Shown piece by piece: positions 1 to 64,000 of a stretch of 64,000 nt of DNA. How positions within the stretch are numbered: the first letter of the stretch is position 1; each line of letters opens with the position of its first letter. The notes under the pieces are model-generated. The model saw only the letters and a list, made by a program, of their open reading frames with translations. It had not been told where the DNA came from and did no database searches. The translations under genes were made by a program, and so were the position numbers. The DNA is from Roseomonas gilardii subsp. gilardii (GTDB lineage: Bacteria; Pseudomonadota; Alphaproteobacteria; Acetobacterales; Acetobacteraceae), in NCBI RefSeq assembly GCF_023078375.1, contig NZ_CP095554.1, positions 124,001 through 188,000 of the forward strand. The letters are read 5' to 3'.

Positions 1-660
1 GGGCGGGTGGCCTGGGCGCTGCTGCTGCTGGGCCTCGCCCTGGGGGCGCTGCTGCCGGGCGGGCGGGCGGCGCTGCTCTCGCTGGGCGTGGCGGTCACTC
101 TGGCCCCGGCGGCACGGCTCTGGACCGGCCGCCGCCCGCTGGCCGCCGCAGGCTGGATCGGCGCGATGGTCCTGGCCGGGGGGCTCGGCCTGGGCCTGCT
201 CTATGCCGATCCCGGCCGCAGCCAGGGCCTGCGCACGCTGGAACGCTTCACCGGAGAGGGCATCGCCGCCTCGGCCCGCCCCGTGCTCTGGTTGGCAGCG
301 CTGGACTGGGCCGGGGCCTCCATGCCGCTCGGCCTCGGTGCCGGGGGCTTCACCGTCGCCGCTGGCTATGGCGAGCGGCGCGGCATGTATCCGCACAACC
401 ACGCGCTGGAGGCCCTGGCCGAGGAAGGCCCGCTCGGCCTGCTGCTCTGGCTCGGCGCCTTCGGGGGCGGCGCGGCGGTGGTCCTCGTCCGGCTCCTCGC
501 CCTGCCGGAGGATCTGGAGCCCGAGCGGGTGGGGCGGATCGTGGCGCTGGTGATCCCGGTGGCGATCGGCGCCATGGTTTCCACCGATCTGGGCAACCGC
601 ATGGTCTGGTTCGCGCTGGGCCTCGCCCTGTCGCTGGGCATCAGGGCGCAGCGTGCCTGA
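1..660 (+). CDS. O-antigen ligase/polymerase family membrane protein (3' part)
   Basis: The reading frame is open to the left edge of the window, so only the C-terminal 219 codons are present; the GTG at 7 is unlikely to be the true start. The fragment has several hydrophobic segments (roughly residues 1-30, 40-65, 135-160, 178-215). A PHNHALEALAEEGPLG stretch near the middle is typical of the periplasmic loop and following helix of the O-antigen ligase (WaaL/Wzy_C) family. Such proteins polymerise polysaccharide repeat units or ligate them to an acceptor at the periplasmic face of the inner membrane. It overlaps the next gene by 8 bp, so it belongs to the polysaccharide operon. Whether it is a ligase or a polymerase cannot be told from the fragment. 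Confidence 0.75.
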   Translation, partial: GRVAWALLLLGLALGALLPGGRAALLSLGVAVTLAPAARLWTGRRPLAAAGWIGAMVLAGGLGLGLLYADPGRSQGLRTLERFTGEGIAASARPVLWLAALDWAGASMPLGLGAGGFTVAAGYGERRGMYPHNHALEALAEEGPLGLLLWLGAFGGGAAVVLVRLLALPEDLEPERVGRIVALVIPVAIGAMVSTDLGNRMVWFALGLALSLGIRAQRA

Positions 661-1357
661 GCCAGGGAAAGGGGCATCCGGACCGGAGGAAGGCCTCTAT
701 GCCAGGCGCCTGAAGCGCGGGCTCGACCTTGCGGGCGCGGCGCTGATGCTGGTGCTGCTCGCGCCGCTGCTGCTCGGCACCGCGTTCGCCGTCGCCCTGG
801 CCTTTGGCCGCCCGGTGCTGTTCCGGCAGTGCCGCGCCGGCTGGCGGGGGCAGGTCTTCACCATCCTCAAGCTCCGCTCGATGCGCGACCCCGCCTGGCC
901 GGGCGAACCCGATTCGGCGCGGCTCACCCGCTTCGGACGCTGCCTGCGTGCCAGCGGGCTGGATGAGCTGCCGCAACTGGTGAACATCCTGCGCGGCGAG
1001 ATGAGCCTCGTCGGGCCCCGTCCCCTGCCGCCCGCCTATACCCCCCTCTACACGGCGCGGCAGGCCCGCCGCCTCGCCGTCCGGCCCGGCCTGCTCGGCC
1101 CGGTGACGGCGCGCGGCCGCAACGCCCTGCCGTGGGGGGAGCGGCTGGAATGGGACGCCCACTATGTCGCCCGCGTCACCCTGGCGGGCGACATCGCCAT
1201 CATCCTCGCCAGCCTGACGCTGCTGCTGCGCGGGCGGGGCGCCACGGCGCCCGGCCATGCCAGCAGCCCCGCCTTCACCGGCGCCTGCCTCGGCACGCCC
1301 CCCACCGGCCCGTCCGCGCCGCCCGTGGCGGGGGCGGAGAGCATGGCGCCACGCTGA
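653..1357 (+). CDS. Initiating sugar-1-phosphate transferase (PglC/WcaJ-type monotopic PGT)
   Basis: This 234-residue protein should transfer a sugar-1-phosphate from a UDP-sugar to undecaprenyl phosphate, the first membrane step of polysaccharide or glycan assembly. One hydrophobic membrane segment lies at about residues 24-50. The bacterial sugar transferase domain follows, with LKLRSM at 72-77, the DE catalytic dyad in DELPQL at 104-109 and the family signature GEMSLVGPRP at 115-124. Its short form lacks the extra N-terminal transmembrane bundle of WbaP/WcaJ and so resembles PglC. The GTG start overlaps the upstream gene by 8 bp. The C-terminal 35 residues are Ala/Pro-rich and outside the conserved domain. 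The PglE-like and PglF-like genes downstream suggest a bacillosamine-type substrate; that is inference. Confidence 0.88.
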   Translation: MPEPGKGASGPEEGLYARRLKRGLDLAGAALMLVLLAPLLLGTAFAVALAFGRPVLFRQCRAGWRGQVFTILKLRSMRDPAWPGEPDSARLTRFGRCLRASGLDELPQLVNILRGEMSLVGPRPLPPAYTPLYTARQARRLAVRPGLLGPVTARGRNALPWGERLEWDAHYVARVTLAGDIAIILASLTLLLRGRGATAPGHASSPAFTGACLGTPPTGPSAPPVAGAESMAPR

Positions 1358-1498
1358 TGCAGCGCCGCAACATTCTTTTCGCGAAGGCGATTTCAGCCTC
1401 CGGCCTCATATCTTAAGTTGCAATTCACGATATATTTACAACCCTGAACGCCGGAATCGCCTGGCTGGCCGAGGGATGTCCAGAATGAACAGGACAGC
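1358..1498 (+). promoter_or_regulatory. Low-GC intergenic segment, probable promoter region
   Basis: About 140 bp separate the sugar transferase from the next gene. The part at about 1408-1445 is markedly AT-rich in a GC-rich neighbourhood and contains TATATT at about 1430 and TTGCAA a few bases upstream. No well-spaced -35/-10 pair can be fixed, but the base composition and the gap in an otherwise tightly packed operon suggest a new transcription start for the aminotransferase-led block. Confidence 0.35.
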
Positions 1499-2764
1499 AT
1501 GGGTATGGATGTGAGCGCCGCCGGGGAGACAGCGCTCCTGTCCTTCTCCGACACGCTGTTCAGCCCGCCCGGACCGATCCGGCATACCGTCCCGCCGCCT
1601 CCCCTTTCGCCCGCCCGCATCCATCTCTCCCCGCCGCAGCTTTGCGGGGAGGAGGAACAGGCGCTGCGCGAGACGCTGGCCAGCGGCTGGCTCGCCCCCG
1701 CCGGCCCCGCCCTGCCGGCCTTCGAGGCCGCCATCGCCGCCTGCACCGGCTTCCGCCATGTCGCCGCCCTCGCCTCCGGCACGGCAGCGCTGCATCTCGG
1801 CTACCGGCTGCTTGGCCTCGAACCCGGTGATGAGGTCTGGACCAGCACCCTGACCTTCGTGGCCACGGTGGCGCCCGCGGCGCAGATGGGCGCGCGCCTG
1901 GGCTTCCTCGATGTTTCCCCGGAAAGCTGGACGCTGGACCCGGAGCGGCTGCGCGAGGCCCTGGCCCGCGCGGCCCGGCAGGGCCGCCTGCCGCGCGTGG
2001 TGGTGCCGGTGGACCTTTACGGGCAATGCGCCGACCTCGCCGCGATCACGGAGATCTGCACCCGCTGGGGCGTGCCGGTGCTGAGCGACAGCGCCGAGGC
2101 GCTGGGGGCCTTGCAGCACGGGCGTTCCGCCGGGCGGGGGGCGCGGCTGGCGGCCTTTTCCTTCAACGGTAACAAGATCGTCACCGGCGGCGGCGGCGGT
2201 GCCCTGGCCTCGGATGACGGGGCCCTGATTGCCCAGGCCCGCCATCTCGCCACCCAGGCCAAGGAGCCCTCGCCCCATTACCAGCATGAGACCACAGGCT
2301 ATTCCTACGGCCTGTCCTCGCTGCTGGCGGCGGTCGGCCGGGCGCAGCTCCGGCACCTGGAGGTGCGGGTGGCCCAGCGCCGCGCCGTCTTCGCGCGCTA
2401 TGCCGCCGGGCTGGCGGGGCTGCCTGGCCTGCGCCTGATGCCGGAACCCGTCTGGAGCCGCTCCTCGCGCTGGCTCACCGCCATGCTGGTCGACCCCGCC
2501 GAGGCGGGCACGGACCGCGAGGCCATCCGCCTGGCGCTGGAGGCTGCCTCGGTCGAAAGCCGCCCGGTCTGGAAGCCGCTGCATCTCCAGCCCGCCTTCC
2601 GGCAGGCGAGCCATCTTGGCGGCGTCGTCGCCGCCTCGCTCTTCGAGCAGGGCCTCTGCCTGCCCTCCGGCACCATGACCCCGGCGGAGCAGGACCGGGT
2701 GATCGGCATCATCCGCGACTGCTTCACGCCCGCCCGCCCCTCGCGCGGGAGGTCCCGGCCGTGA
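1499..2764 (+). CDS. DegT/DnrJ/EryC1/StrS sugar aminotransferase (PglE-like)
   Basis: This 421-residue PLP enzyme transfers an amino group to a keto-sugar nucleotide. The fold-type I signatures are present: SGTAALHLGYRLLG near 93, the PLP-contacting SDSAEALG near 196 and the Schiff-base lysine K226 in FNGNKIVTGGGGG. The Asn-rich context of that lysine and the SYGLSSL segment match PglE-type enzymes acting on UDP-4-keto-6-deoxy-GlcNAc. This fits the PglF-like 4,6-dehydratase downstream and the PglC-like transferase upstream. An N-terminal extension of about 45 residues precedes the conserved domain. ATG 1499 is used because AGGA sits 6 bp upstream. The 3' end overlaps the next gene by 4 bp. 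The exact sugar substrate is not proven. Confidence 0.85.
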   Translation: MGMDVSAAGETALLSFSDTLFSPPGPIRHTVPPPPLSPARIHLSPPQLCGEEEQALRETLASGWLAPAGPALPAFEAAIAACTGFRHVAALASGTAALHLGYRLLGLEPGDEVWTSTLTFVATVAPAAQMGARLGFLDVSPESWTLDPERLREALARAARQGRLPRVVVPVDLYGQCADLAAITEICTRWGVPVLSDSAEALGALQHGRSAGRGARLAAFSFNGNKIVTGGGGGALASDDGALIAQARHLATQAKEPSPHYQHETTGYSYGLSSLLAAVGRAQLRHLEVRVAQRRAVFARYAAGLAGLPGLRLMPEPVWSRSSRWLTAMLVDPAEAGTDREAIRLALEAASVESRPVWKPLHLQPAFRQASHLGGVVAASLFEQGLCLPSGTMTPAEQDRVIGIIRDCFTPARPSRGRSRP

Positions 2765-4026
2765 CCGTGCCGCTGCGCATCCTCTATCTGCACCAGCACT
2801 ATTCCGCCCCGGCCGGCAGCACCGCCACGCGCGCCCATGCCATGGCCTCCGGGCTGGCGGCGCGAGGCCACGACGTGACGCTGGCCTGCGGCCGCTATGA
2901 TGGCGCCGAGACCGGCCTGGAGGGGCACTTCCGCCGGGGCCGGCGGCAGGGGCGCGCCCCCGGACCGGCGGGCTTCGGCATCGTGGAGTTCGACATCCGC
3001 TGCGGCAATGCCCAGGGCCGGGCGGAGCGCCTGATGGCCTTCGGGCGCTACGCCGCCGCGGCCTCGGCGCTGGCACTGTCGCGCCCCTGGGATCTGGTGG
3101 TCGCCTCCTCCACCCCGCTCACCGTGGCGGTCCCGGCACTGGCCGCGCGCCGCCTGCGCGGCACGCCCTTCGTCTTCGAGATCCGGGACCCCTGGCCCGA
3201 ACTGCCGCGCGCCATGGGCGAGGCTCCGGGCTGGGCCCTTGCCGGGATGGAGGCCCTGGCCGATGCCGCCTGCCGCCGGGCCTCGGCGGTGATCGGGCTC
3301 ACCGAGGGCATGGCCGACACGGCACGGGCGCGTGGCACCGATCCCGCGCGGCTGCATGTCGTGCCCAATGGCTGCGACCTCGACCTGTTCGGGCCGCAGC
3401 GCGCGCCCTGGCGCCCCGCCTGCGCCGCACCCTGGGAATGCCTCGCGGTCTATGCCGGGGCGCATGGCCGCGCCAACGGGCTCGACGCGCTGCTCGACGC
3501 CGCCGCCGAGTTGCGCCTGGCCGGCGAGAACCGCATCCGCATCCTGCTGGTCGGCGAGGGGGGCGAGAAGCCGCGCCTGATCGCCGAGGCTGCCTCCCGG
3601 GGGCTGGGCAATGTCAGCTTCCTCGACCCCCTGCCCAAGCCCCGGCTGGCGGCACTGCTGGCCGGGGCGCAGGTGGCGCTGCACTGCCTCGCCCCGGTGC
3701 CGGAATTCGCCGAATGGACGGCGCCCAACAAGCTGATGGACGGGCTGGCCGCCGGGCTGCCGGTGGTGACCAACCTCCCCGGCCGCGCCGCGCGGATCGT
3801 CGCGGAGGGGCCGAGCGGCATCGCCACCCCGCCGGGTGATGCCCGCGCCCTGGCCGAGGCCCTGGCGCGGCTGGCGGTCCGGCCCGGCCTGCGCGCCGCC
3901 ATGGGCGCCGCCGCCCGCGCCCAGGCGCAGCGGCGCTGGGACCGGCGGCTGCAGGTCCGGCAGTTCTGCGCGGTGGTGGAGGCGGCGGCGCAGCCCCTGC
4001 CACGGCTCGCCCTGGCCCCGGCCTGA
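2761..4026 (+). CDS. Glycosyltransferase family 4 (WbuB-like)
   Basis: A 421-residue GT-B glycosyltransferase that should add a sugar from a nucleotide donor to a lipid-linked glycan at the cytoplasmic membrane face. The N-terminal GT4 domain begins with LYLHQHYSAP and a GLAARGHDVTLACG Rossmann segment. The C-terminal nucleotide-binding lobe carries VPNGCDLDLF near 204, LLVGEGGEK near 262 and the PNKLMDGLAAGLPVVTN region near 322, which holds the usual donor-contact residues. The overall pattern, with an ExRDPWPELP segment, matches the WbuB family often found beside initiating transferases. It starts at GTG 2761, overlapping the aminotransferase stop by 4 bp, which implies translational coupling. 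Donor and acceptor are unknown. Confidence 0.83.
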   Translation: MTVPLRILYLHQHYSAPAGSTATRAHAMASGLAARGHDVTLACGRYDGAETGLEGHFRRGRRQGRAPGPAGFGIVEFDIRCGNAQGRAERLMAFGRYAAAASALALSRPWDLVVASSTPLTVAVPALAARRLRGTPFVFEIRDPWPELPRAMGEAPGWALAGMEALADAACRRASAVIGLTEGMADTARARGTDPARLHVVPNGCDLDLFGPQRAPWRPACAAPWECLAVYAGAHGRANGLDALLDAAAELRLAGENRIRILLVGEGGEKPRLIAEAASRGLGNVSFLDPLPKPRLAALLAGAQVALHCLAPVPEFAEWTAPNKLMDGLAAGLPVVTNLPGRAARIVAEGPSGIATPPGDARALAEALARLAVRPGLRAAMGAAARAQAQRRWDRRLQVRQFCAVVEAAAQPLPRLALAPA

Positions 4027-4030
4027 CGCC

Positions 4031-5170
4031 ATGACCCGCCCCGCCACAGCCTCCCCCGAACTGCACCTTGTGGTCGCAGCCCGGCCGAACCTGCCCAAGA
4101 TCGCCGCCCTCTGGCATGCCCTGCGGGAGCATCCGGCAGGCGCGCAGCCGGTGATCCTGCACACCGGCCAGCACCACGACGCCGCCATGTTCGGCGACCA
4201 TCTGGCGGATCTCGGCCTGCCCGCGCCGGATGTCTCCCTGGGCATCGCCGGCGGCACCCATGCCGAGCTGACCGGCCGCACCCTGATGGCCTGCGCCGCT
4301 TTCTGGGAAGCGCGCCGCCCCGCCCTCGTGGTGGTGCCCGGCGATGTGGACGGTGCGCTGGCTGCCGCCCTGGCGGCGCGCAAGCTGGGCATCCCCGTGG
4401 CGCATCTGGAGGCCGGGCTGCGCTGCGGCGATCACGACATGCCGGAGGAGATCAACCGCCGCGCCATCGACGCGGTGAGCGACCTCCTCTGGGCCCCGGA
4501 CCAGGAGACGGCGGCCCGCCTCCTGGCCGAGGGACACTCCCCCCGGACGGTCCGGGCGGTGGGCAATGCGATGGTGGACAGCCTCCGCCGCGCCCTGCCC
4601 GCCGCCCGTCGGCTGGCTCTCCCCGAGGGACTGCGTCCCGGGGGCTACGGGCTGCTCACCCTGCACCGCCCGGCCAATGTGGACAGCGCCGCCACGCTGG
4701 CCACGCTGCTGCGCGCCGCCGGCGAGGCCGCGCGCCGCCTTCCCCTCGTCTGGCCGGTGCACCCGCGCACGGCGGCCCGCCTGGCCGCCCTTAAGGCCAC
4801 GAAGGAGCTGGAGCTTCCCCCCGGCATCCTACGCCTGCCACCGCTGCGCTACGGCGCCTTCCTGTCGCTGATGGCGCGGGCCCGGCTGGTCGCCACCGAC
4901 AGCGGCGGGCTGCAGGAGGAAGCGGCGGCGCTGGACCTGCCCTGCCTGACCCTGCGCCCCTCCACCGAGCGGCCGGTGACGCTGCTGTCCGGTGCCAACC
5001 GGCTGGTCCGACCGGAGGACCTGCCCGGGGCGGTGGAGGAGGTCCTCGATGGCCGCTGGCCCGCCGCGCGGCCGATCCCGCTCTGGGACGGACAGGCCGG
5101 CGCGCGCATGGCCGCGCATCTGCGCGAGGTCCTTCCCGCCCTGGGCGCTCCCCGGGGGATCGCCGCGTGA
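4031..5170 (+). CDS. wecB: UDP-N-acetylglucosamine 2-epimerase family (WecB/WbpI-like)
   Basis: A 379-residue non-hydrolysing 2-epimerase-family protein. Members interconvert UDP-GlcNAc and UDP-ManNAc, or the corresponding 2,3-diacetamido uronic acids in the WbpI subgroup. Diagnostic blocks are HTGQHHDAAMF near 40, HLEAGLRCGDHDMPEEINRR near 123-142 and TDSGGLQEEA near 290. The reading frame continues upstream inside the previous gene, but ATG 4031, four bases after that gene's stop, is the natural start and gives the standard family length. It sits between two GT4 genes. With the WbpA-like and WbpE-like enzymes downstream, a WbpI role in a ManNAc3NAcA-type pathway is as likely as a plain WecB role. 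Confidence 0.85.
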   Translation: MTRPATASPELHLVVAARPNLPKIAALWHALREHPAGAQPVILHTGQHHDAAMFGDHLADLGLPAPDVSLGIAGGTHAELTGRTLMACAAFWEARRPALVVVPGDVDGALAAALAARKLGIPVAHLEAGLRCGDHDMPEEINRRAIDAVSDLLWAPDQETAARLLAEGHSPRTVRAVGNAMVDSLRRALPAARRLALPEGLRPGGYGLLTLHRPANVDSAATLATLLRAAGEAARRLPLVWPVHPRTAARLAALKATKELELPPGILRLPPLRYGAFLSLMARARLVATDSGGLQEEAAALDLPCLTLRPSTERPVTLLSGANRLVRPEDLPGAVEEVLDGRWPAARPIPLWDGQAGARMAAHLREVLPALGAPRGIAA

Positions 5171-6363
5171 CCGCCCTCTCCCCCACCCCTCTGCACACCG
5201 GCGCCGCCAAGGCGGCGGCGCCCCTCGTGGTGATGCTGTCCGCCGCCCATCCGCCGGAGGATGTGCGCGTCGTCGGCAAGGAAGGCGCCGCCCTGGCCGC
5301 CGCCGGCTGGCGGGTCTGGCATCTCTGCCCCCAGCCCGCCGCCACGGCTCCCACCCCGGCACGGTCGCGCGGCGTGATCCTCGCACCCTATCGCCGCCGG
5401 CCGGGCTGGCGCGGGCGGCTGCTCGGCATTCCCGCCCTGGCCCGCCGCGCCCGCGCCTGCGGGGCGGCGGTGCTGCATGCCTCGGAGCCCGATTCCTGGC
5501 TGGCCGCGCTGATGGCCGCGCGCGGCCGTGGCACACGGGTGGTGCTCGATGTCCATGAGCACTACCCCTCGCGCCTCGACCATCGCCTGCCCCGGGCGCT
5601 GCGCCCCATCCTGGCGCCCCTGGTGCGGGCGGCGATTCGCCGGGCCTGCCGCGCCATGGCGGCGCGGGCCGATGCGGTGGTGGTCGCCAAGGACGGGCTG
5701 GACGAGGATTTCCGCGCCACGCCCCGGCTGGTCGCGGTGCGCAACTATGCCGAACCCCTGCCCCTGGTCCCCCGCCGGCGCGCGCCCGGCCCGCTGGTCC
5801 TGGCGCATCTGGGCAGCCTGACCCGCAGCCGCGGCACGGAGGAAATGCTGCGGGCCCTGGCGCTCGGCCCGCCGCAGGCCCGGCTGCGGCTGATCGGCCG
5901 CTTCGCCGACGGCAGCGAGGCGGAATTCCTGGCCCTGGCCCGGCGGCTCGGGCTGGAGGACCGGGTGGAGCGGCTGGGCTGGATGCCGCAGCCGGCGGCG
6001 CTGGAATGCCTGGCCGGGGCGGATATCGGCCTCGTCCTGTTCCAGCCCGGGGTGGAGAACCACCGCCTCGCCCTGCCGCACAAGCTGTTCGACTGCATGC
6101 TGGCCGGACTGCCGGTGATCGCCCCGGATTTCGCCACCGAGGTCGCCACCGTGGTGCGGGACAGCGGCTGCGGCCTGCTGGTGGATACCGCCAGCCCCCG
6201 CGCCATCGCGGCGGCGATGGAGGAACTGCGCGACCCCGCCCTGCGGAACCGGATGGGCGCGGCCGGGCGCGCCGCCGCCCTGGGGCGTTACGGCTGGGCT
6301 GCGGAAGCCGAACGTCTGACCGGCCTTTACGGGCGCTTGGCCCCTCTCCCCGGGAAGGGCTAG
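5167..6363 (+). CDS. Glycosyltransferase family 4
   Basis: This 398-residue protein has the two-lobed GT-B layout. The N-terminal lobe contains SAAHPPEDVRVVGKEGAAL and a DVHEHYPS segment near 127. The C-terminal lobe has LAHLGSLTRSRGTEEML near 218, an LRLIGRF strand near 243 and the donor-site region with HKLFDCMLAGLPVIAPDF near 305. The first 20 residues are not conserved. GTG 5167 overlaps the epimerase stop by 4 bp, so the two are coupled. It is distinct from the first GT4 of the locus and probably adds a different residue of the repeat unit. No specificity can be read from sequence alone. Confidence 0.8.
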   Translation: MTALSPTPLHTGAAKAAAPLVVMLSAAHPPEDVRVVGKEGAALAAAGWRVWHLCPQPAATAPTPARSRGVILAPYRRRPGWRGRLLGIPALARRARACGAAVLHASEPDSWLAALMAARGRGTRVVLDVHEHYPSRLDHRLPRALRPILAPLVRAAIRRACRAMAARADAVVVAKDGLDEDFRATPRLVAVRNYAEPLPLVPRRRAPGPLVLAHLGSLTRSRGTEEMLRALALGPPQARLRLIGRFADGSEAEFLALARRLGLEDRVERLGWMPQPAALECLAGADIGLVLFQPGVENHRLALPHKLFDCMLAGLPVIAPDFATEVATVVRDSGCGLLVDTASPRAIAAAMEELRDPALRNRMGAAGRAAALGRYGWAAEAERLTGLYGRLAPLPGKG

Positions 6364-6373
6364 ACGAGGATGG

Positions 6374-8359
6374 ATGGCGCCCAGACGCATCCTGCTGAAC
6401 TTCCTCGTCGACCTCGCCCTGGCGGCGGCGGCCCTGCCGCTCGCCCTGTGGCTCGATGCGCCCGGCAACTGGCCCCCGGCCCCGTGGTGGCCGCCCGCCC
6501 TGGCCGGCGGGCTGGCCGCTTTCCTGCTCGGCGCCATTCCGCTGCGCCTGGCCCGGCAGTACTGGCGATTCTCCGGCCTGCCGGACATGCTGGCCGTGCT
6601 GACCGCCGCCGTGACCATGGCCGCGCTCTTCTCGCTCGGCCTGTTCCTGGCCGGACCCTTTCCTGGGGGCGCGGCGCATGGATGGGGCCCGCCCAGTATC
6701 GCCTTCCCCTTCCTCCATGCCGGCTCGCTGGTCGCCCTGCTGGGCGCGGCGCGCATGGCGGTGCGGATGCGCCATACCCATTACCGGGGTGCCCGCGCCC
6801 TGTCGTCCACCGAGGCCCCGGCCCGCACGGTGATGCTGGCGGGGTCGGGCGAGGCCGCCGACCTCTTCCTGCGCGCCCTCTCGGCGCAGCGCATGCCGGG
6901 CTTCCGCGTGCTGGGCATCCTGGCTCCCCGGGCACGGCAGGCCGGGCGGCGCATCCTCGGCGTGCCGATCCTGGGCGCGCTGGACGATGCGGACGAGGTG
7001 CTGGAGCGGTTGCGGGAACAGAACCGCCTGCCCGCCACGCTGGTCCTGGTGGGCAGCGACGTCTCGGGCAAGGATCTGGAGGCGCTGCTGGACGCGGCCG
7101 ACCGCCACGGCGTGACGGTGCGCCGTGCCCCGCGCCCCACGGCGCTGGACCCGACGGCGCCGGAGCGGCAGCGCCCGGCCGGCATGGAGCGCCGCATCAC
7201 CCTGCGCCCGATCGGCATCGAGGAACTGCTGGACCGCCCCCAGGTGCCGCTGGACCGCGACGGCATCGCCCGGCTGGTGCAGGGCCGGCGGGTGCTGGTG
7301 ACGGGCGCCGGCGGCACCATCGGCGGGGAGCTGGCGCGGCAGGTGGCGGGCCTCGGCCCCGCCATGCTGACGCTGCTGGACCATGGGGAATTCGCCCTCT
7401 ACTCGATCGACCTGGAACTGGGCGAGCTGCACCCCGGCGTGCCGCGCCGGGCGGTGCTGGCGGATGTGCGCGACGAGACCCGCATCCGGCGGCTGATGGA
7501 GGAGACCCGGCCCGAGCTGGTCTTCCACGCCGCGGCGCTGAAGCACGTGCCGATGGTGGAGAACGACCCGGCCGAGGGGCTGCTCACCAATGCCCAGGGC
7601 ACCCGCATCGTGGCCGATGCGGCCCGGGCGGCGGGGGCGGTCGAGATGGTCTTCATTTCCACCGACAAGGCGGTGAACCCGACCTCGGTGATGGGCGCCG
7701 GCAAGCGGCTGGCGGAGATGTACTGCCAGGGCCTCGACATGCAGGCGCGGCAGGCCGCCGCGAACGGGGGCGGCGGCATGCGCTGCGTCACCGTGCGCTT
7801 CGGCAACGTGCTGGGCTCCACCGGCTCGGTGGTGCCGCTGTTCCGGCGGCAGCTCGAACGCGGCGGGCCGCTGACCGTCACCCATCCGGACATGCGCCGC
7901 TACTTCATGACGGTGCGCGAGGCCGTGGGGCTGGTGCTCCAGGCCAGCGTGGTGGGGGCGGAGGACCGCGCCGACCAGCCGCCGGAGCTGCGCGAGGGCG
8001 GGATCTTCGTGCTCGACATGGGCGATCCGGTGAAGATCGTGGACCTCGCCCGCCGCATGATCCGCCTCGCCGGGCTGCGCCCGGAGGAGGATGTGGAGAT
8101 CCGCTTCACCGGCCTGCGCCCCGGCGAGAAGCTCTACGAGGAGCTGTTCCACGGGCAGGAGCCGCCGAACCCGACGCGCTTCCCCGGCCTGCTGGTGGCC
8201 ACGCCCCGCACCGCCGATCCGGCGCTGGTGGGCCGGGCGATCGACGAGATCGCCGCCGCCTGCCGCGCCGGCCAGCCCAAGCTGGCGCTGGCGCAGCTTT
8301 CGCGCCTGGTGCCGGAATTCGACCACGATCCGCATCACGCGGCGGCGCGGGGGGCCTGA
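6374..8359 (+). CDS. Membrane nucleotide-sugar 4,6-dehydratase (PglF/WbpM/CapD family)
   Basis: A 661-residue two-part enzyme. Residues 1-135 contain about four hydrophobic segments, followed by a short Rossmann-like regulatory domain and then the catalytic SDR domain from about 300. That domain has the NAD-binding motif GAGGTIGGELARQ near 310 and FISTDKAVNPTSVMGAGKR near 427. In it the usual catalytic Tyr of the YxxxK pair is replaced by Met (MGAGK), as known for WbpM and PglF. These enzymes convert UDP-GlcNAc to UDP-2-acetamido-2,6-dideoxy-4-keto-hexose. The PglE-like aminotransferase upstream would use that product. The ATG at 6374 is preferred over a frame-shifted ATG 4 bp upstream. The length equals that of full WbpM homologues. 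Confidence 0.9.
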   Translation: MAPRRILLNFLVDLALAAAALPLALWLDAPGNWPPAPWWPPALAGGLAAFLLGAIPLRLARQYWRFSGLPDMLAVLTAAVTMAALFSLGLFLAGPFPGGAAHGWGPPSIAFPFLHAGSLVALLGAARMAVRMRHTHYRGARALSSTEAPARTVMLAGSGEAADLFLRALSAQRMPGFRVLGILAPRARQAGRRILGVPILGALDDADEVLERLREQNRLPATLVLVGSDVSGKDLEALLDAADRHGVTVRRAPRPTALDPTAPERQRPAGMERRITLRPIGIEELLDRPQVPLDRDGIARLVQGRRVLVTGAGGTIGGELARQVAGLGPAMLTLLDHGEFALYSIDLELGELHPGVPRRAVLADVRDETRIRRLMEETRPELVFHAAALKHVPMVENDPAEGLLTNAQGTRIVADAARAAGAVEMVFISTDKAVNPTSVMGAGKRLAEMYCQGLDMQARQAAANGGGGMRCVTVRFGNVLGSTGSVVPLFRRQLERGGPLTVTHPDMRRYFMTVREAVGLVLQASVVGAEDRADQPPELREGGIFVLDMGDPVKIVDLARRMIRLAGLRPEEDVEIRFTGLRPGEKLYEELFHGQEPPNPTRFPGLLVATPRTADPALVGRAIDEIAAACRAGQPKLALAQLSRLVPEFDHDPHHAAARGA

Positions 8360-8368
8360 CCCCTCCCC

Positions 8369-8386
8369 GGGCCGCCCGGGCGGCCC
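8369..8386. other. 18-bp perfect GC palindrome between polysaccharide genes
   Basis: GGGCCGCCCGGGCGGCCC lies in the 72-bp gap between the dehydratase and the dehydrogenase genes, 10 bp after the stop codon. It could form a hairpin in RNA, but has no following T run. It may be a weak pause, an mRNA stabiliser, or simply GC-rich spacer; all flanking genes face the same way. Confidence 0.35.
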
Positions 8387-8431
8387 CCCTGCCGTGCATC
8401 CCGGCATGCGGCGGGCCGATGGAGGCCCGCG

Positions 8432-9898
8432 ATGAACGCCCCCTTCCTGCCCTCCCGCGCCCGCGGCCTGATCCGGCGGCTGGAGGCGCGGCAGGCGCGG
8501 ATCGGCATGATCGGCCTGGGCTATGCGGGCTTCCCGCTGGCGCTGCGCTATGCCGAGACCGGCTTCCGCGTCACCGGCTTCGACATCGACCCGGACAAGG
8601 TGGCGGCGGTGCGGGCCGGGCGCTCGCCGATCCACGGCATCGCCGATTCGCGCGTGGCGGCCGTGGGCATCGAGGCCCAGGCGGAGATGGCCGCCGCCGC
8701 CGCCTGCGACGCGCTGGTGATCTGCGTCCCCACCCCGATCGGCCCGCACAAGGAGCCCGACCTCTCCTCCGTGCGCGACACGCTGCGCGCCCTGCGGCCC
8801 TTCCTGCGGCCCGGGCAGGCGCTCTCGCTGGAAAGCACGACCTATCCGGGCACCACCGAGGAGCATGTCCTGCCCGTGCTGGACGAGGCCGGGCTGCGGG
8901 TCGGGCGTGATGCCTTCTGCATCTACAGCCCCGAGCGCGAGGACCCCGGCAACCCCGAGGGCACGGTGGGCCGCGTGCCCAAGCTGGTGGCCGGCGCCAC
9001 GCCGACCTGCCGCGCCGTGGGGGAGGCGCTCTACGCCCCGGTGGCGGGCTCGGTGGTACCGGTCTCCTCGCTCGCCGTCGCGGAGCTGGCCAAGTGCTAC
9101 GAGAACGTCTTCCGCGCCGTGAACATCGGCCTGGTGAACGAGCTCAAGCGCCTCAGCCACGCCATGGCCATCGACGTGCACGAGGTGATCGACGCCGCCG
9201 CCACCAAGCCCTTCGGCTTCATGCCCTTCCGCCCCGGCCCCGGCCTGGGCGGCCACTGCATTCCGGTCGATCCCTACTACCTCGCCTGGAAGGCGCGGGA
9301 GCTGGGCGTGCCGAGCGACTTCATCGAGCTGGCGGGCCGGGTGAACGACGCCCAGCCGCATTACGTGGTGAACCGCCTGCGCGATGCGCTGGACATGCGC
9401 GGCCGCACCCTGCGTGGCGCCCGCGTGCTGCTGCTCGGCCTTGCCTACAAGCCCGACGTGCCGGACACGCGGGAAAGCCCGGCGGTGGAGATCTTCCGCA
9501 TCCTGGAAGGCCATGGCGCGCATCTCGCCTATCACGACCCGCTGGTGCCGCGCTTCCCGGCGACGCGGCGGCTCTCCGGCACGGCGCCGACGCTCGAAAG
9601 CCAGGACCTCACCCCCGCCTTGCTGGCGGAACAGGATGCGGTGGTGATCGTGACCCCGCATCGCGGCATGCCGCTGGATCTCGTGCGCCGCCACGCCCGG
9701 CTGGTGGTGGACACGCGCGGCGCCCTGCGCCAGCCCCCCGCCGCCCCCCCGCCCATCCCCTGGCCGGTCACCGGGATGCGGGAGGATCAGGCAGGCTTCC
9801 TCGGCCCTGGGTCCGGGAAGCCGGGAGCAAGATTGCCGGGCGACACGAAGGGTGACTTGGCCCCCGGGGGCGGTGGGGCCTACATCCTCCCCGCATAG
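8432..9898 (+). CDS. wbpA: Nucleotide-sugar 6-dehydrogenase (WbpA/UDP-GlcNAc dehydrogenase type)
   Basis: A 488-residue NAD-dependent dehydrogenase that oxidises C6 of a UDP-hexose(amine) to the uronic acid by two successive hydride transfers. The N-terminal Rossmann motif GLGYAGFPLALRYAETG begins near residue 28. The catalytic cysteine lies in GLGGHCIPVDPYY, about C275. The C-terminal UDP-binding domain has GLAYKPDVPDTRESPA near 340. The IGPHKEPDLS and SLESTTYPGTTEE blocks favour the UDP-GlcNAc/WbpA branch over plain UDP-glucose dehydrogenase. Conserved sequence ends at about residue 433 (VDTRGALRQ). A tail of some 55 residues rich in Gly and Pro follows and has no recognisable domain; it may be readthrough into former spacer. 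The WbpE-like gene is next. Confidence 0.87.
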   Translation: MNAPFLPSRARGLIRRLEARQARIGMIGLGYAGFPLALRYAETGFRVTGFDIDPDKVAAVRAGRSPIHGIADSRVAAVGIEAQAEMAAAAACDALVICVPTPIGPHKEPDLSSVRDTLRALRPFLRPGQALSLESTTYPGTTEEHVLPVLDEAGLRVGRDAFCIYSPEREDPGNPEGTVGRVPKLVAGATPTCRAVGEALYAPVAGSVVPVSSLAVAELAKCYENVFRAVNIGLVNELKRLSHAMAIDVHEVIDAAATKPFGFMPFRPGPGLGGHCIPVDPYYLAWKARELGVPSDFIELAGRVNDAQPHYVVNRLRDALDMRGRTLRGARVLLLGLAYKPDVPDTRESPAVEIFRILEGHGAHLAYHDPLVPRFPATRRLSGTAPTLESQDLTPALLAEQDAVVIVTPHRGMPLDLVRRHARLVVDTRGALRQPPAAPPPIPWPVTGMREDQAGFLGPGSGKPGARLPGDTKGDLAPGGGGAYILPA

Positions 9899-10009
9899 GG
9901 CCGGCCCCGCCGCTCCCCCGCCCATCCCGGCGGCGGCGGCCGGGCGGGCCCGCGCTCACCGAGAACGGGGCCGGGCCGCGAGGCCGGGCCCCCAGCCAGC
10001 TGGATTGCC

Positions 10010-11164
10010 ATGACCGCCGCTCCCGAGTCCTCCTCCCGCCCCATCGCCCTCTTCGACATGAAGGCGCAGCAGGCGCTGATCCGTGGCGAGCTGGACCGCC
10101 GCATCGCCTCGGTGCTGGATTCCGGCCGCTTCGTGCAGGGGCCGGAGGTGGATGAGCTGGAGAAGCAGCTCGCCCGCTTCGCCGGCTGCAAGCACGCGGT
10201 CGGCGTGTCCTCCGGCACCGACGCCCTGCAGATCGCCATGATGGCCGAGGGGATCGGGCGTGGCGACGCCGTCTTCCTGCCCGCCTTCACCTACACCGCC
10301 ACCGCCGAGGTTCCGCTCGTGCTCGGCGCCACCCCGGTCTTCGTGGATGTGGACCCGCAGAGCTTCAACATCGACATCGCCGACCTGAAGCGCCGCATCG
10401 CCGCGGTGAAGGCCGAGGGCAGGCTGCGCCCGCGCGCCGTGGTGGGCGTGGACCTCTTCGGCCTGCCCGCCGACTGGCCGGCCATCGAGGCGATCTGCGC
10501 CGAGGAAGGCATGTTCGCCCTCGACGACGCCGCCCAGGCCTTCGGCGCCAGCCTCGACGGCAAGCGCCTGGGCCGCTGGGGTGGCGCGGCGGCGCTCAGC
10601 TTCTATCCGACCAAGACGCTGGGCTGTTACGGCGATGGCGGCGCCATCCTGACCGACAGCGACGAGAAGGCCGAGCTCTACCGCTCGCTCCGCACCCATG
10701 GCGAGGGCAAGCAGCGCTACGAGGTGCTCCGCACCGGCATGAACGGGCGCCTCGACACGATCCAGGCCGCCATCCTGCTCTGCAAGCTGCCGCTCTTCGA
10801 GGAGGAGCTCCGCAGCCGCGCCCGCATCGCCGGCTGGTATGCGGAGCGCCTGGGCAACCGCGTGCAGACCCAGGCACAGCGCCCCGGCGCCGAAAGCGCC
10901 TGGGGCCTCTACTCCATCACCCTGCCGGCCGCCGCCGACCGCCCCCGCGTCCAGGAGGCCTGCAAGGCCGCCGGCGTGCCCACCGGCATCTACTACCCGC
11001 TGCCCCTGCACCACCAGCCGGCCTATCGCGACCACCACGCCGGCGCCGCCCCCCTGCCGGTCAGCGAGGAACTCTGCACCCGCATCCTCAGCCTGCCGAT
11101 GCACCCCTACCTCGACGAGTCCCAGGCCGACCGCGTCTGCCACGCCATCCTGTCGGCGCTCTGA
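10010..11164 (+). CDS. wbpE: DegT/DnrJ/EryC1/StrS aminotransferase (WbpE-like)
   Basis: A 384-residue PLP-dependent sugar aminotransferase. It has VSSGTDALQIAMMAEG near 66, the PLP-contacting LDDAAQAFGA near 171 and the Schiff-base lysine K202 in SFYPTKTLGCYGDGGA. The FYPTKTLGCYGDGG sequence and the start DMKAQQALIRGELDRRI are characteristic of the WbpE/WlbC group. That group aminates C3 of UDP-3-keto-GlcNAcA on the way to UDP-2,3-diacetamido uronic acids. The WbpA-like dehydrogenase is immediately upstream. The 3-oxidase (WbpB) and N-acetyltransferase (WbpD) of that route are not in the window. This is the last gene of the locus and is followed by an intergenic hairpin element. Confidence 0.87.
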   Translation: MTAAPESSSRPIALFDMKAQQALIRGELDRRIASVLDSGRFVQGPEVDELEKQLARFAGCKHAVGVSSGTDALQIAMMAEGIGRGDAVFLPAFTYTATAEVPLVLGATPVFVDVDPQSFNIDIADLKRRIAAVKAEGRLRPRAVVGVDLFGLPADWPAIEAICAEEGMFALDDAAQAFGASLDGKRLGRWGGAAALSFYPTKTLGCYGDGGAILTDSDEKAELYRSLRTHGEGKQRYEVLRTGMNGRLDTIQAAILLCKLPLFEEELRSRARIAGWYAERLGNRVQTQAQRPGAESAWGLYSITLPAAADRPRVQEACKAAGVPTGIYYPLPLHHQPAYRDHHAGAAPLPVSEELCTRILSLPMHPYLDESQADRVCHAILSAL

Positions 11165-11165
11165 A

Positions 11166-11400
11166 GGGATCGGACCGGGGCCAGAGGGGCCCTGCCCCTC
11201 TGGACACCCCGCCCAGGGACGTTGGTCCCTGGGAACCCTACGAGCGCTCCGCGAGGAGGGGGATGGCTGCCGGCGTGCCAATGGCGGCCGCTGTCCCAAT
11301 CCCCCTTCTCGCGGAACGCTCATGGCGGGGTCTCGGGGGGATACTATCCCCCTGAGCGGAGGGTCCGGGAGGCAGGGCCTCCCGGTTCCCAGGCCAGATC
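11166..11400. repeat. Intergenic hairpin-array element, copy D (variant)
   Basis: The whole gap between the convergent wbpE and lysE genes is a row of hairpins. Stem 1 pairs CCAGAGGGGC (11181-11190) with GCCCCTCTGG (11194-11203). Stem 2 pairs CCCAGGGAC (11212-11220) with GTCCCTGGG (11225-11233). A 23-bp inverted repeat with two mismatches follows (11242-11264 with 11299-11321, 34-nt loop). The last stem pairs CCGGGAGGC (11365-11373) with GCCTCCCGG (11377-11385). The linker before the last stem (GCGGAGGGTCCGGGAGG) nearly matches the same place in copy C, which ties this element to the family at 18.2, 28.9 and 52.7 kb. The middle part differs from those copies. Function is unknown. Confidence 0.65.
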
Positions 11401-11401
11401 C

Positions 11402-12049
11402 TCAGAAACCCCGACGCAGGGTGGCGAGGCCGAAGCCGGCCAGGACGAGGCCGGCGAGGCGGTCGATCCAGAGGCGGGCGCGCGGGGTAAGGAGGTGGCG
11501 CAGGCGGGTGAGAGCCGCGACCAGCCCGCACCACCAGAGCATCGAGCCGGCGAAGACGCCGAGCACGGTGAGGACGGCCGTGGCCGTGTCGAATCCGCCG
11601 CGCGGCGCCAGGGCGGTGAAGATCGCCGCGAACATCAGGATCGTGGGCGGGTTGGTGAGCGTCAGCAGGAGCGCGCTCGCCAACGCGGGCCAGGGCCGCA
11701 GCCGCACTGCCTCGGGCGTGGTCCCAGTCCCGGTCTCAGCGGGGCGGCGGCGCCAGCTTCGCAGGCCGAGATAGAGCAGGAACAGCCCGGCGGCGAGGTG
11801 CAGCGGCTTCTCCCGCGCCAGCAGGAAGCCGGACAGGCCGGAAAGCCCCAGCGCCGCCACCAGCGCATAGCACGCGTCGCCCAGCGCGATCCCCGCCCCC
11901 GTGGCGAGCCCGGCCTGCCAGCCCTGCCCCTCACCTTGCCCCAGGCAGCGGCGCATGCAGAGCAGGCTCATCGGCCCGACCGGCGCGGCGACGGCCAGGC
12001 CGAAGCCGGCGGCCTTGAGGAACAAGGGGAGAGAGGCACTAGGTTCCAC
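11402..12049 (-). CDS. LysE family translocator (amino-acid/metabolite exporter)
   Basis: A 215-residue inner-membrane exporter of the LysE/RhtB type. The N-terminal helix carries the family signature AVAAPVGPMSLLCMRR, and about six hydrophobic segments follow, including a TLTNPPTILMF helix. Members export amino acids or similar small molecules by proton antiport; the substrate is not predictable. The frame is open further upstream to an ATG at 12094, but that start lies inside a factor-independent terminator hairpin whose U tract would encode FFF. GTG 12049 has GGGAG 7 bp upstream and gives the usual family length, so it is chosen. The gene converges with wbpE and is preceded by an attenuator-like leader. 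Confidence 0.8.
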   Translation of the reverse strand: MEPSASLPLFLKAAGFGLAVAAPVGPMSLLCMRRCLGQGEGQGWQAGLATGAGIALGDACYALVAALGLSGLSGFLLAREKPLHLAAGLFLLYLGLRSWRRRPAETGTGTTPEAVRLRPWPALASALLLTLTNPPTILMFAAIFTALAPRGGFDTATAVLTVLGVFAGSMLWWCGLVAALTRLRHLLTPRARLWIDRLAGLVLAGFGLATLRRGF

Positions 12050-12070
12050 GCGGAACTCCCGTTCGGCGAA

Positions 12071-12108
12071 GGCAAAGAAAAAGCCCCGCGACATGGTGTC
12101 GGCGGGGC
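12071..12108 (-). terminator. Factor-independent terminator in the lysE leader
   Basis: Read on the - strand, an 11-bp stem pairs bases 12108-12097 (one-base bulge at 12102) with 12093-12083 around a 3-nt loop. A U-rich run (TTTTTCTTT) follows at 12082-12074. The hairpin ends about 22 bp before the GTG of the LysE gene. No gene ends just upstream except a possible 45-codon reading frame, so the terminator sits within a 5' leader. The octamer GCCCCGCG of its 3' arm (+ strand 12083-12090) recurs at 12163-12170 and could pair with the 5' arm as an antiterminator. Confidence 0.65.
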
Positions 12109-12135
12109 CTGCTGAGGGTTGCGGATGTCGGGTCT

Positions 12136-12273
12136 CTAGGCGGCGGGTCGTCCCCGGTCGCCGCCCCGCGCCGGATCGTCATCCGGGCGAGGCACACACA
12201 TCCCCTCGGCGCAGGCCGTGAACGGCTGCGCTTGCAGCGCTTGTCGCGCAATGGGGAGGAGTCGGCTCAACAT
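12136..12273 (-). CDS. Possible 45-residue leader peptide or small protein upstream of lysE
   Basis: A short frame starting at ATG 12273 encodes 45 residues beginning [18 protein letters not shown] and ends 28 bp before the terminator hairpin. The N-terminal half is amphipathic. The C-terminal half has two Cys (CAEGMC) and many Asp, Arg and Pro. No convincing Shine-Dalgarno sequence precedes it and it matches no family I recognise. It overlaps the candidate antiterminator segment, so translation of it could influence whether the downstream terminator forms. It may equally be a chance frame in GC-rich DNA. Confidence 0.28.
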
Positions 12274-12425
12274 TCCGCGAACAGGATGGGAGCAACCTTC
12301 CCATAACGTCAATGCAATTCCGTGCTGCCCCGCACCATTCCGCGGCCTGCCCGGGTGCCGGGGGGCTCGCACCCATGAGGCACGGCGCTATGCTCCCGCA
12401 CCGCCATCGCGGAGGGTGTCGCGCC

Positions 12426-13202
12426 ATGCTGGAGATCCGGGACCTGACCCGCCGCTTCGGCAACCGCGTGGCGGTGGATGGCGTCAGCCTCAGCATCCCC
12501 GACGGGCAGATGGTGGGGGTGATCGGCCGCTCCGGCGCCGGGAAGTCCACCCTGCTGCGCATGATCAACCGCCTGACCGAACCGAGCGGCGGGCGCATCC
12601 TCTTCGACGGGCGCGACGTCACCGCCTTGCACGGCCAGGCGCTGCGCGACTGGCGCACCGACTGCGCCATGGTCTTCCAGCAGTTCAACCTCGTCCCGCG
12701 CCTCGACGTGCTGCGCAACGTGCTGGTGGGCCGCCTCAACCGCCGCCCCGGCGCCTGGGGCGCCGTCACCGGCTTCCTCGGCGCCTTCAGCGCGGAGGAA
12801 CGCGCCCTGGCCCTGGCGACGCTCGACCGCTTCGACCTCGCGGATCTCGCCTTGCAGCGCGCCGACACGCTTTCCGGCGGGCAGCAGCAGCGTGTCGCCA
12901 TCGCCCGCGCCCTGATGCAGCAGCCGAAGCTCGTCCTGGCCGACGAGCCGATCGCCTCGCTCGATCCGCGCAATGCCGGGGTGGTGATGGCGGCGCTGCG
13001 CGACATCAACCGGCGCGACGGGCTGACCGTGCTGGTGAACCTCCACCATATCGAGACGGCGCGGGAATACTGCGGCCGCATCGTGGCGATGCAGGCCGGG
13101 CGCGTCGTGTTCGACGGTGCGCCGGACGCCCTGGACGCGGCCCGGCTGCGCGCGATCTACGGGGTGACGGAGCCTCTCGCCGATGCTCCGCTTCCCGCTT
13201 GA
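12426..13202 (+). CDS. phnC: Phosphonate-type ABC transporter ATP-binding protein PhnC
   Basis: A 258-residue ABC ATPase that should power uptake of phosphonates, phosphite or related phosphorus compounds with the PhnD and PhnE proteins encoded next. It has Walker [10 protein letters not shown] near 33, a Q loop in MVFQQFNL, the signature [15 protein letters not shown] near 149, Walker [14 protein letters not shown] near 167 and the switch His in NLHHIE. The [21 protein letters not shown] block is typical of PhnC. The frame is open further upstream, but ATG 12426 gives the standard N-terminus ([11 protein letters not shown]) and has GGAGG at about -12. It is the first gene of a four-gene operon; no C-P lyase genes are nearby. 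Confidence 0.9.
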
Positions 13203-13218
13203 ACGGAAGACGAATGGC

Positions 13219-14215
13219 ATGAGCACGCGACGCAACCTCCTGACCTCGGCCATGGCCCTGCCGCTCCTGGCGCACGCCCTTCCCGCCCGCGCCGAGGACA
13301 CCCCGCGCCGCACGGCGGATGGCAGTCCCTTCCCCAGTCCCGGCAAGCGCGCCTGGGCGGCGCAGATCCCCACGCTGCGCATCGGCATCTCGGGTGGCGA
13401 GAACGAGGCCGACCGGCTCGGTCGCTAACGCCTATCGCAAGCTGCTGGAGGAGACCTTCCAGGTGCCCGTCCGCCTCTACCCGGCGGCGGATTTCGCGGG
13501 GGTCGGCCAGGCCATGGCGGCGAAGCAGGTCGAGGTCGCGCAGATGGGCGCCGCCGCCTTCGCCGGCGCCTGGCTCGACACGAATGGCGGGGTGGAGCCT
13601 CTGGTGGCGGCGGAGCAGGATGACGGCTCCATCGGCTATATCGCGGTGATGGTGGTGCGCGCGGATTCCGGCATCACCGACATCGCCGGCATGAAGGGCC
13701 GGTCCCTCGCCTGGGCCGACCCCAACTCCACCTCCGGCTATTTCGCGCCGCGCGCCGCGCTGCGCGCCCAGGGCATCCCGACCGAGGACGGGAAGTACTT
13801 CTCGCACACCGGCTTCGCCGGCGGGCACGAACAGGCCGTGGTGGCGGTGCTGCAACGGCAGTACGACGCCGCCTGCACCTGGGCCTCCGGCCAGGGCGAT
13901 CCGGCGCAGGGCTATTCCCGCGGCAATCTCCGCGCCATGGTGGACAAGGGCCTGCTGAAGATGAGCGACCTGCGCGTCATCTGGCACTCCGGCCTGATCC
14001 CCACCGGCCCCATCGCCGTGCGCGCCGACCTGCCCGAGAGCTTCAGGAACGACCTGCGCGACTTCCTGCTCGCCCTGCCGCGCGTGCATCCGGAGATCTA
14101 CCAGCAGATCGAGCGCGGCGAGGGCACCGGCTTCCGTACCGTCACCCTCGCCGACTACGAGTTGCCTATCGCCCTGCGGCGCGAGGAGGCGGCCGCGCGC
14201 CGCCAGCGCAACTGA
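13219..14215 (+). pseudogene. phnD: Phosphonate ABC transporter substrate-binding protein PhnD, frameshifted
   Basis: This would be the periplasmic binding protein of the phn importer. The N-terminus MSTRRNLLTSAMALPLLAHA with cleavage after ARA is a Tat-like signal peptide. The first frame reads to ...GISGGENEADRLGR and then hits TAA at 13426-13428. The remaining ~265 residues (YRKLLEETFQVPVRLYPAAD onward, including NSTSGYFAPRAAL and HTGFAGGHEQAVVAVLQ) continue in the +1 frame to 14215 without further damage. Removing one A from the TAAC at 13426-13429 restores a continuous protein of about 331 residues. All other family blocks are intact, so this is a very recent mutation or a sequencing error. 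It lies between phnC and phnE. Confidence 0.85.
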
Positions 14216-14244
14216 CGCGGGGCCTTTCCGCGACAGCCCGCCGC

Positions 14245-14276
14245 ATGAGCCCCGCCGCATGAGCACCATCGCATGA
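14245..14276 (+). other. Two tandem five-codon minicistrons before phnE
   Basis: The motif CGCATGAGC occurs three times at 15 and 14 bp spacing. ATG 14245 and ATG 14259 each open a five-codon frame ending in TGA, and each stop overlaps the next ATG (ATGA). The third ATG, 14273, starts phnE. Ribosomes could pass from one to the next by termination-reinitiation. The peptides would be MSPAA and MSTIA. Confidence 0.5.
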
Positions 14277-15154
14277 GCGGGGCATCCGGCGCCGTGGCGC
14301 GCGGCGAGGCCGCCTTCCGTGCCGCCCGGCGGCGGCGCTGGCTGGGCGTCCTGCTGGTTCTGGCCGTGCTGCTGCCCTGCCTCTGGCTGGCCGCCTGGGT
14401 CAGCGAGTTCCGCTTCCCCACCCTGGTCGCCGGCTTCCCGCGCATGGGCGACTATTTCCTCCGCACCCTGCCCGACCTGCGCTGGAACAGCCTTTTCGCC
14501 GGGGTGAAGACCGAGGGCAGCCTCGCCTACTGGTTCTACCGCCTCGACCGCTGGGCTTGGCTGCTCTTCGAGACGGCGAACATGGCCGCGCTCGCCACCG
14601 TGGCGGGCACCCTCCTCGCCCTGCCGCTGGCCTTCCTCGGCGCGCGCAACCTCTCGCCCAACGGCTGGGCCTTCCAGCTCTCGCGGCGCGGGCTGGAGGC
14701 GGTGCGGACCGTGCCGGAACTGGTCTTCGCGCTGATCCTGGTCTGGGCCTTCGGCGTCGGCGCGCTGCCGGGCATCATCGCCATCGCCCTGCACACGGCG
14801 GGCGCGCTGGGCAAGCTCTTCGCCGAGGCCATCGAGAATGCCGAGATGGGGCCCTGGGAAGGGCTGCGCGCCTCGGGCGCCAACTGGGTGCAGGCCTGCC
14901 GCTGGGCGGTGCTGCCACAGGTTGGGCCTTCGCTGCTGTCCTATGTGCTGCTGCGCTTCGAGATCAATGTGCGCGGCGCCAGCGTGATCGGCTTCGTCGG
15001 CGCGGGCGGCATCGGGGAGGAGCTCTACACCGTGATCCTCTCCAACTACTACGAGGAGATCAGCGCCATCGTCGTGCTGATCATGCTGACCGTGATGGCC
15101 ATCGACCTGACCAGCGAGCGCCTACGCCACCGCCTGATCGGGCGCCGCGCATGA
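14273..15154 (+). CDS. phnE: Phosphonate ABC transporter permease PhnE (first)
   Basis: A 293-residue inner-membrane permease with about six transmembrane segments, the first at residues 23-44. The BPD_transp_1 domain has the EAA-like cytoplasmic loop ENAEMGPWEGLRASGANWVQ near 186-205, which docks to the PhnC ATPase. The TVPELVFALILVWAFG helix and GAGGIGEELYTVI segment are typical of PhnE. It follows the broken phnD. Its start is the third of three overlapping ATGs. The stop overlaps the next permease gene by 4 bp, so the two subunits are probably made in equal amounts and form a heterodimer. Confidence 0.88.
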   Translation: MSGASGAVARGEAAFRAARRRRWLGVLLVLAVLLPCLWLAAWVSEFRFPTLVAGFPRMGDYFLRTLPDLRWNSLFAGVKTEGSLAYWFYRLDRWAWLLFETANMAALATVAGTLLALPLAFLGARNLSPNGWAFQLSRRGLEAVRTVPELVFALILVWAFGVGALPGIIAIALHTAGALGKLFAEAIENAEMGPWEGLRASGANWVQACRWAVLPQVGPSLLSYVLLRFEINVRGASVIGFVGAGGIGEELYTVILSNYYEEISAIVVLIMLTVMAIDLTSERLRHRLIGRRA

Positions 15155-15996
15155 GCCCCGGCGAACTCGCCCGCTGGAAGGCGTCGCAGCCCGCCGCCTT
15201 CGGCCCCGGCCCGGGCGGCCTCGCGCTGCGCTGGCTCGGCGGCCTCGCCTTCCTCGCTTGGCTGGGCTGGGCGCTGTGGTGGTTCGGCATCTCGCCGCAG
15301 CGTCTCTGGAACGGTCTCTGGGGCCTGGGCGTCATCGTCCGGCTGATGATCCCGCCCTCCCCCGGCGCGCTGTGGTGGGACATCCTGCGCGGCATCGGCG
15401 AAAGCCTCGCCATGGCCTTCCTCGGCAGCGTCATCGCCGGGACGCTGGCCATCCCGCTCGGCTTCCTCGGCGCGCGCAACGGGCTCACCACCTTCCTGCT
15501 GCGCTTCTCGCTGCGCCGGATCTTCGACGGCGTGCGCGGCATCGACCAGCTCATCTGGGCCCTGGCCTTCGTGCGTGCGGTCGGCCTCGGCCCGCTGGCC
15601 GGCGTGCTGGCCATCGTCACCTCCGACACCGCCGTGCTCGCCAAGCTCTATGCCGAGGCCATCGAGAATGCCGAGCCGCGCCAGGCCGAGGGTGTCATCG
15701 CCGCCGGGGGCTCGCGCCCGATGGCGCTGCGCTGGGGCGTCTGGCCGCAGGTGCTGCCGGTGATGCTGGCCCAGGCGCTCTACTTCTTCGAGAGCAACAC
15801 CCGCTCCGCCGCGATCCTCGGCGTGGTCGGTGCGGGCGGCATCGGCCTGCAGATCGCCGAGCGCATCAAGGTCCGCAACTGGGACGAGGTGGCCTTCATC
15901 ATCATCGTCATGGTTCTCGTCGTCGCGGTGATCGACGCCATCTCGGGCCGCATCCGGCGCCGCCTGATCGGCCGGCGGGACGTCACCGCCGCATAG
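15151..15996 (+). CDS. phnE: Phosphonate ABC transporter permease PhnE (second)
   Basis: A 281-residue second permease, about a quarter to a third identical by eye to the first across the GxLxLPLxFLGARN and EAA-loop regions (ENAEPRQAEGVIAAGGSRPMAL near 170). ATG 15151 overlaps the preceding stop (ATGA). The IDQLIWALAFVRAVGLGPLAGV helix and GAGGIGLQIAERIK segment identify it as PhnE. It should pair with the first PhnE to form the channel of the importer. It is the last gene of the operon; the gap after it carries an AT-rich inverted repeat. Confidence 0.88.
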   Translation: MSPGELARWKASQPAAFGPGPGGLALRWLGGLAFLAWLGWALWWFGISPQRLWNGLWGLGVIVRLMIPPSPGALWWDILRGIGESLAMAFLGSVIAGTLAIPLGFLGARNGLTTFLLRFSLRRIFDGVRGIDQLIWALAFVRAVGLGPLAGVLAIVTSDTAVLAKLYAEAIENAEPRQAEGVIAAGGSRPMALRWGVWPQVLPVMLAQALYFFESNTRSAAILGVVGAGGIGLQIAERIKVRNWDEVAFIIIVMVLVVAVIDAISGRIRRRLIGRRDVTAA

Positions 15997-16019
15997 GGCG
16001 GGCAGGAACTCCCTGCGCT

Positions 16020-16063
16020 TTACAGGATTTACCGTTTGAGTACTGGGATAGTAAATCCTGTAA
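16020..16063. promoter_or_regulatory. 13-bp perfect inverted repeat upstream of the aceA unit
   Basis: TTACAGGATTTAC at 16020-16032 is exactly complementary in inverted order to GTAAATCCTGTAA at 16051-16063. The arms are 31 bp apart start to start, about three helical turns. Each arm itself contains TTAC repeated at 9-bp spacing. The AT-rich arms contrast with the surrounding DNA. No U tract follows, so a paired operator for a dimeric regulator is more likely than a terminator. A second small palindrome, TTCACTGTGAA, lies at 16077-16087. Both precede the 83-residue gene and aceA. Confidence 0.5.
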
Positions 16064-16167
16064 CCACTTTACAAGCTTCACTGTGAATCCCGTGTTCCCT
16101 CCCGGGCGAGGAGGACGTTCTATGTCCATCGAGAAGTCGTTCTCGGATCACCAGGGAGATCGAAGCC

Positions 16168-16419
16168 ATGTTCATCACCACCAAGACCCAGACCATTCCC
16201 TCCGTGTCCCAGTCGCGGGACCTGCCGGGCAGCGCGACTGCCTCCGCCCGGCCGCAGGACGAGAGCGGGTACGATGACGGCCTGGTGCACAACCACGACT
16301 GGGCGAATGAGCGCCGCGAGAACGGCCCCGTGGGAATGCGGCCCGAGCGGCTGGTGGCCGACACGTCCAGCGTGCCGACGCCCAGCAGCGCCGTGCACGA
16401 CGACCTCCACTACAGCTGA
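16168..16419 (+). CDS. Uncharacterised 83-residue protein upstream of aceA
   Basis: I do not recognise this family. The protein is hydrophilic and polar, without a signal peptide or membrane segment. It has a DGLVHNHDWANERRENGP centre and a Ser/Pro/His-containing tail ending DDLHYS. Third codon positions are almost all G or C, as in neighbouring genes, which supports real coding. GGGAGA lies about 10 bp before the ATG. An overlapping frame starting at ATG 16122, with a strong GAGGAGG ribosome site, encodes a His-rich 51-residue peptide and could be an alternative or coupled leader. It is 72 bp before aceA and probably shares its transcript. Confidence 0.55.
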   Translation: MFITTKTQTIPSVSQSRDLPGSATASARPQDESGYDDGLVHNHDWANERRENGPVGMRPERLVADTSSVPTPSSAVHDDLHYS

Positions 16420-16491
16420 GCCGACCGCCCCGCGGCCGCCGCGCGGCAGGACCATCGCACCGGATTTCTTCAGGACAGCAGGAACAGAGAC

Positions 16492-18150
16492 ATGCCCCTC
16501 CCGACCCACGCACCGGACGGACTGAGCGGCGGCTTCCCCGGCCCGCGTGGCGCCGCCTCCGCCTATCGCGACGATGTCGAGCAGATCGGCAAGCTGGTGG
16601 AGAGCCGCCAGGGCACCTGGGACGCGATCAGCCCCGAATCCGCCGCTCGCATGCGCTTGCAGAACCGCTTCCGCACCGGCCTCGACATCGCGCGCTACAC
16701 CGCCGGCATCATGCGCGCCGACATGGCGGCCTATGACCGGGACCCCGCGCTCTACACCCAGTCGCTCGGCGCCTGGCACGGCTTCATCGCGCAGCAGCAG
16801 ATGATCGCGGTGAAGAAGCATTTCGGCGGCACGGAACGGCGCTACATCTACCTCTCCGGCTGGATGGTCGCGGCGCTGCGCTCGGAGTTCGGCCCTCTGC
16901 CCGACCAGTCGATGCACGAGAAGACCAGCGTGCCCGCGCTGATCGAGGAGATCTACACCTTCCTCCGTCAGGCCGATGCGCGCGAGGTGAACGACCTGTT
17001 CCGCGCCTATGACAAGGCCCGGGCCGCGGGCGATCACGAGAAGGCAGCGGAGCTCCTGGCGAAGGCGGAGAACCACCAGACGCATGTGGTGCCGATCATC
17101 GCCGATATCGATGCGGGCTTCGGCAATGCCGAGGCGACCTATCTCCTTGCCCGGAAGATGATCGAGGCGGGCGCCTGCGCGTTGCAGATCGAGAACCAGG
17201 TCTCCGACGAGAAGCAGTGCGGCCACCAGGACGGCAAGGTGACGGTGCCGCATGAGGACTTCATCCAGAAGATCCGTGCCATCCGCTATGCCTTCCTGGA
17301 GCTCGGCGTGCCGGACGGGATCATCGTCACCCGCACGGATTCGCTCGGCGCCGGTCTGACCAAGCAGATCGCCTATAGCCGCGAGCCGGGCGATATCGGC
17401 GACCAGTACAATGCCTTCCTGGACTGCGAGGAAATCACCGCCGAGCAGGCGAAGGATGGCGACGTGCTGATCCGCCGCGAAGGCAAGCTGCTGCGCCCGA
17501 AGCGCCTGCCGAGCAATCTCTACCAGTTCCGCCCGGGCACCGGCGCGGACCGCTGTGTGCTGGACAGCATCACCTCCCTCCAGAACGGTGCCGACCTGCT
17601 CTGGATCGAAACGGAAAAGCCGCATGTCGAGCAGATCGCCGGCATGATGGACCGCATCCGCGAGGTCGTGCCGAACGCCAAGCTGGTCTACAACAACTCG
17701 CCGTCCTTCAACTGGACGCTGAGCTTCCGCCAGCAGGTCTACGATGCCTGGCAGAAGGAAGGCCGCGACATCTCCGCCTATGACCGCACGAAGCTGATGA
17801 GCGTGGACTACGACGGCACCGATCTGGCGCAGGAGGCGGATGCCCGCATCCGCAGCTTCCAGGCCGATGCCTCGAAGCGCGCCGGAATCTTCCATCACCT
17901 GATCACGCTACCGACCTATCACACGGCCGCGCTGTCCACCGACACGCTGTCGCAGAAGTATTTCGGCGAGCAGGGCATGCTCGGCTACGTGCTGGATGTG
18001 CAGCGGCAGGAGATCCGCCGCGGCGTCGCCTGCGTCCGCCACCAGAACATGGCGGGCTCGGATATCGGTGACGAGCACAAGGAGTATTTCGCCGGCGAGG
18101 CCGCGCTCAAGGCCGGCGGCGCCCACAACACGATGAACCAGTTCGCCTGA
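16492..18150 (+). CDS. aceA: Isocitrate lyase
   Basis: A 552-residue enzyme that cleaves isocitrate to glyoxylate and succinate, the first step of the glyoxylate shunt used for growth on acetate or fatty acids. It belongs to the long isocitrate lyase form (about 530 residues). The active-site loop is DEKQCGHQDGK near 238-248, with the catalytic cysteine at about 242. The Mg-binding region IADIDAGFGNAEATY is near 203, the substrate-contact NNSPSFNW near 402, and TLPTYHTAAL near 468. ATG 16492 has AGGA 13 bp upstream and AACAG nearer, an average site. No malate synthase is in the window. A strong hairpin follows the stop. Confidence 0.93.
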   Translation: MPLPTHAPDGLSGGFPGPRGAASAYRDDVEQIGKLVESRQGTWDAISPESAARMRLQNRFRTGLDIARYTAGIMRADMAAYDRDPALYTQSLGAWHGFIAQQQMIAVKKHFGGTERRYIYLSGWMVAALRSEFGPLPDQSMHEKTSVPALIEEIYTFLRQADAREVNDLFRAYDKARAAGDHEKAAELLAKAENHQTHVVPIIADIDAGFGNAEATYLLARKMIEAGACALQIENQVSDEKQCGHQDGKVTVPHEDFIQKIRAIRYAFLELGVPDGIIVTRTDSLGAGLTKQIAYSREPGDIGDQYNAFLDCEEITAEQAKDGDVLIRREGKLLRPKRLPSNLYQFRPGTGADRCVLDSITSLQNGADLLWIETEKPHVEQIAGMMDRIREVVPNAKLVYNNSPSFNWTLSFRQQVYDAWQKEGRDISAYDRTKLMSVDYDGTDLAQEADARIRSFQADASKRAGIFHHLITLPTYHTAALSTDTLSQKYFGEQGMLGYVLDVQRQEIRRGVACVRHQNMAGSDIGDEHKEYFAGEAALKAGGAHNTMNQFA

Positions 18151-18170
18151 ACGGGTGTTTCCGCAGCGTC

Positions 18171-18197
18171 AGGGCCGCCCCGGTGAGGGGCGGCCCT
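18171..18197 (+). terminator. Terminator-like hairpin after aceA
   Basis: An 11-bp perfect stem (AGGGCCGCCCC at 18171-18181, GGGGCGGCCCT at 18187-18197, loop GGTGA) lies 20 bp after the aceA stop. It is followed by TCGCG rather than a long T run. It precedes the hairpin-array element. Confidence 0.6.
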
Positions 18198-18212
18198 TCG
18201 CGTGTCGCGCTG

Positions 18213-18510
18213 TCCTTCGGGGGACAAGGCTCCGCCGTCGACGCAGTGCGTCGACCCCCCGAACCCCCTTATCCGCCAGGAACCTGAGGTTCCTGGACCT
18301 CCCATTCGCTGGTCCCTACTGACGCCGGAGAGCATGGCTCTCCGGCGACGGCCGGTGCCGCCAGCGCTGAGAAGGGATTTTTTCTTTTCGGGAGCCCCGC
18401 TGATCCATCTGCGCTCAGGGATCGGACGGCAGACTGACGGCCGCCACCCGGACCAGCGAAAGCCCGGGGTCCGGGGGCGAGGCAGCGCCTTGCCCCTGGC
18501 GGCCAGCCAT
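18213..18510. repeat. Intergenic hairpin-array element, copy A
   Basis: Between the convergent aceA and dienelactone hydrolase genes. Modules in order: outer stem TTCGGGGG (18216-18223) with CCCCCGAA (18256-18263), enclosing a perfect inner stem GTCGACGC/GCGTCGAC (18237-18255); stem 2 CCAGGAACC/GGTTCCTGG (18276-18296); stem 3 GCCGGAGAGC/GCTCTCCGGC (18324-18346); a T-rich run at 18378-18388 followed by CGGGAGCCCCGCTGATCC; the conserved linker GCGAAAGCCCGGGGTCCGGG; and a last stem GGGGCGAGG/CCTTGCCCC (18474-18496). Order and linkers match copies B and C, but the internal GGGGACCG hairpin of those copies is absent here. Confidence 0.75.
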
Positions 18511-18530
18511 GAAGCGCCCCGCCCCGCCCT

Positions 18531-19442
18531 TCAGGCCAGGTTCTTGCGGAAATGCGCGAGGGTCCGATCCCAGGCGAGCTTCGCCGCCGCCTCGTCGTAG
18601 CGTGGCGTCGAGTTGTTGTGGAAGCCGTGCTGCGTGCCTGGGTAGATGAACGCCTCGTACGGGATGCCATTCGCCTTCAGCGCAGCCTCGTAGGCAGGCC
18701 ACATCGCATTGATGCGCTCGTCCTTCTCGGCATAGTGGATCAGCAGCGGCGCCTTGATGGAGGGCACGCCGGCGGTCTCCGGCGCGGCGCCATAGAAGGG
18801 CACAGCCGCCTTCACCTCCGCCCCAAGGGCGACCGCCAGCGTATTGGTGGTGGTGCCGCCCCAGCAGAAGCCGGTGATGCCAAGCTTGCCCGAGGACAAT
18901 TCATGCGCCTTCAGCCAGGTGGCGCCGTTGCGCATGTCCATGCGCAGCCTGCCCTGGTCCAGTCCCGCCTGCAGGTCGCGCCCGCCATCGTCGTTGCCGG
19001 GATAGCCGCCGGCCGGAAACAGCCCGTCCGGCGCCAGGGCCAGGAAGCCCTCGACCGCGAGGCGGCGGGCGACATCCTCGATATAGGGGTTCAGCCCCCG
19101 GTTCTCGTGGATCACCAGCACCGCCGGGAAAGGTCCCGTCCCACTCGGCTGCACCAGATAGCCGCGCATCGTGCCGGAGTTGCCGCCGGGTGAGGGATAG
19201 GTGACGTAGCGCGCCCGGATGCGCTCATCGGTGAAGGAGATGGTCTGCGCCTGGGCATAGCGGGGCAGCAGCGCCTGCGCCATGGCCAGGCCACCCGCGA
19301 TCATGGCGGCGCGGGCCAGGAACTCGCGGCGTTCGAGGCGACCATGGCAGTATTCGTCGTAGAGGTCGTAGACCCGCTGGTCGATCTCCATCTGTGTCAG
19401 CGGCGGCGGAACAGGCGTTTCCACTTCGATCATGTCGGGCAT
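18531..19442 (-). CDS. Dienelactone hydrolase family protein with Tat signal
   Basis: A 303-residue alpha/beta hydrolase of the dienelactone hydrolase (carboxymethylenebutenolidase-like) family. The nucleophile is C183 in GFCWGG, the acid D231 in AEKDE and the base H262 in TQHGFHN, a complete Cys-Asp-His triad. A twin-arginine signal (ERREFLARAAMIAGG, Arg at 38-39) with a long n-region precedes the domain, so the enzyme is probably exported folded to the periplasm. The frame extends upstream, but ATG 19442, with GGAGGAAA about 7 bp upstream, is preferred. It is oriented away from the alcohol dehydrogenase gene and convergent with aceA. The natural substrate is unknown; not all members act on dienelactone. 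Confidence 0.85.
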   Translation of the reverse strand: MPDMIEVETPVPPPLTQMEIDQRVYDLYDEYCHGRLERREFLARAAMIAGGLAMAQALLPRYAQAQTISFTDERIRARYVTYPSPGGNSGTMRGYLVQPSGTGPFPAVLVIHENRGLNPYIEDVARRLAVEGFLALAPDGLFPAGGYPGNDDGGRDLQAGLDQGRLRMDMRNGATWLKAHELSSGKLGITGFCWGGTTTNTLAVALGAEVKAAVPFYGAAPETAGVPSIKAPLLIHYAEKDERINAMWPAYEAALKANGIPYEAFIYPGTQHGFHNNSTPRYDEAAAKLAWDRTLAHFRKNLA

Positions 19443-19591
19443 CGGGCGTTTCCTCCGCTGGTGGCGCCCCGCCTGCGATCCGCGCTCAGGACATGCCGGG
19501 GGTAGTCTAGCCATCCCTCGCCATGCCACCAGAAGTGATCGCCGGCCTGACGGACCATCACGTTCCATTGATCGCCGTTCTTTTCCGCCAT
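19430..19591 (-). CDS. Possible 53-residue small protein overlapping the hydrolase start
   Basis: A short frame from ATG 19591 encodes MAEKNGDQWNVMVRQAGDHF followed by a Trp-rich WWHGEGW segment. Its stop overlaps the start region of the dienelactone hydrolase gene (13 bp). The first 35 residues have protein-like composition and mostly G/C third positions; the tail does not. No strong ribosome site is visible. I do not recognise a family. If real it would be translated just ahead of the hydrolase. Confidence 0.3.
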   Translation of the reverse strand: MAEKNGDQWNVMVRQAGDHFWWHGEGWLDYPRHVLSADRRRGATSGGNARCPT

Positions 19592-19733
19592 GCCCTGTTT
19601 CGGGAAGCCCTGGCTGAATGGCCGTCCCGGGACTAGATCCCCCGCGCCCGATCTTTCATCGCCCCTTCGTCTCGCGGCACCCGCACCAGGGCGGCCGCGA
19701 GCCTTTCCCACGCCTTCATGCGAGGACATCCGC

Positions 19734-20789
19734 ATGTTCACCTGCACCGGCTATGCCGCGGGGGCCGCGACGGCCCCGCTCGCCCCGATCACCTTCGAAC
19801 GCCGCGATCCGGGGCCCACGGATGTGCGGATCGACATCCTCTATTGCGGTGTCTGCCATTCCGACCTGCACCAGGCCCGCAATGAATGGCACAACACCCT
19901 CTATCCCTGCGTGCCGGGGCACGAGATCGTCGGCCGCGTCTCGGCGGTCGGCGATGCCGTCACCCGGTTCAGGCCGGGCGACATCGCAGGCGTCGGCTGC
20001 ATGGTCGATTCCTGCCGTGAATGTGCCAGTTGCCGGGAGGGGCTGGAGCAGTATTGCGAGCGCGGCTTCGTCCCCACCTATAACGGCGAGGACAGGCATG
20101 GCGGCGGACATACCTTCGGCGGCTATTCCCGCGCCGTGGTGGTGGACCAGGCCTTCGTGCTGAAGATACCCGGAAATCTGGACCTCGCCGCCGTGGCGCC
20201 GCTGCTCTGCGCCGGGATCACTACCTATTCGCCTCTGCGGCACTGGAAGGTCGGCCCCGGTCAGCGCGTCGGCATCGTCGGCCTGGGCGGGCTTGGCCAT
20301 ATGGCGGTGAAGTTCGCACGGGCCTTCGGCGCGCATGTCGTGCTCTTCACCACCTCCGTCAGCAAGGTCGAGGACGCTCTGCGCCTCGGCGCGCATGAGG
20401 TGGTGCTGTCGCGGGACGAAGCCGCGATGGCGGCCGAGGCCGGGCGCTTTGACTTCATCCTCGATGCCGTGGCGGCGCAGCACGACATCAACACCTATCT
20501 CAACCTGCTCAAGCGCGATGGCACGCTGGTACAGGTCGGCGCGCCGGAGCAGCCTCTGCCGGTCGCGGTGTTCAGCCTGATCTTCAAGCGCCGCAACTTC
20601 GCCGGCTCGCTGATCGGCGGCATCGCGGAAACGCAGGAGATGCTGGATTTCTGCGGCACGCACGGGATCACTTCGGATATCGAGATGATCCGCATGGACG
20701 AGATCAACACCGCCTATGAGCGCATGATCCGCTCCGACGTGAAGTACCGCTTCGTCATCGACATGGCGACGCTGCCCGAGGCCGCCTGA
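19734..20789 (+). CDS. Zinc-dependent alcohol dehydrogenase (YahK/cinnamyl-alcohol type)
   Basis: A 351-residue medium-chain NAD(P)-dependent alcohol dehydrogenase that interconverts aldehydes and primary alcohols. Catalytic-zinc residues lie in CGVCHSD (C38/C41 region) and GHE (H63-E64). The structural-zinc cysteines are C94, C97, C100 and C108 in CRECASCREGLEQYC. The cofactor-binding GLGGLGHMAVKFARA starts near 185. The CxxxxxGLEQYCERGFVPTYN block places it with YahK-like broad-range aldehyde reductases. The frame is open upstream, but ATG 19734 with GAGGA about 8 bp before it gives the family N-terminus. It is divergent from the hydrolase, with 291 bp between them, and is followed by a hairpin shared with the convergent DUF2189 gene. 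Confidence 0.88.
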   Translation: MFTCTGYAAGAATAPLAPITFERRDPGPTDVRIDILYCGVCHSDLHQARNEWHNTLYPCVPGHEIVGRVSAVGDAVTRFRPGDIAGVGCMVDSCRECASCREGLEQYCERGFVPTYNGEDRHGGGHTFGGYSRAVVVDQAFVLKIPGNLDLAAVAPLLCAGITTYSPLRHWKVGPGQRVGIVGLGGLGHMAVKFARAFGAHVVLFTTSVSKVEDALRLGAHEVVLSRDEAAMAAEAGRFDFILDAVAAQHDINTYLNLLKRDGTLVQVGAPEQPLPVAVFSLIFKRRNFAGSLIGGIAETQEMLDFCGTHGITSDIEMIRMDEINTAYERMIRSDVKYRFVIDMATLPEAA

Positions 20790-20795
20790 CGGGCC

Positions 20796-20817
20796 GGCCG
20801 GGGCGCAGGCCCCGGCC
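20796..20817. terminator. Bidirectional terminator-like hairpin
   Basis: GGCCGGGGC (20796-20804) pairs perfectly with GCCCCGGCC (20809-20817) around a 4-nt loop, in the 36-bp gap between two convergent genes. There is no T run on either strand. Confidence 0.45.
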
Positions 20818-20825
20818 GCTTCCCC

Positions 20826-21620
20826 TCACGCCACGATGCGCCGGTACAGGTGCCAGGTGGCATGGCCCAGGATGGGCATGACCACGGCCAGACCCACGAA
20901 GCAGGGCAGAGCCCCCAGCACCAGCAGCACCGCCACGATCAGTCCCCAGCCGAGCATCGGCCCCGGATTGGCGGCCATGGCCTGCATCGAGGTCCGCACC
21001 GCCTCTGCCACGCCCACATCGCGGTCCAGCAGCAGTGGGAAGGACACCGCCGAGATGCCCAGCACCAGCAGGGCGAACAGGAAGCCGGCGCCATTGCCGA
21101 GGAGCATCATGGTGCGCCCTTCCCGGGTCCGCAGCACATCGTGCAGGAAGTCGCCCAGCGAATCCGGCGGGGCGGCGCCCAGCGTGGCGACATAGATGGC
21201 CTTGGCCACGAAGAGCCAAGCGACGAAGATGGCGAACAGCACCACGCCCAGCGCCGCGATCGAGAAGAGCGAGGGCGAGCGCAGCACGTCGAAGGCATTC
21301 ACCCAGGATGCGGGCTCGCCACGCTCGCGGCGCCGACTGATCTCGTAGAGACCCACCGCCGCGACGGGTCCGAGCAGGCTGATGCCCGCCAGCATGGGGA
21401 AAAGCAGCGGCAACAGGTCGTATCCGAAGGCCGCGCGGGCGGCGACGAAACCGACCAGCGGATAGATCACGCCCAGGAAGACCAGCTGGGTCGGCGTTTC
21501 CCGGAAATCCCGCCATCCATCAGACAGCGCGGCGCGCAGGTCGTCATAGCCGATGTGGCGGATGGCGGGACGCGCCGACACCCCCATGCCGCCAGTGGCC
21601 GCGGACGAATTCCTCACCAT
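20826..21620 (-). CDS. DUF2189 family integral membrane protein
   Basis: A 264-residue inner-membrane protein with about six hydrophobic segments (about residues 46-66, 72-93, 120-145, 180-200, 222-250). The conserved N-terminal signature ALSDGWRDFRETPTQLVFLGVIYPLVGF and the GPVAAVGLYEISRRRERGE loop identify DUF2189. The family has no assigned biochemical role; in alphaproteobacteria it is sometimes near respiratory or redox genes. It is convergent with the alcohol dehydrogenase. The start at ATG 21620 leaves about 40 non-conserved residues before the domain. A long gene-free region lies upstream. Confidence 0.8.
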   Translation of the reverse strand: MVRNSSAATGGMGVSARPAIRHIGYDDLRAALSDGWRDFRETPTQLVFLGVIYPLVGFVAARAAFGYDLLPLLFPMLAGISLLGPVAAVGLYEISRRRERGEPASWVNAFDVLRSPSLFSIAALGVVLFAIFVAWLFVAKAIYVATLGAAPPDSLGDFLHDVLRTREGRTMMLLGNGAGFLFALLVLGISAVSFPLLLDRDVGVAEAVRTSMQAMAANPGPMLGWGLIVAVLLVLGALPCFVGLAVVMPILGHATWHLYRRIVA

Positions 21621-22369
21621 TCTCTCTACCCTCCCGAAGACAGGGGCCCGATGCGGGGCCCGGGTGCAGGGGCTGGGCGGGAACCAGGTGGCACATGGCC
21701 AGGAGAGTGGTCGGGTCGATCAGGCCCCCTGACGGGGTCCATCGCTGCTCGTGGCGCCGTGCTCCATCGTTCGGTCTGCCCTTCGCCGGGCCTGTCGCGG
21801 GGAGGCGGCGGTCCGGCTGCCTCGATCTGGGCGGAACCGGAACGGTTTGCCAGCCTTTCCAGCTCGAGGGCGGGAGGAGGAACGGTCATTTCATGGTGAG
21901 GACCGAGCCCGATTCGGGCTTCCAGGACCATGGGTGTCAGAGAGTTACAATATCGTGATCGGGGCCATCAGAACCGGTTCAATCAATCCCCGATCCACCA
22001 TGGTGGCGCTCAGGATAATGCGCCCCCTTCCCGAACATATCCAAGGCAGACGCCAGAATAATTCGCTTTTCCCGAGGCGCTTCCGGCCCTCTCTCCTGAG
22101 GCATTCCGCCGATCATCTTTCCTGGAATGTCGCCTGCACAGCGCATGTCTGTCCCGACAGGAGTGGACAATCCGGTTCATCCATTCTACATCGCGGCTAT
22201 CGTTATTTACGGCAGCGACACATCATTGTGTCATTTTCAGGGCAGAAAGGTCCGTATCGGATCTTTCCGCCCGTTCTATGCTCATAGCCGTCGTGCCTGC
22301 CGGCGACAGCTCGCATGGAGGATCGAGTGCCATCCCAGGGCGGATGGCCAACTGGGAGACGCATTCTTG
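21621..22369. other. 749-bp gene-free region upstream of proV, lower GC
   Basis: No credible gene is visible. The right half (about 21930-22260) is clearly less GC-rich than the flanks. Notable sites are a near-perfect palindrome AGCCCGA/TCGGGCT at about 21906-21920, CTGTCCCGACAG at about 22147-22158, and a hairpin GACACA-TCAT-TGTGTC at 22217-22232 followed by ATTTTC. These lie where promoters and operators for the divergent DUF2189 and proVWX units must be. I could not fix a promoter with confidence. Confidence 0.4.
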
Positions 22370-23650
22370 ATGGATACGGCAACGAACGGGCCGTCCCCCG
22401 GGGCGCCCGCGACTACTTCCCTTCCGGCGGATACCGCCGCCGACGCGAGTACCGAACCGCAGGTGAAGATCGCCCTGCGCGACGTCTACAAGATCTTCGG
22501 GGACCATCCCGACCGCGCCATGGAAATGGTGCGCCAGGGCCGCGGCAAGGACGAGATCCATGCCGAAACCGGTTGCACGCTGGGCGTCAACGGCGCGAAT
22601 TTCGACATCATGGCGGGCGAGATCTTCGTGATCATGGGCCTCTCCGGCTCCGGCAAGTCCACCCTGCTGCGCCTGCTCAACCGCCTGATCGAGCCGACCT
22701 CCGGCTCCATCCTGGTGGATGGCCAGGACATCACCCGCATGTCGAAGCGCGAGCTGACCGAGCTGCGCCGCCGCGACATGAGCATGGTCTTCCAGTCCTT
22801 CGCCCTGCTGCCCAACCGCACGGTGCTCGACAACGCCGCCTTCGGTCTGGAGGTCGCGGGCGTGGCGGAGGCCGAGCGCCACGCCAAGGCCATGGCGGCG
22901 CTGGAGGGCGTGGGCCTCGCCGCCTATGCCCAGAGCCGCCCGGACCAGCTTTCCGGCGGCATGAAGCAGCGCGTCGGCCTCGCCCGCGCCCTGGCCAGCG
23001 AGCCGACCGTGCTGCTGATGGACGAAGCCTTCTCGGCCCTCGACCCACTGATCCGCACGGAGATGCAGGACGAACTGCTGCGCCTTCAGTCCGAGCACAG
23101 CCGCACCATCATCTTCGTCAGCCACGACCTCGACGAGGCCATGCGCATCGGCGACCGCATCGCCATCATGCAGCACGGCAACGTGGTGCAGGTCGGCACG
23201 CCCGACGACATCGTGGCGAACCCGGCCAACGACTATGTCCGCTCCTTCTTCCGCAACGTGGACGTGTCGCAGGTCTTCCGCGCCGGCGACGTGGCCCGCG
23301 ACGCGCAGGTCGTGCTGATCGAACGCAAGGGCCTCGCCGTCCCGGCGGCGCTGGAGCGCATGCGGCGCCACGACCGGGACGTCGCCATCGTGGTGGGGCG
23401 CGACCGCCGCTATCACGGCATGGTCAGCGCGGAATCCCTCTCCCGCGCCGCTCGCAGCGGCGAGGCGGACCCCTACCACCGCGCCTTCCTCTCGGAGATC
23501 GAGCCGATCGACGCCGACCAGACCCTGTCGGACGTGCTCGGCCGCGTCGCGCAGAGCCCCTGGCCCGTGCCGGTGGTGGATGCGCAGAAGCGCTACATCG
23601 GCTCCATCAGCAAATCCGCCCTGCTGATGACCCTGGACCGCGCGGCCTGA
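22370..23650 (+). CDS. proV: Glycine betaine/choline-type ABC transporter ATP-binding protein (ProV/ChoV)
   Basis: A 426-residue ABC ATPase for uptake of quaternary-ammonium osmolytes (betaine, choline or proline betaine). It has Walker A GLSGSGKST near 89, the signature LSGGMKQRVGLARAL near 192, Walker B TVLLMDEAFSALDP near 213, and a C-terminal pair of CBS domains from about residue 295. In OpuA/ProV proteins these domains sense ionic strength. The YKIFGDHPDRAMEMVRQGRGKDEI region is diagnostic for ProV. The frame is open upstream; ATG 22370 is chosen because GGGAGA lies about 11 bp before it and conserved sequence begins near residue 27. ProW and ProX genes follow. Choline rather than betaine specificity cannot be excluded. 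Confidence 0.9.
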   Translation: MDTATNGPSPGAPATTSLPADTAADASTEPQVKIALRDVYKIFGDHPDRAMEMVRQGRGKDEIHAETGCTLGVNGANFDIMAGEIFVIMGLSGSGKSTLLRLLNRLIEPTSGSILVDGQDITRMSKRELTELRRRDMSMVFQSFALLPNRTVLDNAAFGLEVAGVAEAERHAKAMAALEGVGLAAYAQSRPDQLSGGMKQRVGLARALASEPTVLLMDEAFSALDPLIRTEMQDELLRLQSEHSRTIIFVSHDLDEAMRIGDRIAIMQHGNVVQVGTPDDIVANPANDYVRSFFRNVDVSQVFRAGDVARDAQVVLIERKGLAVPAALERMRRHDRDVAIVVGRDRRYHGMVSAESLSRAARSGEADPYHRAFLSEIEPIDADQTLSDVLGRVAQSPWPVPVVDAQKRYIGSISKSALLMTLDRAA

Positions 23651-23723
23651 GGCGCGCTGCCCGCGGCAGGCGCCGCGGGCCCCAGAGCGCGCATTCCAGG
23701 CCCACAGCACCGGATCACAGACC

Positions 23724-24644
23724 ATGAACATGCATCTCGGCATCGGCGAAGCCGCCGACACCGCCGTCAACTACATCCTCGACCATTTCATGCCCTTCCT
23801 CGATGGCATCGCCACGGTGATCGGCTTCGTCACCGGCACCATCAAGGCCGCCCTGACCGGCGTCCCGCCGCTGGCCGCCGTGGCGGTGATCGTGCTGCTC
23901 GCGCTCTGGCGCGTGGGCTGGAAGTTCGCCCTCTTCGCCGTGGCCGCGCTCTTCGTGATCCTGGGCATGGACCTGTGGGAGCGCACGATGGAGACCCTCT
24001 CCCTCGTCCTTTCCGCCACCGTGATCGCCATCGTGGTCGGCGTGCCGCTGGGCATCGCCATGGCGCGCAACGAGGCCGTGGCGCTCGTCGTCCGCCCCGT
24101 GCTCGACCTGATGCAGACCATGCCGGCCTTCGTCTACCTGATCCCGGCCGCCATGTTCTTCGGCCTGGGCGCCGTGCCCGGCACCATCGCCACGGTGATC
24201 TTCGCCATGCCGCCCGTGGTGCGCCTGACCAATCTCGGCCTGCGCCAGGTGAACAGCGAGTTCATCGAGGCCGGCCTCGCCTCCGGCTGCACGCCCGGCC
24301 AGTTGCTGATGAAGGTGCAGCTCCCGAACGCGCTGCCCTCCATCATGGCCGGCATCAACCAGACGATCATGCTCTCGCTCTCGATGGTGGTGATCGCCTC
24401 CATGATCGGCGCGGGCGGCCTGGGCAACACCGTGCTCACCGGCATCCAGCGCCTCGATGTCGGCACCGGCTTCGAAGGCGGCCTCGCCGTCGTGATCCTC
24501 GCCGTGCTGCTCGACCGCATCACCCAGAGCTTCGGTCAGAAGCGCCCCTCGCTGCTCCCCGGCCTGCGCGCACTCTTCGCGCGCAACACCACGGACGGCG
24601 AGGCGAAGCAGGGCAACGCCGCCGCCCGCCTCGCGAGCCACTGA
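23724..24644 (+). CDS. proW: Betaine/choline ABC transporter permease (ProW/ChoW)
   Basis: A 306-residue permease with about seven hydrophobic segments. The BPD_transp_1 domain carries VLDLMQTMPAFVYLIPAAMFFGLG near 130-153 and the EAA loop EAGLASGCTPGQLLMKVQLPNALP near 178-201 that contacts ProV. The GAGGLGNTVLTGIQRLDVG segment near 232 is typical of ProW/OpuAB. It lies 73 bp after proV and 35 bp before proX, a standard operon. The protein forms the homodimeric channel in the inner membrane. Confidence 0.9.
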   Translation: MNMHLGIGEAADTAVNYILDHFMPFLDGIATVIGFVTGTIKAALTGVPPLAAVAVIVLLALWRVGWKFALFAVAALFVILGMDLWERTMETLSLVLSATVIAIVVGVPLGIAMARNEAVALVVRPVLDLMQTMPAFVYLIPAAMFFGLGAVPGTIATVIFAMPPVVRLTNLGLRQVNSEFIEAGLASGCTPGQLLMKVQLPNALPSIMAGINQTIMLSLSMVVIASMIGAGGLGNTVLTGIQRLDVGTGFEGGLAVVILAVLLDRITQSFGQKRPSLLPGLRALFARNTTDGEAKQGNAAARLASH

Positions 24645-24679
24645 CCGTCCCACACGAACCGCAGAAAGGAAGACGCCCC

Positions 24680-25567
24680 ATGCTGAACCGGCGCAACCTC
24701 CTCACCCTCGCCGCCACCGCCGGCGGTGCCCTCCTCAGCGGCGGCCTCGCCCGCCCGGCTTTGGCCCAGGCGCGGCAGAAGGTCACCCTCGGCTACGCTC
24801 CCTGGGCCGATGCGGAATTCGTCACCAAGCTGGCGGCGAAGCTGATGCGGGACCGGCTGAACGTCGAGCCGGCGCTGATGCAGAGCGACATTGCCCCGCT
24901 CTACCAGGGCATCACCCGCGGTGACGTGGATGCGATGCTGCAGCTCTGGCTGCCCGAGACCCATGCCGACTACTGGAAGCGGATCGAGAGCAAGGTGGAC
25001 CGCCTCGGCGTGCTCTACACCGACGCCAAGCTGGGCTGGGTCGTTCCCTCCTATGTCCCGAAGGAGGAGCTGGACTCCTTCGCCGACCTCAAGAGCGACG
25101 AGGTGCGGGAGAAGCTCGGCGGCATCGTCCAGGGCATCGAGCCCGGCGCCGGCCTCACCCGCGTGTCGCGGGAGGCGCTGAAGACCTACGGCCTCGGCGA
25201 CATGTACCGCCTGCAGGAATCGAGCGAGGCGGCGATGATCTCGATGATCGAGCGTTCCATGCGGCGCAAGAAGTGGGTGGTGGCGACGGCCTGGAGCCCG
25301 CACTGGATGTTCGGCAAGTACGACCTGCGCTACCTCGCCGATCCGGAGAAGGCGATGGGCGGCACGGAAAGCGTCTATGCCATCGCCCGCAAGGGGCTGA
25401 AGGAGCAGAGCCCCGGCGTCACCAACCTGCTCACCCGCATGAACCTGCCGCTGGACGAGCTGCAGAAGGCCATGCTGGACGCGCAGGAGACCAGCTACGA
25501 CAAGGCGGTCGAGAACTACATCGCCAGCCACAAGGACCGCGTGGAGTCCTGGCTGAAGACGGCCTGA
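24680..25567 (+). CDS. proX: Glycine betaine/choline substrate-binding protein (ProX/OpuAC type)
   Basis: A 295-residue periplasmic binding protein. The N-terminus MLNRRNLLTLAATAGGALLS with ALA-Q cleavage near 30 is a Tat-like signal (NRRNLL). The OpuAC domain follows: VTLGYAPWADAEFVTKL near 35, a DVDAMLQLWLPETHADYW segment near 75 and WVVATAWSPHWMFGKYDLRYL near 200, which contains Trp residues of the aromatic cage used for quaternary ammonium. GGAAAG precedes the ATG by about 10 bp. It completes the proVWX operon and is followed by a strong hairpin. Confidence 0.88.
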   Translation: MLNRRNLLTLAATAGGALLSGGLARPALAQARQKVTLGYAPWADAEFVTKLAAKLMRDRLNVEPALMQSDIAPLYQGITRGDVDAMLQLWLPETHADYWKRIESKVDRLGVLYTDAKLGWVVPSYVPKEELDSFADLKSDEVREKLGGIVQGIEPGAGLTRVSREALKTYGLGDMYRLQESSEAAMISMIERSMRRKKWVVATAWSPHWMFGKYDLRYLADPEKAMGGTESVYAIARKGLKEQSPGVTNLLTRMNLPLDELQKAMLDAQETSYDKAVENYIASHKDRVESWLKTA

Positions 25568-25576
25568 CCGTGCACC

Positions 25577-25597
25577 GGGGGAGGCCGCGCCTCCCCC
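25577..25597. terminator. Terminator-like hairpin between convergent genes
   Basis: GGGGGAGGC (25577-25585) pairs perfectly with GCCTCCCCC (25589-25597) around a 3-nt loop. It sits 9 bp after the proX stop and just before the 3' end of the convergent epimerase gene. There is no T run. Confidence 0.5.
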
Positions 25598-25601
25598 TCC
25601 C

Positions 25602-26459
25602 TCACACGGCCCTGTCCACGGCCTGGCGCAGCCGCTCCAGGCTTTGCCGCACCGCCGCCACCTCATCCGTCCCGAAGCGCGGGTGCAGGTGGTCGATCTC
25701 CACCGCCAGCAGCCCGTCATAGCCGGCGCGCGCCAGCTCCCGCACCACGGCATCGGCATCCACCACGCCCTGGCCCAGCGGCACGCTCGGCCAGGAGGCG
25801 AAGCTGCCCTCCGCCCCCGGTTGTGGCGCCACGTCTTTCACATGCGTCGCCCGCGCCCAGGGGGCCAGCCGCCGCACCACCGCCAGCGCATCCTCGCCCA
25901 GCCGCACATTGTTCGCCGTGTCGAGGCAGACGCCGAGCCAGGGCGAATCCACCCGCTCCAGCAGCTCGGCCAGTTCCTCCGCCAGCATGTCGAGATGGTT
26001 CTCGATCGCCAGCACCACGCCCTGTTCCCCGGCGGCATCGGCCAGCCGGCGCAGCAGCGGCAGCAGCAGGTCGCGCTGTTCCTCCCACCGCGCCGGCCGC
26101 GTGCGCCGCCCGCCGCAGCAGATCCGCATCGCCGGCGCGCCCAGGACACGCGCCACAGCCAGATGCTTCAGCAGGTCCTCCGCCGCCTCCGGCCTTCGCC
26201 CCGAACCCAGCCCGTCCGGATGCCCCCAGGCCCAGATCCGGGCGAATCCCGCCTCGTCCAGCGCCGCCCGCAGCCGCTCCAGGAAAGCCGGGTCCGAGGG
26301 CAGATGGCAGGCCTCCAGCGACACGCCTTCCGCCCCCATCGCCTGCGCCTCGCGCAGGAAGTCCCAGACCTCCATCCGCCGGCCGGGGTCTTCCTCCAGC
26401 CCGGCATAATGCTCCCCGAAGAAGCGGTGGAAGCTGTAGGAATCGATCCCGACCTTCAT
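25602..26459 (-). CDS. TIM-barrel sugar phosphate isomerase/epimerase family protein
   Basis: A 285-residue protein of the AP-endonuclease-2-like xylose isomerase TIM-barrel superfamily. It starts MKVGIDSYSFHRFF. Conserved metal-site strands are AIENHLDM near 155, GVCLDTANN near 184 and THVKDV near 212, with the terminal VEIDHLHPRFG near 255. Members isomerise or epimerise sugars or inositol derivatives with a divalent metal; the substrate here is unknown. The frame extends 22 codons upstream, but ATG 26459 has GGGAGAGG close by and gives the conserved N-terminus. It is divergent from the trp leader. Confidence 0.78.
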   Translation of the reverse strand: MKVGIDSYSFHRFFGEHYAGLEEDPGRRMEVWDFLREAQAMGAEGVSLEACHLPSDPAFLERLRAALDEAGFARIWAWGHPDGLGSGRRPEAAEDLLKHLAVARVLGAPAMRICCGGRRTRPARWEEQRDLLLPLLRRLADAAGEQGVVLAIENHLDMLAEELAELLERVDSPWLGVCLDTANNVRLGEDALAVVRRLAPWARATHVKDVAPQPGAEGSFASWPSVPLGQGVVDADAVVRELARAGYDGLLAVEIDHLHPRFGTDEVAAVRQSLERLRQAVDRAV

Positions 26460-26589
26460 GGCCCTCTCCCTCTGGCCGCACGCCCTCATGGAACGGCACG
26501 GCCTGTTTCCGTCATGGCCCCGCACCCTGCAGGAGCCATCCGCGCGACACCCCTTGCACCACCCCGCGCCACAGGCTACCTAATCCGCC

Positions 26590-26634
26590 ATGATCACGCG
26601 CCAACCTTTCAGCCGCTGGTGGTGGCCCCTGTAG
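26590..26634 (+). CDS. trpL: trp leader peptide TrpL
   Basis: A 14-codon frame, MITRQPFSRWWWPL, with three consecutive TGG codons at 26617-26625. It ends 30 bp before an attenuator hairpin and 114 bp before trpE(G). Consecutive Trp codons in a leader are the hallmark of trp attenuation: when charged tRNA-Trp is scarce, ribosomes stall here and favour the antiterminator. The same arrangement is known upstream of rhizobial and Azospirillum trpE(G). Confidence 0.9.
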   Translation: MITRQPFSRWWWPL

Positions 26635-26638
26635 AACA

Positions 26639-26697
26639 GGCGGCCCGCGCGTTTCCCACGTTTCAAGGCCGCCTCGGAGTTCCGGGCGGCCTTTCTC
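26639..26697 (+). promoter_or_regulatory. trp transcription attenuator
   Basis: The terminator stem is AAGGCCGCC (26665-26673) with GGCGGCCTT (26685-26693), perfect over 9 bp with an 11-nt loop and followed by TCTCATATCTT. The upstream segment GGCGGCC (26639-26645) can instead pair with GGCCGCC (26667-26673) to form the competing antiterminator. A short CCTG/CAGG stem spans the trpL stop codon. Together these give mutually exclusive folds controlled by ribosome position on trpL. Confidence 0.85.
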
Positions 26698-26748
26698 ATA
26701 TCTTCTGCCAGCCATCCCGGACCCGAGGCGCCAAGCCCGGAGTTCACG

Positions 26749-28917
26749 ATGTCCAAGACGAGCTACCGCACCGAAGGTGGATTGACGATCCGGCGGGAAA
26801 CCCTCGCCGCCGATGCCGCCACGCTGATGCCGGACCTGGCGAAGCGCCTCGACCGCCAGCGCGGCGTGCTGCTCTCCTCCTCCTTCGAGTTCCCCGGCCG
26901 CTACACCCGGCTCGACATGGGTTTCGCCGACCCGCCGGTGATGCTCACCGCCCGGGGCCGCGAGGTCACTGTCACCGCGCTCAACGAGCGTGGCGAGATC
27001 CTGCTGCGCGCCATCGCCCCCGCCCTGCGCGGCATGGCGGAGGTCGAGGAATCGGAAGCCTCCGCGACCCGCCTCTTCGCCCGCCTCCGCCAGCCGGAAG
27101 GCCGCTTCCCGGAGGAGCAGCGCTCCCGCCAGCCTTCCGTCTTCTCCATGCTGCGCCGCCTGGGCGCGCTGTTCCGGTCGCGCGAGGACGAGCATCTCGG
27201 CCTCTACGGCGCCTTCGGCTACGATCTGGTCTTCCAGTTCGAGCCGATGACGCTCCGCCTGCCCCGCGCCGCGGACCAGCGCGACCTCGTCCTCTTCCTG
27301 CCGGACGAGGTGCTGGTGGTGGACCACATGCGCGGCACCGCCGAGCGCCACCGCTACGAGTTCACCGTGGACGGCACCGCCACCGAGGACTTGCCGCGCG
27401 AGACGCCCGCCGATCCCTATCGTCCCGGTACGGAGCAGGATGGCGAGATCCGCAGCGACTACGGCCCCGGCGAATATGCCGCGATGGTCGAGCGTGCGCG
27501 CGAGGCCTTCGCCCGCGGCGACCTGTTCGAGGTCGTGCTGGGCCAGACCTTCGCCACCCCCTGCGCCGATGCGCCGAGCGATCTCTTCGACCGCCTGCGC
27601 CGCGTGAATCCCGCCCCCTATGGCGCGCTGATGAATCTCGGCGAGGGCGAATTCCTCGTCGCCGCCAGCCCCGAGATGTTCGTGCGCGTCGAAGGCAGGC
27701 GCATCGAGACCTGCCCGATCAGCGGCACGATCAAGCGCGGCCGCGACGCGCTGGAGGATGCCGAGAACATCCGCACCCTGCTCAACTCCCGCAAGGAGGA
27801 GAGCGAGCTGACCATGTGCACGGATGTGGACCGCAACGACAAGTCGCGCGTCTGCGTGCCCGGCAGCGTCAAGGTCATCGGCCGACGCCAGATCGAGATG
27901 TATTCCCGCCTGATCCACACGGTGGACCATGTGGAGGGCGAGCTGCTGCCGGAGATGGATGCGCTGGACGGCTTCCTGTCCCATGCCTGGGCCGTCACCG
28001 TCACCGGCGCGCCCAAGACCTGGGCGATCCGCCATGTCGAGAACGAGGAGCGCTCCGCCCGCCGCTGGTACGGCGGCGCCATCGGGCGCACCACCTTCGA
28101 CGGCAACATGAACACCGGCCTGACGCTGCGCACCATCCGCCTCAAGGACGGCGTGGCCGAGGTGCGCGCCGGCGCCACGCTGCTGCATGACAGCGATCCG
28201 GCGGCCGAAGAGGCGGAGTGCCGCCTGAAGGCCAGCGCGATGTTCGCCGCCATCAAGGGCGCCGCGCCCGCCGCGCCGCCGCAGCGCCCGGCGCCCGCGG
28301 AGCTGCTGGGCCACAGCCCGCGCGTCCTCCTCGTCGATCACGAGGACAGCTTCGTGCACACCCTGGCCAGCTATTTCCGCGCCGCCGGGGCGGAGGTCAC
28401 CACCATGCGCCCCGAACTGGCGCGGGAACTGCTGCGCGAAGGCGCCGACGGCATCGACCTCGTCGTCCTCTCCCCCGGCCCGGGCCGCCCCTCGGATTTC
28501 GCGATGACCGAGACGCTGGACCTGCTGGTGGAGCGCAGGCTGCCTGCCTTCGGCGTCTGTCTCGGCTTGCAGGGGATCGTCGAGCATTTCGGCGGCGCGC
28601 TGGACGTGCTGGCCAAGCCGATGCACGGCAAGCCCTCGCTGATCCACCGCAGGGCGAGCCGCTTCCTGCAGGACCTGCCGGAGGAATTCGCCGTCGGTCG
28701 CTATCACTCCCTGCATGCGCGCCGCCTGGTGCTGCCGGAGGAGATCGCCGTCACCGCGGAAACCGAGGATGGCGTCGTCATGGCCATCGAGCACAAGCGC
28801 CTGCCCATCGCGGCAGTACAGTTCCACCCGGAATCGCTGATGACGGACCCGAACCGCATCGGCATGCCACTGGTCGCCGCCATGCTCACCCGTCTCACCC
28901 GCGCCAACGCCGGCTGA
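26749..28917 (+). CDS. trpE(G): Anthranilate synthase, fused components I and II, TrpE(G)
   Basis: A 722-residue bifunctional enzyme converting chorismate and glutamine to anthranilate, the first committed step of tryptophan synthesis. Residues 1 to about 500 form component I, with LNSRKEESELTMCTDVDRND near 345 and GAPKTWAIRHVE and YGGAIGRTTFDGNMNTGLTLRT near 420-460, the chorismate-binding signatures. After a Pro/Ala linker (about 505-522) the class I glutamine amidotransferase begins at RVLLVDHEDSF. Its nucleophile is C604 in FGVCLGLQG and its His is H693 in FHPES. The fusion is characteristic of rhizobia, Azospirillum and related alphaproteobacteria. Expression is expected to be attenuated by the upstream leader. 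The order trpL-trpE(G) is complete; other trp genes are elsewhere. Confidence 0.95.
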   Translation: MSKTSYRTEGGLTIRRETLAADAATLMPDLAKRLDRQRGVLLSSSFEFPGRYTRLDMGFADPPVMLTARGREVTVTALNERGEILLRAIAPALRGMAEVEESEASATRLFARLRQPEGRFPEEQRSRQPSVFSMLRRLGALFRSREDEHLGLYGAFGYDLVFQFEPMTLRLPRAADQRDLVLFLPDEVLVVDHMRGTAERHRYEFTVDGTATEDLPRETPADPYRPGTEQDGEIRSDYGPGEYAAMVERAREAFARGDLFEVVLGQTFATPCADAPSDLFDRLRRVNPAPYGALMNLGEGEFLVAASPEMFVRVEGRRIETCPISGTIKRGRDALEDAENIRTLLNSRKEESELTMCTDVDRNDKSRVCVPGSVKVIGRRQIEMYSRLIHTVDHVEGELLPEMDALDGFLSHAWAVTVTGAPKTWAIRHVENEERSARRWYGGAIGRTTFDGNMNTGLTLRTIRLKDGVAEVRAGATLLHDSDPAAEEAECRLKASAMFAAIKGAAPAAPPQRPAPAELLGHSPRVLLVDHEDSFVHTLASYFRAAGAEVTTMRPELARELLREGADGIDLVVLSPGPGRPSDFAMTETLDLLVERRLPAFGVCLGLQGIVEHFGGALDVLAKPMHGKPSLIHRRASRFLQDLPEEFAVGRYHSLHARRLVLPEEIAVTAETEDGVVMAIEHKRLPIAAVQFHPESLMTDPNRIGMPLVAAMLTRLTRANAG

Positions 28918-28929
28918 CGGCGCGCTTCG

Positions 28930-29256
28930 TGGCCCTGGGGAAAGGCGCCGCCTTTCCCCAGGCCCCTATCCGCCAGGACCCTGCGGGCCCTGGACCCGGT
29001 TCGCTGGCTCTTGCTGTTGGCTGGATCGCGCCAGAGCGCCATGCGCTCCGGCAACTGCGGGCGCCACCAGCGCGGGCAGGGTGTTTTTCTTCTTTTCGGG
29101 CGCCCCACCGATCCGCCTGCTCCCAATGATCGGGCCATAAGACAACGGCCACCACCGGCACCCACGAAAGCCCGGGGTCCGGGGACCGGCTTCGGTCCCC
29201 GGCGGAGTGGGGGTCTCGGGAGCGAGACGGAGCCTTGCCTCCGGGGGCCAGCCAGG
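28930..29256. repeat. Intergenic hairpin-array element, copy B
   Basis: Modules in order after trpE(G): stem 1 CCTGGGGAAAGGCG/CGCCTTTCCCCAGG (28934-28962); stem 2 CCAGGACCC/GGGCCCTGG with one mismatch (28973-28993); stem 3 GCCAGAGCGC/GCGCTCCGGC (29030-29052); a T-rich run at 29082-29097; linker CCCACGAAAGCCCGGGGTC (29161-29179, identical in copy C); stem GGGGACCG/CGGTCCCC with GCTT loop (29181-29200); and a weaker end stem to GGGGGCCAGCC. It has the same linkers and order as copies A and C. It is the only copy whose flanking genes point the same way. Confidence 0.75.
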
Positions 29257-29285
29257 CGGCAGGATGCCCGCCACGGCAAATCCAT

Positions 29286-29314
29286 TTGACATCCCCGCTC
29301 GCACCCCGAAGGCT
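29286..29314 (+). promoter_or_regulatory. Possible promoter before the DUF1194 gene
   Basis: A perfect -35 hexamer TTGACA is at 29286-29291, just after the end of repeat copy B. At 17-bp spacing the -10 position reads AAGGCT, which is weak. The gene start is 29 bp further on. Offered as a candidate only. Confidence 0.3.
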
Positions 29315-29342
29315 CCGCCCACCCGGACAGGAGGCGCCCGGC

Positions 29343-30050
29343 ATGGCGGACCATCCCTCACCACCACGCCACGCCCGCTGGCGCCGCCGCGATGCGCTGC
29401 TGCTCCCCGCCGCGCTCGCCGCCGCCACCCCCGCGCGGGCCGAGGGGCGGGTGATCGACCTGCTGCTGGTCCTGGCCATCGACGCCTCCGGCAGCATCGA
29501 TGCCGACGAGTTCCGCCTGCAGCGCGAGGGCTGCGCCCAGGCCATCACGCATCCCGACGTGCTGGCCGCCATCAATTCCGGTCCGCTCGGCGCCATCGGC
29601 ATCGCCGTGGTGGAATGGGGCGCCCCGGGCGGCGCGGCCACGGTGGTGGACTGGCACCGCATCGACGGTGCCGCCGCCGCCCGGGACATGGCCGGCGCCG
29701 TGATGGCCGCGCCCCGTTCGCCGCAATCCTGGAACGCCATCGGCGACGCGGTGGACCATTCCGCCCGCCTCCTGGCTACGGCGCCCTGGCGGGCCGACGA
29801 GCAGGTGATTGATCTGTCCGGCGACGCGCCCGACATGCGCAGCCTCCGTCCCATCGAGACGGCGAGGCGCGAGGTCGAGGCCCGGGGCATCGTGATCAAC
29901 GCCCTGGCCATCGAGGGCGGCCGGCCTGGCCTGCGCCAGACCTACGAAGCCACCGTCATCGCCGGCCCGGGTGCCTTTGTCATGACAGCGGAATCCCGTG
30001 CCGACTTCGCCCGCGCCCTCCGCGCCAAGCTGATCCGGGAGATCGCCTGA
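29343..30050 (+). CDS. DUF1194 domain (VWA-like) secreted protein
   Basis: A 235-residue protein with an N-terminal export signal (ARWRRRDALLLPAALAAATPARA, Tat-like RRR before the hydrophobic core). A von Willebrand A-like DUF1194 domain follows: VLAIDASGSIDADEF near 45 contains the DxSxS metal-adhesion-type motif, and VIDLSGDAPDM near 152 matches the second conserved strand. Members are periplasmic or secreted and of unknown function, probably metal-dependent binding proteins. ATG 29343 has AGGAGG 8 bp upstream. The frame extends upstream into the hairpin element, but that part is not conserved. It stands alone. Confidence 0.82.
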   Translation: MADHPSPPRHARWRRRDALLLPAALAAATPARAEGRVIDLLLVLAIDASGSIDADEFRLQREGCAQAITHPDVLAAINSGPLGAIGIAVVEWGAPGGAATVVDWHRIDGAAAARDMAGAVMAAPRSPQSWNAIGDAVDHSARLLATAPWRADEQVIDLSGDAPDMRSLRPIETARREVEARGIVINALAIEGGRPGLRQTYEATVIAGPGAFVMTAESRADFARALRAKLIREIA

Positions 30051-30060
30051 GACCGCCTTT

Positions 30061-30086
30061 GACCACCTCCCTGGACCACCTCCCTG
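30061..30086 (+). repeat. 13-bp direct repeat, two copies
   Basis: GACCACCTCCCTG occurs twice in tandem at 30061-30073 and 30074-30086, at the start of the 226-bp leader before the cold-shock gene. Its significance is unknown. Confidence 0.6.
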
Positions 30087-30276
30087 GGCGCATGGCCCAC
30101 AGGCGCCCTCGTCACTTGCAAAACCCGTTCCTCACGCCCATCTTGGGCTCGTCAGTTTCGTCGTGCCGGCCTGTTCTCCTTGCTCCTCCGAGCGTCGAGC
30201 TCGGTGTCCGTTCCCCTCGATGCCGATCCGGTGCGCATGTCGCGCCCCGGCCTCCGTCGAAAACGGAACACCCATC

Positions 30277-30483
30277 ATGGCCTCAGGCACCGTCAAGTGG
30301 TTCAACAGCACCAAGGGCTTTGGCTTCATCCAGCCGGATGACGGCTCTAAGGACGTCTTCCTTCACATTTCCGACGTGCAGCGCGCCGGTCTCCAGGAGC
30401 CCCGCGAGGGCGACAAGATCGAATACGAGCTCGTCCAGGGCCAGCAGGGCCGCGTCTCCGCGGGCAATCTCCGCGCGGCGTGA
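30277..30483 (+). CDS. CspA-family cold-shock protein
   Basis: A 68-residue single cold-shock domain protein that binds single-stranded RNA/DNA and acts as an RNA chaperone. RNP1 is KGFGFIQ at 13-19 and RNP2 is VFLHIS at 27-32. The start MASGTVKWFNSTKG is canonical. The ribosome site is weak (ACGGAAC). The 226-bp gap upstream is longer than usual here and may be a structured 5' leader, as in other csp genes; no defined thermosensor was identified. A GC hairpin follows the stop. The absence of cold-shock-specific features leaves open whether it is cold-induced or constitutive. Confidence 0.92.
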   Translation: MASGTVKWFNSTKGFGFIQPDDGSKDVFLHISDVQRAGLQEPREGDKIEYELVQGQQGRVSAGNLRAA

Positions 30484-30489
30484 CGTGTC

Positions 30490-30510
30490 GGGGAGGGGCC
30501 TCCCCTCCCC
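30490..30510 (+). terminator. Hairpin after the cold-shock gene
   Basis: GGGGAGGGG (30490-30498) and CCCCTCCCC (30502-30510) form a 9-bp perfect stem with a 3-nt loop, 6 bp after the stop codon. There is no T run, so termination may be partial. Confidence 0.5.
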
Positions 30511-30605
30511 GGGACCGGCGGGCATGGCCCGTCCGGATACCGGACCGCCCCCTCCGGGGCTGTCCGGACATCCACGGCAGATTCCGCAACCCGGAAGGAA
30601 AGCCC

Positions 30606-30836
30606 ATGGCCAACCACCGTTTCCAGATCGGCGACGAGGTCGAGCTGGTTCCCCACCTCTTCAATCCGCATGAGGCACGGGGCCGCTACACCATCACCCG
30701 CCTCCTGCCGAACGATTCGCCGGACCGCGAGTACCGCGTCCGCCAAGGCCAGGACGGCCAGGAACGCGTCGTGCGCGAGAGCGAGATGCGCCTGAGCGCG
30801 ACCAGCGTCCTCGGCCGGAACACCATGCCAGCCTGA
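30606..30836 (+). CDS. Uncharacterised 76-residue conserved small protein
   Basis: A small cytosolic protein of about 76 residues starting MANHRFQIGDEVELVPHLFN. The FQIGDEVELVP...GRYTITRLLPND...YRVRQGQDGQERVVRESEMRL pattern suggests a small beta-barrel resembling SH3/KOW-like folds. Similar proteins occur in alphaproteobacteria, but I know of no assigned function. ATG 30606 has GGAAGGAA 7 bp upstream. It lies 122 bp after the cold-shock gene and 48 bp before another small gene, so the three may be co-expressed. Confidence 0.7.
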   Translation: MANHRFQIGDEVELVPHLFNPHEARGRYTITRLLPNDSPDREYRVRQGQDGQERVVRESEMRLSATSVLGRNTMPA

Positions 30837-30884
30837 CACCCGCTTCGCCGTTCCTCCTTCCTCCCTTCCCCCCAGGTGCATCCC

Positions 30885-31085
30885 GTGTCCCAGCAGACCA
30901 AGCCGAAGCCCAAATCCGCCGCGGAGCCGGCAGCGCCGCCTGAGGGCCTGGAGGACACCATCGCCTATCTGGCCAAGCGCCACCGCGTTTCCCCCGCCAT
31001 CGTGCGAGAGATCGCCCGCCGCTCCGGCCAGACGGAGCGCAGCGCCCTGGAGCGCGAGATCGAGCGCGGCAAGTCCCGCCGCTGA
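30885..31085 (+). CDS. Small DUF3606-like protein
   Basis: A 66-residue, mostly helical protein. The conserved half is GLEDTIAYLAKRHRVSPAIVREIARRSGQTERSALEREI, resembling the helix-turn-helix-like repeat of DUF3606 small proteins. The N-terminal 20 residues are Lys/Pro/Ala-rich. Two in-frame GTG codons are possible starts (30876 and 30885). The second is preferred because AGGTG precedes it by 7 bp. The function of the family is unknown. The pI appears basic at both ends, compatible with nucleic-acid contact, which is inference only. Confidence 0.6.
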   Translation: MSQQTKPKPKSAAEPAAPPEGLEDTIAYLAKRHRVSPAIVREIARRSGQTERSALEREIERGKSRR

Positions 31086-31188
31086 TCCGCGGCCCTGATC
31101 CGGACTGGGGCCAACCCGCCTCAGCCCGCATCCACCGAACGCGTGGCACTGGCAGAGTAAAGGCTGTGGGCGGGGAAACGGGGCGGCA

Positions 31189-32487
31189 TCACGCCGCCAC
31201 GCCCACCGCCCGCGCCATCCGTCCCATCGCATAGGGCTCCACCGGGATCGCCGTGTCCCGTCCCGCGATCATCGCCGCCAGCAACTCCCCGGTGCCGCAG
31301 CCGATCGTGAAGCCCAGCCCGCCATGGCCGAGGTTGAGCCAGAGCCCGTCGATCCCGCTCGGCCCCAGGACCGGCTTCCAGTCCGGCGTCGCGGGCCGCA
31401 GTCCGGCCCAGGGCTGCGCGCGCGGCCAGTCGGCGGCGGCGGGGAAGACCTCCCGCGCCTGCCGCGTCAGCGTGTCGAGCCGGCGCTGCACCAGATCGGT
31501 GCCGAAGCCGACGAGATCCACCATCCCCGCCACGCGCAGCCGCCCCTCGGAACCCGCCGAGGCCCGGTCCAGCAGCGCATAGACCACCTTGTGGTGCGCG
31601 TCGGTGATACTGATCTCCGGCGGCAGGTCCCCCGCCCGGGTCGGCACGGTGAGGCTGTAGCCCTTCAGCGGATAGAGCGGGATCGCCAGCCCCAGCGGCT
31701 CGGCCAGCGACAGCGCCCCGATGCCGGAAGACAGGACGAAGGCATCCGCCTCCACCAGCCCCGCCGGGCTTTCCGCCGCGACCACCGCGCCGTTCGACAG
31801 GCGCAGCGCCGTCACCGGGTGGTTGAAGCGGAAACGGATGTTCGGCCATCCCCGCAGCACGCCGCGCAGCGCCTCGCAGAATCCGTGCGCGTCGCCCACC
31901 GCCTCGTCCGGCGTGAAGACGCCGCCCGCCAGCTTCTCCGCCGTGTCGCGCAGCGCCGGCTCCAGTGCCAGGCACTCGCGCGCATCCAGCACCTGTTGCT
32001 TCGCGCCATACTGGGCCTGGTACGCCACCAGCGCGGCCGCGCCGCGCAGGTCGCCCTCGTCACGGAACACCACCAGCTTGCCGTTCTGCCGCCAGGAGAA
32101 ATCCAGCGGGTCACGCGCCATCATCGCATCGAGCACGCCGCGGCTGTGATAGGCGAGCGCCAGCATCTCCCGCGTGCCCTGCTCGAACACCTCGCGCCGG
32201 GAGGCCCGCAGGAAAGCCTTCAGCCAGCGCCAGAGCCGCGGATCGGCCTGTGGCTTCAGCCGCAGCGGCGCCTCGCCGTCGAAGATCCAGTGCATGCCCT
32301 TGCGCGCCACGCCCGGCGCCGCCAGCGGCGCGACATAGGAGTAGCTGAGCTGCCCGCCATTCGCCCGGCTGGTGCCCAGGCCAGGCCCGGCCTCCCGGTC
32401 CAGCACCGTCACTTCATGCCCGTCCCGCCCGAGGTGATAGGCGGCCGCCAGGCCGGCGATTCCGGCCCCGAGAACGCAGACCCTCAT
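31189..32487 (-). CDS. dadA: D-amino acid dehydrogenase
   Basis: A 432-residue FAD-dependent oxidoreductase that oxidatively deaminates D-amino acids (notably D-alanine) to 2-oxo acids, passing electrons to the respiratory chain. The N-terminal dinucleotide-binding motif is VCVLGAGIAGLAAAYHLGRDGHEV. The DadA-specific blocks ANGGQLSYSYVAPLAAPGV near 44, VGDAHGFCEAL near 195 and the C-terminal LNLGHGGLGFTIGCGTGELLA near 385 are present. ATG 32487 is chosen over an upstream in-frame ATG because conserved sequence starts immediately. No alanine racemase or Lrp regulator is adjacent. It follows the RND operon in the same orientation, separated by a terminator hairpin. Confidence 0.9.
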   Translation of the reverse strand: MRVCVLGAGIAGLAAAYHLGRDGHEVTVLDREAGPGLGTSRANGGQLSYSYVAPLAAPGVARKGMHWIFDGEAPLRLKPQADPRLWRWLKAFLRASRREVFEQGTREMLALAYHSRGVLDAMMARDPLDFSWRQNGKLVVFRDEGDLRGAAALVAYQAQYGAKQQVLDARECLALEPALRDTAEKLAGGVFTPDEAVGDAHGFCEALRGVLRGWPNIRFRFNHPVTALRLSNGAVVAAESPAGLVEADAFVLSSGIGALSLAEPLGLAIPLYPLKGYSLTVPTRAGDLPPEISITDAHHKVVYALLDRASAGSEGRLRVAGMVDLVGFGTDLVQRRLDTLTRQAREVFPAAADWPRAQPWAGLRPATPDWKPVLGPSGIDGLWLNLGHGGLGFTIGCGTGELLAAMIAGRDTAIPVEPYAMGRMARAVGVAA

Positions 32488-32574
32488 GGCCGGACGATCC
32501 CAACGCACAGGGATTGCGGGGGGCAAGGACGGTATCCGGGCATGACAGGTCTCACAAGGCAGCGATCTGTGGAA

Positions 32575-32601
32575 CAGGGGGCCGGAAAGCCGGCCCCCCT
32601 G
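32575..32601 (-). terminator. Terminator-like hairpin after the RND operon
   Basis: CAGGGGGCCGG (32575-32585) pairs with CCGGCCCCCCTG (32590-32601) with a single bulged base and a short loop. It lies about 80 bp after the last pump gene (- strand) and before dadA. Confidence 0.6.
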
Positions 32602-32680
32602 TCAAACGATCATGCGCCCTATCCGGACGGCAGGCCTATAGCTGCGGGGCGCAGGACAGCCCCATGCCGGCCTGCCCCCC

Positions 32681-35600
32681 CTACTCCGCCGGATGCAGCC
32701 GGGCCGGCCCCGAATCGCGCCGCCGCCCACGCAGCCGCCAGCGGTCCAGGGCCAGGTAGATCACCGGCGTGGTGTAGAGCGTGAGCAACTGGGACAGGAT
32801 CAGCCCGCCGATGATGGAGATGCCGAGGGGCTGCCGCAGTTCCGCCCCCACGCCGCTGCCCAGTGCCAGGGGCAGCGCGCCGAAGAGCGCAGCCAGCGTC
32901 GTCATCAGGATCGGCCGGAAGCGGTCGCGGCAGGCGGCCAGAATGGATTCCTCGCTCGACGCGCCCTCCTCCCGCTCATGCGTCAGCGCGAAATCCACCA
33001 GCATGATCGCGTTCTTCTTCACGATGCCCATCAGCAGGATCACGCCGATCAGCGCCACGACGCTGAAGGAGGTGCCCGTGACCAGCAACGCCAGCAGCGC
33101 CCCCAGCCCCGCCGTCGGCAGGGTGGATAGGATGGTCAGCGGGTGGACATAGCTCTCATAGAGCACGCCCAGCACGATGTAGATCGAAACCAGCGCCGCC
33201 AGGATCAGCAGCGGCTGCGAATTCTCGAAATCCTGGAAGGCGGCGGCATTGCCGCCATACTGGGTGCGGATGCTGGCCGGCAGCATGATCTCCCGCTCCG
33301 CCTGGGCGACCAGTTCCTGCGCCTGCCCCAGGGAGATGCCTTCCGCGAGGTTGAAGGTGATGGTGGTGGCCGGGAACTGGCTGCGATGCGTCACGCGCTG
33401 CGGCGCCGTCTCCCGCCGCACCTTCGCCACGGCCAGCAGCGGCACCGGCCCATCGCGCCCGGGCACGAAGACGCGGTCGAACTGCGTCGCGCTCTGCTGA
33501 AGGGAGGGTGTGACCTCCAGCACCACGCGATACTGGTTGCGGGACATGTAGATGGTGGAAACCTGCCGCTGCGCGAAGGCATTGTTGAAGGCGGCGCTGA
33601 TATCCTCCACCCCCACGCCGAGCCGGGAAGCGGCGTCGCGGTCGATGATCAGCCGCTCCACTAGCCCCGCGCTTTCCTGGTCCGAGGAGACGTCCGTGAT
33701 GCCCTGCACGGTGCGCAGCTTGCGGACCATCTTGTCGGTCCAGTCGCGCAACTCCTCGATATCCGTGCTCAGCATCACGTAGGAGTACTGCGCGTTGCCG
33801 CCCCGGCCGCCGATGAAGAGATCCTGCTGCGAGCGCATGAAGACGTTCACGCCCGGGATATGGCTGAGCGGCGCGCGCAGCCGGTCGATCACCTGGGCCG
33901 CCGTCACATCGCGTTCGTCGCGGGGCTTGAGCTGGATGTAGATCGAGCCGGAGTTGGTGCCGCCGTTGAAGCCCGTGCCGATGGTGGTGCCGAGGCTGGC
34001 CACCGCCGGGTCGGCGGCGATGATCTCGCTCACCCGCTGCTGCAACTGCATCATCCGGTCGAAGGAGGTATCGGGCGCCGCCTGGCTGAAGCCCTGGATC
34101 AGCCCCGTATCCTGCTCCGGAAAGAAGCTCTTGGGCACGACCATGTAGAGCCAGATGGTCAGCGCCACGAAGCAGAGCGTGGCCAGCAGCGCGGTGCGCC
34201 GGAAATGCAGCACCACGCGCAACGTGCGCAGATAGACGTGGATCACGGCATCCAGCACCCGCTCGAAGCCCCGCGCCAGGCGGCCCGGTGGCCGCTCCGG
34301 CCCGGTCCCGCCGAAATGCGCCGTGATCATCGGCGTCAGCGTCAGGGACAGCACGCCCGAGACCAGCACCGCCACCGCCAGCGTCACCGAGAATTCCCGG
34401 AAGATGCGCCCGACCACGCCGCCCATGGCCAGCAGCGGCAGGAAGACCGCCACCAGCGAGACGGTGATGGAGACGATGGTGAATCCGATCTCCCGCGCCC
34501 CCTCCAGCGCCGCCTCGACCGGCCCCATCCCGCGTTCGCGCAGGCGGGACACGTTCTCGATCATCACGATGGCATCGTCCACCACGAAGCCGACCGCGAT
34601 GGTCAGCGCCATCAGAGAGAAATTGTTCAGCGAGTAGCCAAGGAACCACATCACCACCAGCGTGGCGAGCAGCGAGAGCGGCACCGCCGCGCTGGCCGCC
34701 AGGATCGAGGACAGCCGCCGCAGGAAGACCGCCACCACCCCGATCACCAGGCCGATGGAGAGCAGCAGGGTGAACTCCACCTCCTCCACACTGGCGCGGA
34801 TCGTGCCGGACCGGTCGCTCTGGACATTGACCTGAACCCCGCCCGGGACCCAGCGCAGCAGTTGCGGCTCCATGGCGCGCACGCCGTCCACCACCTCGAT
34901 CACATTGGCATCGGCCTGCTTGTACACCTGCAGCAGCACGGAGGGGCGGCTGTCGAAGAACCCCGCCTGCCGCCGGTTGCGGCTACCATCCGTGACATGC
35001 GCGATGGCGGAAAGCCGAACCACGCCCCGGTCCGTCGCCTTGACGATCAGCGTCTGGAAATCCCGGGCCTTCAGCAGCCGGCTGTTCAGCCCGATCGAGG
35101 CCGCCTGCTCCGGCCCGTCGATCAGCCCGTTCGCCTGGGTGACGTTGGCGTTGCTGAGCGCGGTGCGCACATCCTCCAGCGACAGGCCCGCCGCCGCGAT
35201 GGCATCCGGGTTCACCGCCACGCGCACCGCCGGCTGGTCGGCGCCCCCCACCTGCACCTGCGCCACGCCATCCACCTGCGACAGGCGCTGCGCCACGATG
35301 CTGTCCGCCACGTCATAGAGCGCGCTCTGCGTCAGCGTGTCCGAGGTCAGCGCCAGGATCATCACCGGCGCATCCGCCGGGTTGATCTTGCGCACGGTCG
35401 GCGGGTTGGGCAGGCCGGAGGGCAGGTCCTGCCGCGCCGCGTTCACGGCGGCCTGCACATCACGCGCGGCGCTTTCCTGCGTCCGGCTGATGTCGAACTG
35501 GATGATGATGTTGCCCGTGCCGGTGGAGGAGAAGGAGGTCATCTCCGTGATCCCCGCCACCGCGCCGATCTGCCGTTCCAGCGGCGCGATCACCGTGGCC

Positions 35601-35830
35601 GCCAGCGTCTCGGGATTGGCACCGGGCTGGTTCACCTGCACGAAGATGGTGGGCAGGTCCACGCGCGGCATGGCCGAGACGGGCAGCTTCACGAAAGCCA
35701 CGATGCCCGCCAGCATCATCCCCACCGCCAGCAGGAAGGTGGCGATGGGCCGCCGGATGAAAGGGGCGGAGATCGAGAACACCGCCCCGCTACTCCGCCG
35801 GCGCCGGGGAGGTTCCGTCCGAGGCCCCAT
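32681..35830 (-). CDS. mdtC: RND multidrug efflux permease (MdtC-like)
   Basis: A 1049-residue proton-driven inner-membrane pump of the HAE1 RND family. It has the 12-helix, two-porter-domain layout, beginning FSISAPFIRRPIATFLLAVGMM. The proton-relay pair lies in GFVVDDAIVMIENVSR in helix 4. It is the second of two tandem RND genes, the MdtB/MdtC (MuxB/MuxC) arrangement in which the pumps form a heterotrimer. It overlaps the upstream pump gene by 41 bp. The start ATG 35830 gives a basic RRRR leader of 17 residues before the first helix; a GTG at codon 17 is possible. Likely substrates are drugs, bile salts or metal-chelate-like compounds, by analogy only. Confidence 0.88.
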   Translation of the reverse strand: MGPRTEPPRRRRSSGAVFSISAPFIRRPIATFLLAVGMMLAGIVAFVKLPVSAMPRVDLPTIFVQVNQPGANPETLAATVIAPLERQIGAVAGITEMTSFSSTGTGNIIIQFDISRTQESAARDVQAAVNAARQDLPSGLPNPPTVRKINPADAPVMILALTSDTLTQSALYDVADSIVAQRLSQVDGVAQVQVGGADQPAVRVAVNPDAIAAAGLSLEDVRTALSNANVTQANGLIDGPEQAASIGLNSRLLKARDFQTLIVKATDRGVVRLSAIAHVTDGSRNRRQAGFFDSRPSVLLQVYKQADANVIEVVDGVRAMEPQLLRWVPGGVQVNVQSDRSGTIRASVEEVEFTLLLSIGLVIGVVAVFLRRLSSILAASAAVPLSLLATLVVMWFLGYSLNNFSLMALTIAVGFVVDDAIVMIENVSRLRERGMGPVEAALEGAREIGFTIVSITVSLVAVFLPLLAMGGVVGRIFREFSVTLAVAVLVSGVLSLTLTPMITAHFGGTGPERPPGRLARGFERVLDAVIHVYLRTLRVVLHFRRTALLATLCFVALTIWLYMVVPKSFFPEQDTGLIQGFSQAAPDTSFDRMMQLQQRVSEIIAADPAVASLGTTIGTGFNGGTNSGSIYIQLKPRDERDVTAAQVIDRLRAPLSHIPGVNVFMRSQQDLFIGGRGGNAQYSYVMLSTDIEELRDWTDKMVRKLRTVQGITDVSSDQESAGLVERLIIDRDAASRLGVGVEDISAAFNNAFAQRQVSTIYMSRNQYRVVLEVTPSLQQSATQFDRVFVPGRDGPVPLLAVAKVRRETAPQRVTHRSQFPATTITFNLAEGISLGQAQELVAQAEREIMLPASIRTQYGGNAAAFQDFENSQPLLILAALVSIYIVLGVLYESYVHPLTILSTLPTAGLGALLALLVTGTSFSVVALIGVILLMGIVKKNAIMLVDFALTHEREEGASSEESILAACRDRFRPILMTTLAALFGALPLALGSGVGAELRQPLGISIIGGLILSQLLTLYTTPVIYLALDRWRLRGRRRDSGPARLHPAE

Positions 35831-38800
35831 CCGCCCCGCGCCAGCGCGCGACCATGGCCCGCAGCCGCTCCATCCCCAGATAGACCGCCGGGGTGGTGAA
35901 GAGGGTGATGAGCTGGCTCAGCAGCAGCCCGCCGACGATGGAAACACCCAGCGGCAGCCGCAGCTCCGACCCGATGCCGGAGGACAGCACCAGCGGCAGC
36001 GCGCCCAGCAGCGCCGCGGCGGTGGTCATCATGATCGGGCGGAAGCGCAGCAGGCAGGCCTCCACCACCGCCTCGCGCGGCGGCAGGCCCCGCTCCCGCT
36101 GCGCCTCCAGCGCGAAGTCGATGACCATGATGCCGTTCTTCTTCACGATGCCCATCAGCAGGATGATGCCGATCAGCCCCACCACGGAAAGGTCGAGCCC
36201 CCACAGCTCCAGCGCCAGCAGCGCGCCGATGCCGGCGGAAGGCAGGGTGGAGAGGATGGTGATGGGGTGGATCAGGCTCTCGTAGAGCACGCCCAGCGTG
36301 ATGTAGATCACGATGATCGCCGCCAGGATGAGCCAGGGCTGCCCGGCCAGCGAGGTGTTGAACTCCGCCACGTCGCCGCCGAAGCGCCCCTGCACCGTGT
36401 CCGGCAGCCCGATCTCGGCCTCGGCGGCATGGATCGCATCCACCGCCTCGCCCAGCGACATCCCCTCCTCCAGGTTGAAGCTGATCGTCACCGCCGGGAA
36501 CTGATTCTCCCGCGTCACCAGCAGCGGCGCGCGCGTGCGGGTGAAGGTCGCGATCTCCGCCAGCGGTACCTCCACGCTCGTCGTCGTGGTGGTGCCCGCA
36601 TTGGTCGTGCTGGTGCTGGAACTGCTGCCGGTGACACGGATCTGCCCGATCATGCTCGGATCGCTGCGGATGGGGTCGGAGGCCTCCAGCACCACCCGGT
36701 ACTGGTTGCTCTGGCCGTAGATGGTGGAAATCTGGCGCTGACCGAAATTGTCGTAGAGCGCGTTGGCCACGTTCGCCATGCTGACGCCGAGGCGGGAGGC
36801 CTTGTCGCGGTCCACCTGGATGGCGACGCGGATGCCGTCGTCGCGCTGGTCGCTCGCCACGTCACGCAGGCCGGGGATCCGGCGGAACCGCTCCACCACA
36901 CGCGGGGCCCAGAGGCCCAGGCGCTGCGCATCGGAGTCGGTCATCGTGTACTGGTACTGCGTGGTGGAAAGCCGCGCGCCGATCTGGATGTCCTGCACGG
37001 CGACCGGATAGGCGATGCCGCCCGGCACGGCGTCGAGCCGCGGCTGCAGCCGCGCGATCACCTGCTGCGCCGTCACGTCGCGCTCGCCGCGCGGGCGCAG
37101 CACGGCGATGATGCGCCCGGTGTTCTGCGCCGGGTTGGTCGCCCCCGCCCCGGCGGTGACGGCGACGGAGGAGACCGCCGGGTCCTGCCGCACCACCTCG
37201 GCCAGCCGCTGCTGCAAGGCCGCCACCCGGGTATAGGAGGCATCCTGCGGCGCCTCGGTGGTGATCTGGATCAGCCCGTTGTCCTGCGCCGGCAGGAAGC
37301 CCTTGGGGATCACCACATAGAGCCAGCCTGTCAGCAGCACCGTCCCCAGCGCCACCAGCAGCGTCAGCCCCTCATGCCGCAGCGTGACCATGAGCATCCG
37401 CCCATAGCCGCGCCGCACCCGCTCGAAGCCGTTCTCCACCCAGCGCGCCACCAGCCCCGGCTCGGCATGCGGACGCAGCACCAGGGCGCACATCATCGGC
37501 GTCAGGGTCAGGGAAATCACCATGGAGACCAGCACCGCGGCGGTCAGCGTCTCGGCGAATTCCCGGAACAACCGTCCGACCACCCCCTCCATGAACAGCA
37601 GCGGGATGAAGACCGCGATCAGCGAGACGGTGAGCGAGACGATGGTGAAGGCGATCTGCCGCGCGCCCGCATAGGCGGCGTCGAGCGGCTTCTTCCCTTC
37701 CTCGATCAGCCTCACGATGTTCTCGATCATCACGATCGCATCGTCCACCACGAAGCCGGTGGCGATGGTCAGCGCCATCAGCGACAGGTTGTCGAGCGAA
37801 TAGCCCATCATCGCCATGACGCCGAAGGTTCCGATGATCGACAGCGGCAGCGACACCGCCGGCACCAGCGTCGCCCGCCCGCTGCCGAGGAAGAGGTAGA
37901 TCACCCCCACCACCAGCGCCACGGCCAGAACCAGCGTCAGTTCCACCTCGTGCACCGAGGCGCGGATCGTTTCCGTCCGGTCCGACACGACCGCCAGCCG
38001 CGCCCCCGCCGGGACGGAGGCCGAGAGCTCCGGCATCAGCGTCTGGATGCGCCCCACCGTCTCCACGATATTGGCGCCCGGCTGGCGCTGCACGTCGATC
38101 AGGATGGCGGGCCTGCCGTTGAACCAGGCGCCGTTGCGGTCGTTCTCCAGCGCCTCCACCGAGGTGCCGACATCGCGCAGCCGCACCGGCGCGCCGTTCT
38201 GCCAGGCGATGATGACATCGCCGAATTCCGCCGGCGTGCTGATCTGGTCATTGGCCAGGATGCTCGCCGCCTGCCGCGCCCCGTCCAGCGTGCCCTTGGG
38301 CGAGTTCTGGTTGGCGTTGGCGATGGCGGTGCGCACCGTCTCCAGCCCGATGCCATAGGCGGCGAGGCGCTGCGGATCGACCCGCAGCCGCACCGCGGGC
38401 CGCATGTTGCCCTGCACGCTGACCCGCCCCACCCCGCTCACCTGCGCCAGCTTCTGCGCCAGGATCGTGTCCGCCGTGTCGCTCAGCCGCGCGATGGGCA
38501 GCGTGTCGGAGGTCAGCGCCAGGGTGATGATCGCCGGGTCCGCCGGGTTCACCTTGCTGTAGGTCGGTGGATAGGGGAGCGTGGAGGGCAGCGTCCCCCG
38601 CGCCGCGTCCAGCGCCGCCTGCACGTCCTGCGAGGCGGTGTCCATGCTCTTGTCGAGCCGGAACTGCAACGTGATCCGGTTCACCCCCGGCCCCGAGACG
38701 GCGGTCATCGCCGTCAGGCCGGAGATCTGCGCGAACTGCCGCTCCAGCGGTGCCGAGACCAGCAGCGCCACCGTGTCCGGCGAGGCGCCGGGGAGTTGCG

Positions 38801-38945
38801 TGCTGACCTCGATGGTCGGGAAATCCACCTCCGGCAGCGAGGAGACCGGCAGGCGCAGATAGCCCAGGATGCCCCCCAGCAGCACCGCGATGGCCAGCAG
38901 CGTGGTCGCCACCGGCCGGGCGATGAAGGGTGCGGCGATATTCAA
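35790..38945 (-). CDS. mdtB: RND multidrug efflux permease (MdtB-like)
   Basis: A 1051-residue RND pump starting MNIAAPFIARPVATTLLAIA. The proton-relay aspartates lie in GFVVDDAIVMIENIVRL near 400, and the second-half repeat has GIILLMGIVKKNGIMVIDFAL near 910. Periplasmic porter domains contain NPADPAIITLALTSDTLP, typical of MdtB. An unusual Ser/Thr-rich insert (GSSSSTSTTNAGTTTTTS, about residues 767-790) interrupts the second porter region. It overlaps the adaptor gene by 4 bp and the MdtC-like gene by 41 bp, so the subunits are translationally coupled. Confidence 0.88.
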   Translation of the reverse strand: MNIAAPFIARPVATTLLAIAVLLGGILGYLRLPVSSLPEVDFPTIEVSTQLPGASPDTVALLVSAPLERQFAQISGLTAMTAVSGPGVNRITLQFRLDKSMDTASQDVQAALDAARGTLPSTLPYPPTYSKVNPADPAIITLALTSDTLPIARLSDTADTILAQKLAQVSGVGRVSVQGNMRPAVRLRVDPQRLAAYGIGLETVRTAIANANQNSPKGTLDGARQAASILANDQISTPAEFGDVIIAWQNGAPVRLRDVGTSVEALENDRNGAWFNGRPAILIDVQRQPGANIVETVGRIQTLMPELSASVPAGARLAVVSDRTETIRASVHEVELTLVLAVALVVGVIYLFLGSGRATLVPAVSLPLSIIGTFGVMAMMGYSLDNLSLMALTIATGFVVDDAIVMIENIVRLIEEGKKPLDAAYAGARQIAFTIVSLTVSLIAVFIPLLFMEGVVGRLFREFAETLTAAVLVSMVISLTLTPMMCALVLRPHAEPGLVARWVENGFERVRRGYGRMLMVTLRHEGLTLLVALGTVLLTGWLYVVIPKGFLPAQDNGLIQITTEAPQDASYTRVAALQQRLAEVVRQDPAVSSVAVTAGAGATNPAQNTGRIIAVLRPRGERDVTAQQVIARLQPRLDAVPGGIAYPVAVQDIQIGARLSTTQYQYTMTDSDAQRLGLWAPRVVERFRRIPGLRDVASDQRDDGIRVAIQVDRDKASRLGVSMANVANALYDNFGQRQISTIYGQSNQYRVVLEASDPIRSDPSMIGQIRVTGSSSSTSTTNAGTTTTTSVEVPLAEIATFTRTRAPLLVTRENQFPAVTISFNLEEGMSLGEAVDAIHAAEAEIGLPDTVQGRFGGDVAEFNTSLAGQPWLILAAIIVIYITLGVLYESLIHPITILSTLPSAGIGALLALELWGLDLSVVGLIGIILLMGIVKKNGIMVIDFALEAQRERGLPPREAVVEACLLRFRPIMMTTAAALLGALPLVLSSGIGSELRLPLGVSIVGGLLLSQLITLFTTPAVYLGMERLRAMVARWRGADGASDGTSPAPAE

Positions 38946-40264
38946 TTCCGTGCCCCCGCTTGGCCTCCCGCCTGGCCTCCCGCCTGATTCCCCATCTGGG
39001 CCTCGGCCTGGCGGCGGCCCTGCCGCGCCGCCGTGGGCGTTGCCGGTGCCTCCTTCGGCGCGGCCGGGTCCACCACCGAGACCGTGGCCCCCGGGTTGAG
39101 CCGCAGCGCGCCCGAGGTCACCACCCGCTCGCCGGCTTTCAGCCCCTGGCGGATCACGGCCTCGCTCAGCGTCAGCGGGCCGAGCGTGACCGGGCGCTGC
39201 TCCGCCTTGCTGTCCCCGCCCACCACGAAGACATAGGCTCCGTCCGGCCCCTGCTGCACGGCGACCAGCGGTACCACCATGGCATCCGGCACCGTTTCGA
39301 TGCCGATGCGCAGGTTCACGAAGGCCCCGGGCCAGAGGCTGCTGTTCTCGTTGGGAAAGACCGCCCGCGCCTTCACCGTGCCGGTGGCGCTGTCCACCTG
39401 GTTGTCCACGGTCAGCAGCGTGCCCTCCGCGCCCGGGTCGTCCCCCGCCGCGATGGTCCGCACGGGCACCTTGCCTGCCGCCTGGGCTCGTAGCAGCCGG
39501 CCCAGCTCCTGCTGCGGGATGGTGAAGATGGCGGTGATCGGACGCATCTGTGTCAGCGTCACGAGGCCGTTGCTGTCCGAGGTCTGCACGAGGTTCCCCG
39601 GATCGACCTGCCGCAGCCCCACCCGCCCGTCGATCGGGGAGCGGATCACGGTGAAGTCCACCTGCGTCTGCGCGCTGTCGATGGAGGCCTGGTCCTGCGC
39701 CACCTGGGCCTCGTACATCGCCACCTGGGCGCGCTGCGTGTCCACCTGCTGCCGCGTCACGCCATTGGCCGCCAGCAGCCCCTGGTAGCGTTGCAGGTCC
39801 ACCTTCGCATTGGCGAGCTGCGCCTGGTCATAGGCTTTCTTCGCCTTGGCCTGTTCCAGCGCGGCGACATAGGTGCGGTCGTCGATGCGGGCGAGGAGGT
39901 CGCCCTTCCTCACCTCCTGCCCTTCCTTGAAGGCCACCTCGACCAGCGTGCCGGAGACCTGGGAACGCACGGTGATGGTGTTCAGCGGCGTCACCGTGCC
40001 CAGCGCATCGATGGTCAGCGGCAGGTCCTTCACCTCGGCCGCGGCCACCGTGACCGGCACGGGCGCGCCCCCGCCGGGGCCGCCCGGCCCGCGCCGCCGC
40101 GCTCCGGCCGGCGGGGCACCGGCGGGGGCACCGTTCCGGGCGCTCGTCGTGCCGCCCTCGCTGCCTCCGCCGAGATAGTGCTTCCAGGCCCAGTAGCCGC
40201 CGCCACCCAGCCCGGCGAGCAGGACGATCAGCACCACGAGGCGGGAGAAGGATGACCGTGTCAT
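38942..40264 (-). CDS. mdtA: RND efflux periplasmic adaptor (MdtA-like, HlyD family)
   Basis: A 440-residue membrane-fusion protein bridging the pump and the outer-membrane channel. An N-terminal membrane anchor (residues 9-28) is followed by a Gly/Pro-rich linker. Next come the lipoyl half-motif (TPLNTITVRSQVSGTLVEVAFKEGQEV near 92), a coiled-coil hairpin (about 135-200), and the second lipoyl half with DFTVIRSPIDGRVGLRQVDPGNLV near 205. The C-terminal 45 residues are Ala/Gln/Gly-rich and end in short GGQA repeats encoded by a 12-bp tandem DNA repeat near 38953-38980. It follows the outer-membrane gene by 14 bp. Confidence 0.88.
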   Translation of the reverse strand: MTRSSFSRLVVLIVLLAGLGGGGYWAWKHYLGGGSEGGTTSARNGAPAGAPPAGARRRGPGGPGGGAPVPVTVAAAEVKDLPLTIDALGTVTPLNTITVRSQVSGTLVEVAFKEGQEVRKGDLLARIDDRTYVAALEQAKAKKAYDQAQLANAKVDLQRYQGLLAANGVTRQQVDTQRAQVAMYEAQVAQDQASIDSAQTQVDFTVIRSPIDGRVGLRQVDPGNLVQTSDSNGLVTLTQMRPITAIFTIPQQELGRLLRAQAAGKVPVRTIAAGDDPGAEGTLLTVDNQVDSATGTVKARAVFPNENSSLWPGAFVNLRIGIETVPDAMVVPLVAVQQGPDGAYVFVVGGDSKAEQRPVTLGPLTLSEAVIRQGLKAGERVVTSGALRLNPGATVSVVDPAAPKEAPATPTAARQGRRQAEAQMGNQAGGQAGGQAGARN

Positions 40265-40278
40265 GGGAATCTTTCGTC

Positions 40279-41757
40279 TCAGCGCCAGCCACCGCCCAGG
40301 GCGCGGAACAGCCCCACCGCGGCCTGGAAATAGGCGAGCCGCGCCTGCACCAGGCTGGTGCGGGCGGAGAACAGAGTCTGCTGCGTGTTGATCAGGGTGA
40401 TCAGATCAATGGTCCCGGCGCGGAGCTGCGCCTCGGAGATATTGTAGGCCTGCTGCGCCTTTGCAGCCGCATTCGCCTGCCGTTCCACGCGATCCGCCGA
40501 TTCACGGAAGGCGATCAGCGCGTTCTCCACATCCACCAGCGCCTCGACGATGGCGCGGCGGTACTCCACCACCAGTTCCTGCGCCTGCGCCCGGCTCAGC
40601 TCGACCTGCCCACGCAGCGCGCCGCCGTCGAAGATGCTTTGCGTGATCGAGGCGGCGAGCGTGAAGAAGGCGGCCTCCGGCGTCACCAGATTGGCGAGAC
40701 TCAGCGTCTGGAACCCGCCCTGCGCCGTCAGCGTCACCGAGGGCAGGAGCGCCGCCCGCGCCGCCGCCACATCGGCATTGGCCGAGGCGAGGTTGGCCTC
40801 CGCCAGATGCACGTCCGGCCGCCGCGCCAGCACCTCCGCCGGCAGGCCCGGCGCCGCCGAGGGCACGCGGAGCTGGTCCAGCCGTCCGCCCTCGACCTTG
40901 AAGCTCTCCGGCGTCCGCCCGATCAGCGTGGCGATGGCGTTGATGTTCTGCCCGATGGTCTGGCGCAGCGGCGGCACGGCCGCCTCCTGCTGCGCCACCA
41001 CCGTCTCCTGCTGCGCCAGGTCCAGCCCCGTGGCCGTGCCCGCCGCCACCTGGGCGCGGATCACCGTCAGCACCCGGTTGGCGGCGTCCAGGTTGTCGAG
41101 CTGCGTGCGCAGCTCCTCCTGCGCCTCCAGCACCGTGAAATAGGTGTCCGCCAGCGAGGCCTGGGTGGTCATCATCACCGTGCCGACATTGAAGCGGCGG
41201 GCGATGGCGGTCTGCCGCGCCGCCTCGGTGGCGTTGCGGTTCTTGCCCCAGAAGTCGATCTCGTAGCTCGCCGCCAGGGTCAGGCTCTTGACCGAGCGGG
41301 TGGTGGCGCTCGTGCGGCCATAGCCGCTGGAGCGCGCCTGGCTGGCATCGCCGCTGGCATCCAGCGTCGGCAGCAGGGAGGCCCCGGTGATCCGCAACTG
41401 CGCATCGGCCTGCCGCACCTGCGCCTCGGCGGCGGCCAGATCGAAGTTCCCCCCCGCCGCGGCTTCCATCAGCCGGTCCAGCTCGGGCGAGCCGAAGCCC
41501 TTCCACCAGTCCGGGTCGGGCCATTGCGCCCGGGTCTCCGCCTGGGTCTCGGCCGCCTCGCGGAAGCGGCCCGGCAGGGCGAGGCCGGAGCTCACGGGCT
41601 CCGGCCTCGGCCCGCAGGCGGCCAGCGCGGCGGCGGAACAGGCGAGCAGCAGCAGCGCCCGCCGGGGTGCCGAAGGGGAAGCCTGATGGGACCAAGGGCG
41701 GACAACATCCCCGGCGGGCCGCACAGCCCCGCCCGCGGTCTCAGCGAAATCGCTCAA
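40279..41757 (-). CDS. Outer-membrane efflux lipoprotein (NodT/OprM family)
   Basis: A 492-residue TolC-like channel subunit. A lipoprotein signal ends at LAACG (lipobox Cys at about 48), after which two OEP repeats follow. Typical blocks are PDWWKGFGSPELDRLMEAA near 80, SYEIDFWGKNRNATEAAR near 160, LARRPDVHLAEANLASANADV near 293 and ITQSIFDGGALRGQVELSRAQ near 365. The start is a TTG at 41757, whose TTGA overlaps the stop of the upstream metal-sensor frame; GGGGA lies about 5 bp before it. It leads the pump genes and should complete the tripartite system with the adaptor and the two RND proteins. Confidence 0.85.
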   Translation of the reverse strand: MSDFAETAGGAVRPAGDVVRPWSHQASPSAPRRALLLLACSAAALAACGPRPEPVSSGLALPGRFREAAETQAETRAQWPDPDWWKGFGSPELDRLMEAAAGGNFDLAAAEAQVRQADAQLRITGASLLPTLDASGDASQARSSGYGRTSATTRSVKSLTLAASYEIDFWGKNRNATEAARQTAIARRFNVGTVMMTTQASLADTYFTVLEAQEELRTQLDNLDAANRVLTVIRAQVAAGTATGLDLAQQETVVAQQEAAVPPLRQTIGQNINAIATLIGRTPESFKVEGGRLDQLRVPSAAPGLPAEVLARRPDVHLAEANLASANADVAAARAALLPSVTLTAQGGFQTLSLANLVTPEAAFFTLAASITQSIFDGGALRGQVELSRAQAQELVVEYRRAIVEALVDVENALIAFRESADRVERQANAAAKAQQAYNISEAQLRAGTIDLITLINTQQTLFSARTSLVQARLAYFQAAVGLFRALGGGWR

Positions 41758-42286
41758 TCGTCCCCGTCTCCCGACTGGTCCCCGGACTGATCCCTCGCCC
41801 GGTCCCCCGCCCCGGGGCCGTGGCCGTCGCCACCCCGGCCGCGCCGCCCCTGGGGGCGGCCGGCGGGCATGTCCTCGGCGATCCGCCGCCGCCCCTCCGG
41901 TGAGATCTCACCCATCGCCTGCACCAGGCTTGTGTCGAAACTCCGGCTGAACTCCGCCCCCCGGCCCGCGCGGTGGCCAGCGCCGCCTGCAGCGCCGCCG
42001 GGTCGAAAGGCTCGCGCCCGATGCTGGCCCGCACATCGGCGAAGGATTCGCGCAGCCGCCGCCGGGCCGCGTCTCGCGCCTCCCGTCCCGTCTCCATGCG
42101 CGCGTGGAAGATCTCCCGGTCCCCGGGCGGCAGCAGGCGCTCCATATGGGCGATCAGCCGGCGCGGGTCCGGCGGCCCGCCGCCACCGCCCGGATCGCGG
42201 AACAGCAGCAGCCCGCCGAGCACGAGGTTGAGCGCCAGCGACGCGCCGAGGGCGGCCCGCAGCAGGACAGGAACGGAAAGGCGCAT
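41754..42286 (-). pseudogene. Periplasmic heavy-metal-sensor-like protein (Spy/ZraP type), frameshifted
   Basis: The frame starts MRLSVPVLLRAALGASLALN with one membrane segment, then an all-helical domain (PRRLIAHMERLLPPGDREIF... RLRESFADVRASIGREPFDPAALQAAL) typical of the metal-resistance/CpxP-Spy-ZraP group. After ATARA the frame is lost at a run of six C (+ strand 41957-41962). The continuation EFSRSFDTSLVQAMGEISPEGRRRIAEDMP is in another frame and ends at 41754, overlapping the TTG start of the outer-membrane gene. One extra base in that run would restore a protein of about 177 residues. It may be a recent mutation, phase variation or sequencing error. It lies 2 bp after the anti-sigma-like gene. 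Confidence 0.75.
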
Positions 42287-42288
42287 CG

Positions 42289-42768
42289 TCAGGAGTCGGT
42301 ATCCAGCAGGGCCAGGACCTGAGTGGCGGAAATCAGGGCGTTGTCGTCGTCCGGGCCGAAGGAATCCGGCAGGCTGAGGCTGGGTGGCGAGATCGCCAGC
42401 CAGACGGCGCAGACGGTCAGCATGGCCAGGGCGCCGCATCCGGCCGGCAGCAGCGGGCGGAACCAGGCCCGCAGCCGCCCGCCCGCCTCCACGGACAGGG
42501 TGGCGGAGGCCGGCATCCGCGCCACCCGGGCCGCCACCGCGGCACGCATCCGCGCCAGGGCCTCCGGGTCGGGCGGCAGCGCGGCGCCCCCCGGCGTGGC
42601 GTCCAGCGCCGCGTCCAGCCGCAGCGCCTCCGCCAGCAGCGCCCTTGCCTCGGCGGAGGTGTCGAGCAGCACCTGGGCCGCCCTGGCCTCCCCCTCCGGC
42701 CAGCGCGCGAGGCCGGCCCCATGGGTCTCCAGCCGCCGGCGGAAATCGCGAAGCTCCATGGCCCTCAC
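42289..42768 (-). CDS. Anti-sigma-factor-like membrane protein
   Basis: A 159-residue protein with an N-terminal cytoplasmic helical region (ELRDFRRRLETHGAGLARWPEGEARAAQVLL), a single transmembrane segment at about residues 110-130, and a short periplasmic tail rich in Asp. The layout and its position directly after an ECF sigma gene suggest a membrane anti-sigma factor. The HxxxCxxC zinc motif of ZAS anti-sigmas is absent. The start overlaps the sigma gene stop by 4 bp (ATGA); a second ATG three codons later is possible. No sequence family is recognised with certainty. Confidence 0.62.
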   Translation of the reverse strand: MRAMELRDFRRRLETHGAGLARWPEGEARAAQVLLDTSAEARALLAEALRLDAALDATPGGAALPPDPEALARMRAAVAARVARMPASATLSVEAGGRLRAWFRPLLPAGCGALAMLTVCAVWLAISPPSLSLPDSFGPDDDNALISATQVLALLDTDS

Positions 42769-43469
42769 CCCTTTCCACTCCGCAGCCGCGCCAGAAGGAA
42801 CAGCCGCCCGCGCCGCAACAGACCTTCCAGCGCCCTCGGGGTCACGTCCAGTGCCGCCGCGGCCTCGGCCCCGCTCAGCCCCTGGTCATAGGCGAGGGCC
42901 AGAGCCGCCCGCTGCCGGGGCGGCAGGTCCCGCAGCGCGGCCGCCACCGCCGCCCGGTCCTGCCGCGCCGCCAGCGCCGCCTCCGGGTCCGGGCCCGGGT
43001 CCGCCTGCCGCAGCGCTTCCTCCAGCGGCGCGGCACCGCGATGCTCGCCGGGGCGCCGGGCCCGGTCGATCGCGAGGTTCACGGCGATCCGGTAGAGCCA
43101 GGTGGACAGCTTCGCCCTGCGCGGATCGAAACGCGCCGCATCCCGCCAGGCCCGCAGCATCGCCTCCTGCGCCACCTCCTCCGCCTCCGCCGGGCGTCCG
43201 GTGACGCGCAGCGCCGCGTTGTAGAGCAGCGGCAGTTGCCGGGTGCAGAGATGGTCGAAGGCCAACCGGTCCCCGGCCGCAGCCCAGGCGATCAGGGTCT
43301 CGTCCGTCGCGGCCCCGCGGTCCCGCTCCAGGGCCGGAACCTCGGCGGCCAGGTCTCTCGCGACGGACCCGGCTTGGCGGAACGGGGAATATCTCAGGGA
43401 GGACTCGATCCGGCCAGAAAGGGTGAGGCTGAGCATGGGGGGAATAAGGGGACCGGTCGGTTGCGTCAT
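42765..43469 (-). CDS. ECF-type RNA polymerase sigma factor
   Basis: A 234-residue sigma-70 family protein of the extracytoplasmic-function type. Region 2 includes LPLLYNAALRVTGRPAEAEEVAQEAMLRAWRDA near 83-112 and STWLYRIAVNLAIDRARR near 121. Region 4 has LRDLPPRQRAALALAYDQGLSGAEAAAALDVTPRALEGLLRRGRLFLLARL near 178-228, including the helix-turn-helix. About 55 non-conserved residues precede region 2. An internal ATG at 43436 is an alternative start. It heads the operon with the anti-sigma-like, metal-sensor-like and efflux genes, so it probably activates that operon in response to an envelope signal; this is inference from gene order. Confidence 0.87.
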   Translation of the reverse strand: MTQPTGPLIPPMLSLTLSGRIESSLRYSPFRQAGSVARDLAAEVPALERDRGAATDETLIAWAAAGDRLAFDHLCTRQLPLLYNAALRVTGRPAEAEEVAQEAMLRAWRDAARFDPRRAKLSTWLYRIAVNLAIDRARRPGEHRGAAPLEEALRQADPGPDPEAALAARQDRAAVAAALRDLPPRQRAALALAYDQGLSGAEAAAALDVTPRALEGLLRRGRLFLLARLRSGKG

Positions 43470-43650
43470 CCCTGATACGGTGCAACCGGAGCGAACCCAC
43501 GCGCCGGGGTATCATTTTTCTGCACCGCGGCCCGCCTCCCGGCTTCCGGAAAGGCCCGATCGCCCGCCGCGCCCCCGGCCGGGAGGGGGAGGCGGGGCCG
43601 GCCTTGCCGGGCGTCCCGTTCCGCCCGTTCGGGGAAGACCCGGCCGCCCC

Positions 43651-44505
43651 TTATGGGAGCCGGGAGCCACGCCGCCGCAGCCTGACCCGCCGCCCCCGGC
43701 GCACAGTTGTTCTCTTCCCGCCGCCGTCGGCCCCGTCACCGCCGCGCCGGGCCCGCCACCAACCGGTGAGCAGCCCCAGCCCCGCCAGCACCAGGAAGGG
43801 CAGCCCCACCAGGGGCGACAGCACGGCGGACAGGTCGGGCGACCCGCCCCGGGCGAAGATCTCCGCCAGCCCGGCCCCGATCCAGGCATAGACCAGCGTG
43901 GCTGGCAGGATGCCCAGTGCCGTGGCGGCGGCAAAGACCGGCCACCGCATCCCCACCATGGCCGGGGCGACATTGCCCAGCCAGAACGGCACCACCGGCA
44001 TGAAGCGCAGGGACAGCAGATACCAGAACCCGTCCTGTTCCAGCGATGGCCGCAGCCGTTCCACCAGTGGCCCGATCTGGCGGTGCACCAGCGGCTCCAG
44101 CGCCGAGCGCACGATCAGGAAGAGCAGCGACCCGCCCAGCGTCGCGGCCGTCACCGCCAGCCCGGTGCCCAGCCAGCGCCCGAACAGGAAGCCCCCCGCG
44201 AGTGTCAGGATGGTGCCCGGCACCAGGCAGGCCGTGCAGAGCGCATAGGCCACCACATAGATCAGCACCGCCTGCAGGGGATGCGTCTCGACGAAGACCG
44301 CCAGCGTCTCCCGGTACTCCGCCAGCGCCCCCAGGCTGAGATAGCGCCCCAGCCCCAGCGCATAGGCCAGGACACCCCCGGCCAGCAGCAGCGCCAGCGG
44401 CCAGAGCCGCAGCCACGTGCCGCCGGACCGTCCACCCGGCTGCCGCCCGGGCCGCCCGTGATGCCGGTCATGCTGCGCCGCCGCGCCGTCCCGCTTCGCC
44501 GTCAT
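43651..44505 (-). CDS. TVP38/TMEM64 (DedA-like) family membrane protein
   Basis: A 284-residue inner-membrane protein with about five hydrophobic segments. The SNARE-associated domain core is VPGTILTLAGGFLFGRWLGTGLAVTAATLGGSLLFLIVRS near 97-136, followed by LSLRFMPVVPFWLGNVAPAMVGMRW near 172, the family signatures. DedA/TVP38 proteins are thought to act in lipid flipping and envelope homeostasis. The frame extends upstream, but ATG 44505 is favoured because the preceding region is repetitive and unconserved. The ATG overlaps the stop of a low-complexity frame (44738-44502) that I do not believe codes. The C-terminal 30 residues are very Arg-rich. Confidence 0.8.
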   Translation of the reverse strand: MTAKRDGAAAQHDRHHGRPGRQPGGRSGGTWLRLWPLALLLAGGVLAYALGLGRYLSLGALAEYRETLAVFVETHPLQAVLIYVVAYALCTACLVPGTILTLAGGFLFGRWLGTGLAVTAATLGGSLLFLIVRSALEPLVHRQIGPLVERLRPSLEQDGFWYLLSLRFMPVVPFWLGNVAPAMVGMRWPVFAAATALGILPATLVYAWIGAGLAEIFARGGSPDLSAVLSPLVGLPFLVLAGLGLLTGWWRARRGGDGADGGGKRTTVRRGRRVRLRRRGSRLP

Positions 44506-44568
44506 GCCGGGCCGCCGAACGGGAAGGGTGTCCAGGTGTCGCGCGGCTCGTCCCGGAGCCCACCGGCT

Positions 44569-44604
44569 CCATCCCCCTGCCCATCCCCCTGCCCATCCCC
44601 CTGG
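44569..44604. repeat. 12-bp tandem repeat, three copies
   Basis: CCATCCCCCTGC occurs at 44569-44580 and 44581-44592, and with one change at 44593-44604. It lies in the gap between the divergent TVP38 and MBL genes. In a - strand frame it would encode GDGQ repeats. The copy number may vary between strains. Confidence 0.7.
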
Positions 44605-44740
44605 CGACATCTCCGCATCCCCCGGCAACGCCCCGCGCCGCCGGCGGATGCGCCGCTCCCTTCCGCGGCCCGACCGAAGGCTGGCCCGGCGCGAAGCGGC
44701 TTCCCTTGCCCGCGCGGTCTTGATACGCCGGCCATCACCG

Positions 44741-45802
44741 ATGCGACCTGCCCTGCATGCCTTCCTGGTGAACGGCCGCTTCGGCGACCCCGCCCTCTAT
44801 GTCGAGCTGCCCTTCGAGCGCCGGGCGCTGATCTTCGACCTGGGCGACCTGCACGTGCTGTCCCCCCGCCGCCTGCTGCGGCTGGAGGCGGCGCTGGTCA
44901 CCCACGCCCATATGGACCACCTGATCGGCTTCGACACGCTGCTCCGCCACCTCGTCGGGCGCGAGAAGCGCTTCGCCCTGGTCGGGCCGGACGGCATCGC
45001 CGCCCGCATCGGCCACAAGCTCCAGGGCTATAGCTGGGACCTCGCCGGCCTCTACGCCGCCGAACTGATCTTCGAGGTCATCGAGGTCACCGCCAGCCCC
45101 CATGATGGCCCGGATGGCGGATTGCTCTGGCGCCGCACACGCTTCCGCCTTTCCACCGGCTTCGCCGCCGAACCGGGCGAGACGGGCAGGGCGGAGGACG
45201 GCACCGTCCTGCGCCTCCCCCGGCTGGAGATCCGGGCCGCCCTGCTCTCGCACCACGGCGCCCCCTGCCTCGGCTACCTGCTGCGCGAAGTGTCCCACGT
45301 GAATCTCTGGCGCGAGCGGCTGGACGTGATGGGCCTGCCCACCGGCCCCTGGCTGAACGGGCTGAAGCGCGCCATCCAGGAGGGCGCACCGGACGATCAT
45401 CCGGTCCCCGTCCCCGCCCGTGGCCAGGAAAGCACCCTCCCAGGCACTCTCCCCTTGGGTCTGCTGCGCCAGGCCGCCACCGTCACCCCTGGCCAGCGCA
45501 TCGCCTACTGCACCGATCTCGGCGACACGCCGAGGAACCGCGAGGCCGTCGCCCGGCTGGCGCGGGAGGCCGACCTGCTCTTCCTGGAATCCGCCTTCGC
45601 CGCCGGGGATGCCGCCCTGGCCGCGCGGCGCGGCCACCTCACCACCCGCGCCGCCGGGGAGATCGCCCGTGCCGCCCGGGTCCGCCGGCTGGAGCCCTTC
45701 CACTTCTCCGCCCGCTATGCCGGGCAGGAGGCACGCATGCTGGCCGAGGCCGCCGAGGCCTTCGGCCGCCCCCTCGCCCCCGCCGAGGTGCCGAAGGGCT
45801 GA
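44741..45802 (+). CDS. MBL-fold metallo-hydrolase (RNase Z-like)
   Basis: A 353-residue metallo-beta-lactamase-fold enzyme. The metal-binding motif is THAHMDHLIGFDTLLRHL near 56-74, matching RNase Z-type HxHxDH. A LLSHHGAPCLGYLL segment near 168 and LFLESAFAAGDAALAARRGHLTTRAAGEIAR near 285 follow; the latter resembles the C-terminal metal-binding HLT motif of RNase Z/ElaC proteins. A sulfatase or phosphodiesterase role is possible. It lacks the full ElaC exosite arm and may not process tRNA. ATG 44741 gives conserved sequence almost at once. It is divergent from the TVP38 gene. Confidence 0.75.
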   Translation: MRPALHAFLVNGRFGDPALYVELPFERRALIFDLGDLHVLSPRRLLRLEAALVTHAHMDHLIGFDTLLRHLVGREKRFALVGPDGIAARIGHKLQGYSWDLAGLYAAELIFEVIEVTASPHDGPDGGLLWRRTRFRLSTGFAAEPGETGRAEDGTVLRLPRLEIRAALLSHHGAPCLGYLLREVSHVNLWRERLDVMGLPTGPWLNGLKRAIQEGAPDDHPVPVPARGQESTLPGTLPLGLLRQAATVTPGQRIAYCTDLGDTPRNREAVARLAREADLLFLESAFAAGDAALAARRGHLTTRAAGEIARAARVRRLEPFHFSARYAGQEARMLAEAAEAFGRPLAPAEVPKG

Positions 45803-45883
45803 GGCATCCCTTCATCTCCTTGAAAAACAGCCATTTCCTCCCCATCTCCCAGTGCTTCCGGCAGATCCGAAGGAGAATTCCCG

Positions 45884-46147
45884 ATGGCCAGCGGCTGGGC
45901 TCCGGATGGGGCGGTCCAGGACCAGATCGACGACACCGTGACGGACGGCGTGCTGCGCGCCCGTGCCCATATCCCGAAGGGCGAGGGCCCGACCCATTGC
46001 GTCGAATGCGACGAGCCGATCCCCGAGGCACGGCGCCGCGCCCTGCCGGGCGTCCGCACCTGCATCGCCTGCCAGTCGGCACTCGACCGCCGCCCGGTGC
46101 AGATCGGCTTCAACCGCCGCGGCAGCAAGGACAGCCAGCTTCGCTAG
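45884..46147 (+). CDS. DksA/TraR C4-type zinc finger protein
   Basis: An 87-residue small relative of DksA. The zinc finger cysteines are C39 and C42 (CVEC) and C60 and C63 (CIAC), with the pattern THCVECDEPIPEARRRALPGVRTCIACQ typical of the TraR/YbiI group. It lacks the long coiled-coil of full DksA, so it may bind the RNA polymerase secondary channel like TraR or have another role. GAAGGAGA lies about 8 bp before the ATG. It stands alone between the MBL gene and gpmI. Confidence 0.85.
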   Translation: MASGWAPDGAVQDQIDDTVTDGVLRARAHIPKGEGPTHCVECDEPIPEARRRALPGVRTCIACQSALDRRPVQIGFNRRGSKDSQLR

Positions 46148-46272
46148 GCCCTCCATCGGACAGCCGGCCGGGCGGGATGGTTCCGGCGGCACAACCTCCA
46201 CCGCCCCGGATACCGTTCGCGCGCGATCTGCTCTAAGCCTTCGCCCCGGACCTGACCGGAAGGAGCGCCCCG

Positions 46273-47802
46273 ATGTCCCATCCGAAGCCCGCGATGCTGG
46301 TAATCCTCGACGGCTGGGGATGGCGCGAGGAAGTGGCCGACAACGCCGTCCGCCAGGCCCATACCCCCTGCTTCGACGAGCTCTGGGCCACCTGCCCGCA
46401 CAGCTTCCTGCGGACCTCGGGCGAGGATGTCGGCCTGCCGGACGGGCAGATGGGCAATTCCGAGGTCGGCCACCTGAACATCGGCGCCGGCCGCATCGTG
46501 ATGCAGGACCTGCCGCGCATCACCAGGGCGGTGCAGGACGGCTCCATCGCCAGCCTGCCCGCCGTCACCGACCTCATCGCGAAGCTGAAGGCCAGCGGCG
46601 GCACGCTCCAGCTCTGCGGCCTGCTCTCCCCCGGCGGCGTGCACAGCCACCAGGATCACGGCCTCGCCCTCGCGAAGGTCTTCGCCGCCGCCGGCATCCC
46701 CGTCGCGGTGCATGTCTGGACCGATGGCCGCGACACCACCCCGCTCGGCTCGGTGGAATTCCTGAAGCGCTTCGAGCCCGGACTGCCGCGGGGGGCGCGC
46801 ATCGCCTCCGTCTCCGGCCGTTATTTCGCCATGGACCGCGACAAGCGCTGGGACCGGGTGCAGAAGGCCTGGAACGCCATGGTCCTGGGCGAGGGACCGA
46901 AATCCCCCTCCGCCACCGAGGCCATCGCCGCCGCCCATGCCGCCGGCACCACCGACGAGTTCATCCCCCCGGCCGTGATCGGCGACTATGCGGGCATGAA
47001 GGACGGCGACGGGCTGCTCTGCTTCAACTTCCGCGCCGACCGCGTGCGCCAGATCCTGGACGCCATCCTGGACCCGGATTTCACCGGCTTCCCCCGTCCA
47101 CGCCTGCCGAAGCTGGCCGGCGCCGCCGGCATGACCCAGTACTCCACCGAGCTGGACCGTTTCCTCGCCACGCTCTTCCCGCCCCAGTCGATGAAGGACA
47201 TCCTGGGCGCCGTGGTCTCCGCCGCCGGCATGCGGCAGCTCCGCATGGCGGAGACGGAGAAGTACCCGCACGTCACCTATTTCATGAATGGCGGCGAGGA
47301 AGAGCCCTTCCCCGGCGAGGACCGGGTCATGGTCCCCTCCCCCAAGGTCGCCACCTATGACCTCCAGCCGGAGATGTCGGAGCCGGAGCTGGCGGCGAAG
47401 GCCGAGGCCGCGATCCGCTCCGGCCAGTACGACATGATCCTGCTGAACTTCGCCAATGCCGACATGGTGGGCCATACCGGCAGCCTCGCCGCCGCCATCA
47501 AGGCCTGCGAGGCCGCCGATGCCGGCCTCGCCCGCATCGTCTCCGCCATCCGCGACATGGGCGGCGCCCTGCTCGTCACCGCCGACCACGGCAATGCCGA
47601 GCTGATGCGCGACCCGGTGACGGGCGGCCCGCACACCGCCCACACCACCAACCCGGTGCCGGTGATCCTGCTGGGCGGGCCCCGGGACTGCACGCTGCGC
47701 CAGGGCCGGCTGGCCGATCTGGCGCCGACCCTGTTGCAGCTCCTCGGGCTGAGGCAGCCGGAGGCGATGACCGGCCAGTCGCTGATCCAGGGCGGAGGCT
47801 GA
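46273..47802 (+). CDS. gpmI: 2,3-bisphosphoglycerate-independent phosphoglycerate mutase
   Basis: A 509-residue, manganese-dependent glycolytic enzyme interconverting 3- and 2-phosphoglycerate in the cytosol. Metal ligand D13 is in ILDGWGW. The phosphoserine nucleophile, about S62, lies in GQMGNSEVGHLNIGAGR. VTADHGNAELMRD near 435 and GPHTAHTTNPVPVILL near 455 supply further metal and substrate residues. GGAAGGAG precedes the ATG. It is the first gene of a conserved alphaproteobacterial run continuing with envC, ctpA, a polysaccharide-deacetylase-like gene and rppH. Confidence 0.95.
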   Translation: MSHPKPAMLVILDGWGWREEVADNAVRQAHTPCFDELWATCPHSFLRTSGEDVGLPDGQMGNSEVGHLNIGAGRIVMQDLPRITRAVQDGSIASLPAVTDLIAKLKASGGTLQLCGLLSPGGVHSHQDHGLALAKVFAAAGIPVAVHVWTDGRDTTPLGSVEFLKRFEPGLPRGARIASVSGRYFAMDRDKRWDRVQKAWNAMVLGEGPKSPSATEAIAAAHAAGTTDEFIPPAVIGDYAGMKDGDGLLCFNFRADRVRQILDAILDPDFTGFPRPRLPKLAGAAGMTQYSTELDRFLATLFPPQSMKDILGAVVSAAGMRQLRMAETEKYPHVTYFMNGGEEEPFPGEDRVMVPSPKVATYDLQPEMSEPELAAKAEAAIRSGQYDMILLNFANADMVGHTGSLAAAIKACEAADAGLARIVSAIRDMGGALLVTADHGNAELMRDPVTGGPHTAHTTNPVPVILLGGPRDCTLRQGRLADLAPTLLQLLGLRQPEAMTGQSLIQGGG

Positions 47803-49185
47803 TTGCCGGCGCCGCCTGATCCCCTGCCGCCTGGTGAAAACCGGCGGCGGGTCGGCCCGGGCGCCATCCCGCCCCCTTGCCCGTCCCTCTGGAAGGCCCG
47901 GCTGCAAGCCGCCGCACGGGCCACCGCCCTGGCGCTGCTGATGGCCCCCGCCTCCGCCACCATCCTCGCCGCCGCGCCCCGGAAGCCGGCCGAGCGCCCG
48001 CCCGGCCGCGAGGACCTGCACCGGGCGGAGCAGGAGGCGGCACAGGCGAAGGACCTCGCCGAGGCCGCCGCCCGCGCCTCCCGCGAGGCCCGGGAATACG
48101 AGGAACGCCTGTCCGCCGAGCGCGCCGAGCTGGGCCGCCGTGCCGTCGCGGCCGAGGAGGCGCTGGACGAGGCGCAGAGCCAGCTCGACGCCGCTCAGGC
48201 CGACCTCGCCGCCGCCGAGGCCGCGCTGCGGGAACAGTCGGCCCGGTTGGCCCCCCTCCTGCCCGCGATGCGGCGCATGTCCGCCTGGCCGGCCGAGACG
48301 CTGCTCGCTCTGCCCGTGCCTCCGGAGGAGGCGCTGCGCGGCGCCCTGGTGCTGCGTGGCCTGGGGCGGCGCCTGTCCGAGGAAGCAACCGCCTACCGCA
48401 TCGCCCGCGAGCAGACCGGACAGGCCCTGGCCCGCGCCGCCGCCCGGCGCGAGAACCTCGCCCAGGCCCGCGACCGCGCCCGCGCCGCCAGCCAGGCGGT
48501 GGAGGCCAGCCTGTCCGAGGCCCGCACCGCGCGCGGGCAGGCCGATCACGCCGAGGAGCGGGCGGCGCAGCGGGCCGCCAGCCTCGCCGCCCGGGCCGGC
48601 AACTTGCGCGGCGCCATCGCCCGGCTGGAGCGCGAGGCCGCCGCCCGTGCCGAGCGGGAGGCGAAGGAGAAGGCCGCCCGCGAGGAAGCCACCCGGCAGG
48701 CCGCCCAGGCAGCGGCCACGGCCCGGGAGGATGCCCGCCGCGCCGCCCGCCGCAACCGGGAGGACGAGGAGCAGGTCGCCGCCCTGCCCTCCGCCCCCGC
48801 CATCCCCCGTGGCCGGGGCCGCGCCCTGCCCGTGGCCGGCCGCGTCATCTCCCAGTTCGGCGCCGGCGGCACCACCGGCCAGACCTGGTCCACGCCCCCC
48901 GGCGCCCGCGTCGTCAGCCCCTGCTCCGGGCAGGTGGCCTTCGCTGATACATTTCGTTCCTATGGCCTGCTGTTGATCATGGATTGCGGTGACGGGTACC
49001 ATGTGGTCCTGTCTGGTCTCGATCGCCTGGACGCCGGGGTGGGGCAGAAGGTCTCGGCGGGCGAGGCGGTCGGCCAGATGGGGCGTCCCTCTTCCGGGCG
49101 CCCCAGCCTCTACGTCGAACTCCGGCGCAGGGGACAGGCGGTGGACCCGCGTCCCTGGCTGGCCGGCAATGGCCGCACGGGATAG
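47803..49185 (+). CDS. envC: Murein hydrolase activator, EnvC/LytM family
   Basis: A 460-residue exported protein. A signal peptide lies at about residues 30-55, after a long n-region. An extended Ala/Glu/Arg-rich coiled coil (about 68-300) is followed by a degenerate M23 LytM domain from about 345 (GRVISQFGAGGTTGQTW...YVELRRRGQAVDPRPWL). The zinc ligands HxxxD and HxH of active M23 peptidases are missing, as in EnvC, which activates amidases at the division site rather than cutting peptidoglycan itself. The only start in frame is the TTG directly after the gpmI stop, with GGCGGAGG 4 bp upstream. Confidence 0.82.
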   Translation: MPAPPDPLPPGENRRRVGPGAIPPPCPSLWKARLQAAARATALALLMAPASATILAAAPRKPAERPPGREDLHRAEQEAAQAKDLAEAAARASREAREYEERLSAERAELGRRAVAAEEALDEAQSQLDAAQADLAAAEAALREQSARLAPLLPAMRRMSAWPAETLLALPVPPEEALRGALVLRGLGRRLSEEATAYRIAREQTGQALARAAARRENLAQARDRARAASQAVEASLSEARTARGQADHAEERAAQRAASLAARAGNLRGAIARLEREAAARAEREAKEKAAREEATRQAAQAAATAREDARRAARRNREDEEQVAALPSAPAIPRGRGRALPVAGRVISQFGAGGTTGQTWSTPPGARVVSPCSGQVAFADTFRSYGLLLIMDCGDGYHVVLSGLDRLDAGVGQKVSAGEAVGQMGRPSSGRPSLYVELRRRGQAVDPRPWLAGNGRTG

Positions 49186-49231
49186 GGGCGCCTTCTCTGA
49201 TTTTTTCCTTGTCTCGGGGAGCCTCGGGCGG

Positions 49232-50623
49232 ATGCGGCGCAAGTTCCGGACAGCAACGGGTGTGGCGGTGGCCTTTGTCGCGGGGGCCGTCGCGGGACCC
49301 GTGGTGACTTCGACGGTGGTGCCGGCGCTGGCCCAGGATTCCGGCCGGGCCGACACCTACCGGCTTCTCAACCTCTTCGGCGATGTCTTCGAGCGCGTGC
49401 GCGCCGACTATGTCGATCCGGTCAACGACCGGGATGCGATCGAGAACGCCATCAACGGCATGCTCCAGGGCCTCGACCCGCACAGCTCCTACATGAACGC
49501 GAAGAACTTCCGCGACATGCAGGTGCAGACGCGCGGCGAGTTCGGCGGCCTCGGCATCGAGGTCACGCAGGAAGGCGGCTACGTCAAGGTCATCTCGCCC
49601 ATCGACGACACGCCCGCCCAGCGCGCCGGCATCAAGCCCGGTGACCTGATCACCAACCTCAACGGCACCTCCGTCCAGGGCATGAGCCTGCAGGACGCGG
49701 TGGAGCAGATGCGCGGCGAGCGTGGCTCCTCCATCCGCCTGACCATCCGGCGGGAGGGCGTGACCACGCCCATCGACCTCAGCCTGACGCGCGAGGTGAT
49801 CCGCCCGCAGGTGGTCCGCGCCCGGCTGGAAGGCAACGACATCGCCTATATCCGCCTCACCTCCTTCAACGAGCAGACCGATCCCGGCCTGCGCAAGACC
49901 TTCCAGCAGCTCAAGTCCCAGGCGCCGAACGGGCTCAAGGGCCTGATCCTCGACCTGCGCAACAACCCGGGTGGGCTGCTCGATCAGGCGATCCAGGTCA
50001 GCGACGACCTGCTCGACCAGGGGGAGATCGTTTCCACCCGCGGCCGCCGGCCCGAGGACGCACAGCGCTGGAACGCCCGCGCCGGGGACATCACCAACGG
50101 CCTGCCGGTGGTGGTGCTGATCAATGGCGGCTCCGCCTCGGCCAGCGAGATCGTGGCCGGCGCGTTGCAGGACCACCGCCGCGCGGTGGTGCTGGGCGTG
50201 AAGTCCTTCGGCAAGGGCTCGGTGCAGACGGTCATGCCGCTGCCCGGCAACGGCGCCATCCGCCTGACCACGGCGCGCTACTACACCCCCTCCGGCCGCT
50301 CCATCCAGGCCACCGGGATCGAGCCGGATGTGGAGGTGCTCGGCCAGCGCGTGGACGCCGCCCAGCGCGACCGCGAGGCCGATCTTCGCCACGCCCTCAA
50401 GCACCCCGAGACGTCCTCCGCCACCCCGGTGGTGCCGCTGCCGCCGCTGAACCTGCCGCAAGGCTTGCTCGACCGCATCCAGCACACGCCGCCCGAAGGC
50501 GCCCCTGCCTTCGACCCGACCAAGCCGGAGACGGACTTCCAGTTGCAGCAGGCCCTGGTGCTGGTGCGTGGCATGGCCGCGACGCCGCAGCAGGCCCCGG
50601 CGCAGCGCCGCGCCAGCCGCTGA
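49232..50623 (+). CDS. ctpA: S41 family C-terminal processing protease CtpA
   Basis: A 463-residue periplasmic serine protease. A signal peptide lies at residues 1-31 (cleavage near ALA-QD), and a PDZ domain at about 90-180 (GGLGIEVTQEGGYVKVISPIDDTPAQRAGIKPGD). The S41 catalytic domain has LILDLRNNPGGLL near 240, nucleophile S305 in GGSASASEIVAG and general base K328 in SFGKGSVQ. It trims C-termini of envelope proteins and is often regulated with EnvC-type activators. The frame is open upstream inside envC, but ATG 49232 gives the signal peptide. A 13-bp hairpin follows the stop. Confidence 0.93.
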   Translation: MRRKFRTATGVAVAFVAGAVAGPVVTSTVVPALAQDSGRADTYRLLNLFGDVFERVRADYVDPVNDRDAIENAINGMLQGLDPHSSYMNAKNFRDMQVQTRGEFGGLGIEVTQEGGYVKVISPIDDTPAQRAGIKPGDLITNLNGTSVQGMSLQDAVEQMRGERGSSIRLTIRREGVTTPIDLSLTREVIRPQVVRARLEGNDIAYIRLTSFNEQTDPGLRKTFQQLKSQAPNGLKGLILDLRNNPGGLLDQAIQVSDDLLDQGEIVSTRGRRPEDAQRWNARAGDITNGLPVVVLINGGSASASEIVAGALQDHRRAVVLGVKSFGKGSVQTVMPLPGNGAIRLTTARYYTPSGRSIQATGIEPDVEVLGQRVDAAQRDREADLRHALKHPETSSATPVVPLPPLNLPQGLLDRIQHTPPEGAPAFDPTKPETDFQLQQALVLVRGMAATPQQAPAQRRASR

Positions 50624-50637
50624 TGCGCTGACGCGGC

Positions 50638-50669
50638 CCGGTCCATGGCCGGAACGGGCCATGGACCGG
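50638..50669 (+). terminator. Terminator-like hairpin after ctpA
   Basis: CCGGTCCATGGCC (50638-50650) pairs perfectly with GGCCATGGACCGG (50657-50669) around a 6-nt loop, 14 bp after the stop. It is not followed by T residues. A second, weaker CCGGAT/ATCCGG stem lies just downstream. Confidence 0.55.
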
Positions 50670-51039
50670 CCGGCAGGACCGGATGCCAGCATCATCCGGC
50701 CGGCCGAAGGATGGGGAACCGGCCCTGCGCCGCATGACCCGTCCGTGGCCAACCGCCCCGGCGATGGATCACCATCGCCTCGGGAACCCCGCAAGAACCT
50801 CCGTCCTTGCAACTTCCGGCTGCCGCATCAGGGTCGTTTACCGGGCATAAACGCCAAGGACGCCATAAAATTGTGGAAAGTGGCGGACCTGCCTGGAAAT
50901 GGCCTCATTGATGAGGATACTCTCAAAAAGAGAGACTGCGGCGGAAGATCCGTCGCAGGAAGCCAGAAATCTGCCCCGGACCAGCCCCGATGCGCTGTCG
51001 CATCCCGGCTTTCCGGGCCAGGGCGAACGGACGGAAACC
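50670..51039 (+). other. Gene-free stretch before the deacetylase-like gene
   Basis: No gene is apparent. The segment around 50830-50930 is AT-richer and includes small palindromes (GTTTA...TAAAC, CTCATTGATGAG, TCTCAAAAAGAGA), probably holding the promoter for the deacetylase-like gene and rppH. An in-frame ATG at 50899 would extend the next protein by 47 residues, but that part looks unlike the rest. Confidence 0.35.
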
Positions 51040-52152
51040 ATGCGCGAGGCGATGGCTGGCGGCCCGGAAGCCAGCGAATGGACCGATGGCTGGGCCTGGC
51101 TGAGGCGCTTCTGGGGCTTCGTCCTGACCGCCACCCTGCTGGGCCTCGGCACGCTCGCCTATCTCGGCCCGCCGCCGCCCCGGGAAGCCGCCGCGCAGCC
51201 CCCTGCCGTCGTCACCCCCGCCGCTCTCCCTGACGCCGCCGCGCCGGTTGTCCCCGCCACGGCCGAGGCCCAGGCCGCCACCCTGACCGACCTCCAAGAC
51301 CCCGCCCCCCCGCAGAACCAGGGGCAGCCAGGTCCGATCCCGCCACCGGACCCGCAATTGCTGGAGGCGACGCATCTCGGCGCCCTGCCCCGCGTGGCGC
51401 CGGATGGCCGGACCTCGATCCGGACCTATGGCCGCGCCTTCGCCCGTGGCGAGAAGCGGCCGCGCATCGCCATCGTGGTCGGCGGGCTGGGCCTCCATGC
51501 GGGGCTGAGCGACGAGGCCATCCGCCGCCTGCCGCCCACGACCGGCCTCGCCTTCAGCCCCTATGCCCAGAATATCCAGCCCCTGCTGAACCGCGCCCGC
51601 GCCCGGGGGATGGAGATGCTGGTGGCCCTGCCCATGGAGCCCGCCGGCTATCCGTCCAACGACCCGGGGCCCCGCGCCCTCCTCACCACGCTTCCGGCCG
51701 CCGAGAATGCGGAGCGGCTGCGCTGGGTGCTGACCCGGATGCAGGGCTATGTCGGCGCGGTCGGCGCCCTGGGCGGCATGCGCGGCGAACGTTTCGCCCA
51801 GGCGCCGGAACTGCTGGCCGGAGTGCAGGACGTGCTGCGCGACCGCGGCCTGCTCTATCTCGACCCGCGGCCCGAGGCGACCAACAGCAACCGCGCCTGG
51901 GGCCGCACCGCCGATGTGGTGATCGACGAGCCCGCGACGCGGGAGGGCGTGGAGCGCCGCTTGCAGGAACTCGAGCGTGTTGCCAAGGAATGGGGCTCGG
52001 CCCTCGGCGTGGCCGGCGATGCCTCGCCGGTGCTGCTGGACCGTATCACCAGTTGGGCGACAGGGTTGGAACAGCGGGGGATCGTGCTGGCCCCCGTCAC
52101 CGCCATCCTCCGCCGCCCTGAGATCCCGCAGAAGGAAACTGCCACGCGATGA
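51040..52152 (+). CDS. Divergent polysaccharide deacetylase family protein (YibQ-like)
   Basis: A 370-residue envelope protein. One transmembrane segment at about residues 23-42 is followed by a Pro/Ala-rich linker. The divergent polysaccharide deacetylase domain (YibQ, DUF610-type NodB-like fold) starts near 140. Blocks are RPRIAIVVGGLGLHAGLSDEAIRRLP, LVALPMEPAGYPSNDPGPRALLT and GAVGALGGMRGERFA. The strict metal-binding residues of active NodB deacetylases are not evident, as usual for this group. ATG 51040 has GGACGGA 6 bp upstream. An upstream ATG (50899) is possible. It follows ctpA and overlaps rppH by 4 bp, the gene order common in alphaproteobacteria. Confidence 0.83.
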   Translation: MREAMAGGPEASEWTDGWAWLRRFWGFVLTATLLGLGTLAYLGPPPPREAAAQPPAVVTPAALPDAAAPVVPATAEAQAATLTDLQDPAPPQNQGQPGPIPPPDPQLLEATHLGALPRVAPDGRTSIRTYGRAFARGEKRPRIAIVVGGLGLHAGLSDEAIRRLPPTTGLAFSPYAQNIQPLLNRARARGMEMLVALPMEPAGYPSNDPGPRALLTTLPAAENAERLRWVLTRMQGYVGAVGALGGMRGERFAQAPELLAGVQDVLRDRGLLYLDPRPEATNSNRAWGRTADVVIDEPATREGVERRLQELERVAKEWGSALGVAGDASPVLLDRITSWATGLEQRGIVLAPVTAILRRPEIPQKETATR

Positions 52153-52643
52153 GCGACCTGCCCTACCGCCCCAATGTCGGTGCCGTGCTCTTCAACGCGG
52201 ACGGGCTGGTGCTGGTGGCGCGCCGGGCGGACCAGCCGCATGGGGAGGCCGGCGCGGGCGCCTGGCAACTGCCCCAGGGCGGGCTGGACGAGGGCGAGGA
52301 GCCGCGCCAGGCCGTGCTGCGCGAACTGGCCGAGGAGATCGGCACCGACAAGGCCGAGATCCTGGCCGAACATGATGAATGGCTGCGCTACGACCTGCCG
52401 GAGCATCTGATCGGCAGGATCTGGGGCGGCCGCTGGCGTGGGCAGAAACAGCGCTGGTTCGCCCTGCGCTTCACGGGCCAGGATTCCGACATCCGCCTGG
52501 ATGCCGACGCCCATCAGGAATTCGACGCCTGGCGCTGGGCCGCGCTGGAGGAACTCCCCGGCCTCGCCGTCCCCTTCAAGCGCCCGATCTACGAGGCCCT
52601 GGCCCGCGCCTTCGCCCGCTTCGCCGTTCCCATGGCGGAGTGA
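52149..52643 (+). CDS. rppH: RNA pyrophosphohydrolase (Nudix)
   Basis: A 164-residue Nudix hydrolase that removes pyrophosphate from the 5' end of mRNAs to start decay. The complete Nudix box GGLDEGEEPRQAVLRELAEEIG lies at about 43-64. YRPNVGAVLFNADGLVLVARR near 4-24 and WRGQKQRWFALRFTG near 95 are typical RppH segments. ATG 52149 overlaps the deacetylase-like stop (ATGA), so translation is coupled. It ends the gpmI-to-rppH run and is followed by hairpin-array copy C. Confidence 0.93.
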   Translation: MSDLPYRPNVGAVLFNADGLVLVARRADQPHGEAGAGAWQLPQGGLDEGEEPRQAVLRELAEEIGTDKAEILAEHDEWLRYDLPEHLIGRIWGGRWRGQKQRWFALRFTGQDSDIRLDADAHQEFDAWRWAALEELPGLAVPFKRPIYEALARAFARFAVPMAE

Positions 52644-52659
52644 TCTGGCTTTACCCTTG

Positions 52660-52988
52660 GCTCCCCGGGGGCAAGGCTCCGCCTTTCCCCCGGCCCCCCA
52701 TCCGCCAGGACCCTGCGGGCCCTGGACCCGGTTCGTTGGTTCCTGCTGCGGCCGGATCGCGCCGGAGAGCTCGGCTCTCCGGCGACTGCCAATGCCACCA
52801 GTGCGGCCAAGGCGTTTTTCTTCTTTTCGGGAGCCCCGCTGGTCCACCTGCGCCAGGGATCGGGCTGTGGAACAACGGTATCCGCCGGCGCCCACGAAAG
52901 CCCGGGGTCTGGGGACCGGCTTCGGTCCCCCATCCTGGTCATGGGCGGAGAGGGTCCGGGAGAGGCGGCGCCTCTCCCGGGGGCCAAC
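52660..52988. repeat. Intergenic hairpin-array element, copy C
   Basis: This is the most complete copy, between the convergent rppH and xylanase genes. Stem 1 CCGGGGGCAAGGC/GCCTTTCCCCCGG (52665-52693, one mismatch); stem 2 CCAGGACCC/GGGCCCTGG (52705-52725); stem 3 GCCGGAGAGC/GCTCTCCGGC (52761-52783, perfect); T-rich run 52815-52828; linker CCCACGAAAGCCCGGGGTC (52891-52909); stem GGGGACCG/CGGTCCCC (52911-52930); last stem CCGGGAGAGGCG/CGCCTCTCCCGG (52956-52980). Compared with B, stem 1 has G-C where B has T-A, and stem 3 has A-T where B has C-G, so pairing is preserved. Confidence 0.78.
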
Positions 52989-53057
52989 CACGGAAGCTGA
53001 GCCTGGAATCTGGAATCGAATCGCAACGAAACCCGACGGAGTGTCTCGAACCGAGAC

Positions 53058-54179
53058 TCACCGCTCCTGGAACGCCTCCGCCAGAGCGTTCCAGAAGGGC
53101 TTGCGACTTCCCTCCCAGTCCAGCGGCAGGCCGCGATGCTTCAGCCCGTCCTTGCGCGCCACGCCAGGGTCGGAGACCAGCCAGGAATAGCGGTCGATCA
53201 ACCCCCAGGTCAGGATGGTCTTCACGCCCCCGGCCAGGGCCGCCTCGGCGAACTCCTTCACCCGTGCCGCGACCAGCGCATCCCGCGCGGGGTAGCCATC
53301 GGGCACCTTCCAGGATTCCCGCACGTCCAGCTCGGTGATCAGGAGCTGCAGCCCCTCCCCAGCCAGTTCCTTGCAGAACGCCGTGAAGGAGGGCCCGCTG
53401 AAGGGCCGGTCCATCTGGAGATGCGCCTGCATCCCCACGGCATCCAGCGGCGCGCCGGCGCGGCGCAACTGCCGCACCAGGGCCAGCAGCCGCCGCCTCT
53501 TCTCCAGGCAATGCGGCGCCTCCTCCTCCACCCCGTACTCGTTCAGGGTGATCCGCAGCGTCGGGTCGCGCTCCCGCGCCAGCCGCAGTGCCAGCTCGAT
53601 ATAGGACGGCCCCAGCGCCCGCAGCCAGGGCGTGTCGCGCAGATCCCCGGCGCCCTGCGGCGTATCGCTGCCCGGGGGATCGGCGATCACCTCGTTCACC
53701 ACGTCCCAGTCCCGGATGCCCTCGCGCGTATGCTCCAGCACGGCGGTGAAATGTGCCTCCATCACGGCACGCGCGCGCTGCGGCCCCTCGCCCAGCGCCT
53801 TTCCCAGCCAGTCGGGCATGGCGTGATGCCAGATCAGCGCATGGCCGCGCATCACCTTGCCTTCCCGCCGCGCCCAGGCGCCCATGCCGTCCAGCGGTCC
53901 AAAGTCGAACTTCCCCTCCTGCGGCTGCACCGTGCCCCATTTGCCCTCGTATTCCGGTACGAGCAGGGCGCATTCGGTGCGATAGGCGCGGGCATAGTCC
54001 GGGTTGTCGCGAAGCATCGCCGACTGCGCGGCCGCCCCGTAGCCATAGCCCCGCGACCGGGCGATCTCGCCCAGCCCGGGACCGGCCGGCTGAGCCCGTG
54101 GCGTGCCGGCCGGCATCGCCGCCACGCCTGCCCCGGCCAGCGCCGCGGCGATCAGCCGGCGCCGGTGCAGAAGATCCAC
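53058..54179 (-). CDS. GH10 endo-1,4-beta-xylanase
   Basis: A secreted glycoside hydrolase family 10 enzyme that cleaves beta-1,4-xylan internally. The catalytic acid/base is the Glu in RDWDVVNEVI (about residue 160) and the nucleophile is the Glu in LLITELDVRE (about 282). HALIWHHAMPDWL near 115 and WGLIDRYSWL near 320 are standard substrate-cleft segments. The signal region HRRRLIAAALAGAGVAAMPA is Tat-like. GTG 54179 places it correctly, giving 373 residues; the frame continues to a GTG at 54314 with unconserved sequence. It is a lone gene, without other xylan-degradation genes, convergent with rppH. Confidence 0.88.
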   Translation of the reverse strand: MDLLHRRRLIAAALAGAGVAAMPAGTPRAQPAGPGLGEIARSRGYGYGAAAQSAMLRDNPDYARAYRTECALLVPEYEGKWGTVQPQEGKFDFGPLDGMGAWARREGKVMRGHALIWHHAMPDWLGKALGEGPQRARAVMEAHFTAVLEHTREGIRDWDVVNEVIADPPGSDTPQGAGDLRDTPWLRALGPSYIELALRLARERDPTLRITLNEYGVEEEAPHCLEKRRRLLALVRQLRRAGAPLDAVGMQAHLQMDRPFSGPSFTAFCKELAGEGLQLLITELDVRESWKVPDGYPARDALVAARVKEFAEAALAGGVKTILTWGLIDRYSWLVSDPGVARKDGLKHRGLPLDWEGSRKPFWNALAEAFQER

Positions 54180-54480
54180 GGGCGGGGTCAGGAGAAAGCC
54201 CGCGCGCGATGGGGGCCGCTCAGGAGGATTCGGGGTTCCACCACGATCCCCAAGCCGCCGGCCTCCGGCCCGTTGGTCCGCTTCGCCATGCCCATGTTCC
54301 CCATAGGACGCCACGGCGGAAACCCGCCGCAGGTCTCAAGCCGCGCCAAACCGATACCCGGATAACGTGCTGAACCTTCATTCATCACCATGCTCGGCAA
54401 AGGATCGCCCGTCACCCACGCTTTCAGGGATGTGATCGGTTGTCAGGCTCAATCTCCAGGAGATCGCACTCCTCCCGCCC
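54180..54480. other. Gene-poor stretch upstream of the xylanase
   Basis: A - strand frame of about 39 codons (54304-54188, beginning MGNMGMAKRTNGPEAGG) ends 8 bp before the xylanase GTG. It has G/C-rich third positions but no recognisable family and could be a small upstream gene or chance. Nothing else is evident. Confidence 0.3.
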
Positions 54481-54547
54481 TCAGCCTCCCAGGCTGACAC
54501 CGGAAGGCACATATGGAAAAGGGCCGGTCCCCGAAGGAACCGGCCCT
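54481..54547 (-). terminator. Double hairpin terminator of the atp operon
   Basis: AGGGCCGGT (54520-54528) and ACCGGCCCT (54539-54547) form a 9-bp stem. Read on the - strand it is followed by TTTTCC, a factor-independent terminator 39 bp after atpC. A second perfect stem TCAGCCT/AGGCTGA (54481-54497) lies just beyond. Confidence 0.8.
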
Positions 54548-54585
54548 GGTCATGGTTCGGCCCGTCCGCGATGGGACGGGGACGC

Positions 54586-54999
54586 TCAGGCCGCGGTCGC
54601 AGCATCCCGCATGGCGCGTGCGGCGAGCACACGGCCATAGGCCTTGTCGCGCACCGCCTCGCTCTCCGCTGCGGCGGCATTCAGCTCCGTCTCGGCCTGC
54701 GCCAGGCGGCTCTCGGCCTCGGCACGCGACAGTTCGGCCACTGGCGTGGCCTCGTCGGCCAGCACCGTCACGCGGTCCGGCGTGATCTCGGCGAAGCCGC
54801 CGGCCACGAAGAGGCTTTCCGTGTCCCGCCCGCCTTCGCGCACCTTGATGAGGCCGCCCCGCAGGGCGACGATCATCGGAGCGTGCTTCGGCAGGATGCC
54901 CATCTCGCCCTCCCAGGCGGGGATGGTGACCATCTCCACCGGGCGGGAGAGCAAAAGCTTCTCCGGGCTCACCAGCTCGAGGTTGAAGGTGTCGGCCAT
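54586..54999 (-). CDS. atpC: ATP synthase F1 epsilon subunit
   Basis: A 137-residue epsilon subunit of the F1 sector, which joins the central stalk and regulates ATP hydrolysis. The N-terminal beta-sandwich starts MADTFNLELVSPEKLLLSRPVEMVTIPAWEGEMGILPKHAP. The C-terminal helical hairpin (about 90-137) is present and Ala/Glu-rich. It is the last gene of atpHAGDC, 4 bp after atpD, and is followed by a strong terminator. Confidence 0.95.
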   Translation of the reverse strand: MADTFNLELVSPEKLLLSRPVEMVTIPAWEGEMGILPKHAPMIVALRGGLIKVREGGRDTESLFVAGGFAEITPDRVTVLADEATPVAELSRAEAESRLAQAETELNAAAAESEAVRDKAYGRVLAARAMRDAATAA

Positions 55000-55003
55000 G
55001 GCG

Positions 55004-57383
<2,380 letters not shown>

Positions 57384-57409
57384 CGGCCTTGCTCCTTACC
57401 TCTCGGGCC

Positions 57410-58942
<1,533 letters not shown>

Positions 58943-58944
58943 GT

Positions 58945-59526
58945 TCAGGCGGCCCCCTTCATGGCGTAGCTCAGGCGCTGGAGCCTGGACTTGATGGATG
59001 TGTCGTAGAGGCGGGAGCCGATCTTGAGGATCATCCCCCCGAGGATGGACGGGTCGATGCGTTCGACCAGCCGAACGTTGGAATAGCCCGCCTCGGTCAG
59101 GCGGGCCGCGATCTGGTTCCGCTGCGTGTCGCTCAGCGGGTGGGCAGTCGTGACCTCGGCCGTCTGCTGGCCCCGGCTCTCGGCGAGCAGCAGGGCGAAG
59201 GAGGCCGCCACCTCCGGCAGGGCGGCGAGGCGGCGGTTGTTCACCAGCACGCCGACGAGGTTGCGCACATCCCCGGTGATGCCGGTGCGCTCCAGCACCG
59301 CGAAGGCGCCTTTCTGCTGCTGCGCGGCATCGAGCCGGGGGTCGGAAACGAAGGCGCGGAACGGCGCGTCGTCGCGCCACAGCGTCTGGAGGGTTTCCAT
59401 GTCCGCCGCGACCTGGTCCACCGAGCGGTGCTCCCGGGCGAGGTCGAGGAGCGCCTGCGCGTAGCGTTGCGCGAGTCCGGTAGCGCGGGGCGCGTCGGGC
59501 GAAACGGTGGTCGCGTCAGAGGCCAC
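58945..59526 (-). CDS. atpH: ATP synthase F1 delta subunit
   Basis: A 193-residue peripheral-stalk subunit (OSCP-type) joining F1 to the b subunits. [23 protein letters not shown] near 16 and the C-terminal [28 protein letters not shown] near 158 are family signatures. It is the first gene of the atpHAGDC operon. The promoter must lie in the 346-bp region to its right, which also serves the divergent small acidic protein gene. Confidence 0.95.
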
Positions 59527-59872
59527 GTGAGTTCCCGTATCGTGAGTTGAGCCACGGCCGAGAAGCCGGGCGCGCGCTGAGGGAAACCCTCTCGCAGCGC
59601 GGGCGCCTTAACATATGGAAAGCCGTTGCGGCAACTGGGCGAGGGGGCTTCCAAGGACTTCTGACGCGGCTTTGCGGCAACAGGATGCCCGGGCCGTGGC
59701 TTCCGGGCCAGGGAAAACCTCCATCCCCGCCTCCCCGGCCCTGTCCGGCGGGTCCCGGAGGCCGGAATCGCGAATCCGGCAACGCAACTTTCCCGCGTGT
59801 AACTTCTCGCTCATTGCAGCGATTGATTCGCATGGCCCACTTGTTGACCCCTTGCCCCGAGGAGCATGCGCC
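59527..59872. other. Divergent control region between atpH and a small acidic protein gene
   Basis: There is no gene here. The - strand should hold the atp operon promoter; a TTGCCG with TTAAGG at 17-bp spacing near 59635-59607 is a weak candidate. The + strand segment about 59800-59850 is AT-richer and probably contains the promoter of the 72-residue gene. No general-stress (GGAAC/CGTT) promoter was seen. Confidence 0.35.
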
Positions 59873-60091
59873 ATGAGCGGAACCGAGAAGAAGAGCCCAT
59901 CCCGCCAGGAAGAGGAGAAACTGGACGAGACGGTGGAGGAAAGCTTCCCCGCCTCCGACCCGGCCTCCCATACCGGCGTGACCGGCCCGGTCGTGGACCC
60001 GATCGAGGACCTGCCGCCCGAGGAACGCGAGAAGGACACCCCGCACGAAACGATCCGCGACTGGCGCGGCACCTATCCCATCGATGTCTGA
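59873..60091 (+). CDS. Small acidic hydrophilic protein of unknown function
   Basis: A 72-residue, strongly acidic protein with no membrane or signal segment. The KLDETVEESFPASDPASH motif (about residues 16-33) recurs in many small proteobacterial proteins often linked to stress conditions; no biochemical role is known to me. The C-terminal RDWRGTYPIDV is also conserved-looking. It is probably largely disordered. ATG 59873 has GAGGAG about 9 bp upstream. It is divergent from the atp operon and convergent with a truncated MFS-like gene. Confidence 0.7.
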   Translation: MSGTEKKSPSRQEEEKLDETVEESFPASDPASHTGVTGPVVDPIEDLPPEEREKDTPHETIRDWRGTYPIDV

Positions 60092-60138
60092 GCGCGAGCC
60101 AAGGCCCTGAGGCACCCGGGGCGGGAGGCCGTCCCTAC

Positions 60139-60630
60139 TCAGGGGCGCGGCGGAAGCGAGAGGCCGCTGCCGCCCAGGGCCACCGCCGGAATGCCCGATC
60201 CGGCCCGCCCCCAGGGGGCGGCCGGGCCGGACAGGCAAGGAGCGGTTGCCCCGCCCCCTGCCGCAACCTCCCCGTCATCCGCCCGCCCTTCATTCGCCCG
60301 GTGCCCGGGCAGGCAGCCGTCCACAGCCGGCCCGCGCCCGCGCACCCCCGGCACCCGTCCCGCCATCCGCCCCGATACCCAGCCGATGCCGAAGGCACCG
60401 ATCAGGCCCCCCAGCAGGGGCAAGGCGGCCACCATCCCCTGCCCCGGACCGAACTCCTCCATGGCCTGGTCCGGGATGCCGGGAATGCTTCCAGTGCCGT
60501 AGCCACACAGGAAGCCCGCCACGGCCATCGCCAGGGCGATGGCCAGCGGGAAGGTCCTGCCCGGGCCGTTCGCCCCAGGCGTATCGGCGGGACCAGGCGT
60601 ATGGGCGGGAAGGGTGCGCGTGTCGGCCAT
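60139..60630 (-). CDS. Truncated MFS sugar-porter-like membrane protein
   Basis: A 163-residue frame starting MADTRTLPAHTPGP. Residues 28-90 (ALAMAVAGFLCGYGTGSIPGIPD and MVAALPLLGGLIGAFGIGWVSGRMAGR) resemble the first two or three helices of an MFS sugar porter, including the FGYDTG-like and GxLxxGxxxDRxGRR-like loops in degenerate form. After about residue 95 the sequence is Gly/Ala/Pro-rich with no helices, so the rest of the transporter is absent. It could be a decayed gene or a small two-helix membrane protein. GGAG lies 8 bp before ATG 60630. It is convergent with the small acidic protein gene. Confidence 0.42.
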   Translation of the reverse strand: MADTRTLPAHTPGPADTPGANGPGRTFPLAIALAMAVAGFLCGYGTGSIPGIPDQAMEEFGPGQGMVAALPLLGGLIGAFGIGWVSGRMAGRVPGVRGRGPAVDGCLPGHRANEGRADDGEVAAGGGATAPCLSGPAAPWGRAGSGIPAVALGGSGLSLPPRP

Positions 60631-60976
60631 TGGATCGCTCCGCTGGTTCGCGAAAGTCGGGCACGCGCCGGGCGCGCGCCGGAACCTCCTGGGATGTGGG
60701 GACCCCCAACATGCGGAGCCGGGGACCATGCTCTGATCCACCCGGCACGGCCGGGCGGTTCGGTGAAGATGCGCATCGGTGGGCGGAGCCCATGGGCCCC
60801 GCCGGGGGAAAGCCGGCAATCCTTTTCAGGAAAACCCGCGCCGGCAGGCCGGGTCCAGGCGGATCATTCCTTCCCGGTCCCAGACACCGATGCCCGCGCG
60901 CGGGGACACATATCGCAACGCAGCGCGCCGCTTCAACCGCAAATCCGGCCTGTAGGAACCCCGGGGCGGCGCGCCC
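60631..60976. other. 346-bp gene-free stretch between priA and the MFS-like frame
   Basis: No gene, clear terminator or promoter could be assigned. The sequence has local GC palindromes and a lower-GC patch near 60810-60960. Confidence 0.35.
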
Positions 60977-63229
60977 TCAGAGGAAGCTCACAGGGTCCAC
61001 ATCCACCTGGATGCGCACCGAGGCCGGCACCTCGACCCGCCCCAGCCAGTCCCAGAGCAGCGGCTGCACCGCCACGTCGCGCCGGGCCTTCAGCAGCAGC
61101 CGCCGCCGGTGCCGCCCGCGCAGCAGGGCGAGCGGCGCCGGGGCGGGGCCCAGCACCTGCACCCCCTCGCCGCCCGGGGCGGAAAGCCCCAGGTCGCGCG
61201 CCACCCGGTCCGCTGCCCGCTCATCCTCCGAACTGACGATCAGCGCCGCCAGCCGTCCGAAGGGCGGCCAGCCGCCGGGCCGGCGGGCGGAAGCCTCCTC
61301 CGCCATGAAGCTGTCCAGGTCGCCCGAGACGAGGGCCATCATCACCGGATGGTCCGGCACCCAGGATTGCAGCATCACCCTCCCCGGGCTCTCGGCCCGC
61401 CCCGCGCGCCCGGAAACCTGATGGAGAAGCTGTACCGTCCGCTCCGCCGCGCGCAGGTCGCCCCCGGCCAGCCCCAGATCGGCATCCACCACCCCCACCA
61501 GCGTCAGATGCGGGAAGTGCCAGCCCTTGGCCACGATCTGCGTGCCGATCACGAGGTCCACCTCGCGCTCGGCGATCTGCCGTGCCGCCTCCGCGGCGGC
61601 GGCCGGGCCGGGGATGGTGTCGGAGGCCATGACCAGCCGCCGCGCCTCGGGAAAGAGCAGGGCCGCCTCCTCCTGCACCCGCTCCACCCCCGGCCCGATC
61701 GCGGTCAGACTGCCCTCCGCCCCGCATTCGGGGCAGAATTGCGGGGTCGGCTCGGTATGGCCGCAGTGGTGGCATTGCAGCCGCCGCTGCGCCCGGTGCT
61801 CCACCAGCCAGGCGGTGCAGTTCGGGCAGCGCATCCGGTGGCCGCAGGTCCGGCACAGGGTCAGCGGCGCATAGCCCCGCCGGTTCAGGAAGAGCATCGC
61901 CTGCTCCCCCCGCGCCAGGGTCTGGTTCACCGCCTCCACCAGCGGCGGTGCGATGAAGCGCCCCCGCTCCGGTGGCGTCTTGCGGAGGTCGAGCACCGTG
62001 ACCTCGGGCAGCCCCGCCGCCCCATGCCGGCGCGGCAGGTGCAGGGCGGTGTAGCGCCCCGTCTCCGCATTGGTCAGCGTTTCCAGCGAGGGCGTGGCCG
62101 AGACCAGCACGCAGCCCGCCTGGGCGAAGCGCGCCCGCACCACCGCCATGTCCCGGGCGTGGTAGATCACGCCCTCCTCCTGCTTGAAGGCGGTCTCGTG
62201 CTCCTCGTCCACGATGATCAGGCCCAGGTCGGGGAAGGGCAGGAACAGCGCCGAGCGCGCGCCCACCAGCACCTTCGCCTCGCCCTCGGCGACCGCGCGC
62301 CAGGTGTTGCGCCGCCGCCGCCCGCCCAGTTCCGAATGCCACATCGCCGGTTCGCAGCCGAAGCGCCCCTCGAACCGCTCCAGCCATTGGGTGGAGAGCG
62401 CGATCTCCGGCAGCAGCACCAGCGCCTGCCGCCCCTGCCGCAGCGTCTCCGCCACCGCGTCCAGGTAGACCTCGGTCTTGCCGGAGCCCGTCACCCCGGC
62501 CAGCAGCGTCACGCCGAATTTCCGCGAATCCACCAGTTCGCGCAGCGAGGCGGCCGCCTGCTCCTGCTCCGGCATCAGGGACAGGCCGGGATGCGCCGGG
62601 TCGGGCGTGGGGAAGGCCACCGGGCGCGGCATCAGCGCCGGCTCCACCAGCCCGTGATCCGCGAGCCCCCGCAGCACCGCCGCCGAGGTTCCGGCCTCAT
62701 CCGCGATCTCCGCCCCGGAGCGGATCTCGCCCGGCAGCAGCACGTCCAGGATCCGCCGCCGCCCTTCCGTCAGCCGGTATCCCGGCGCCCCGTTCCGCGC
62801 CGCCTCCCCCGCGGCGGAAAGCCGCCACCCCGCCTGCTGCCCCGGCGGGTCGAGCGCCGAGGGCACGCTCATCGCCATGCGCAGCACCGCGCCGGGCGGC
62901 GCCATCGTATAGGCGGCCACCCAGTCCACGAATCGCCGCAGGCTGCCGGTCATCGGCGGCACGATCAGCGTGCCGAGCAGGTTCTTCAGCTTGCCTTCGG
63001 ACAGCGTCGGGTCCGGCGCCCCGTCCCAGACCACGCCGCGCAGCTCCCGCCCGCCGAAGGGCACCTCCACGAAGGTGCCGGGCGGGGGCACGGCCATGCC
63101 TTCCGGCACGCCATAGTCATAGGCGCCGTCCAGCGGCAGCGGCAGCAGCACCTTCACGCGCGGGCGCACCGGGCCGACAAGGGAACCGACACGCTTCACA
63201 TGTCCAGGCTTTCTGCGGGGGGCCGCCAT
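60977..63229 (-). CDS. priA: Primosomal protein N' (replication restart helicase PriA)
   Basis: A 750-residue superfamily 2 DNA helicase that restarts stalled replication forks. The N-terminal 3'-DNA-binding domain starts [24 protein letters not shown]. The helicase core has Walker [15 protein letters not shown] near 243, DEEH near 342 and the C-terminal RecA lobe with [19 protein letters not shown]. Eight zinc-binding cysteines lie in [17 protein letters not shown] and [18 protein letters not shown], about 455-495. It is divergent from the aldolase gene with only 37 bp between the start codons. Confidence 0.95.
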
Positions 63230-63266
63230 GGGCTATGCCTGCGCAACCAGAACGGGACCGTGACCC

Positions 63267-63923
63267 ATGAAATTCTTCGTCGACACCGCGGATGTTTCTG
63301 AGATCCGCTCCCTGGCCGAAACCGGCCTGCTCGACGGCGTCACCACCAACCCTTCCCTGATCGCCAAGGCCAACCGGCCGATGCGGGACATCATCGCGGA
63401 AATCTGCGACATCACCCCAGGTCCCGTCTCGGCCGAGGTCACGGCGCTGGACTATGACGGCATGATGCGGGAGGGCGAGGTCCTCCGGAAGATCGCGTCC
63501 AACGTCGTGGTCAAGCTGCCGCTCACGGAAGCCGGGCTGCGGGCCTGCAAACATATGGTGAACGACGGCGCCATGGTCAACGTGACCCTGTGCTTCTCCG
63601 CCGTGCAGGCCCTGCTCGCGGCGAAGGCGGGCGCCACCTTCGTCAGCCCCTTCATCGGCCGCCTCGACGACACCGGCCAGGACGGGATGCAGCTGATCGC
63701 CGACATCATGCAGATCTACAAGGCCTATCCGCACCTCAAGACCGAGGTCCTGGCCGCCTCGGTCCGCCACCCGGTCCACCTGCTCCAGTGCGCCAGGCTC
63801 GGCGCCCATGTCGCCACCCTGCCGCCCAACGTCATCCGCGCCCTGGTCAAGCACCCGCTGACCGACAAGGGCCTGGAAGGCTTCATGGCCGACTGGAAGA
63901 AGACCGGCCAGAGCATCCTCTGA
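63267..63923 (+). CDS. fsa: Fructose-6-phosphate aldolase / TalC-type transaldolase
   Basis: A 218-residue class I aldolase of the small transaldolase (TalC/FSA) group. The Schiff-base lysine is K83 in [39 protein letters not shown] is the canonical N-terminus and [14 protein letters not shown] near 132 forms the active site rim. Members act as transaldolase in the pentose phosphate pathway or as fructose-6-phosphate aldolase; sequence alone does not decide. It is divergent from priA and is followed by a hairpin. Confidence 0.9.
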
Positions 63924-63940
63924 CCGGGCATCCCTGGTCA

Positions 63941-63972
63941 CGGGCCGCGAGAGTTCCGGCTTTCGCGGCCCG
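63941..63972 (+). terminator. Terminator-like hairpin after the aldolase gene
   Basis: CGGGCCGCGA (63941-63950) pairs perfectly with TCGCGGCCCG (63963-63972) around a 12-nt loop, 18 bp after the stop codon. It is not followed by a T run. Confidence 0.5.
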
Positions 63973-64000
63973 GTATCGCGCGGGGTCGGCAGGGCGGCCG

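Follow-up and report, generated by a model that had tools for sequence, protein, structure and literature searches.

The three hairpin arrays in the window (the whole stretch of 64,000 nucleotides analysed here, positions 124,001 to 188,000 of contig NZ_CP095554.1 of Roseomonas gilardii subsp. gilardii) are copies of a small interspersed Roseomonas DNA element, most likely mobile, that is found behind genes. In its own genome the element forms an interspersed family with a length of approximately 330–400 bp, and we consider it probable that this family is a non-autonomous mobile DNA element resembling MITEs and REPINs. Copy A, a deletion variant, spans 18197–18521 on the plus strand (nhmmer match at contig positions 142197–142521), between the convergent genes 16492–18150 (+) and 18531–19442 (−); copy B, at 28916–29268 (+; contig 152916–153268), lies between the tandem genes 26749–28917 (+) and 29343–30050 (+); and copy C, at 52642–53000 (+; contig 176642–177000), lies between the convergent genes 52149–52643 (+) and 53058–54179 (−). 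The earlier note placed these three real arrays correctly, but the HMM matches extend all of them wider, and a fourth array, D (11181–11386, strand not assigned), was overlooked. The latter, identified by two module matches and in the sequence itself, has another type of core and is located between the convergent genes 10010–11164 (+) and 11402–12094 (−). No gene was placed inside the window copies by the gene caller.

The existence of a family is borne out by further copies in the same genome, detected by both BLAST and a motif search above control. With copy C as the query, BLAST yielded 57 matches, the best 40 of which have E ≤ 8.6e-67 (40 of 241 first-look candidates were scored); the remaining 17 (E 9e-9 to 4e-4) fall at or beside the places of these 40. 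The 15-mer CGAAAGCCCGGGGTC, with at most one mismatch, has 65 matches in the genome, compared with one for the control. A plasmid or phage origin was rejected, since phage records gave no match and just one of 72,556 plasmid records did, along 21% of the query.

Each element consists of a core flanked by two inverted copies of one double-hairpin module of ~65 nt, detected with the covariance model R1. In copy C, the left module (52665–52728, −, 72.3 bits) comprises an outer hairpin (52665–52693), a linker and an inner hairpin (52705–52725), and the right module is matched at 52924–52982 (+, 47.7 bits), with its inner hairpin (52911–52930) partly outside the match and its outer hairpin at 52956–52980. 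Between the left module and these hairpins, the sequence contains the core hairpin, stem 3 (52760–52784, +), the T-rich run of the core (52815–52828, +) and the GAAAGCCCGGGGTC linker (52896–52909, +), to which the 65 matches of the 15-mer belong. Copy B has modules at 28934–28996 (−, 74.2 bits) and 29176–29244 (+, 66.0 bits) and the core hairpin at 29029–29053 (+). In copy A, the left module (18232–18299, −, 48.2 bits) holds an extra palindrome (18237–18255) inserted in its outer hairpin, stem 1, the core hairpin is at 18323–18347 (+), and the right module, recognised from the alignment and a weaker match (18450–18499, +, 28.3 bits, E 0.0018), is truncated, with the inner hairpin missing. Array D has module matches at 11181–11236 (−, 31.1 bits) and 11329–11386 (+, 39.3 bits) around a core stem (11242–11321, strand not assigned) with arms 11242–11264 and 11299–11321 and two mismatches. 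In 1.2 Mb, 64 modules were found, 23 close pairs and 18 solitary ones, and all 23 pairs have the (−,+) arrangement.

The shared order of stems, T-rich run, linker and end stems proposed from the letters alone is seen in the copies, except in A, where the GAAAGCCCGGGGTC linker is not followed by its hairpin and the next linker, GGCGG, is also missing. The sequences likewise contain the arm differences described: stem 1 pairs T-A in copy B but G-C in copy C, stem 2 is AA/TT in A, and stem 3 has A-T in A and C but C-G in B. Pairing is mostly kept, as was claimed, although stem 3 of B is broken by one A-C mismatch and the final stem of this copy shows partial decay.

Counts over module pairs and alignments confirm modularity, with conserved linkers and arms that change on both sides. 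In 27 sequences chosen from within the family, 96.2% of the module pairs are standard, compared with at most 61.5% when the pairing is slid; 14 of 20 module pairs changed on both sides. The stem-3 helix of the core is Watson-Crick in 595 of 605 cells of a 58-sequence alignment, one inner-hairpin pair occurs as CG 30 times, GC 24 times and AT twice, with one mismatch and one gap, and a compensated change in one pair separates two copies with 96% identity. In other genera, 15 of 18 loci were analysed for the core stem (the three omitted loci are two lone modules and a module pair that has no long stem), and a perfect stem of 19–25 bp is present in 14 of these, the fifteenth (L271) having, by eye, a core stem with one mismatch. 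Under a tree-based null model, the 58-sequence set yields nine significant pairs, of which four are in the palindromic end hairpins and five are not stem pairs, and none of the long-range helices is supported; the 20 sequences of the sister species (G013) alone yield none.

The paired changes themselves thus stand, but selection on shape, from which the earlier note explained them, is not their only possible source since arm-to-arm correction would yield them too. Such correction is central to a further interpretation, which we regard as doubtful, that the elements are inert relics with neither function nor present mobility, whose palindromes persist only through mutual correction of the arms. 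The two-sided changes almost without intermediates, the perfect core stems in other genera and the compensated pair between nearly identical copies would all fit, whereas the conservation of linker sequences across genera, the existence of lineage-specific insertions and an in-place inversion described below, which implies activity of some kind, argue against it. Since it offers, in many genomes, naturally occurring palindromes whose linkers are nearly identical and whose arms vary freely, the family makes selection on shape versus arm copying testable.

Among 66 placed elements (HMM score of at least 100), 35 are in convergent gaps, 22 in tandem gaps in sense orientation, 9 in tandem gaps in antisense orientation and none in divergent gaps (Fisher P 1.2e-5); all 66 adjoin at least one gene 3' end. 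Of the three roles envisaged in the earlier note, a bidirectional transcription barrier fits this location, but a scan of copy C, the sole copy covered, yielded no intrinsic terminator (the one site in 52000–53600 lies outside the element, with 0.6 expected), and an intrinsic terminator was accordingly rejected. The position behind genes, together with a sense bias among the tandem copies (22 of 31, one-sided P 0.015), is also compatible with a structured RNA at transcript 3' ends, i.e., convergent transcripts would end in, or be stabilised by, the hairpins, and selection on the RNA fold would keep the arms complementary. Both strands of copy C fold as RNA better than 100 of 100 shuffles (z −4.3 and −5.4); folded as DNA, the copy has z −3.0, and one of 100 shuffles is as good. 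In the orientation of the module, there is a weak excess of G-U over A-C (50 vs 32, P 0.06), but G-U is not clearly more common than A-C on the strand-neutral pairs, those common to the folds of both strands (108 vs 97; 32 vs 33), and hence no RNA strand is demonstrated. An Rfam RNA identity was rejected, with no family reaching the gathering score in the window. Given this lack of strand asymmetry, the restriction of the tree-null support to the end hairpins and the fact that copies come and go between species, we find the RNA interpretation, and with it the suggested structured 3' RNA, unlikely. The third suggested role, a non-autonomous mobile element, is the best supported, by terminal inverted repeats (TIRs), 3-bp flanks and filled and empty sites.

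The ends are clearest in the sister species, where 17 of 33 full copies (HMM score of at least 250) have both 16-bp TIRs at no more than four mismatches, and the other 16 lack the pair at this cut. These ends begin with 5'-TA. Identical 3-bp flanks, TGA or TCA (TSA), border 12 of the 17 TIR copies, specifically, seven of eight among the 20 loci examined after the TIRs had been defined and five of nine in the first stretch; exact sites combining TSA and TIR number 26, compared with none for the control. In the subtype of the window, the TIRs are weak and degenerate. In 8 of 65 copies of this subtype, the distance between the right hairpin anchor and a TSA is exactly 45 nt, and three copies have TSA both 25–30 nt on the left and 43–47 nt on the right, all TCA/TCA, which could be chance given the prevalence of TCA among right-end TSAs (11 of 12). 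No target duplication was found in 37 copies under the first TIR guess, and the search gave no clear joint peak; we propose, by analogy with the sister species, that the same 3-bp target would be used here. With regard to the GTAG or CGTC tags of the short palindromes in REP, BIME and REPIN families, the left end of this subtype is CGTCCGGCG under the TIR guess, perhaps by chance.

A mobile element of this kind would consist of the two inverted double-hairpin modules and the core, bounded by short TIRs, and a putative transposase acting in trans would recognise its shape and insert it at TGA or TCA, duplicating these three bases. In a genome with 70–74% GC, where stops are mostly TGA, insertion at TSA would be harmless in stop codons or in the brief interval after them, which would let copies persist at the 3' ends of genes but not in promoters. 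The TSA target thus could turn TGA stops of a GC-rich genome into landing sites, a simple reason for gene-end repeats. In the sister species, a stop codon lies exactly at one edge in 12 of the 17 TIR copies. Extraordinary targeting of stop codons was considered and rejected, as this is little above the 43–55% expected with a TSA target in stops and gaps, and we claim no special mechanism. The hairpins would matter as DNA shapes, with one arm changing and the other following, either through selection on the shape or through copying of one arm from the other in a folded strand.

The family is heavily concentrated in one chromosomal part. Of the 65 motif copies, 61 fall in a single half of the 4.2 Mb contig (2000 random draws: mean 39.5, maximum 52), and sampled stretches contain 41.2 vs 1.9 elements per Mb, a ~20-fold difference with a border set after the data had been seen. 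This bias goes beyond target supply, given that convergent pairs are equally common in the dense and sparse parts (12.1 vs 12.3 per 100 kb) and stop codons are used similarly in both. In another genome, G003, 25 of 27 motif matches likewise fall within 3.47–4.33 and 0–0.92 Mb of a 4.33 Mb contig. Such clustering, at equal density of convergent pairs, could point to a chromosome-organising DNA site, a cruciform or hairpin bound by a nucleoid protein or topoisomerase and kept in one chromosome part. This seems very unlikely to us because many sites are not common to the species, the copies show no preferred orientation relative to replication (31 of 65 co-oriented, under an assumed origin and terminus) and the sister-species copies, in the first 100 of 240 places listed, are spread more widely, all below 3.13 Mb. 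No ParB-type sites that would place the origin were found in the stretches scanned. Local hopping was rejected as well (Mantel r −0.03, P 0.61, 44 copies).

Comparison of orthologous sites between species reveals both filled and element-free states, with junctions that are inexact because the intergenic DNA has diverged. The G003 site of copy A contains no element, and neither does that of copy B, whose site in a further genome, G004, has a fragment; the G003 gaps measure 111 bp (A) and 137 bp (B), compared with spans of 396 and 416 bp. The site of copy C is occupied in G003 and G004 too. The closest relative of C among 58 compared copies is a paralogue, 90% identical, whose site is element-free in both genomes. 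Orthologous copies have diverged about as much as paralogues, and on this sequence comparison the activity of the element may be old.

The proposed mobile element shares features with several known systems. REPINs and BIMEs (PMC3733652) are inverted palindromic pairs, present in many copies between convergent or unidirectional genes and with alternative complementary stem residues within a family, all of which apply here; unlike their tagged palindrome of 20–40 bp, the present unit is a double hairpin of ~65 nt whose long linkers are fixed. CGTC repeats are reported to be missing in Acetobacteraceae (PMC3733652). The sister-species TIRs with 3-bp flanks are another difference from REPINs and BIMEs. 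REP elements are usually accompanied by a Y1 (RAYT) transposase, and the present palindromic family is without one: Y1_Tnp (PF01797) has no match in 15 genus genomes, with 5 of 14 control genomes matched, and a RAYT-driven REP family was rejected on this ground. Bacterial MITEs (Correia/NEMIS, ERIC, RUP, CIR) are likewise small, non-coding, intergenic and strongly folded, with TIRs, target duplication and, as in the sister species, ends that start with 5'-TA; by contrast with these elements, which are under 200 bp and A+T-rich, those described here are 330–400 bp and GC-rich, duplicate TSA and have inverted double-hairpin ends with copy-specific arms (PMC2229807). The 3-bp target is of the TNA kind, as in miniature derivatives of the IS5 family. 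However, no transposase locus with these ends was found in DDE_Tnp_1_2, the family searched: none of 27 loci (in the sister species and the own genome) has a TIR pair within two mismatches, and there are scattered single TIR matches with 3–4 mismatches.

Of 60 genomes sampled from the order, 13, the own genome among them, have module matches, all in one family, and none of 94 genomes from other families of the class has any; with a sister-species copy as the query, 9 of 80 family genomes were matched, mostly in parts. No paper on such Roseomonas repeats is among the literature matches listed. A broader scheme, improbable in our judgement, is that of a family-wide element read by its hairpin geometry and fixed linkers, with flipping in place and with arms templated on each other in the folded strand, which would yield palindromes that are perfect yet differ from copy to copy, and whose spread or survival in Roseomonas would be limited to a chromosomal domain. 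One in-place inversion occurs in another genus, where 174 of 181 positions are identical when the element is inverted, compared with 134 of 180 otherwise, and the flanks are 93% identical.

The three hairpin elements of the window, copies A (18197-18521), B (28916-29268) and C (52642-53000), show in the sequence read-out the order of parts and the features described for them in the earlier note, apart from corrections to A and B. On alignment, copy A turns out to have lost the hairpin after the GAAAGCCCGGGGTC linker, and in copy B stem 3 carries one mismatch and the last stem is decayed. When the copies are aligned in one orientation, the element begins with an outer hairpin, a CCCCNNTCCGCC linker, an inner hairpin and TTCGTTGG, continues with a core (25-nt hairpin plus T-rich run), and ends with CCAACGAAAGCCCGGGGTC, an inner hairpin, a GGCGGANNGGGG linker and an outer hairpin. 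Reverse-complementing the left part gives the right part, except that the arms differ; the two parts are one module, GGTCCRGG-hairpin-GGCGGANNGGGGGTCCGGGGG-hairpin. A covariance model of this double hairpin (R1) yielded 64 module matches at E ≤ 0.01 in 1.2 Mb of the same genome, of which 46 make up 23 pairs, every one in the order minus strand, plus strand, with cores of 124–198 nt, whereas the other 18 stand alone.

A fourth array, built from these inverted modules around a different core, namely a long stem with two mismatches, is located between convergent genes at window positions 11181-11386 and is of the type found in other genera. In some copies (window 18237-18255, locus L010, and a copy at 127218 of the 400 kb stretch of another Roseomonas genome, G003), the outer hairpin contains the palindrome GTCGACGCACTGCGTCGAC (in module orientation), which is present in two species and gives the impression of one hairpin nested within another. 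A solitary half element directly behind a gene (G000:C1:192809-192859, on the contig of the window) has counterparts at the same site in G003 and in a further Roseomonas genome, G004, with a left flank that is 96–97% identical across the three species.

The family is numerous. Copy C as the query produced at least 57 BLAST matches in its own genome (40 of 241 first-look candidates scored), the best 40 of them at E ≤ 8.6e-67 and the remaining 17 at or beside the same places. With at most one mismatch, the motif CGAAAGCCCGGGGTC has 65 occurrences in this genome and 27 in G003 (control, 1 in each), and a left-end motif is present 51 times in the own genome, 65 times in G003 and 240 times in G013, a sister species (control, 0). 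By HMM, there are 19, 11, 15 and 21 elements or fragments in 400 kb each of the own genome, G003, G004 and G013, respectively. Across the genome collection, a 23-base element motif turned up in 13 stretches, each of them from Roseomonas mucosa ATCC BAA-692.

Matching the flanks of elements to the sister genomes, a comparison in which intergenic divergence prevented exact junctions from being placed, shows that the sites of copies A and B are element-free in G003, with gaps of 111 and 137 bp vs. spans of 396 and 416; in G004, the site of copy B holds a fragment and that of copy A is without clean bounds. The site of copy C is occupied in both genomes. The nearest relative of copy C among 58 copies lies 86 kb away, with 90% identity, at a site that is element-free in both G003 and G004.

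In G013, the flanks of the elements carry the terminal inverted repeats (TIRs) TACNGACGGCGGGATG. Of 33 full copies (HMM score ≥250), 13 come from the first 400 kb and 20 from loci chosen among the 100 left-end motifs listed first. Both TIRs are present with ≤4 mismatches in 17 of the 33, and 9 of the 17 measure 412–414 bp. The outer three bases form an identical direct repeat, TGA/TGA or TCA/TCA, in 12 of the 17, i.e., in 5 of 9 copies from the first stretch and in 7 of 8 loci fetched once the repeat was defined. TSA (TGA or TCA) is found on both sides in 13 copies, 12 direct and 1 inverted, and in 12 of the 17 TIR-bearing copies the stop codon of a flanking gene lies exactly at one edge. Exact TSA+TIR sites number 26 in G013, with 0 in the control. 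In the subtype of the window, the ends are degenerate: a first guess of the TIR gave matching target-site duplications in 0 of 37 cases, and a joint scan of the ends produced no clear peak. In this subtype, the distances of stop codons from the right hairpin anchor peak at exactly 45 nt (5 of 30), a position at which TSA occurs in 8 of 65 copies. All three copies with TSA 25–30 nt to the left and 43–47 nt to the right read TCA/TCA, a weak result given that TCA stands at 11 of 12 right-end sites in any case.

The 66 elements with a score ≥100 in four genomes (orthologous copies counted separately, genes from a purpose-written gene caller) include 35 between convergent genes, 22 in tandem sense, 9 in tandem antisense and 0 in divergent placement. 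Element-free gaps >100 bp comprise 529 tandem, 247 divergent and 82 convergent ones; both the convergent excess (Fisher P 8.5e-17) and the lack of divergent placement among non-convergent gaps (Fisher P 1.2e-5) come from a comparison in which the element-bearing gaps are long on account of the element itself. In the G013 stretch, TGA accounts for 267 of 329 stops and element-free gaps contain about one further TSA each, so that roughly one in two harmless targets is a stop codon. Much of the gene-end placement would follow from a TSA target.

Taken as a whole, the family fits a non-autonomous DNA element moved in trans. A REP family driven by a RAYT, the Y1 transposase (Y1_Tnp) that usually accompanies REP elements, is ruled out because this transposase was found in none of 15 genomes of the genus, compared to its presence in 5 of 14 control genomes. 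At the 27 DDE_Tnp_1_2 loci of G013 and the own genome, single TIR matches with 3–4 mismatches occur, and a TIR pair within 2 mismatches was found at none. REPs are described as lying between unidirectional and convergent genes and as having stem residues that are alternative yet complementary, and CGTC repeats are reported to be absent from Acetobacteraceae (PMC3733652). Bacterial MITEs are characterized in a review as <200 bp long and mostly A+T-rich, with termini containing TA (PMC2229807); the G013 element ends likewise begin with TA. The present family resembles both REPs and bacterial MITEs in its way of working. It is set apart from them by inverted ends made of double hairpins and by linkers that are fixed, as well as by its length, its GC content, the TSA flank and the lack of the Y1 transposase.

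The changing arms had been taken in the earlier note as a sign of selection on structure. Four Roseomonas genomes supplied 22 of 27 aligned modules, a fifth genome of the genus supplied 1, and other genera 4. In this alignment, standard pairs fill 96.2% of the cells, vs. 57.6 and 61.5% when the partners are shifted by a column, and two-sided changes occur at 14 of 20 pairs, figures that, coming from chosen family members, inform on arm variation and not on whether the arms are hairpins. Under a tree null with independently evolving columns, the set of 58 copies yields 9 significant column pairs, of which 4 are stem pairs, all in the palindromic end hairpins, and 5 are non-stem pairs; the same test gave no significant pairs in 20 G013 copies and no support for long-range helices. 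Where a pair is shared by the folds of the two strands, G-U is roughly as frequent as A-C (108 vs. 97; 32 vs. 33), and the four end hairpins in module orientation, with left helices read on the minus strand and cells non-independent, contain 50 G-U and 32 A-C (P 0.06). The palindromes are therefore established, but not an RNA strand. The complementarity of the arms may be kept by selection for shape or by copying between arms. At the most variable pair (CG 30, GC 24, AT 2, mismatch 1) intermediates are almost absent, and this scarcity leans towards copying, or wholesale exchange of hairpins.

The elements are unevenly distributed over the 4.2 Mb contig C1, of which the window covers bases 124001-188000. 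One half of the contig holds 61 of the 65 motif copies, where 2000 random draws gave a mean of 39.5 and at most 52. Over the 1.2 Mb sampled, elements number 41.2 per Mb in the 680 kb of the rich part and 1.9 per Mb in the remaining 520 kb, a ~20-fold ratio for which the border was placed after the data had been seen and the rich part takes in the element-dense 400 kb that surround the window. Convergent pairs are equally dense (12.1 vs. 12.3 per 100 kb in the rich part and the rest), and stop usage and coding share are similar, so the bias exists despite a seemingly equal target supply. In an intergenic self-comparison, 55 of 302 regions of the rich part have repeat partners, vs. 4 of 227 elsewhere; similarity between copies does not go with proximity (Mantel r -0.03, P 0.61). 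The rich part extends from ~3.99 Mb via 0 to ~2.0 Mb, and the GC skew becomes positive at ~0.22 Mb, which suggests that replication starts near that point; the stretches of the contig that were scanned for ParB-type sites contained none. In G003, 25 of 27 motif hits fall within 1.78 of 4.33 Mb.

Roseomonas is a genus of Acetobacteraceae. Copy C matches 13 of 40 genomes at E ≤ 0.001 (own included), mostly in parts. Among 60 genomes of the order searched with R1 under strict filters (own included; 86 candidates per genome scored), 13 gave a match, all from one family and representing 7 of 24 genera. A class-wide R1 search (n = 96; 53 candidates scored per genome) matched the own genome only, with 0 of 94 genomes from other families and no match in the single other member of the family. 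Elements in other genera have the same inverted modules and a different core. Of 18 such loci viewed (10 + 8), picked by model hits and hence a non-random sample, 15 were analysed, leaving aside two modules that stand alone and one pair that has no long stem. A perfect core stem of 19–25 bp, with arms that vary in part from locus to locus, was identified in 14 of these 15 by a stem finder; the fifteenth, by eye, has a core stem with one mismatch. Also by eye, the element ends at three loci (L272, L269, L268) seem to adjoin TGA or TAG on both sides, inverted rather than direct.

Two other-genus loci, L280 (G117:C1:1089056) and L270 (G074:C13:6425), occupy the same intergenic gap in two species of one genus in opposite orientations. 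They are identical at 174 of 181 positions (96.1%) if one is inverted and at 134 of 180 otherwise, with flanks of 93.5 and 92.6% identity. In-place inversion is the simplest reading of these alignments; separate insertions in opposite directions, a less simple one, would also account for the opposed orientations. Among the few differences between the two loci is one compensated pair of the core stem.
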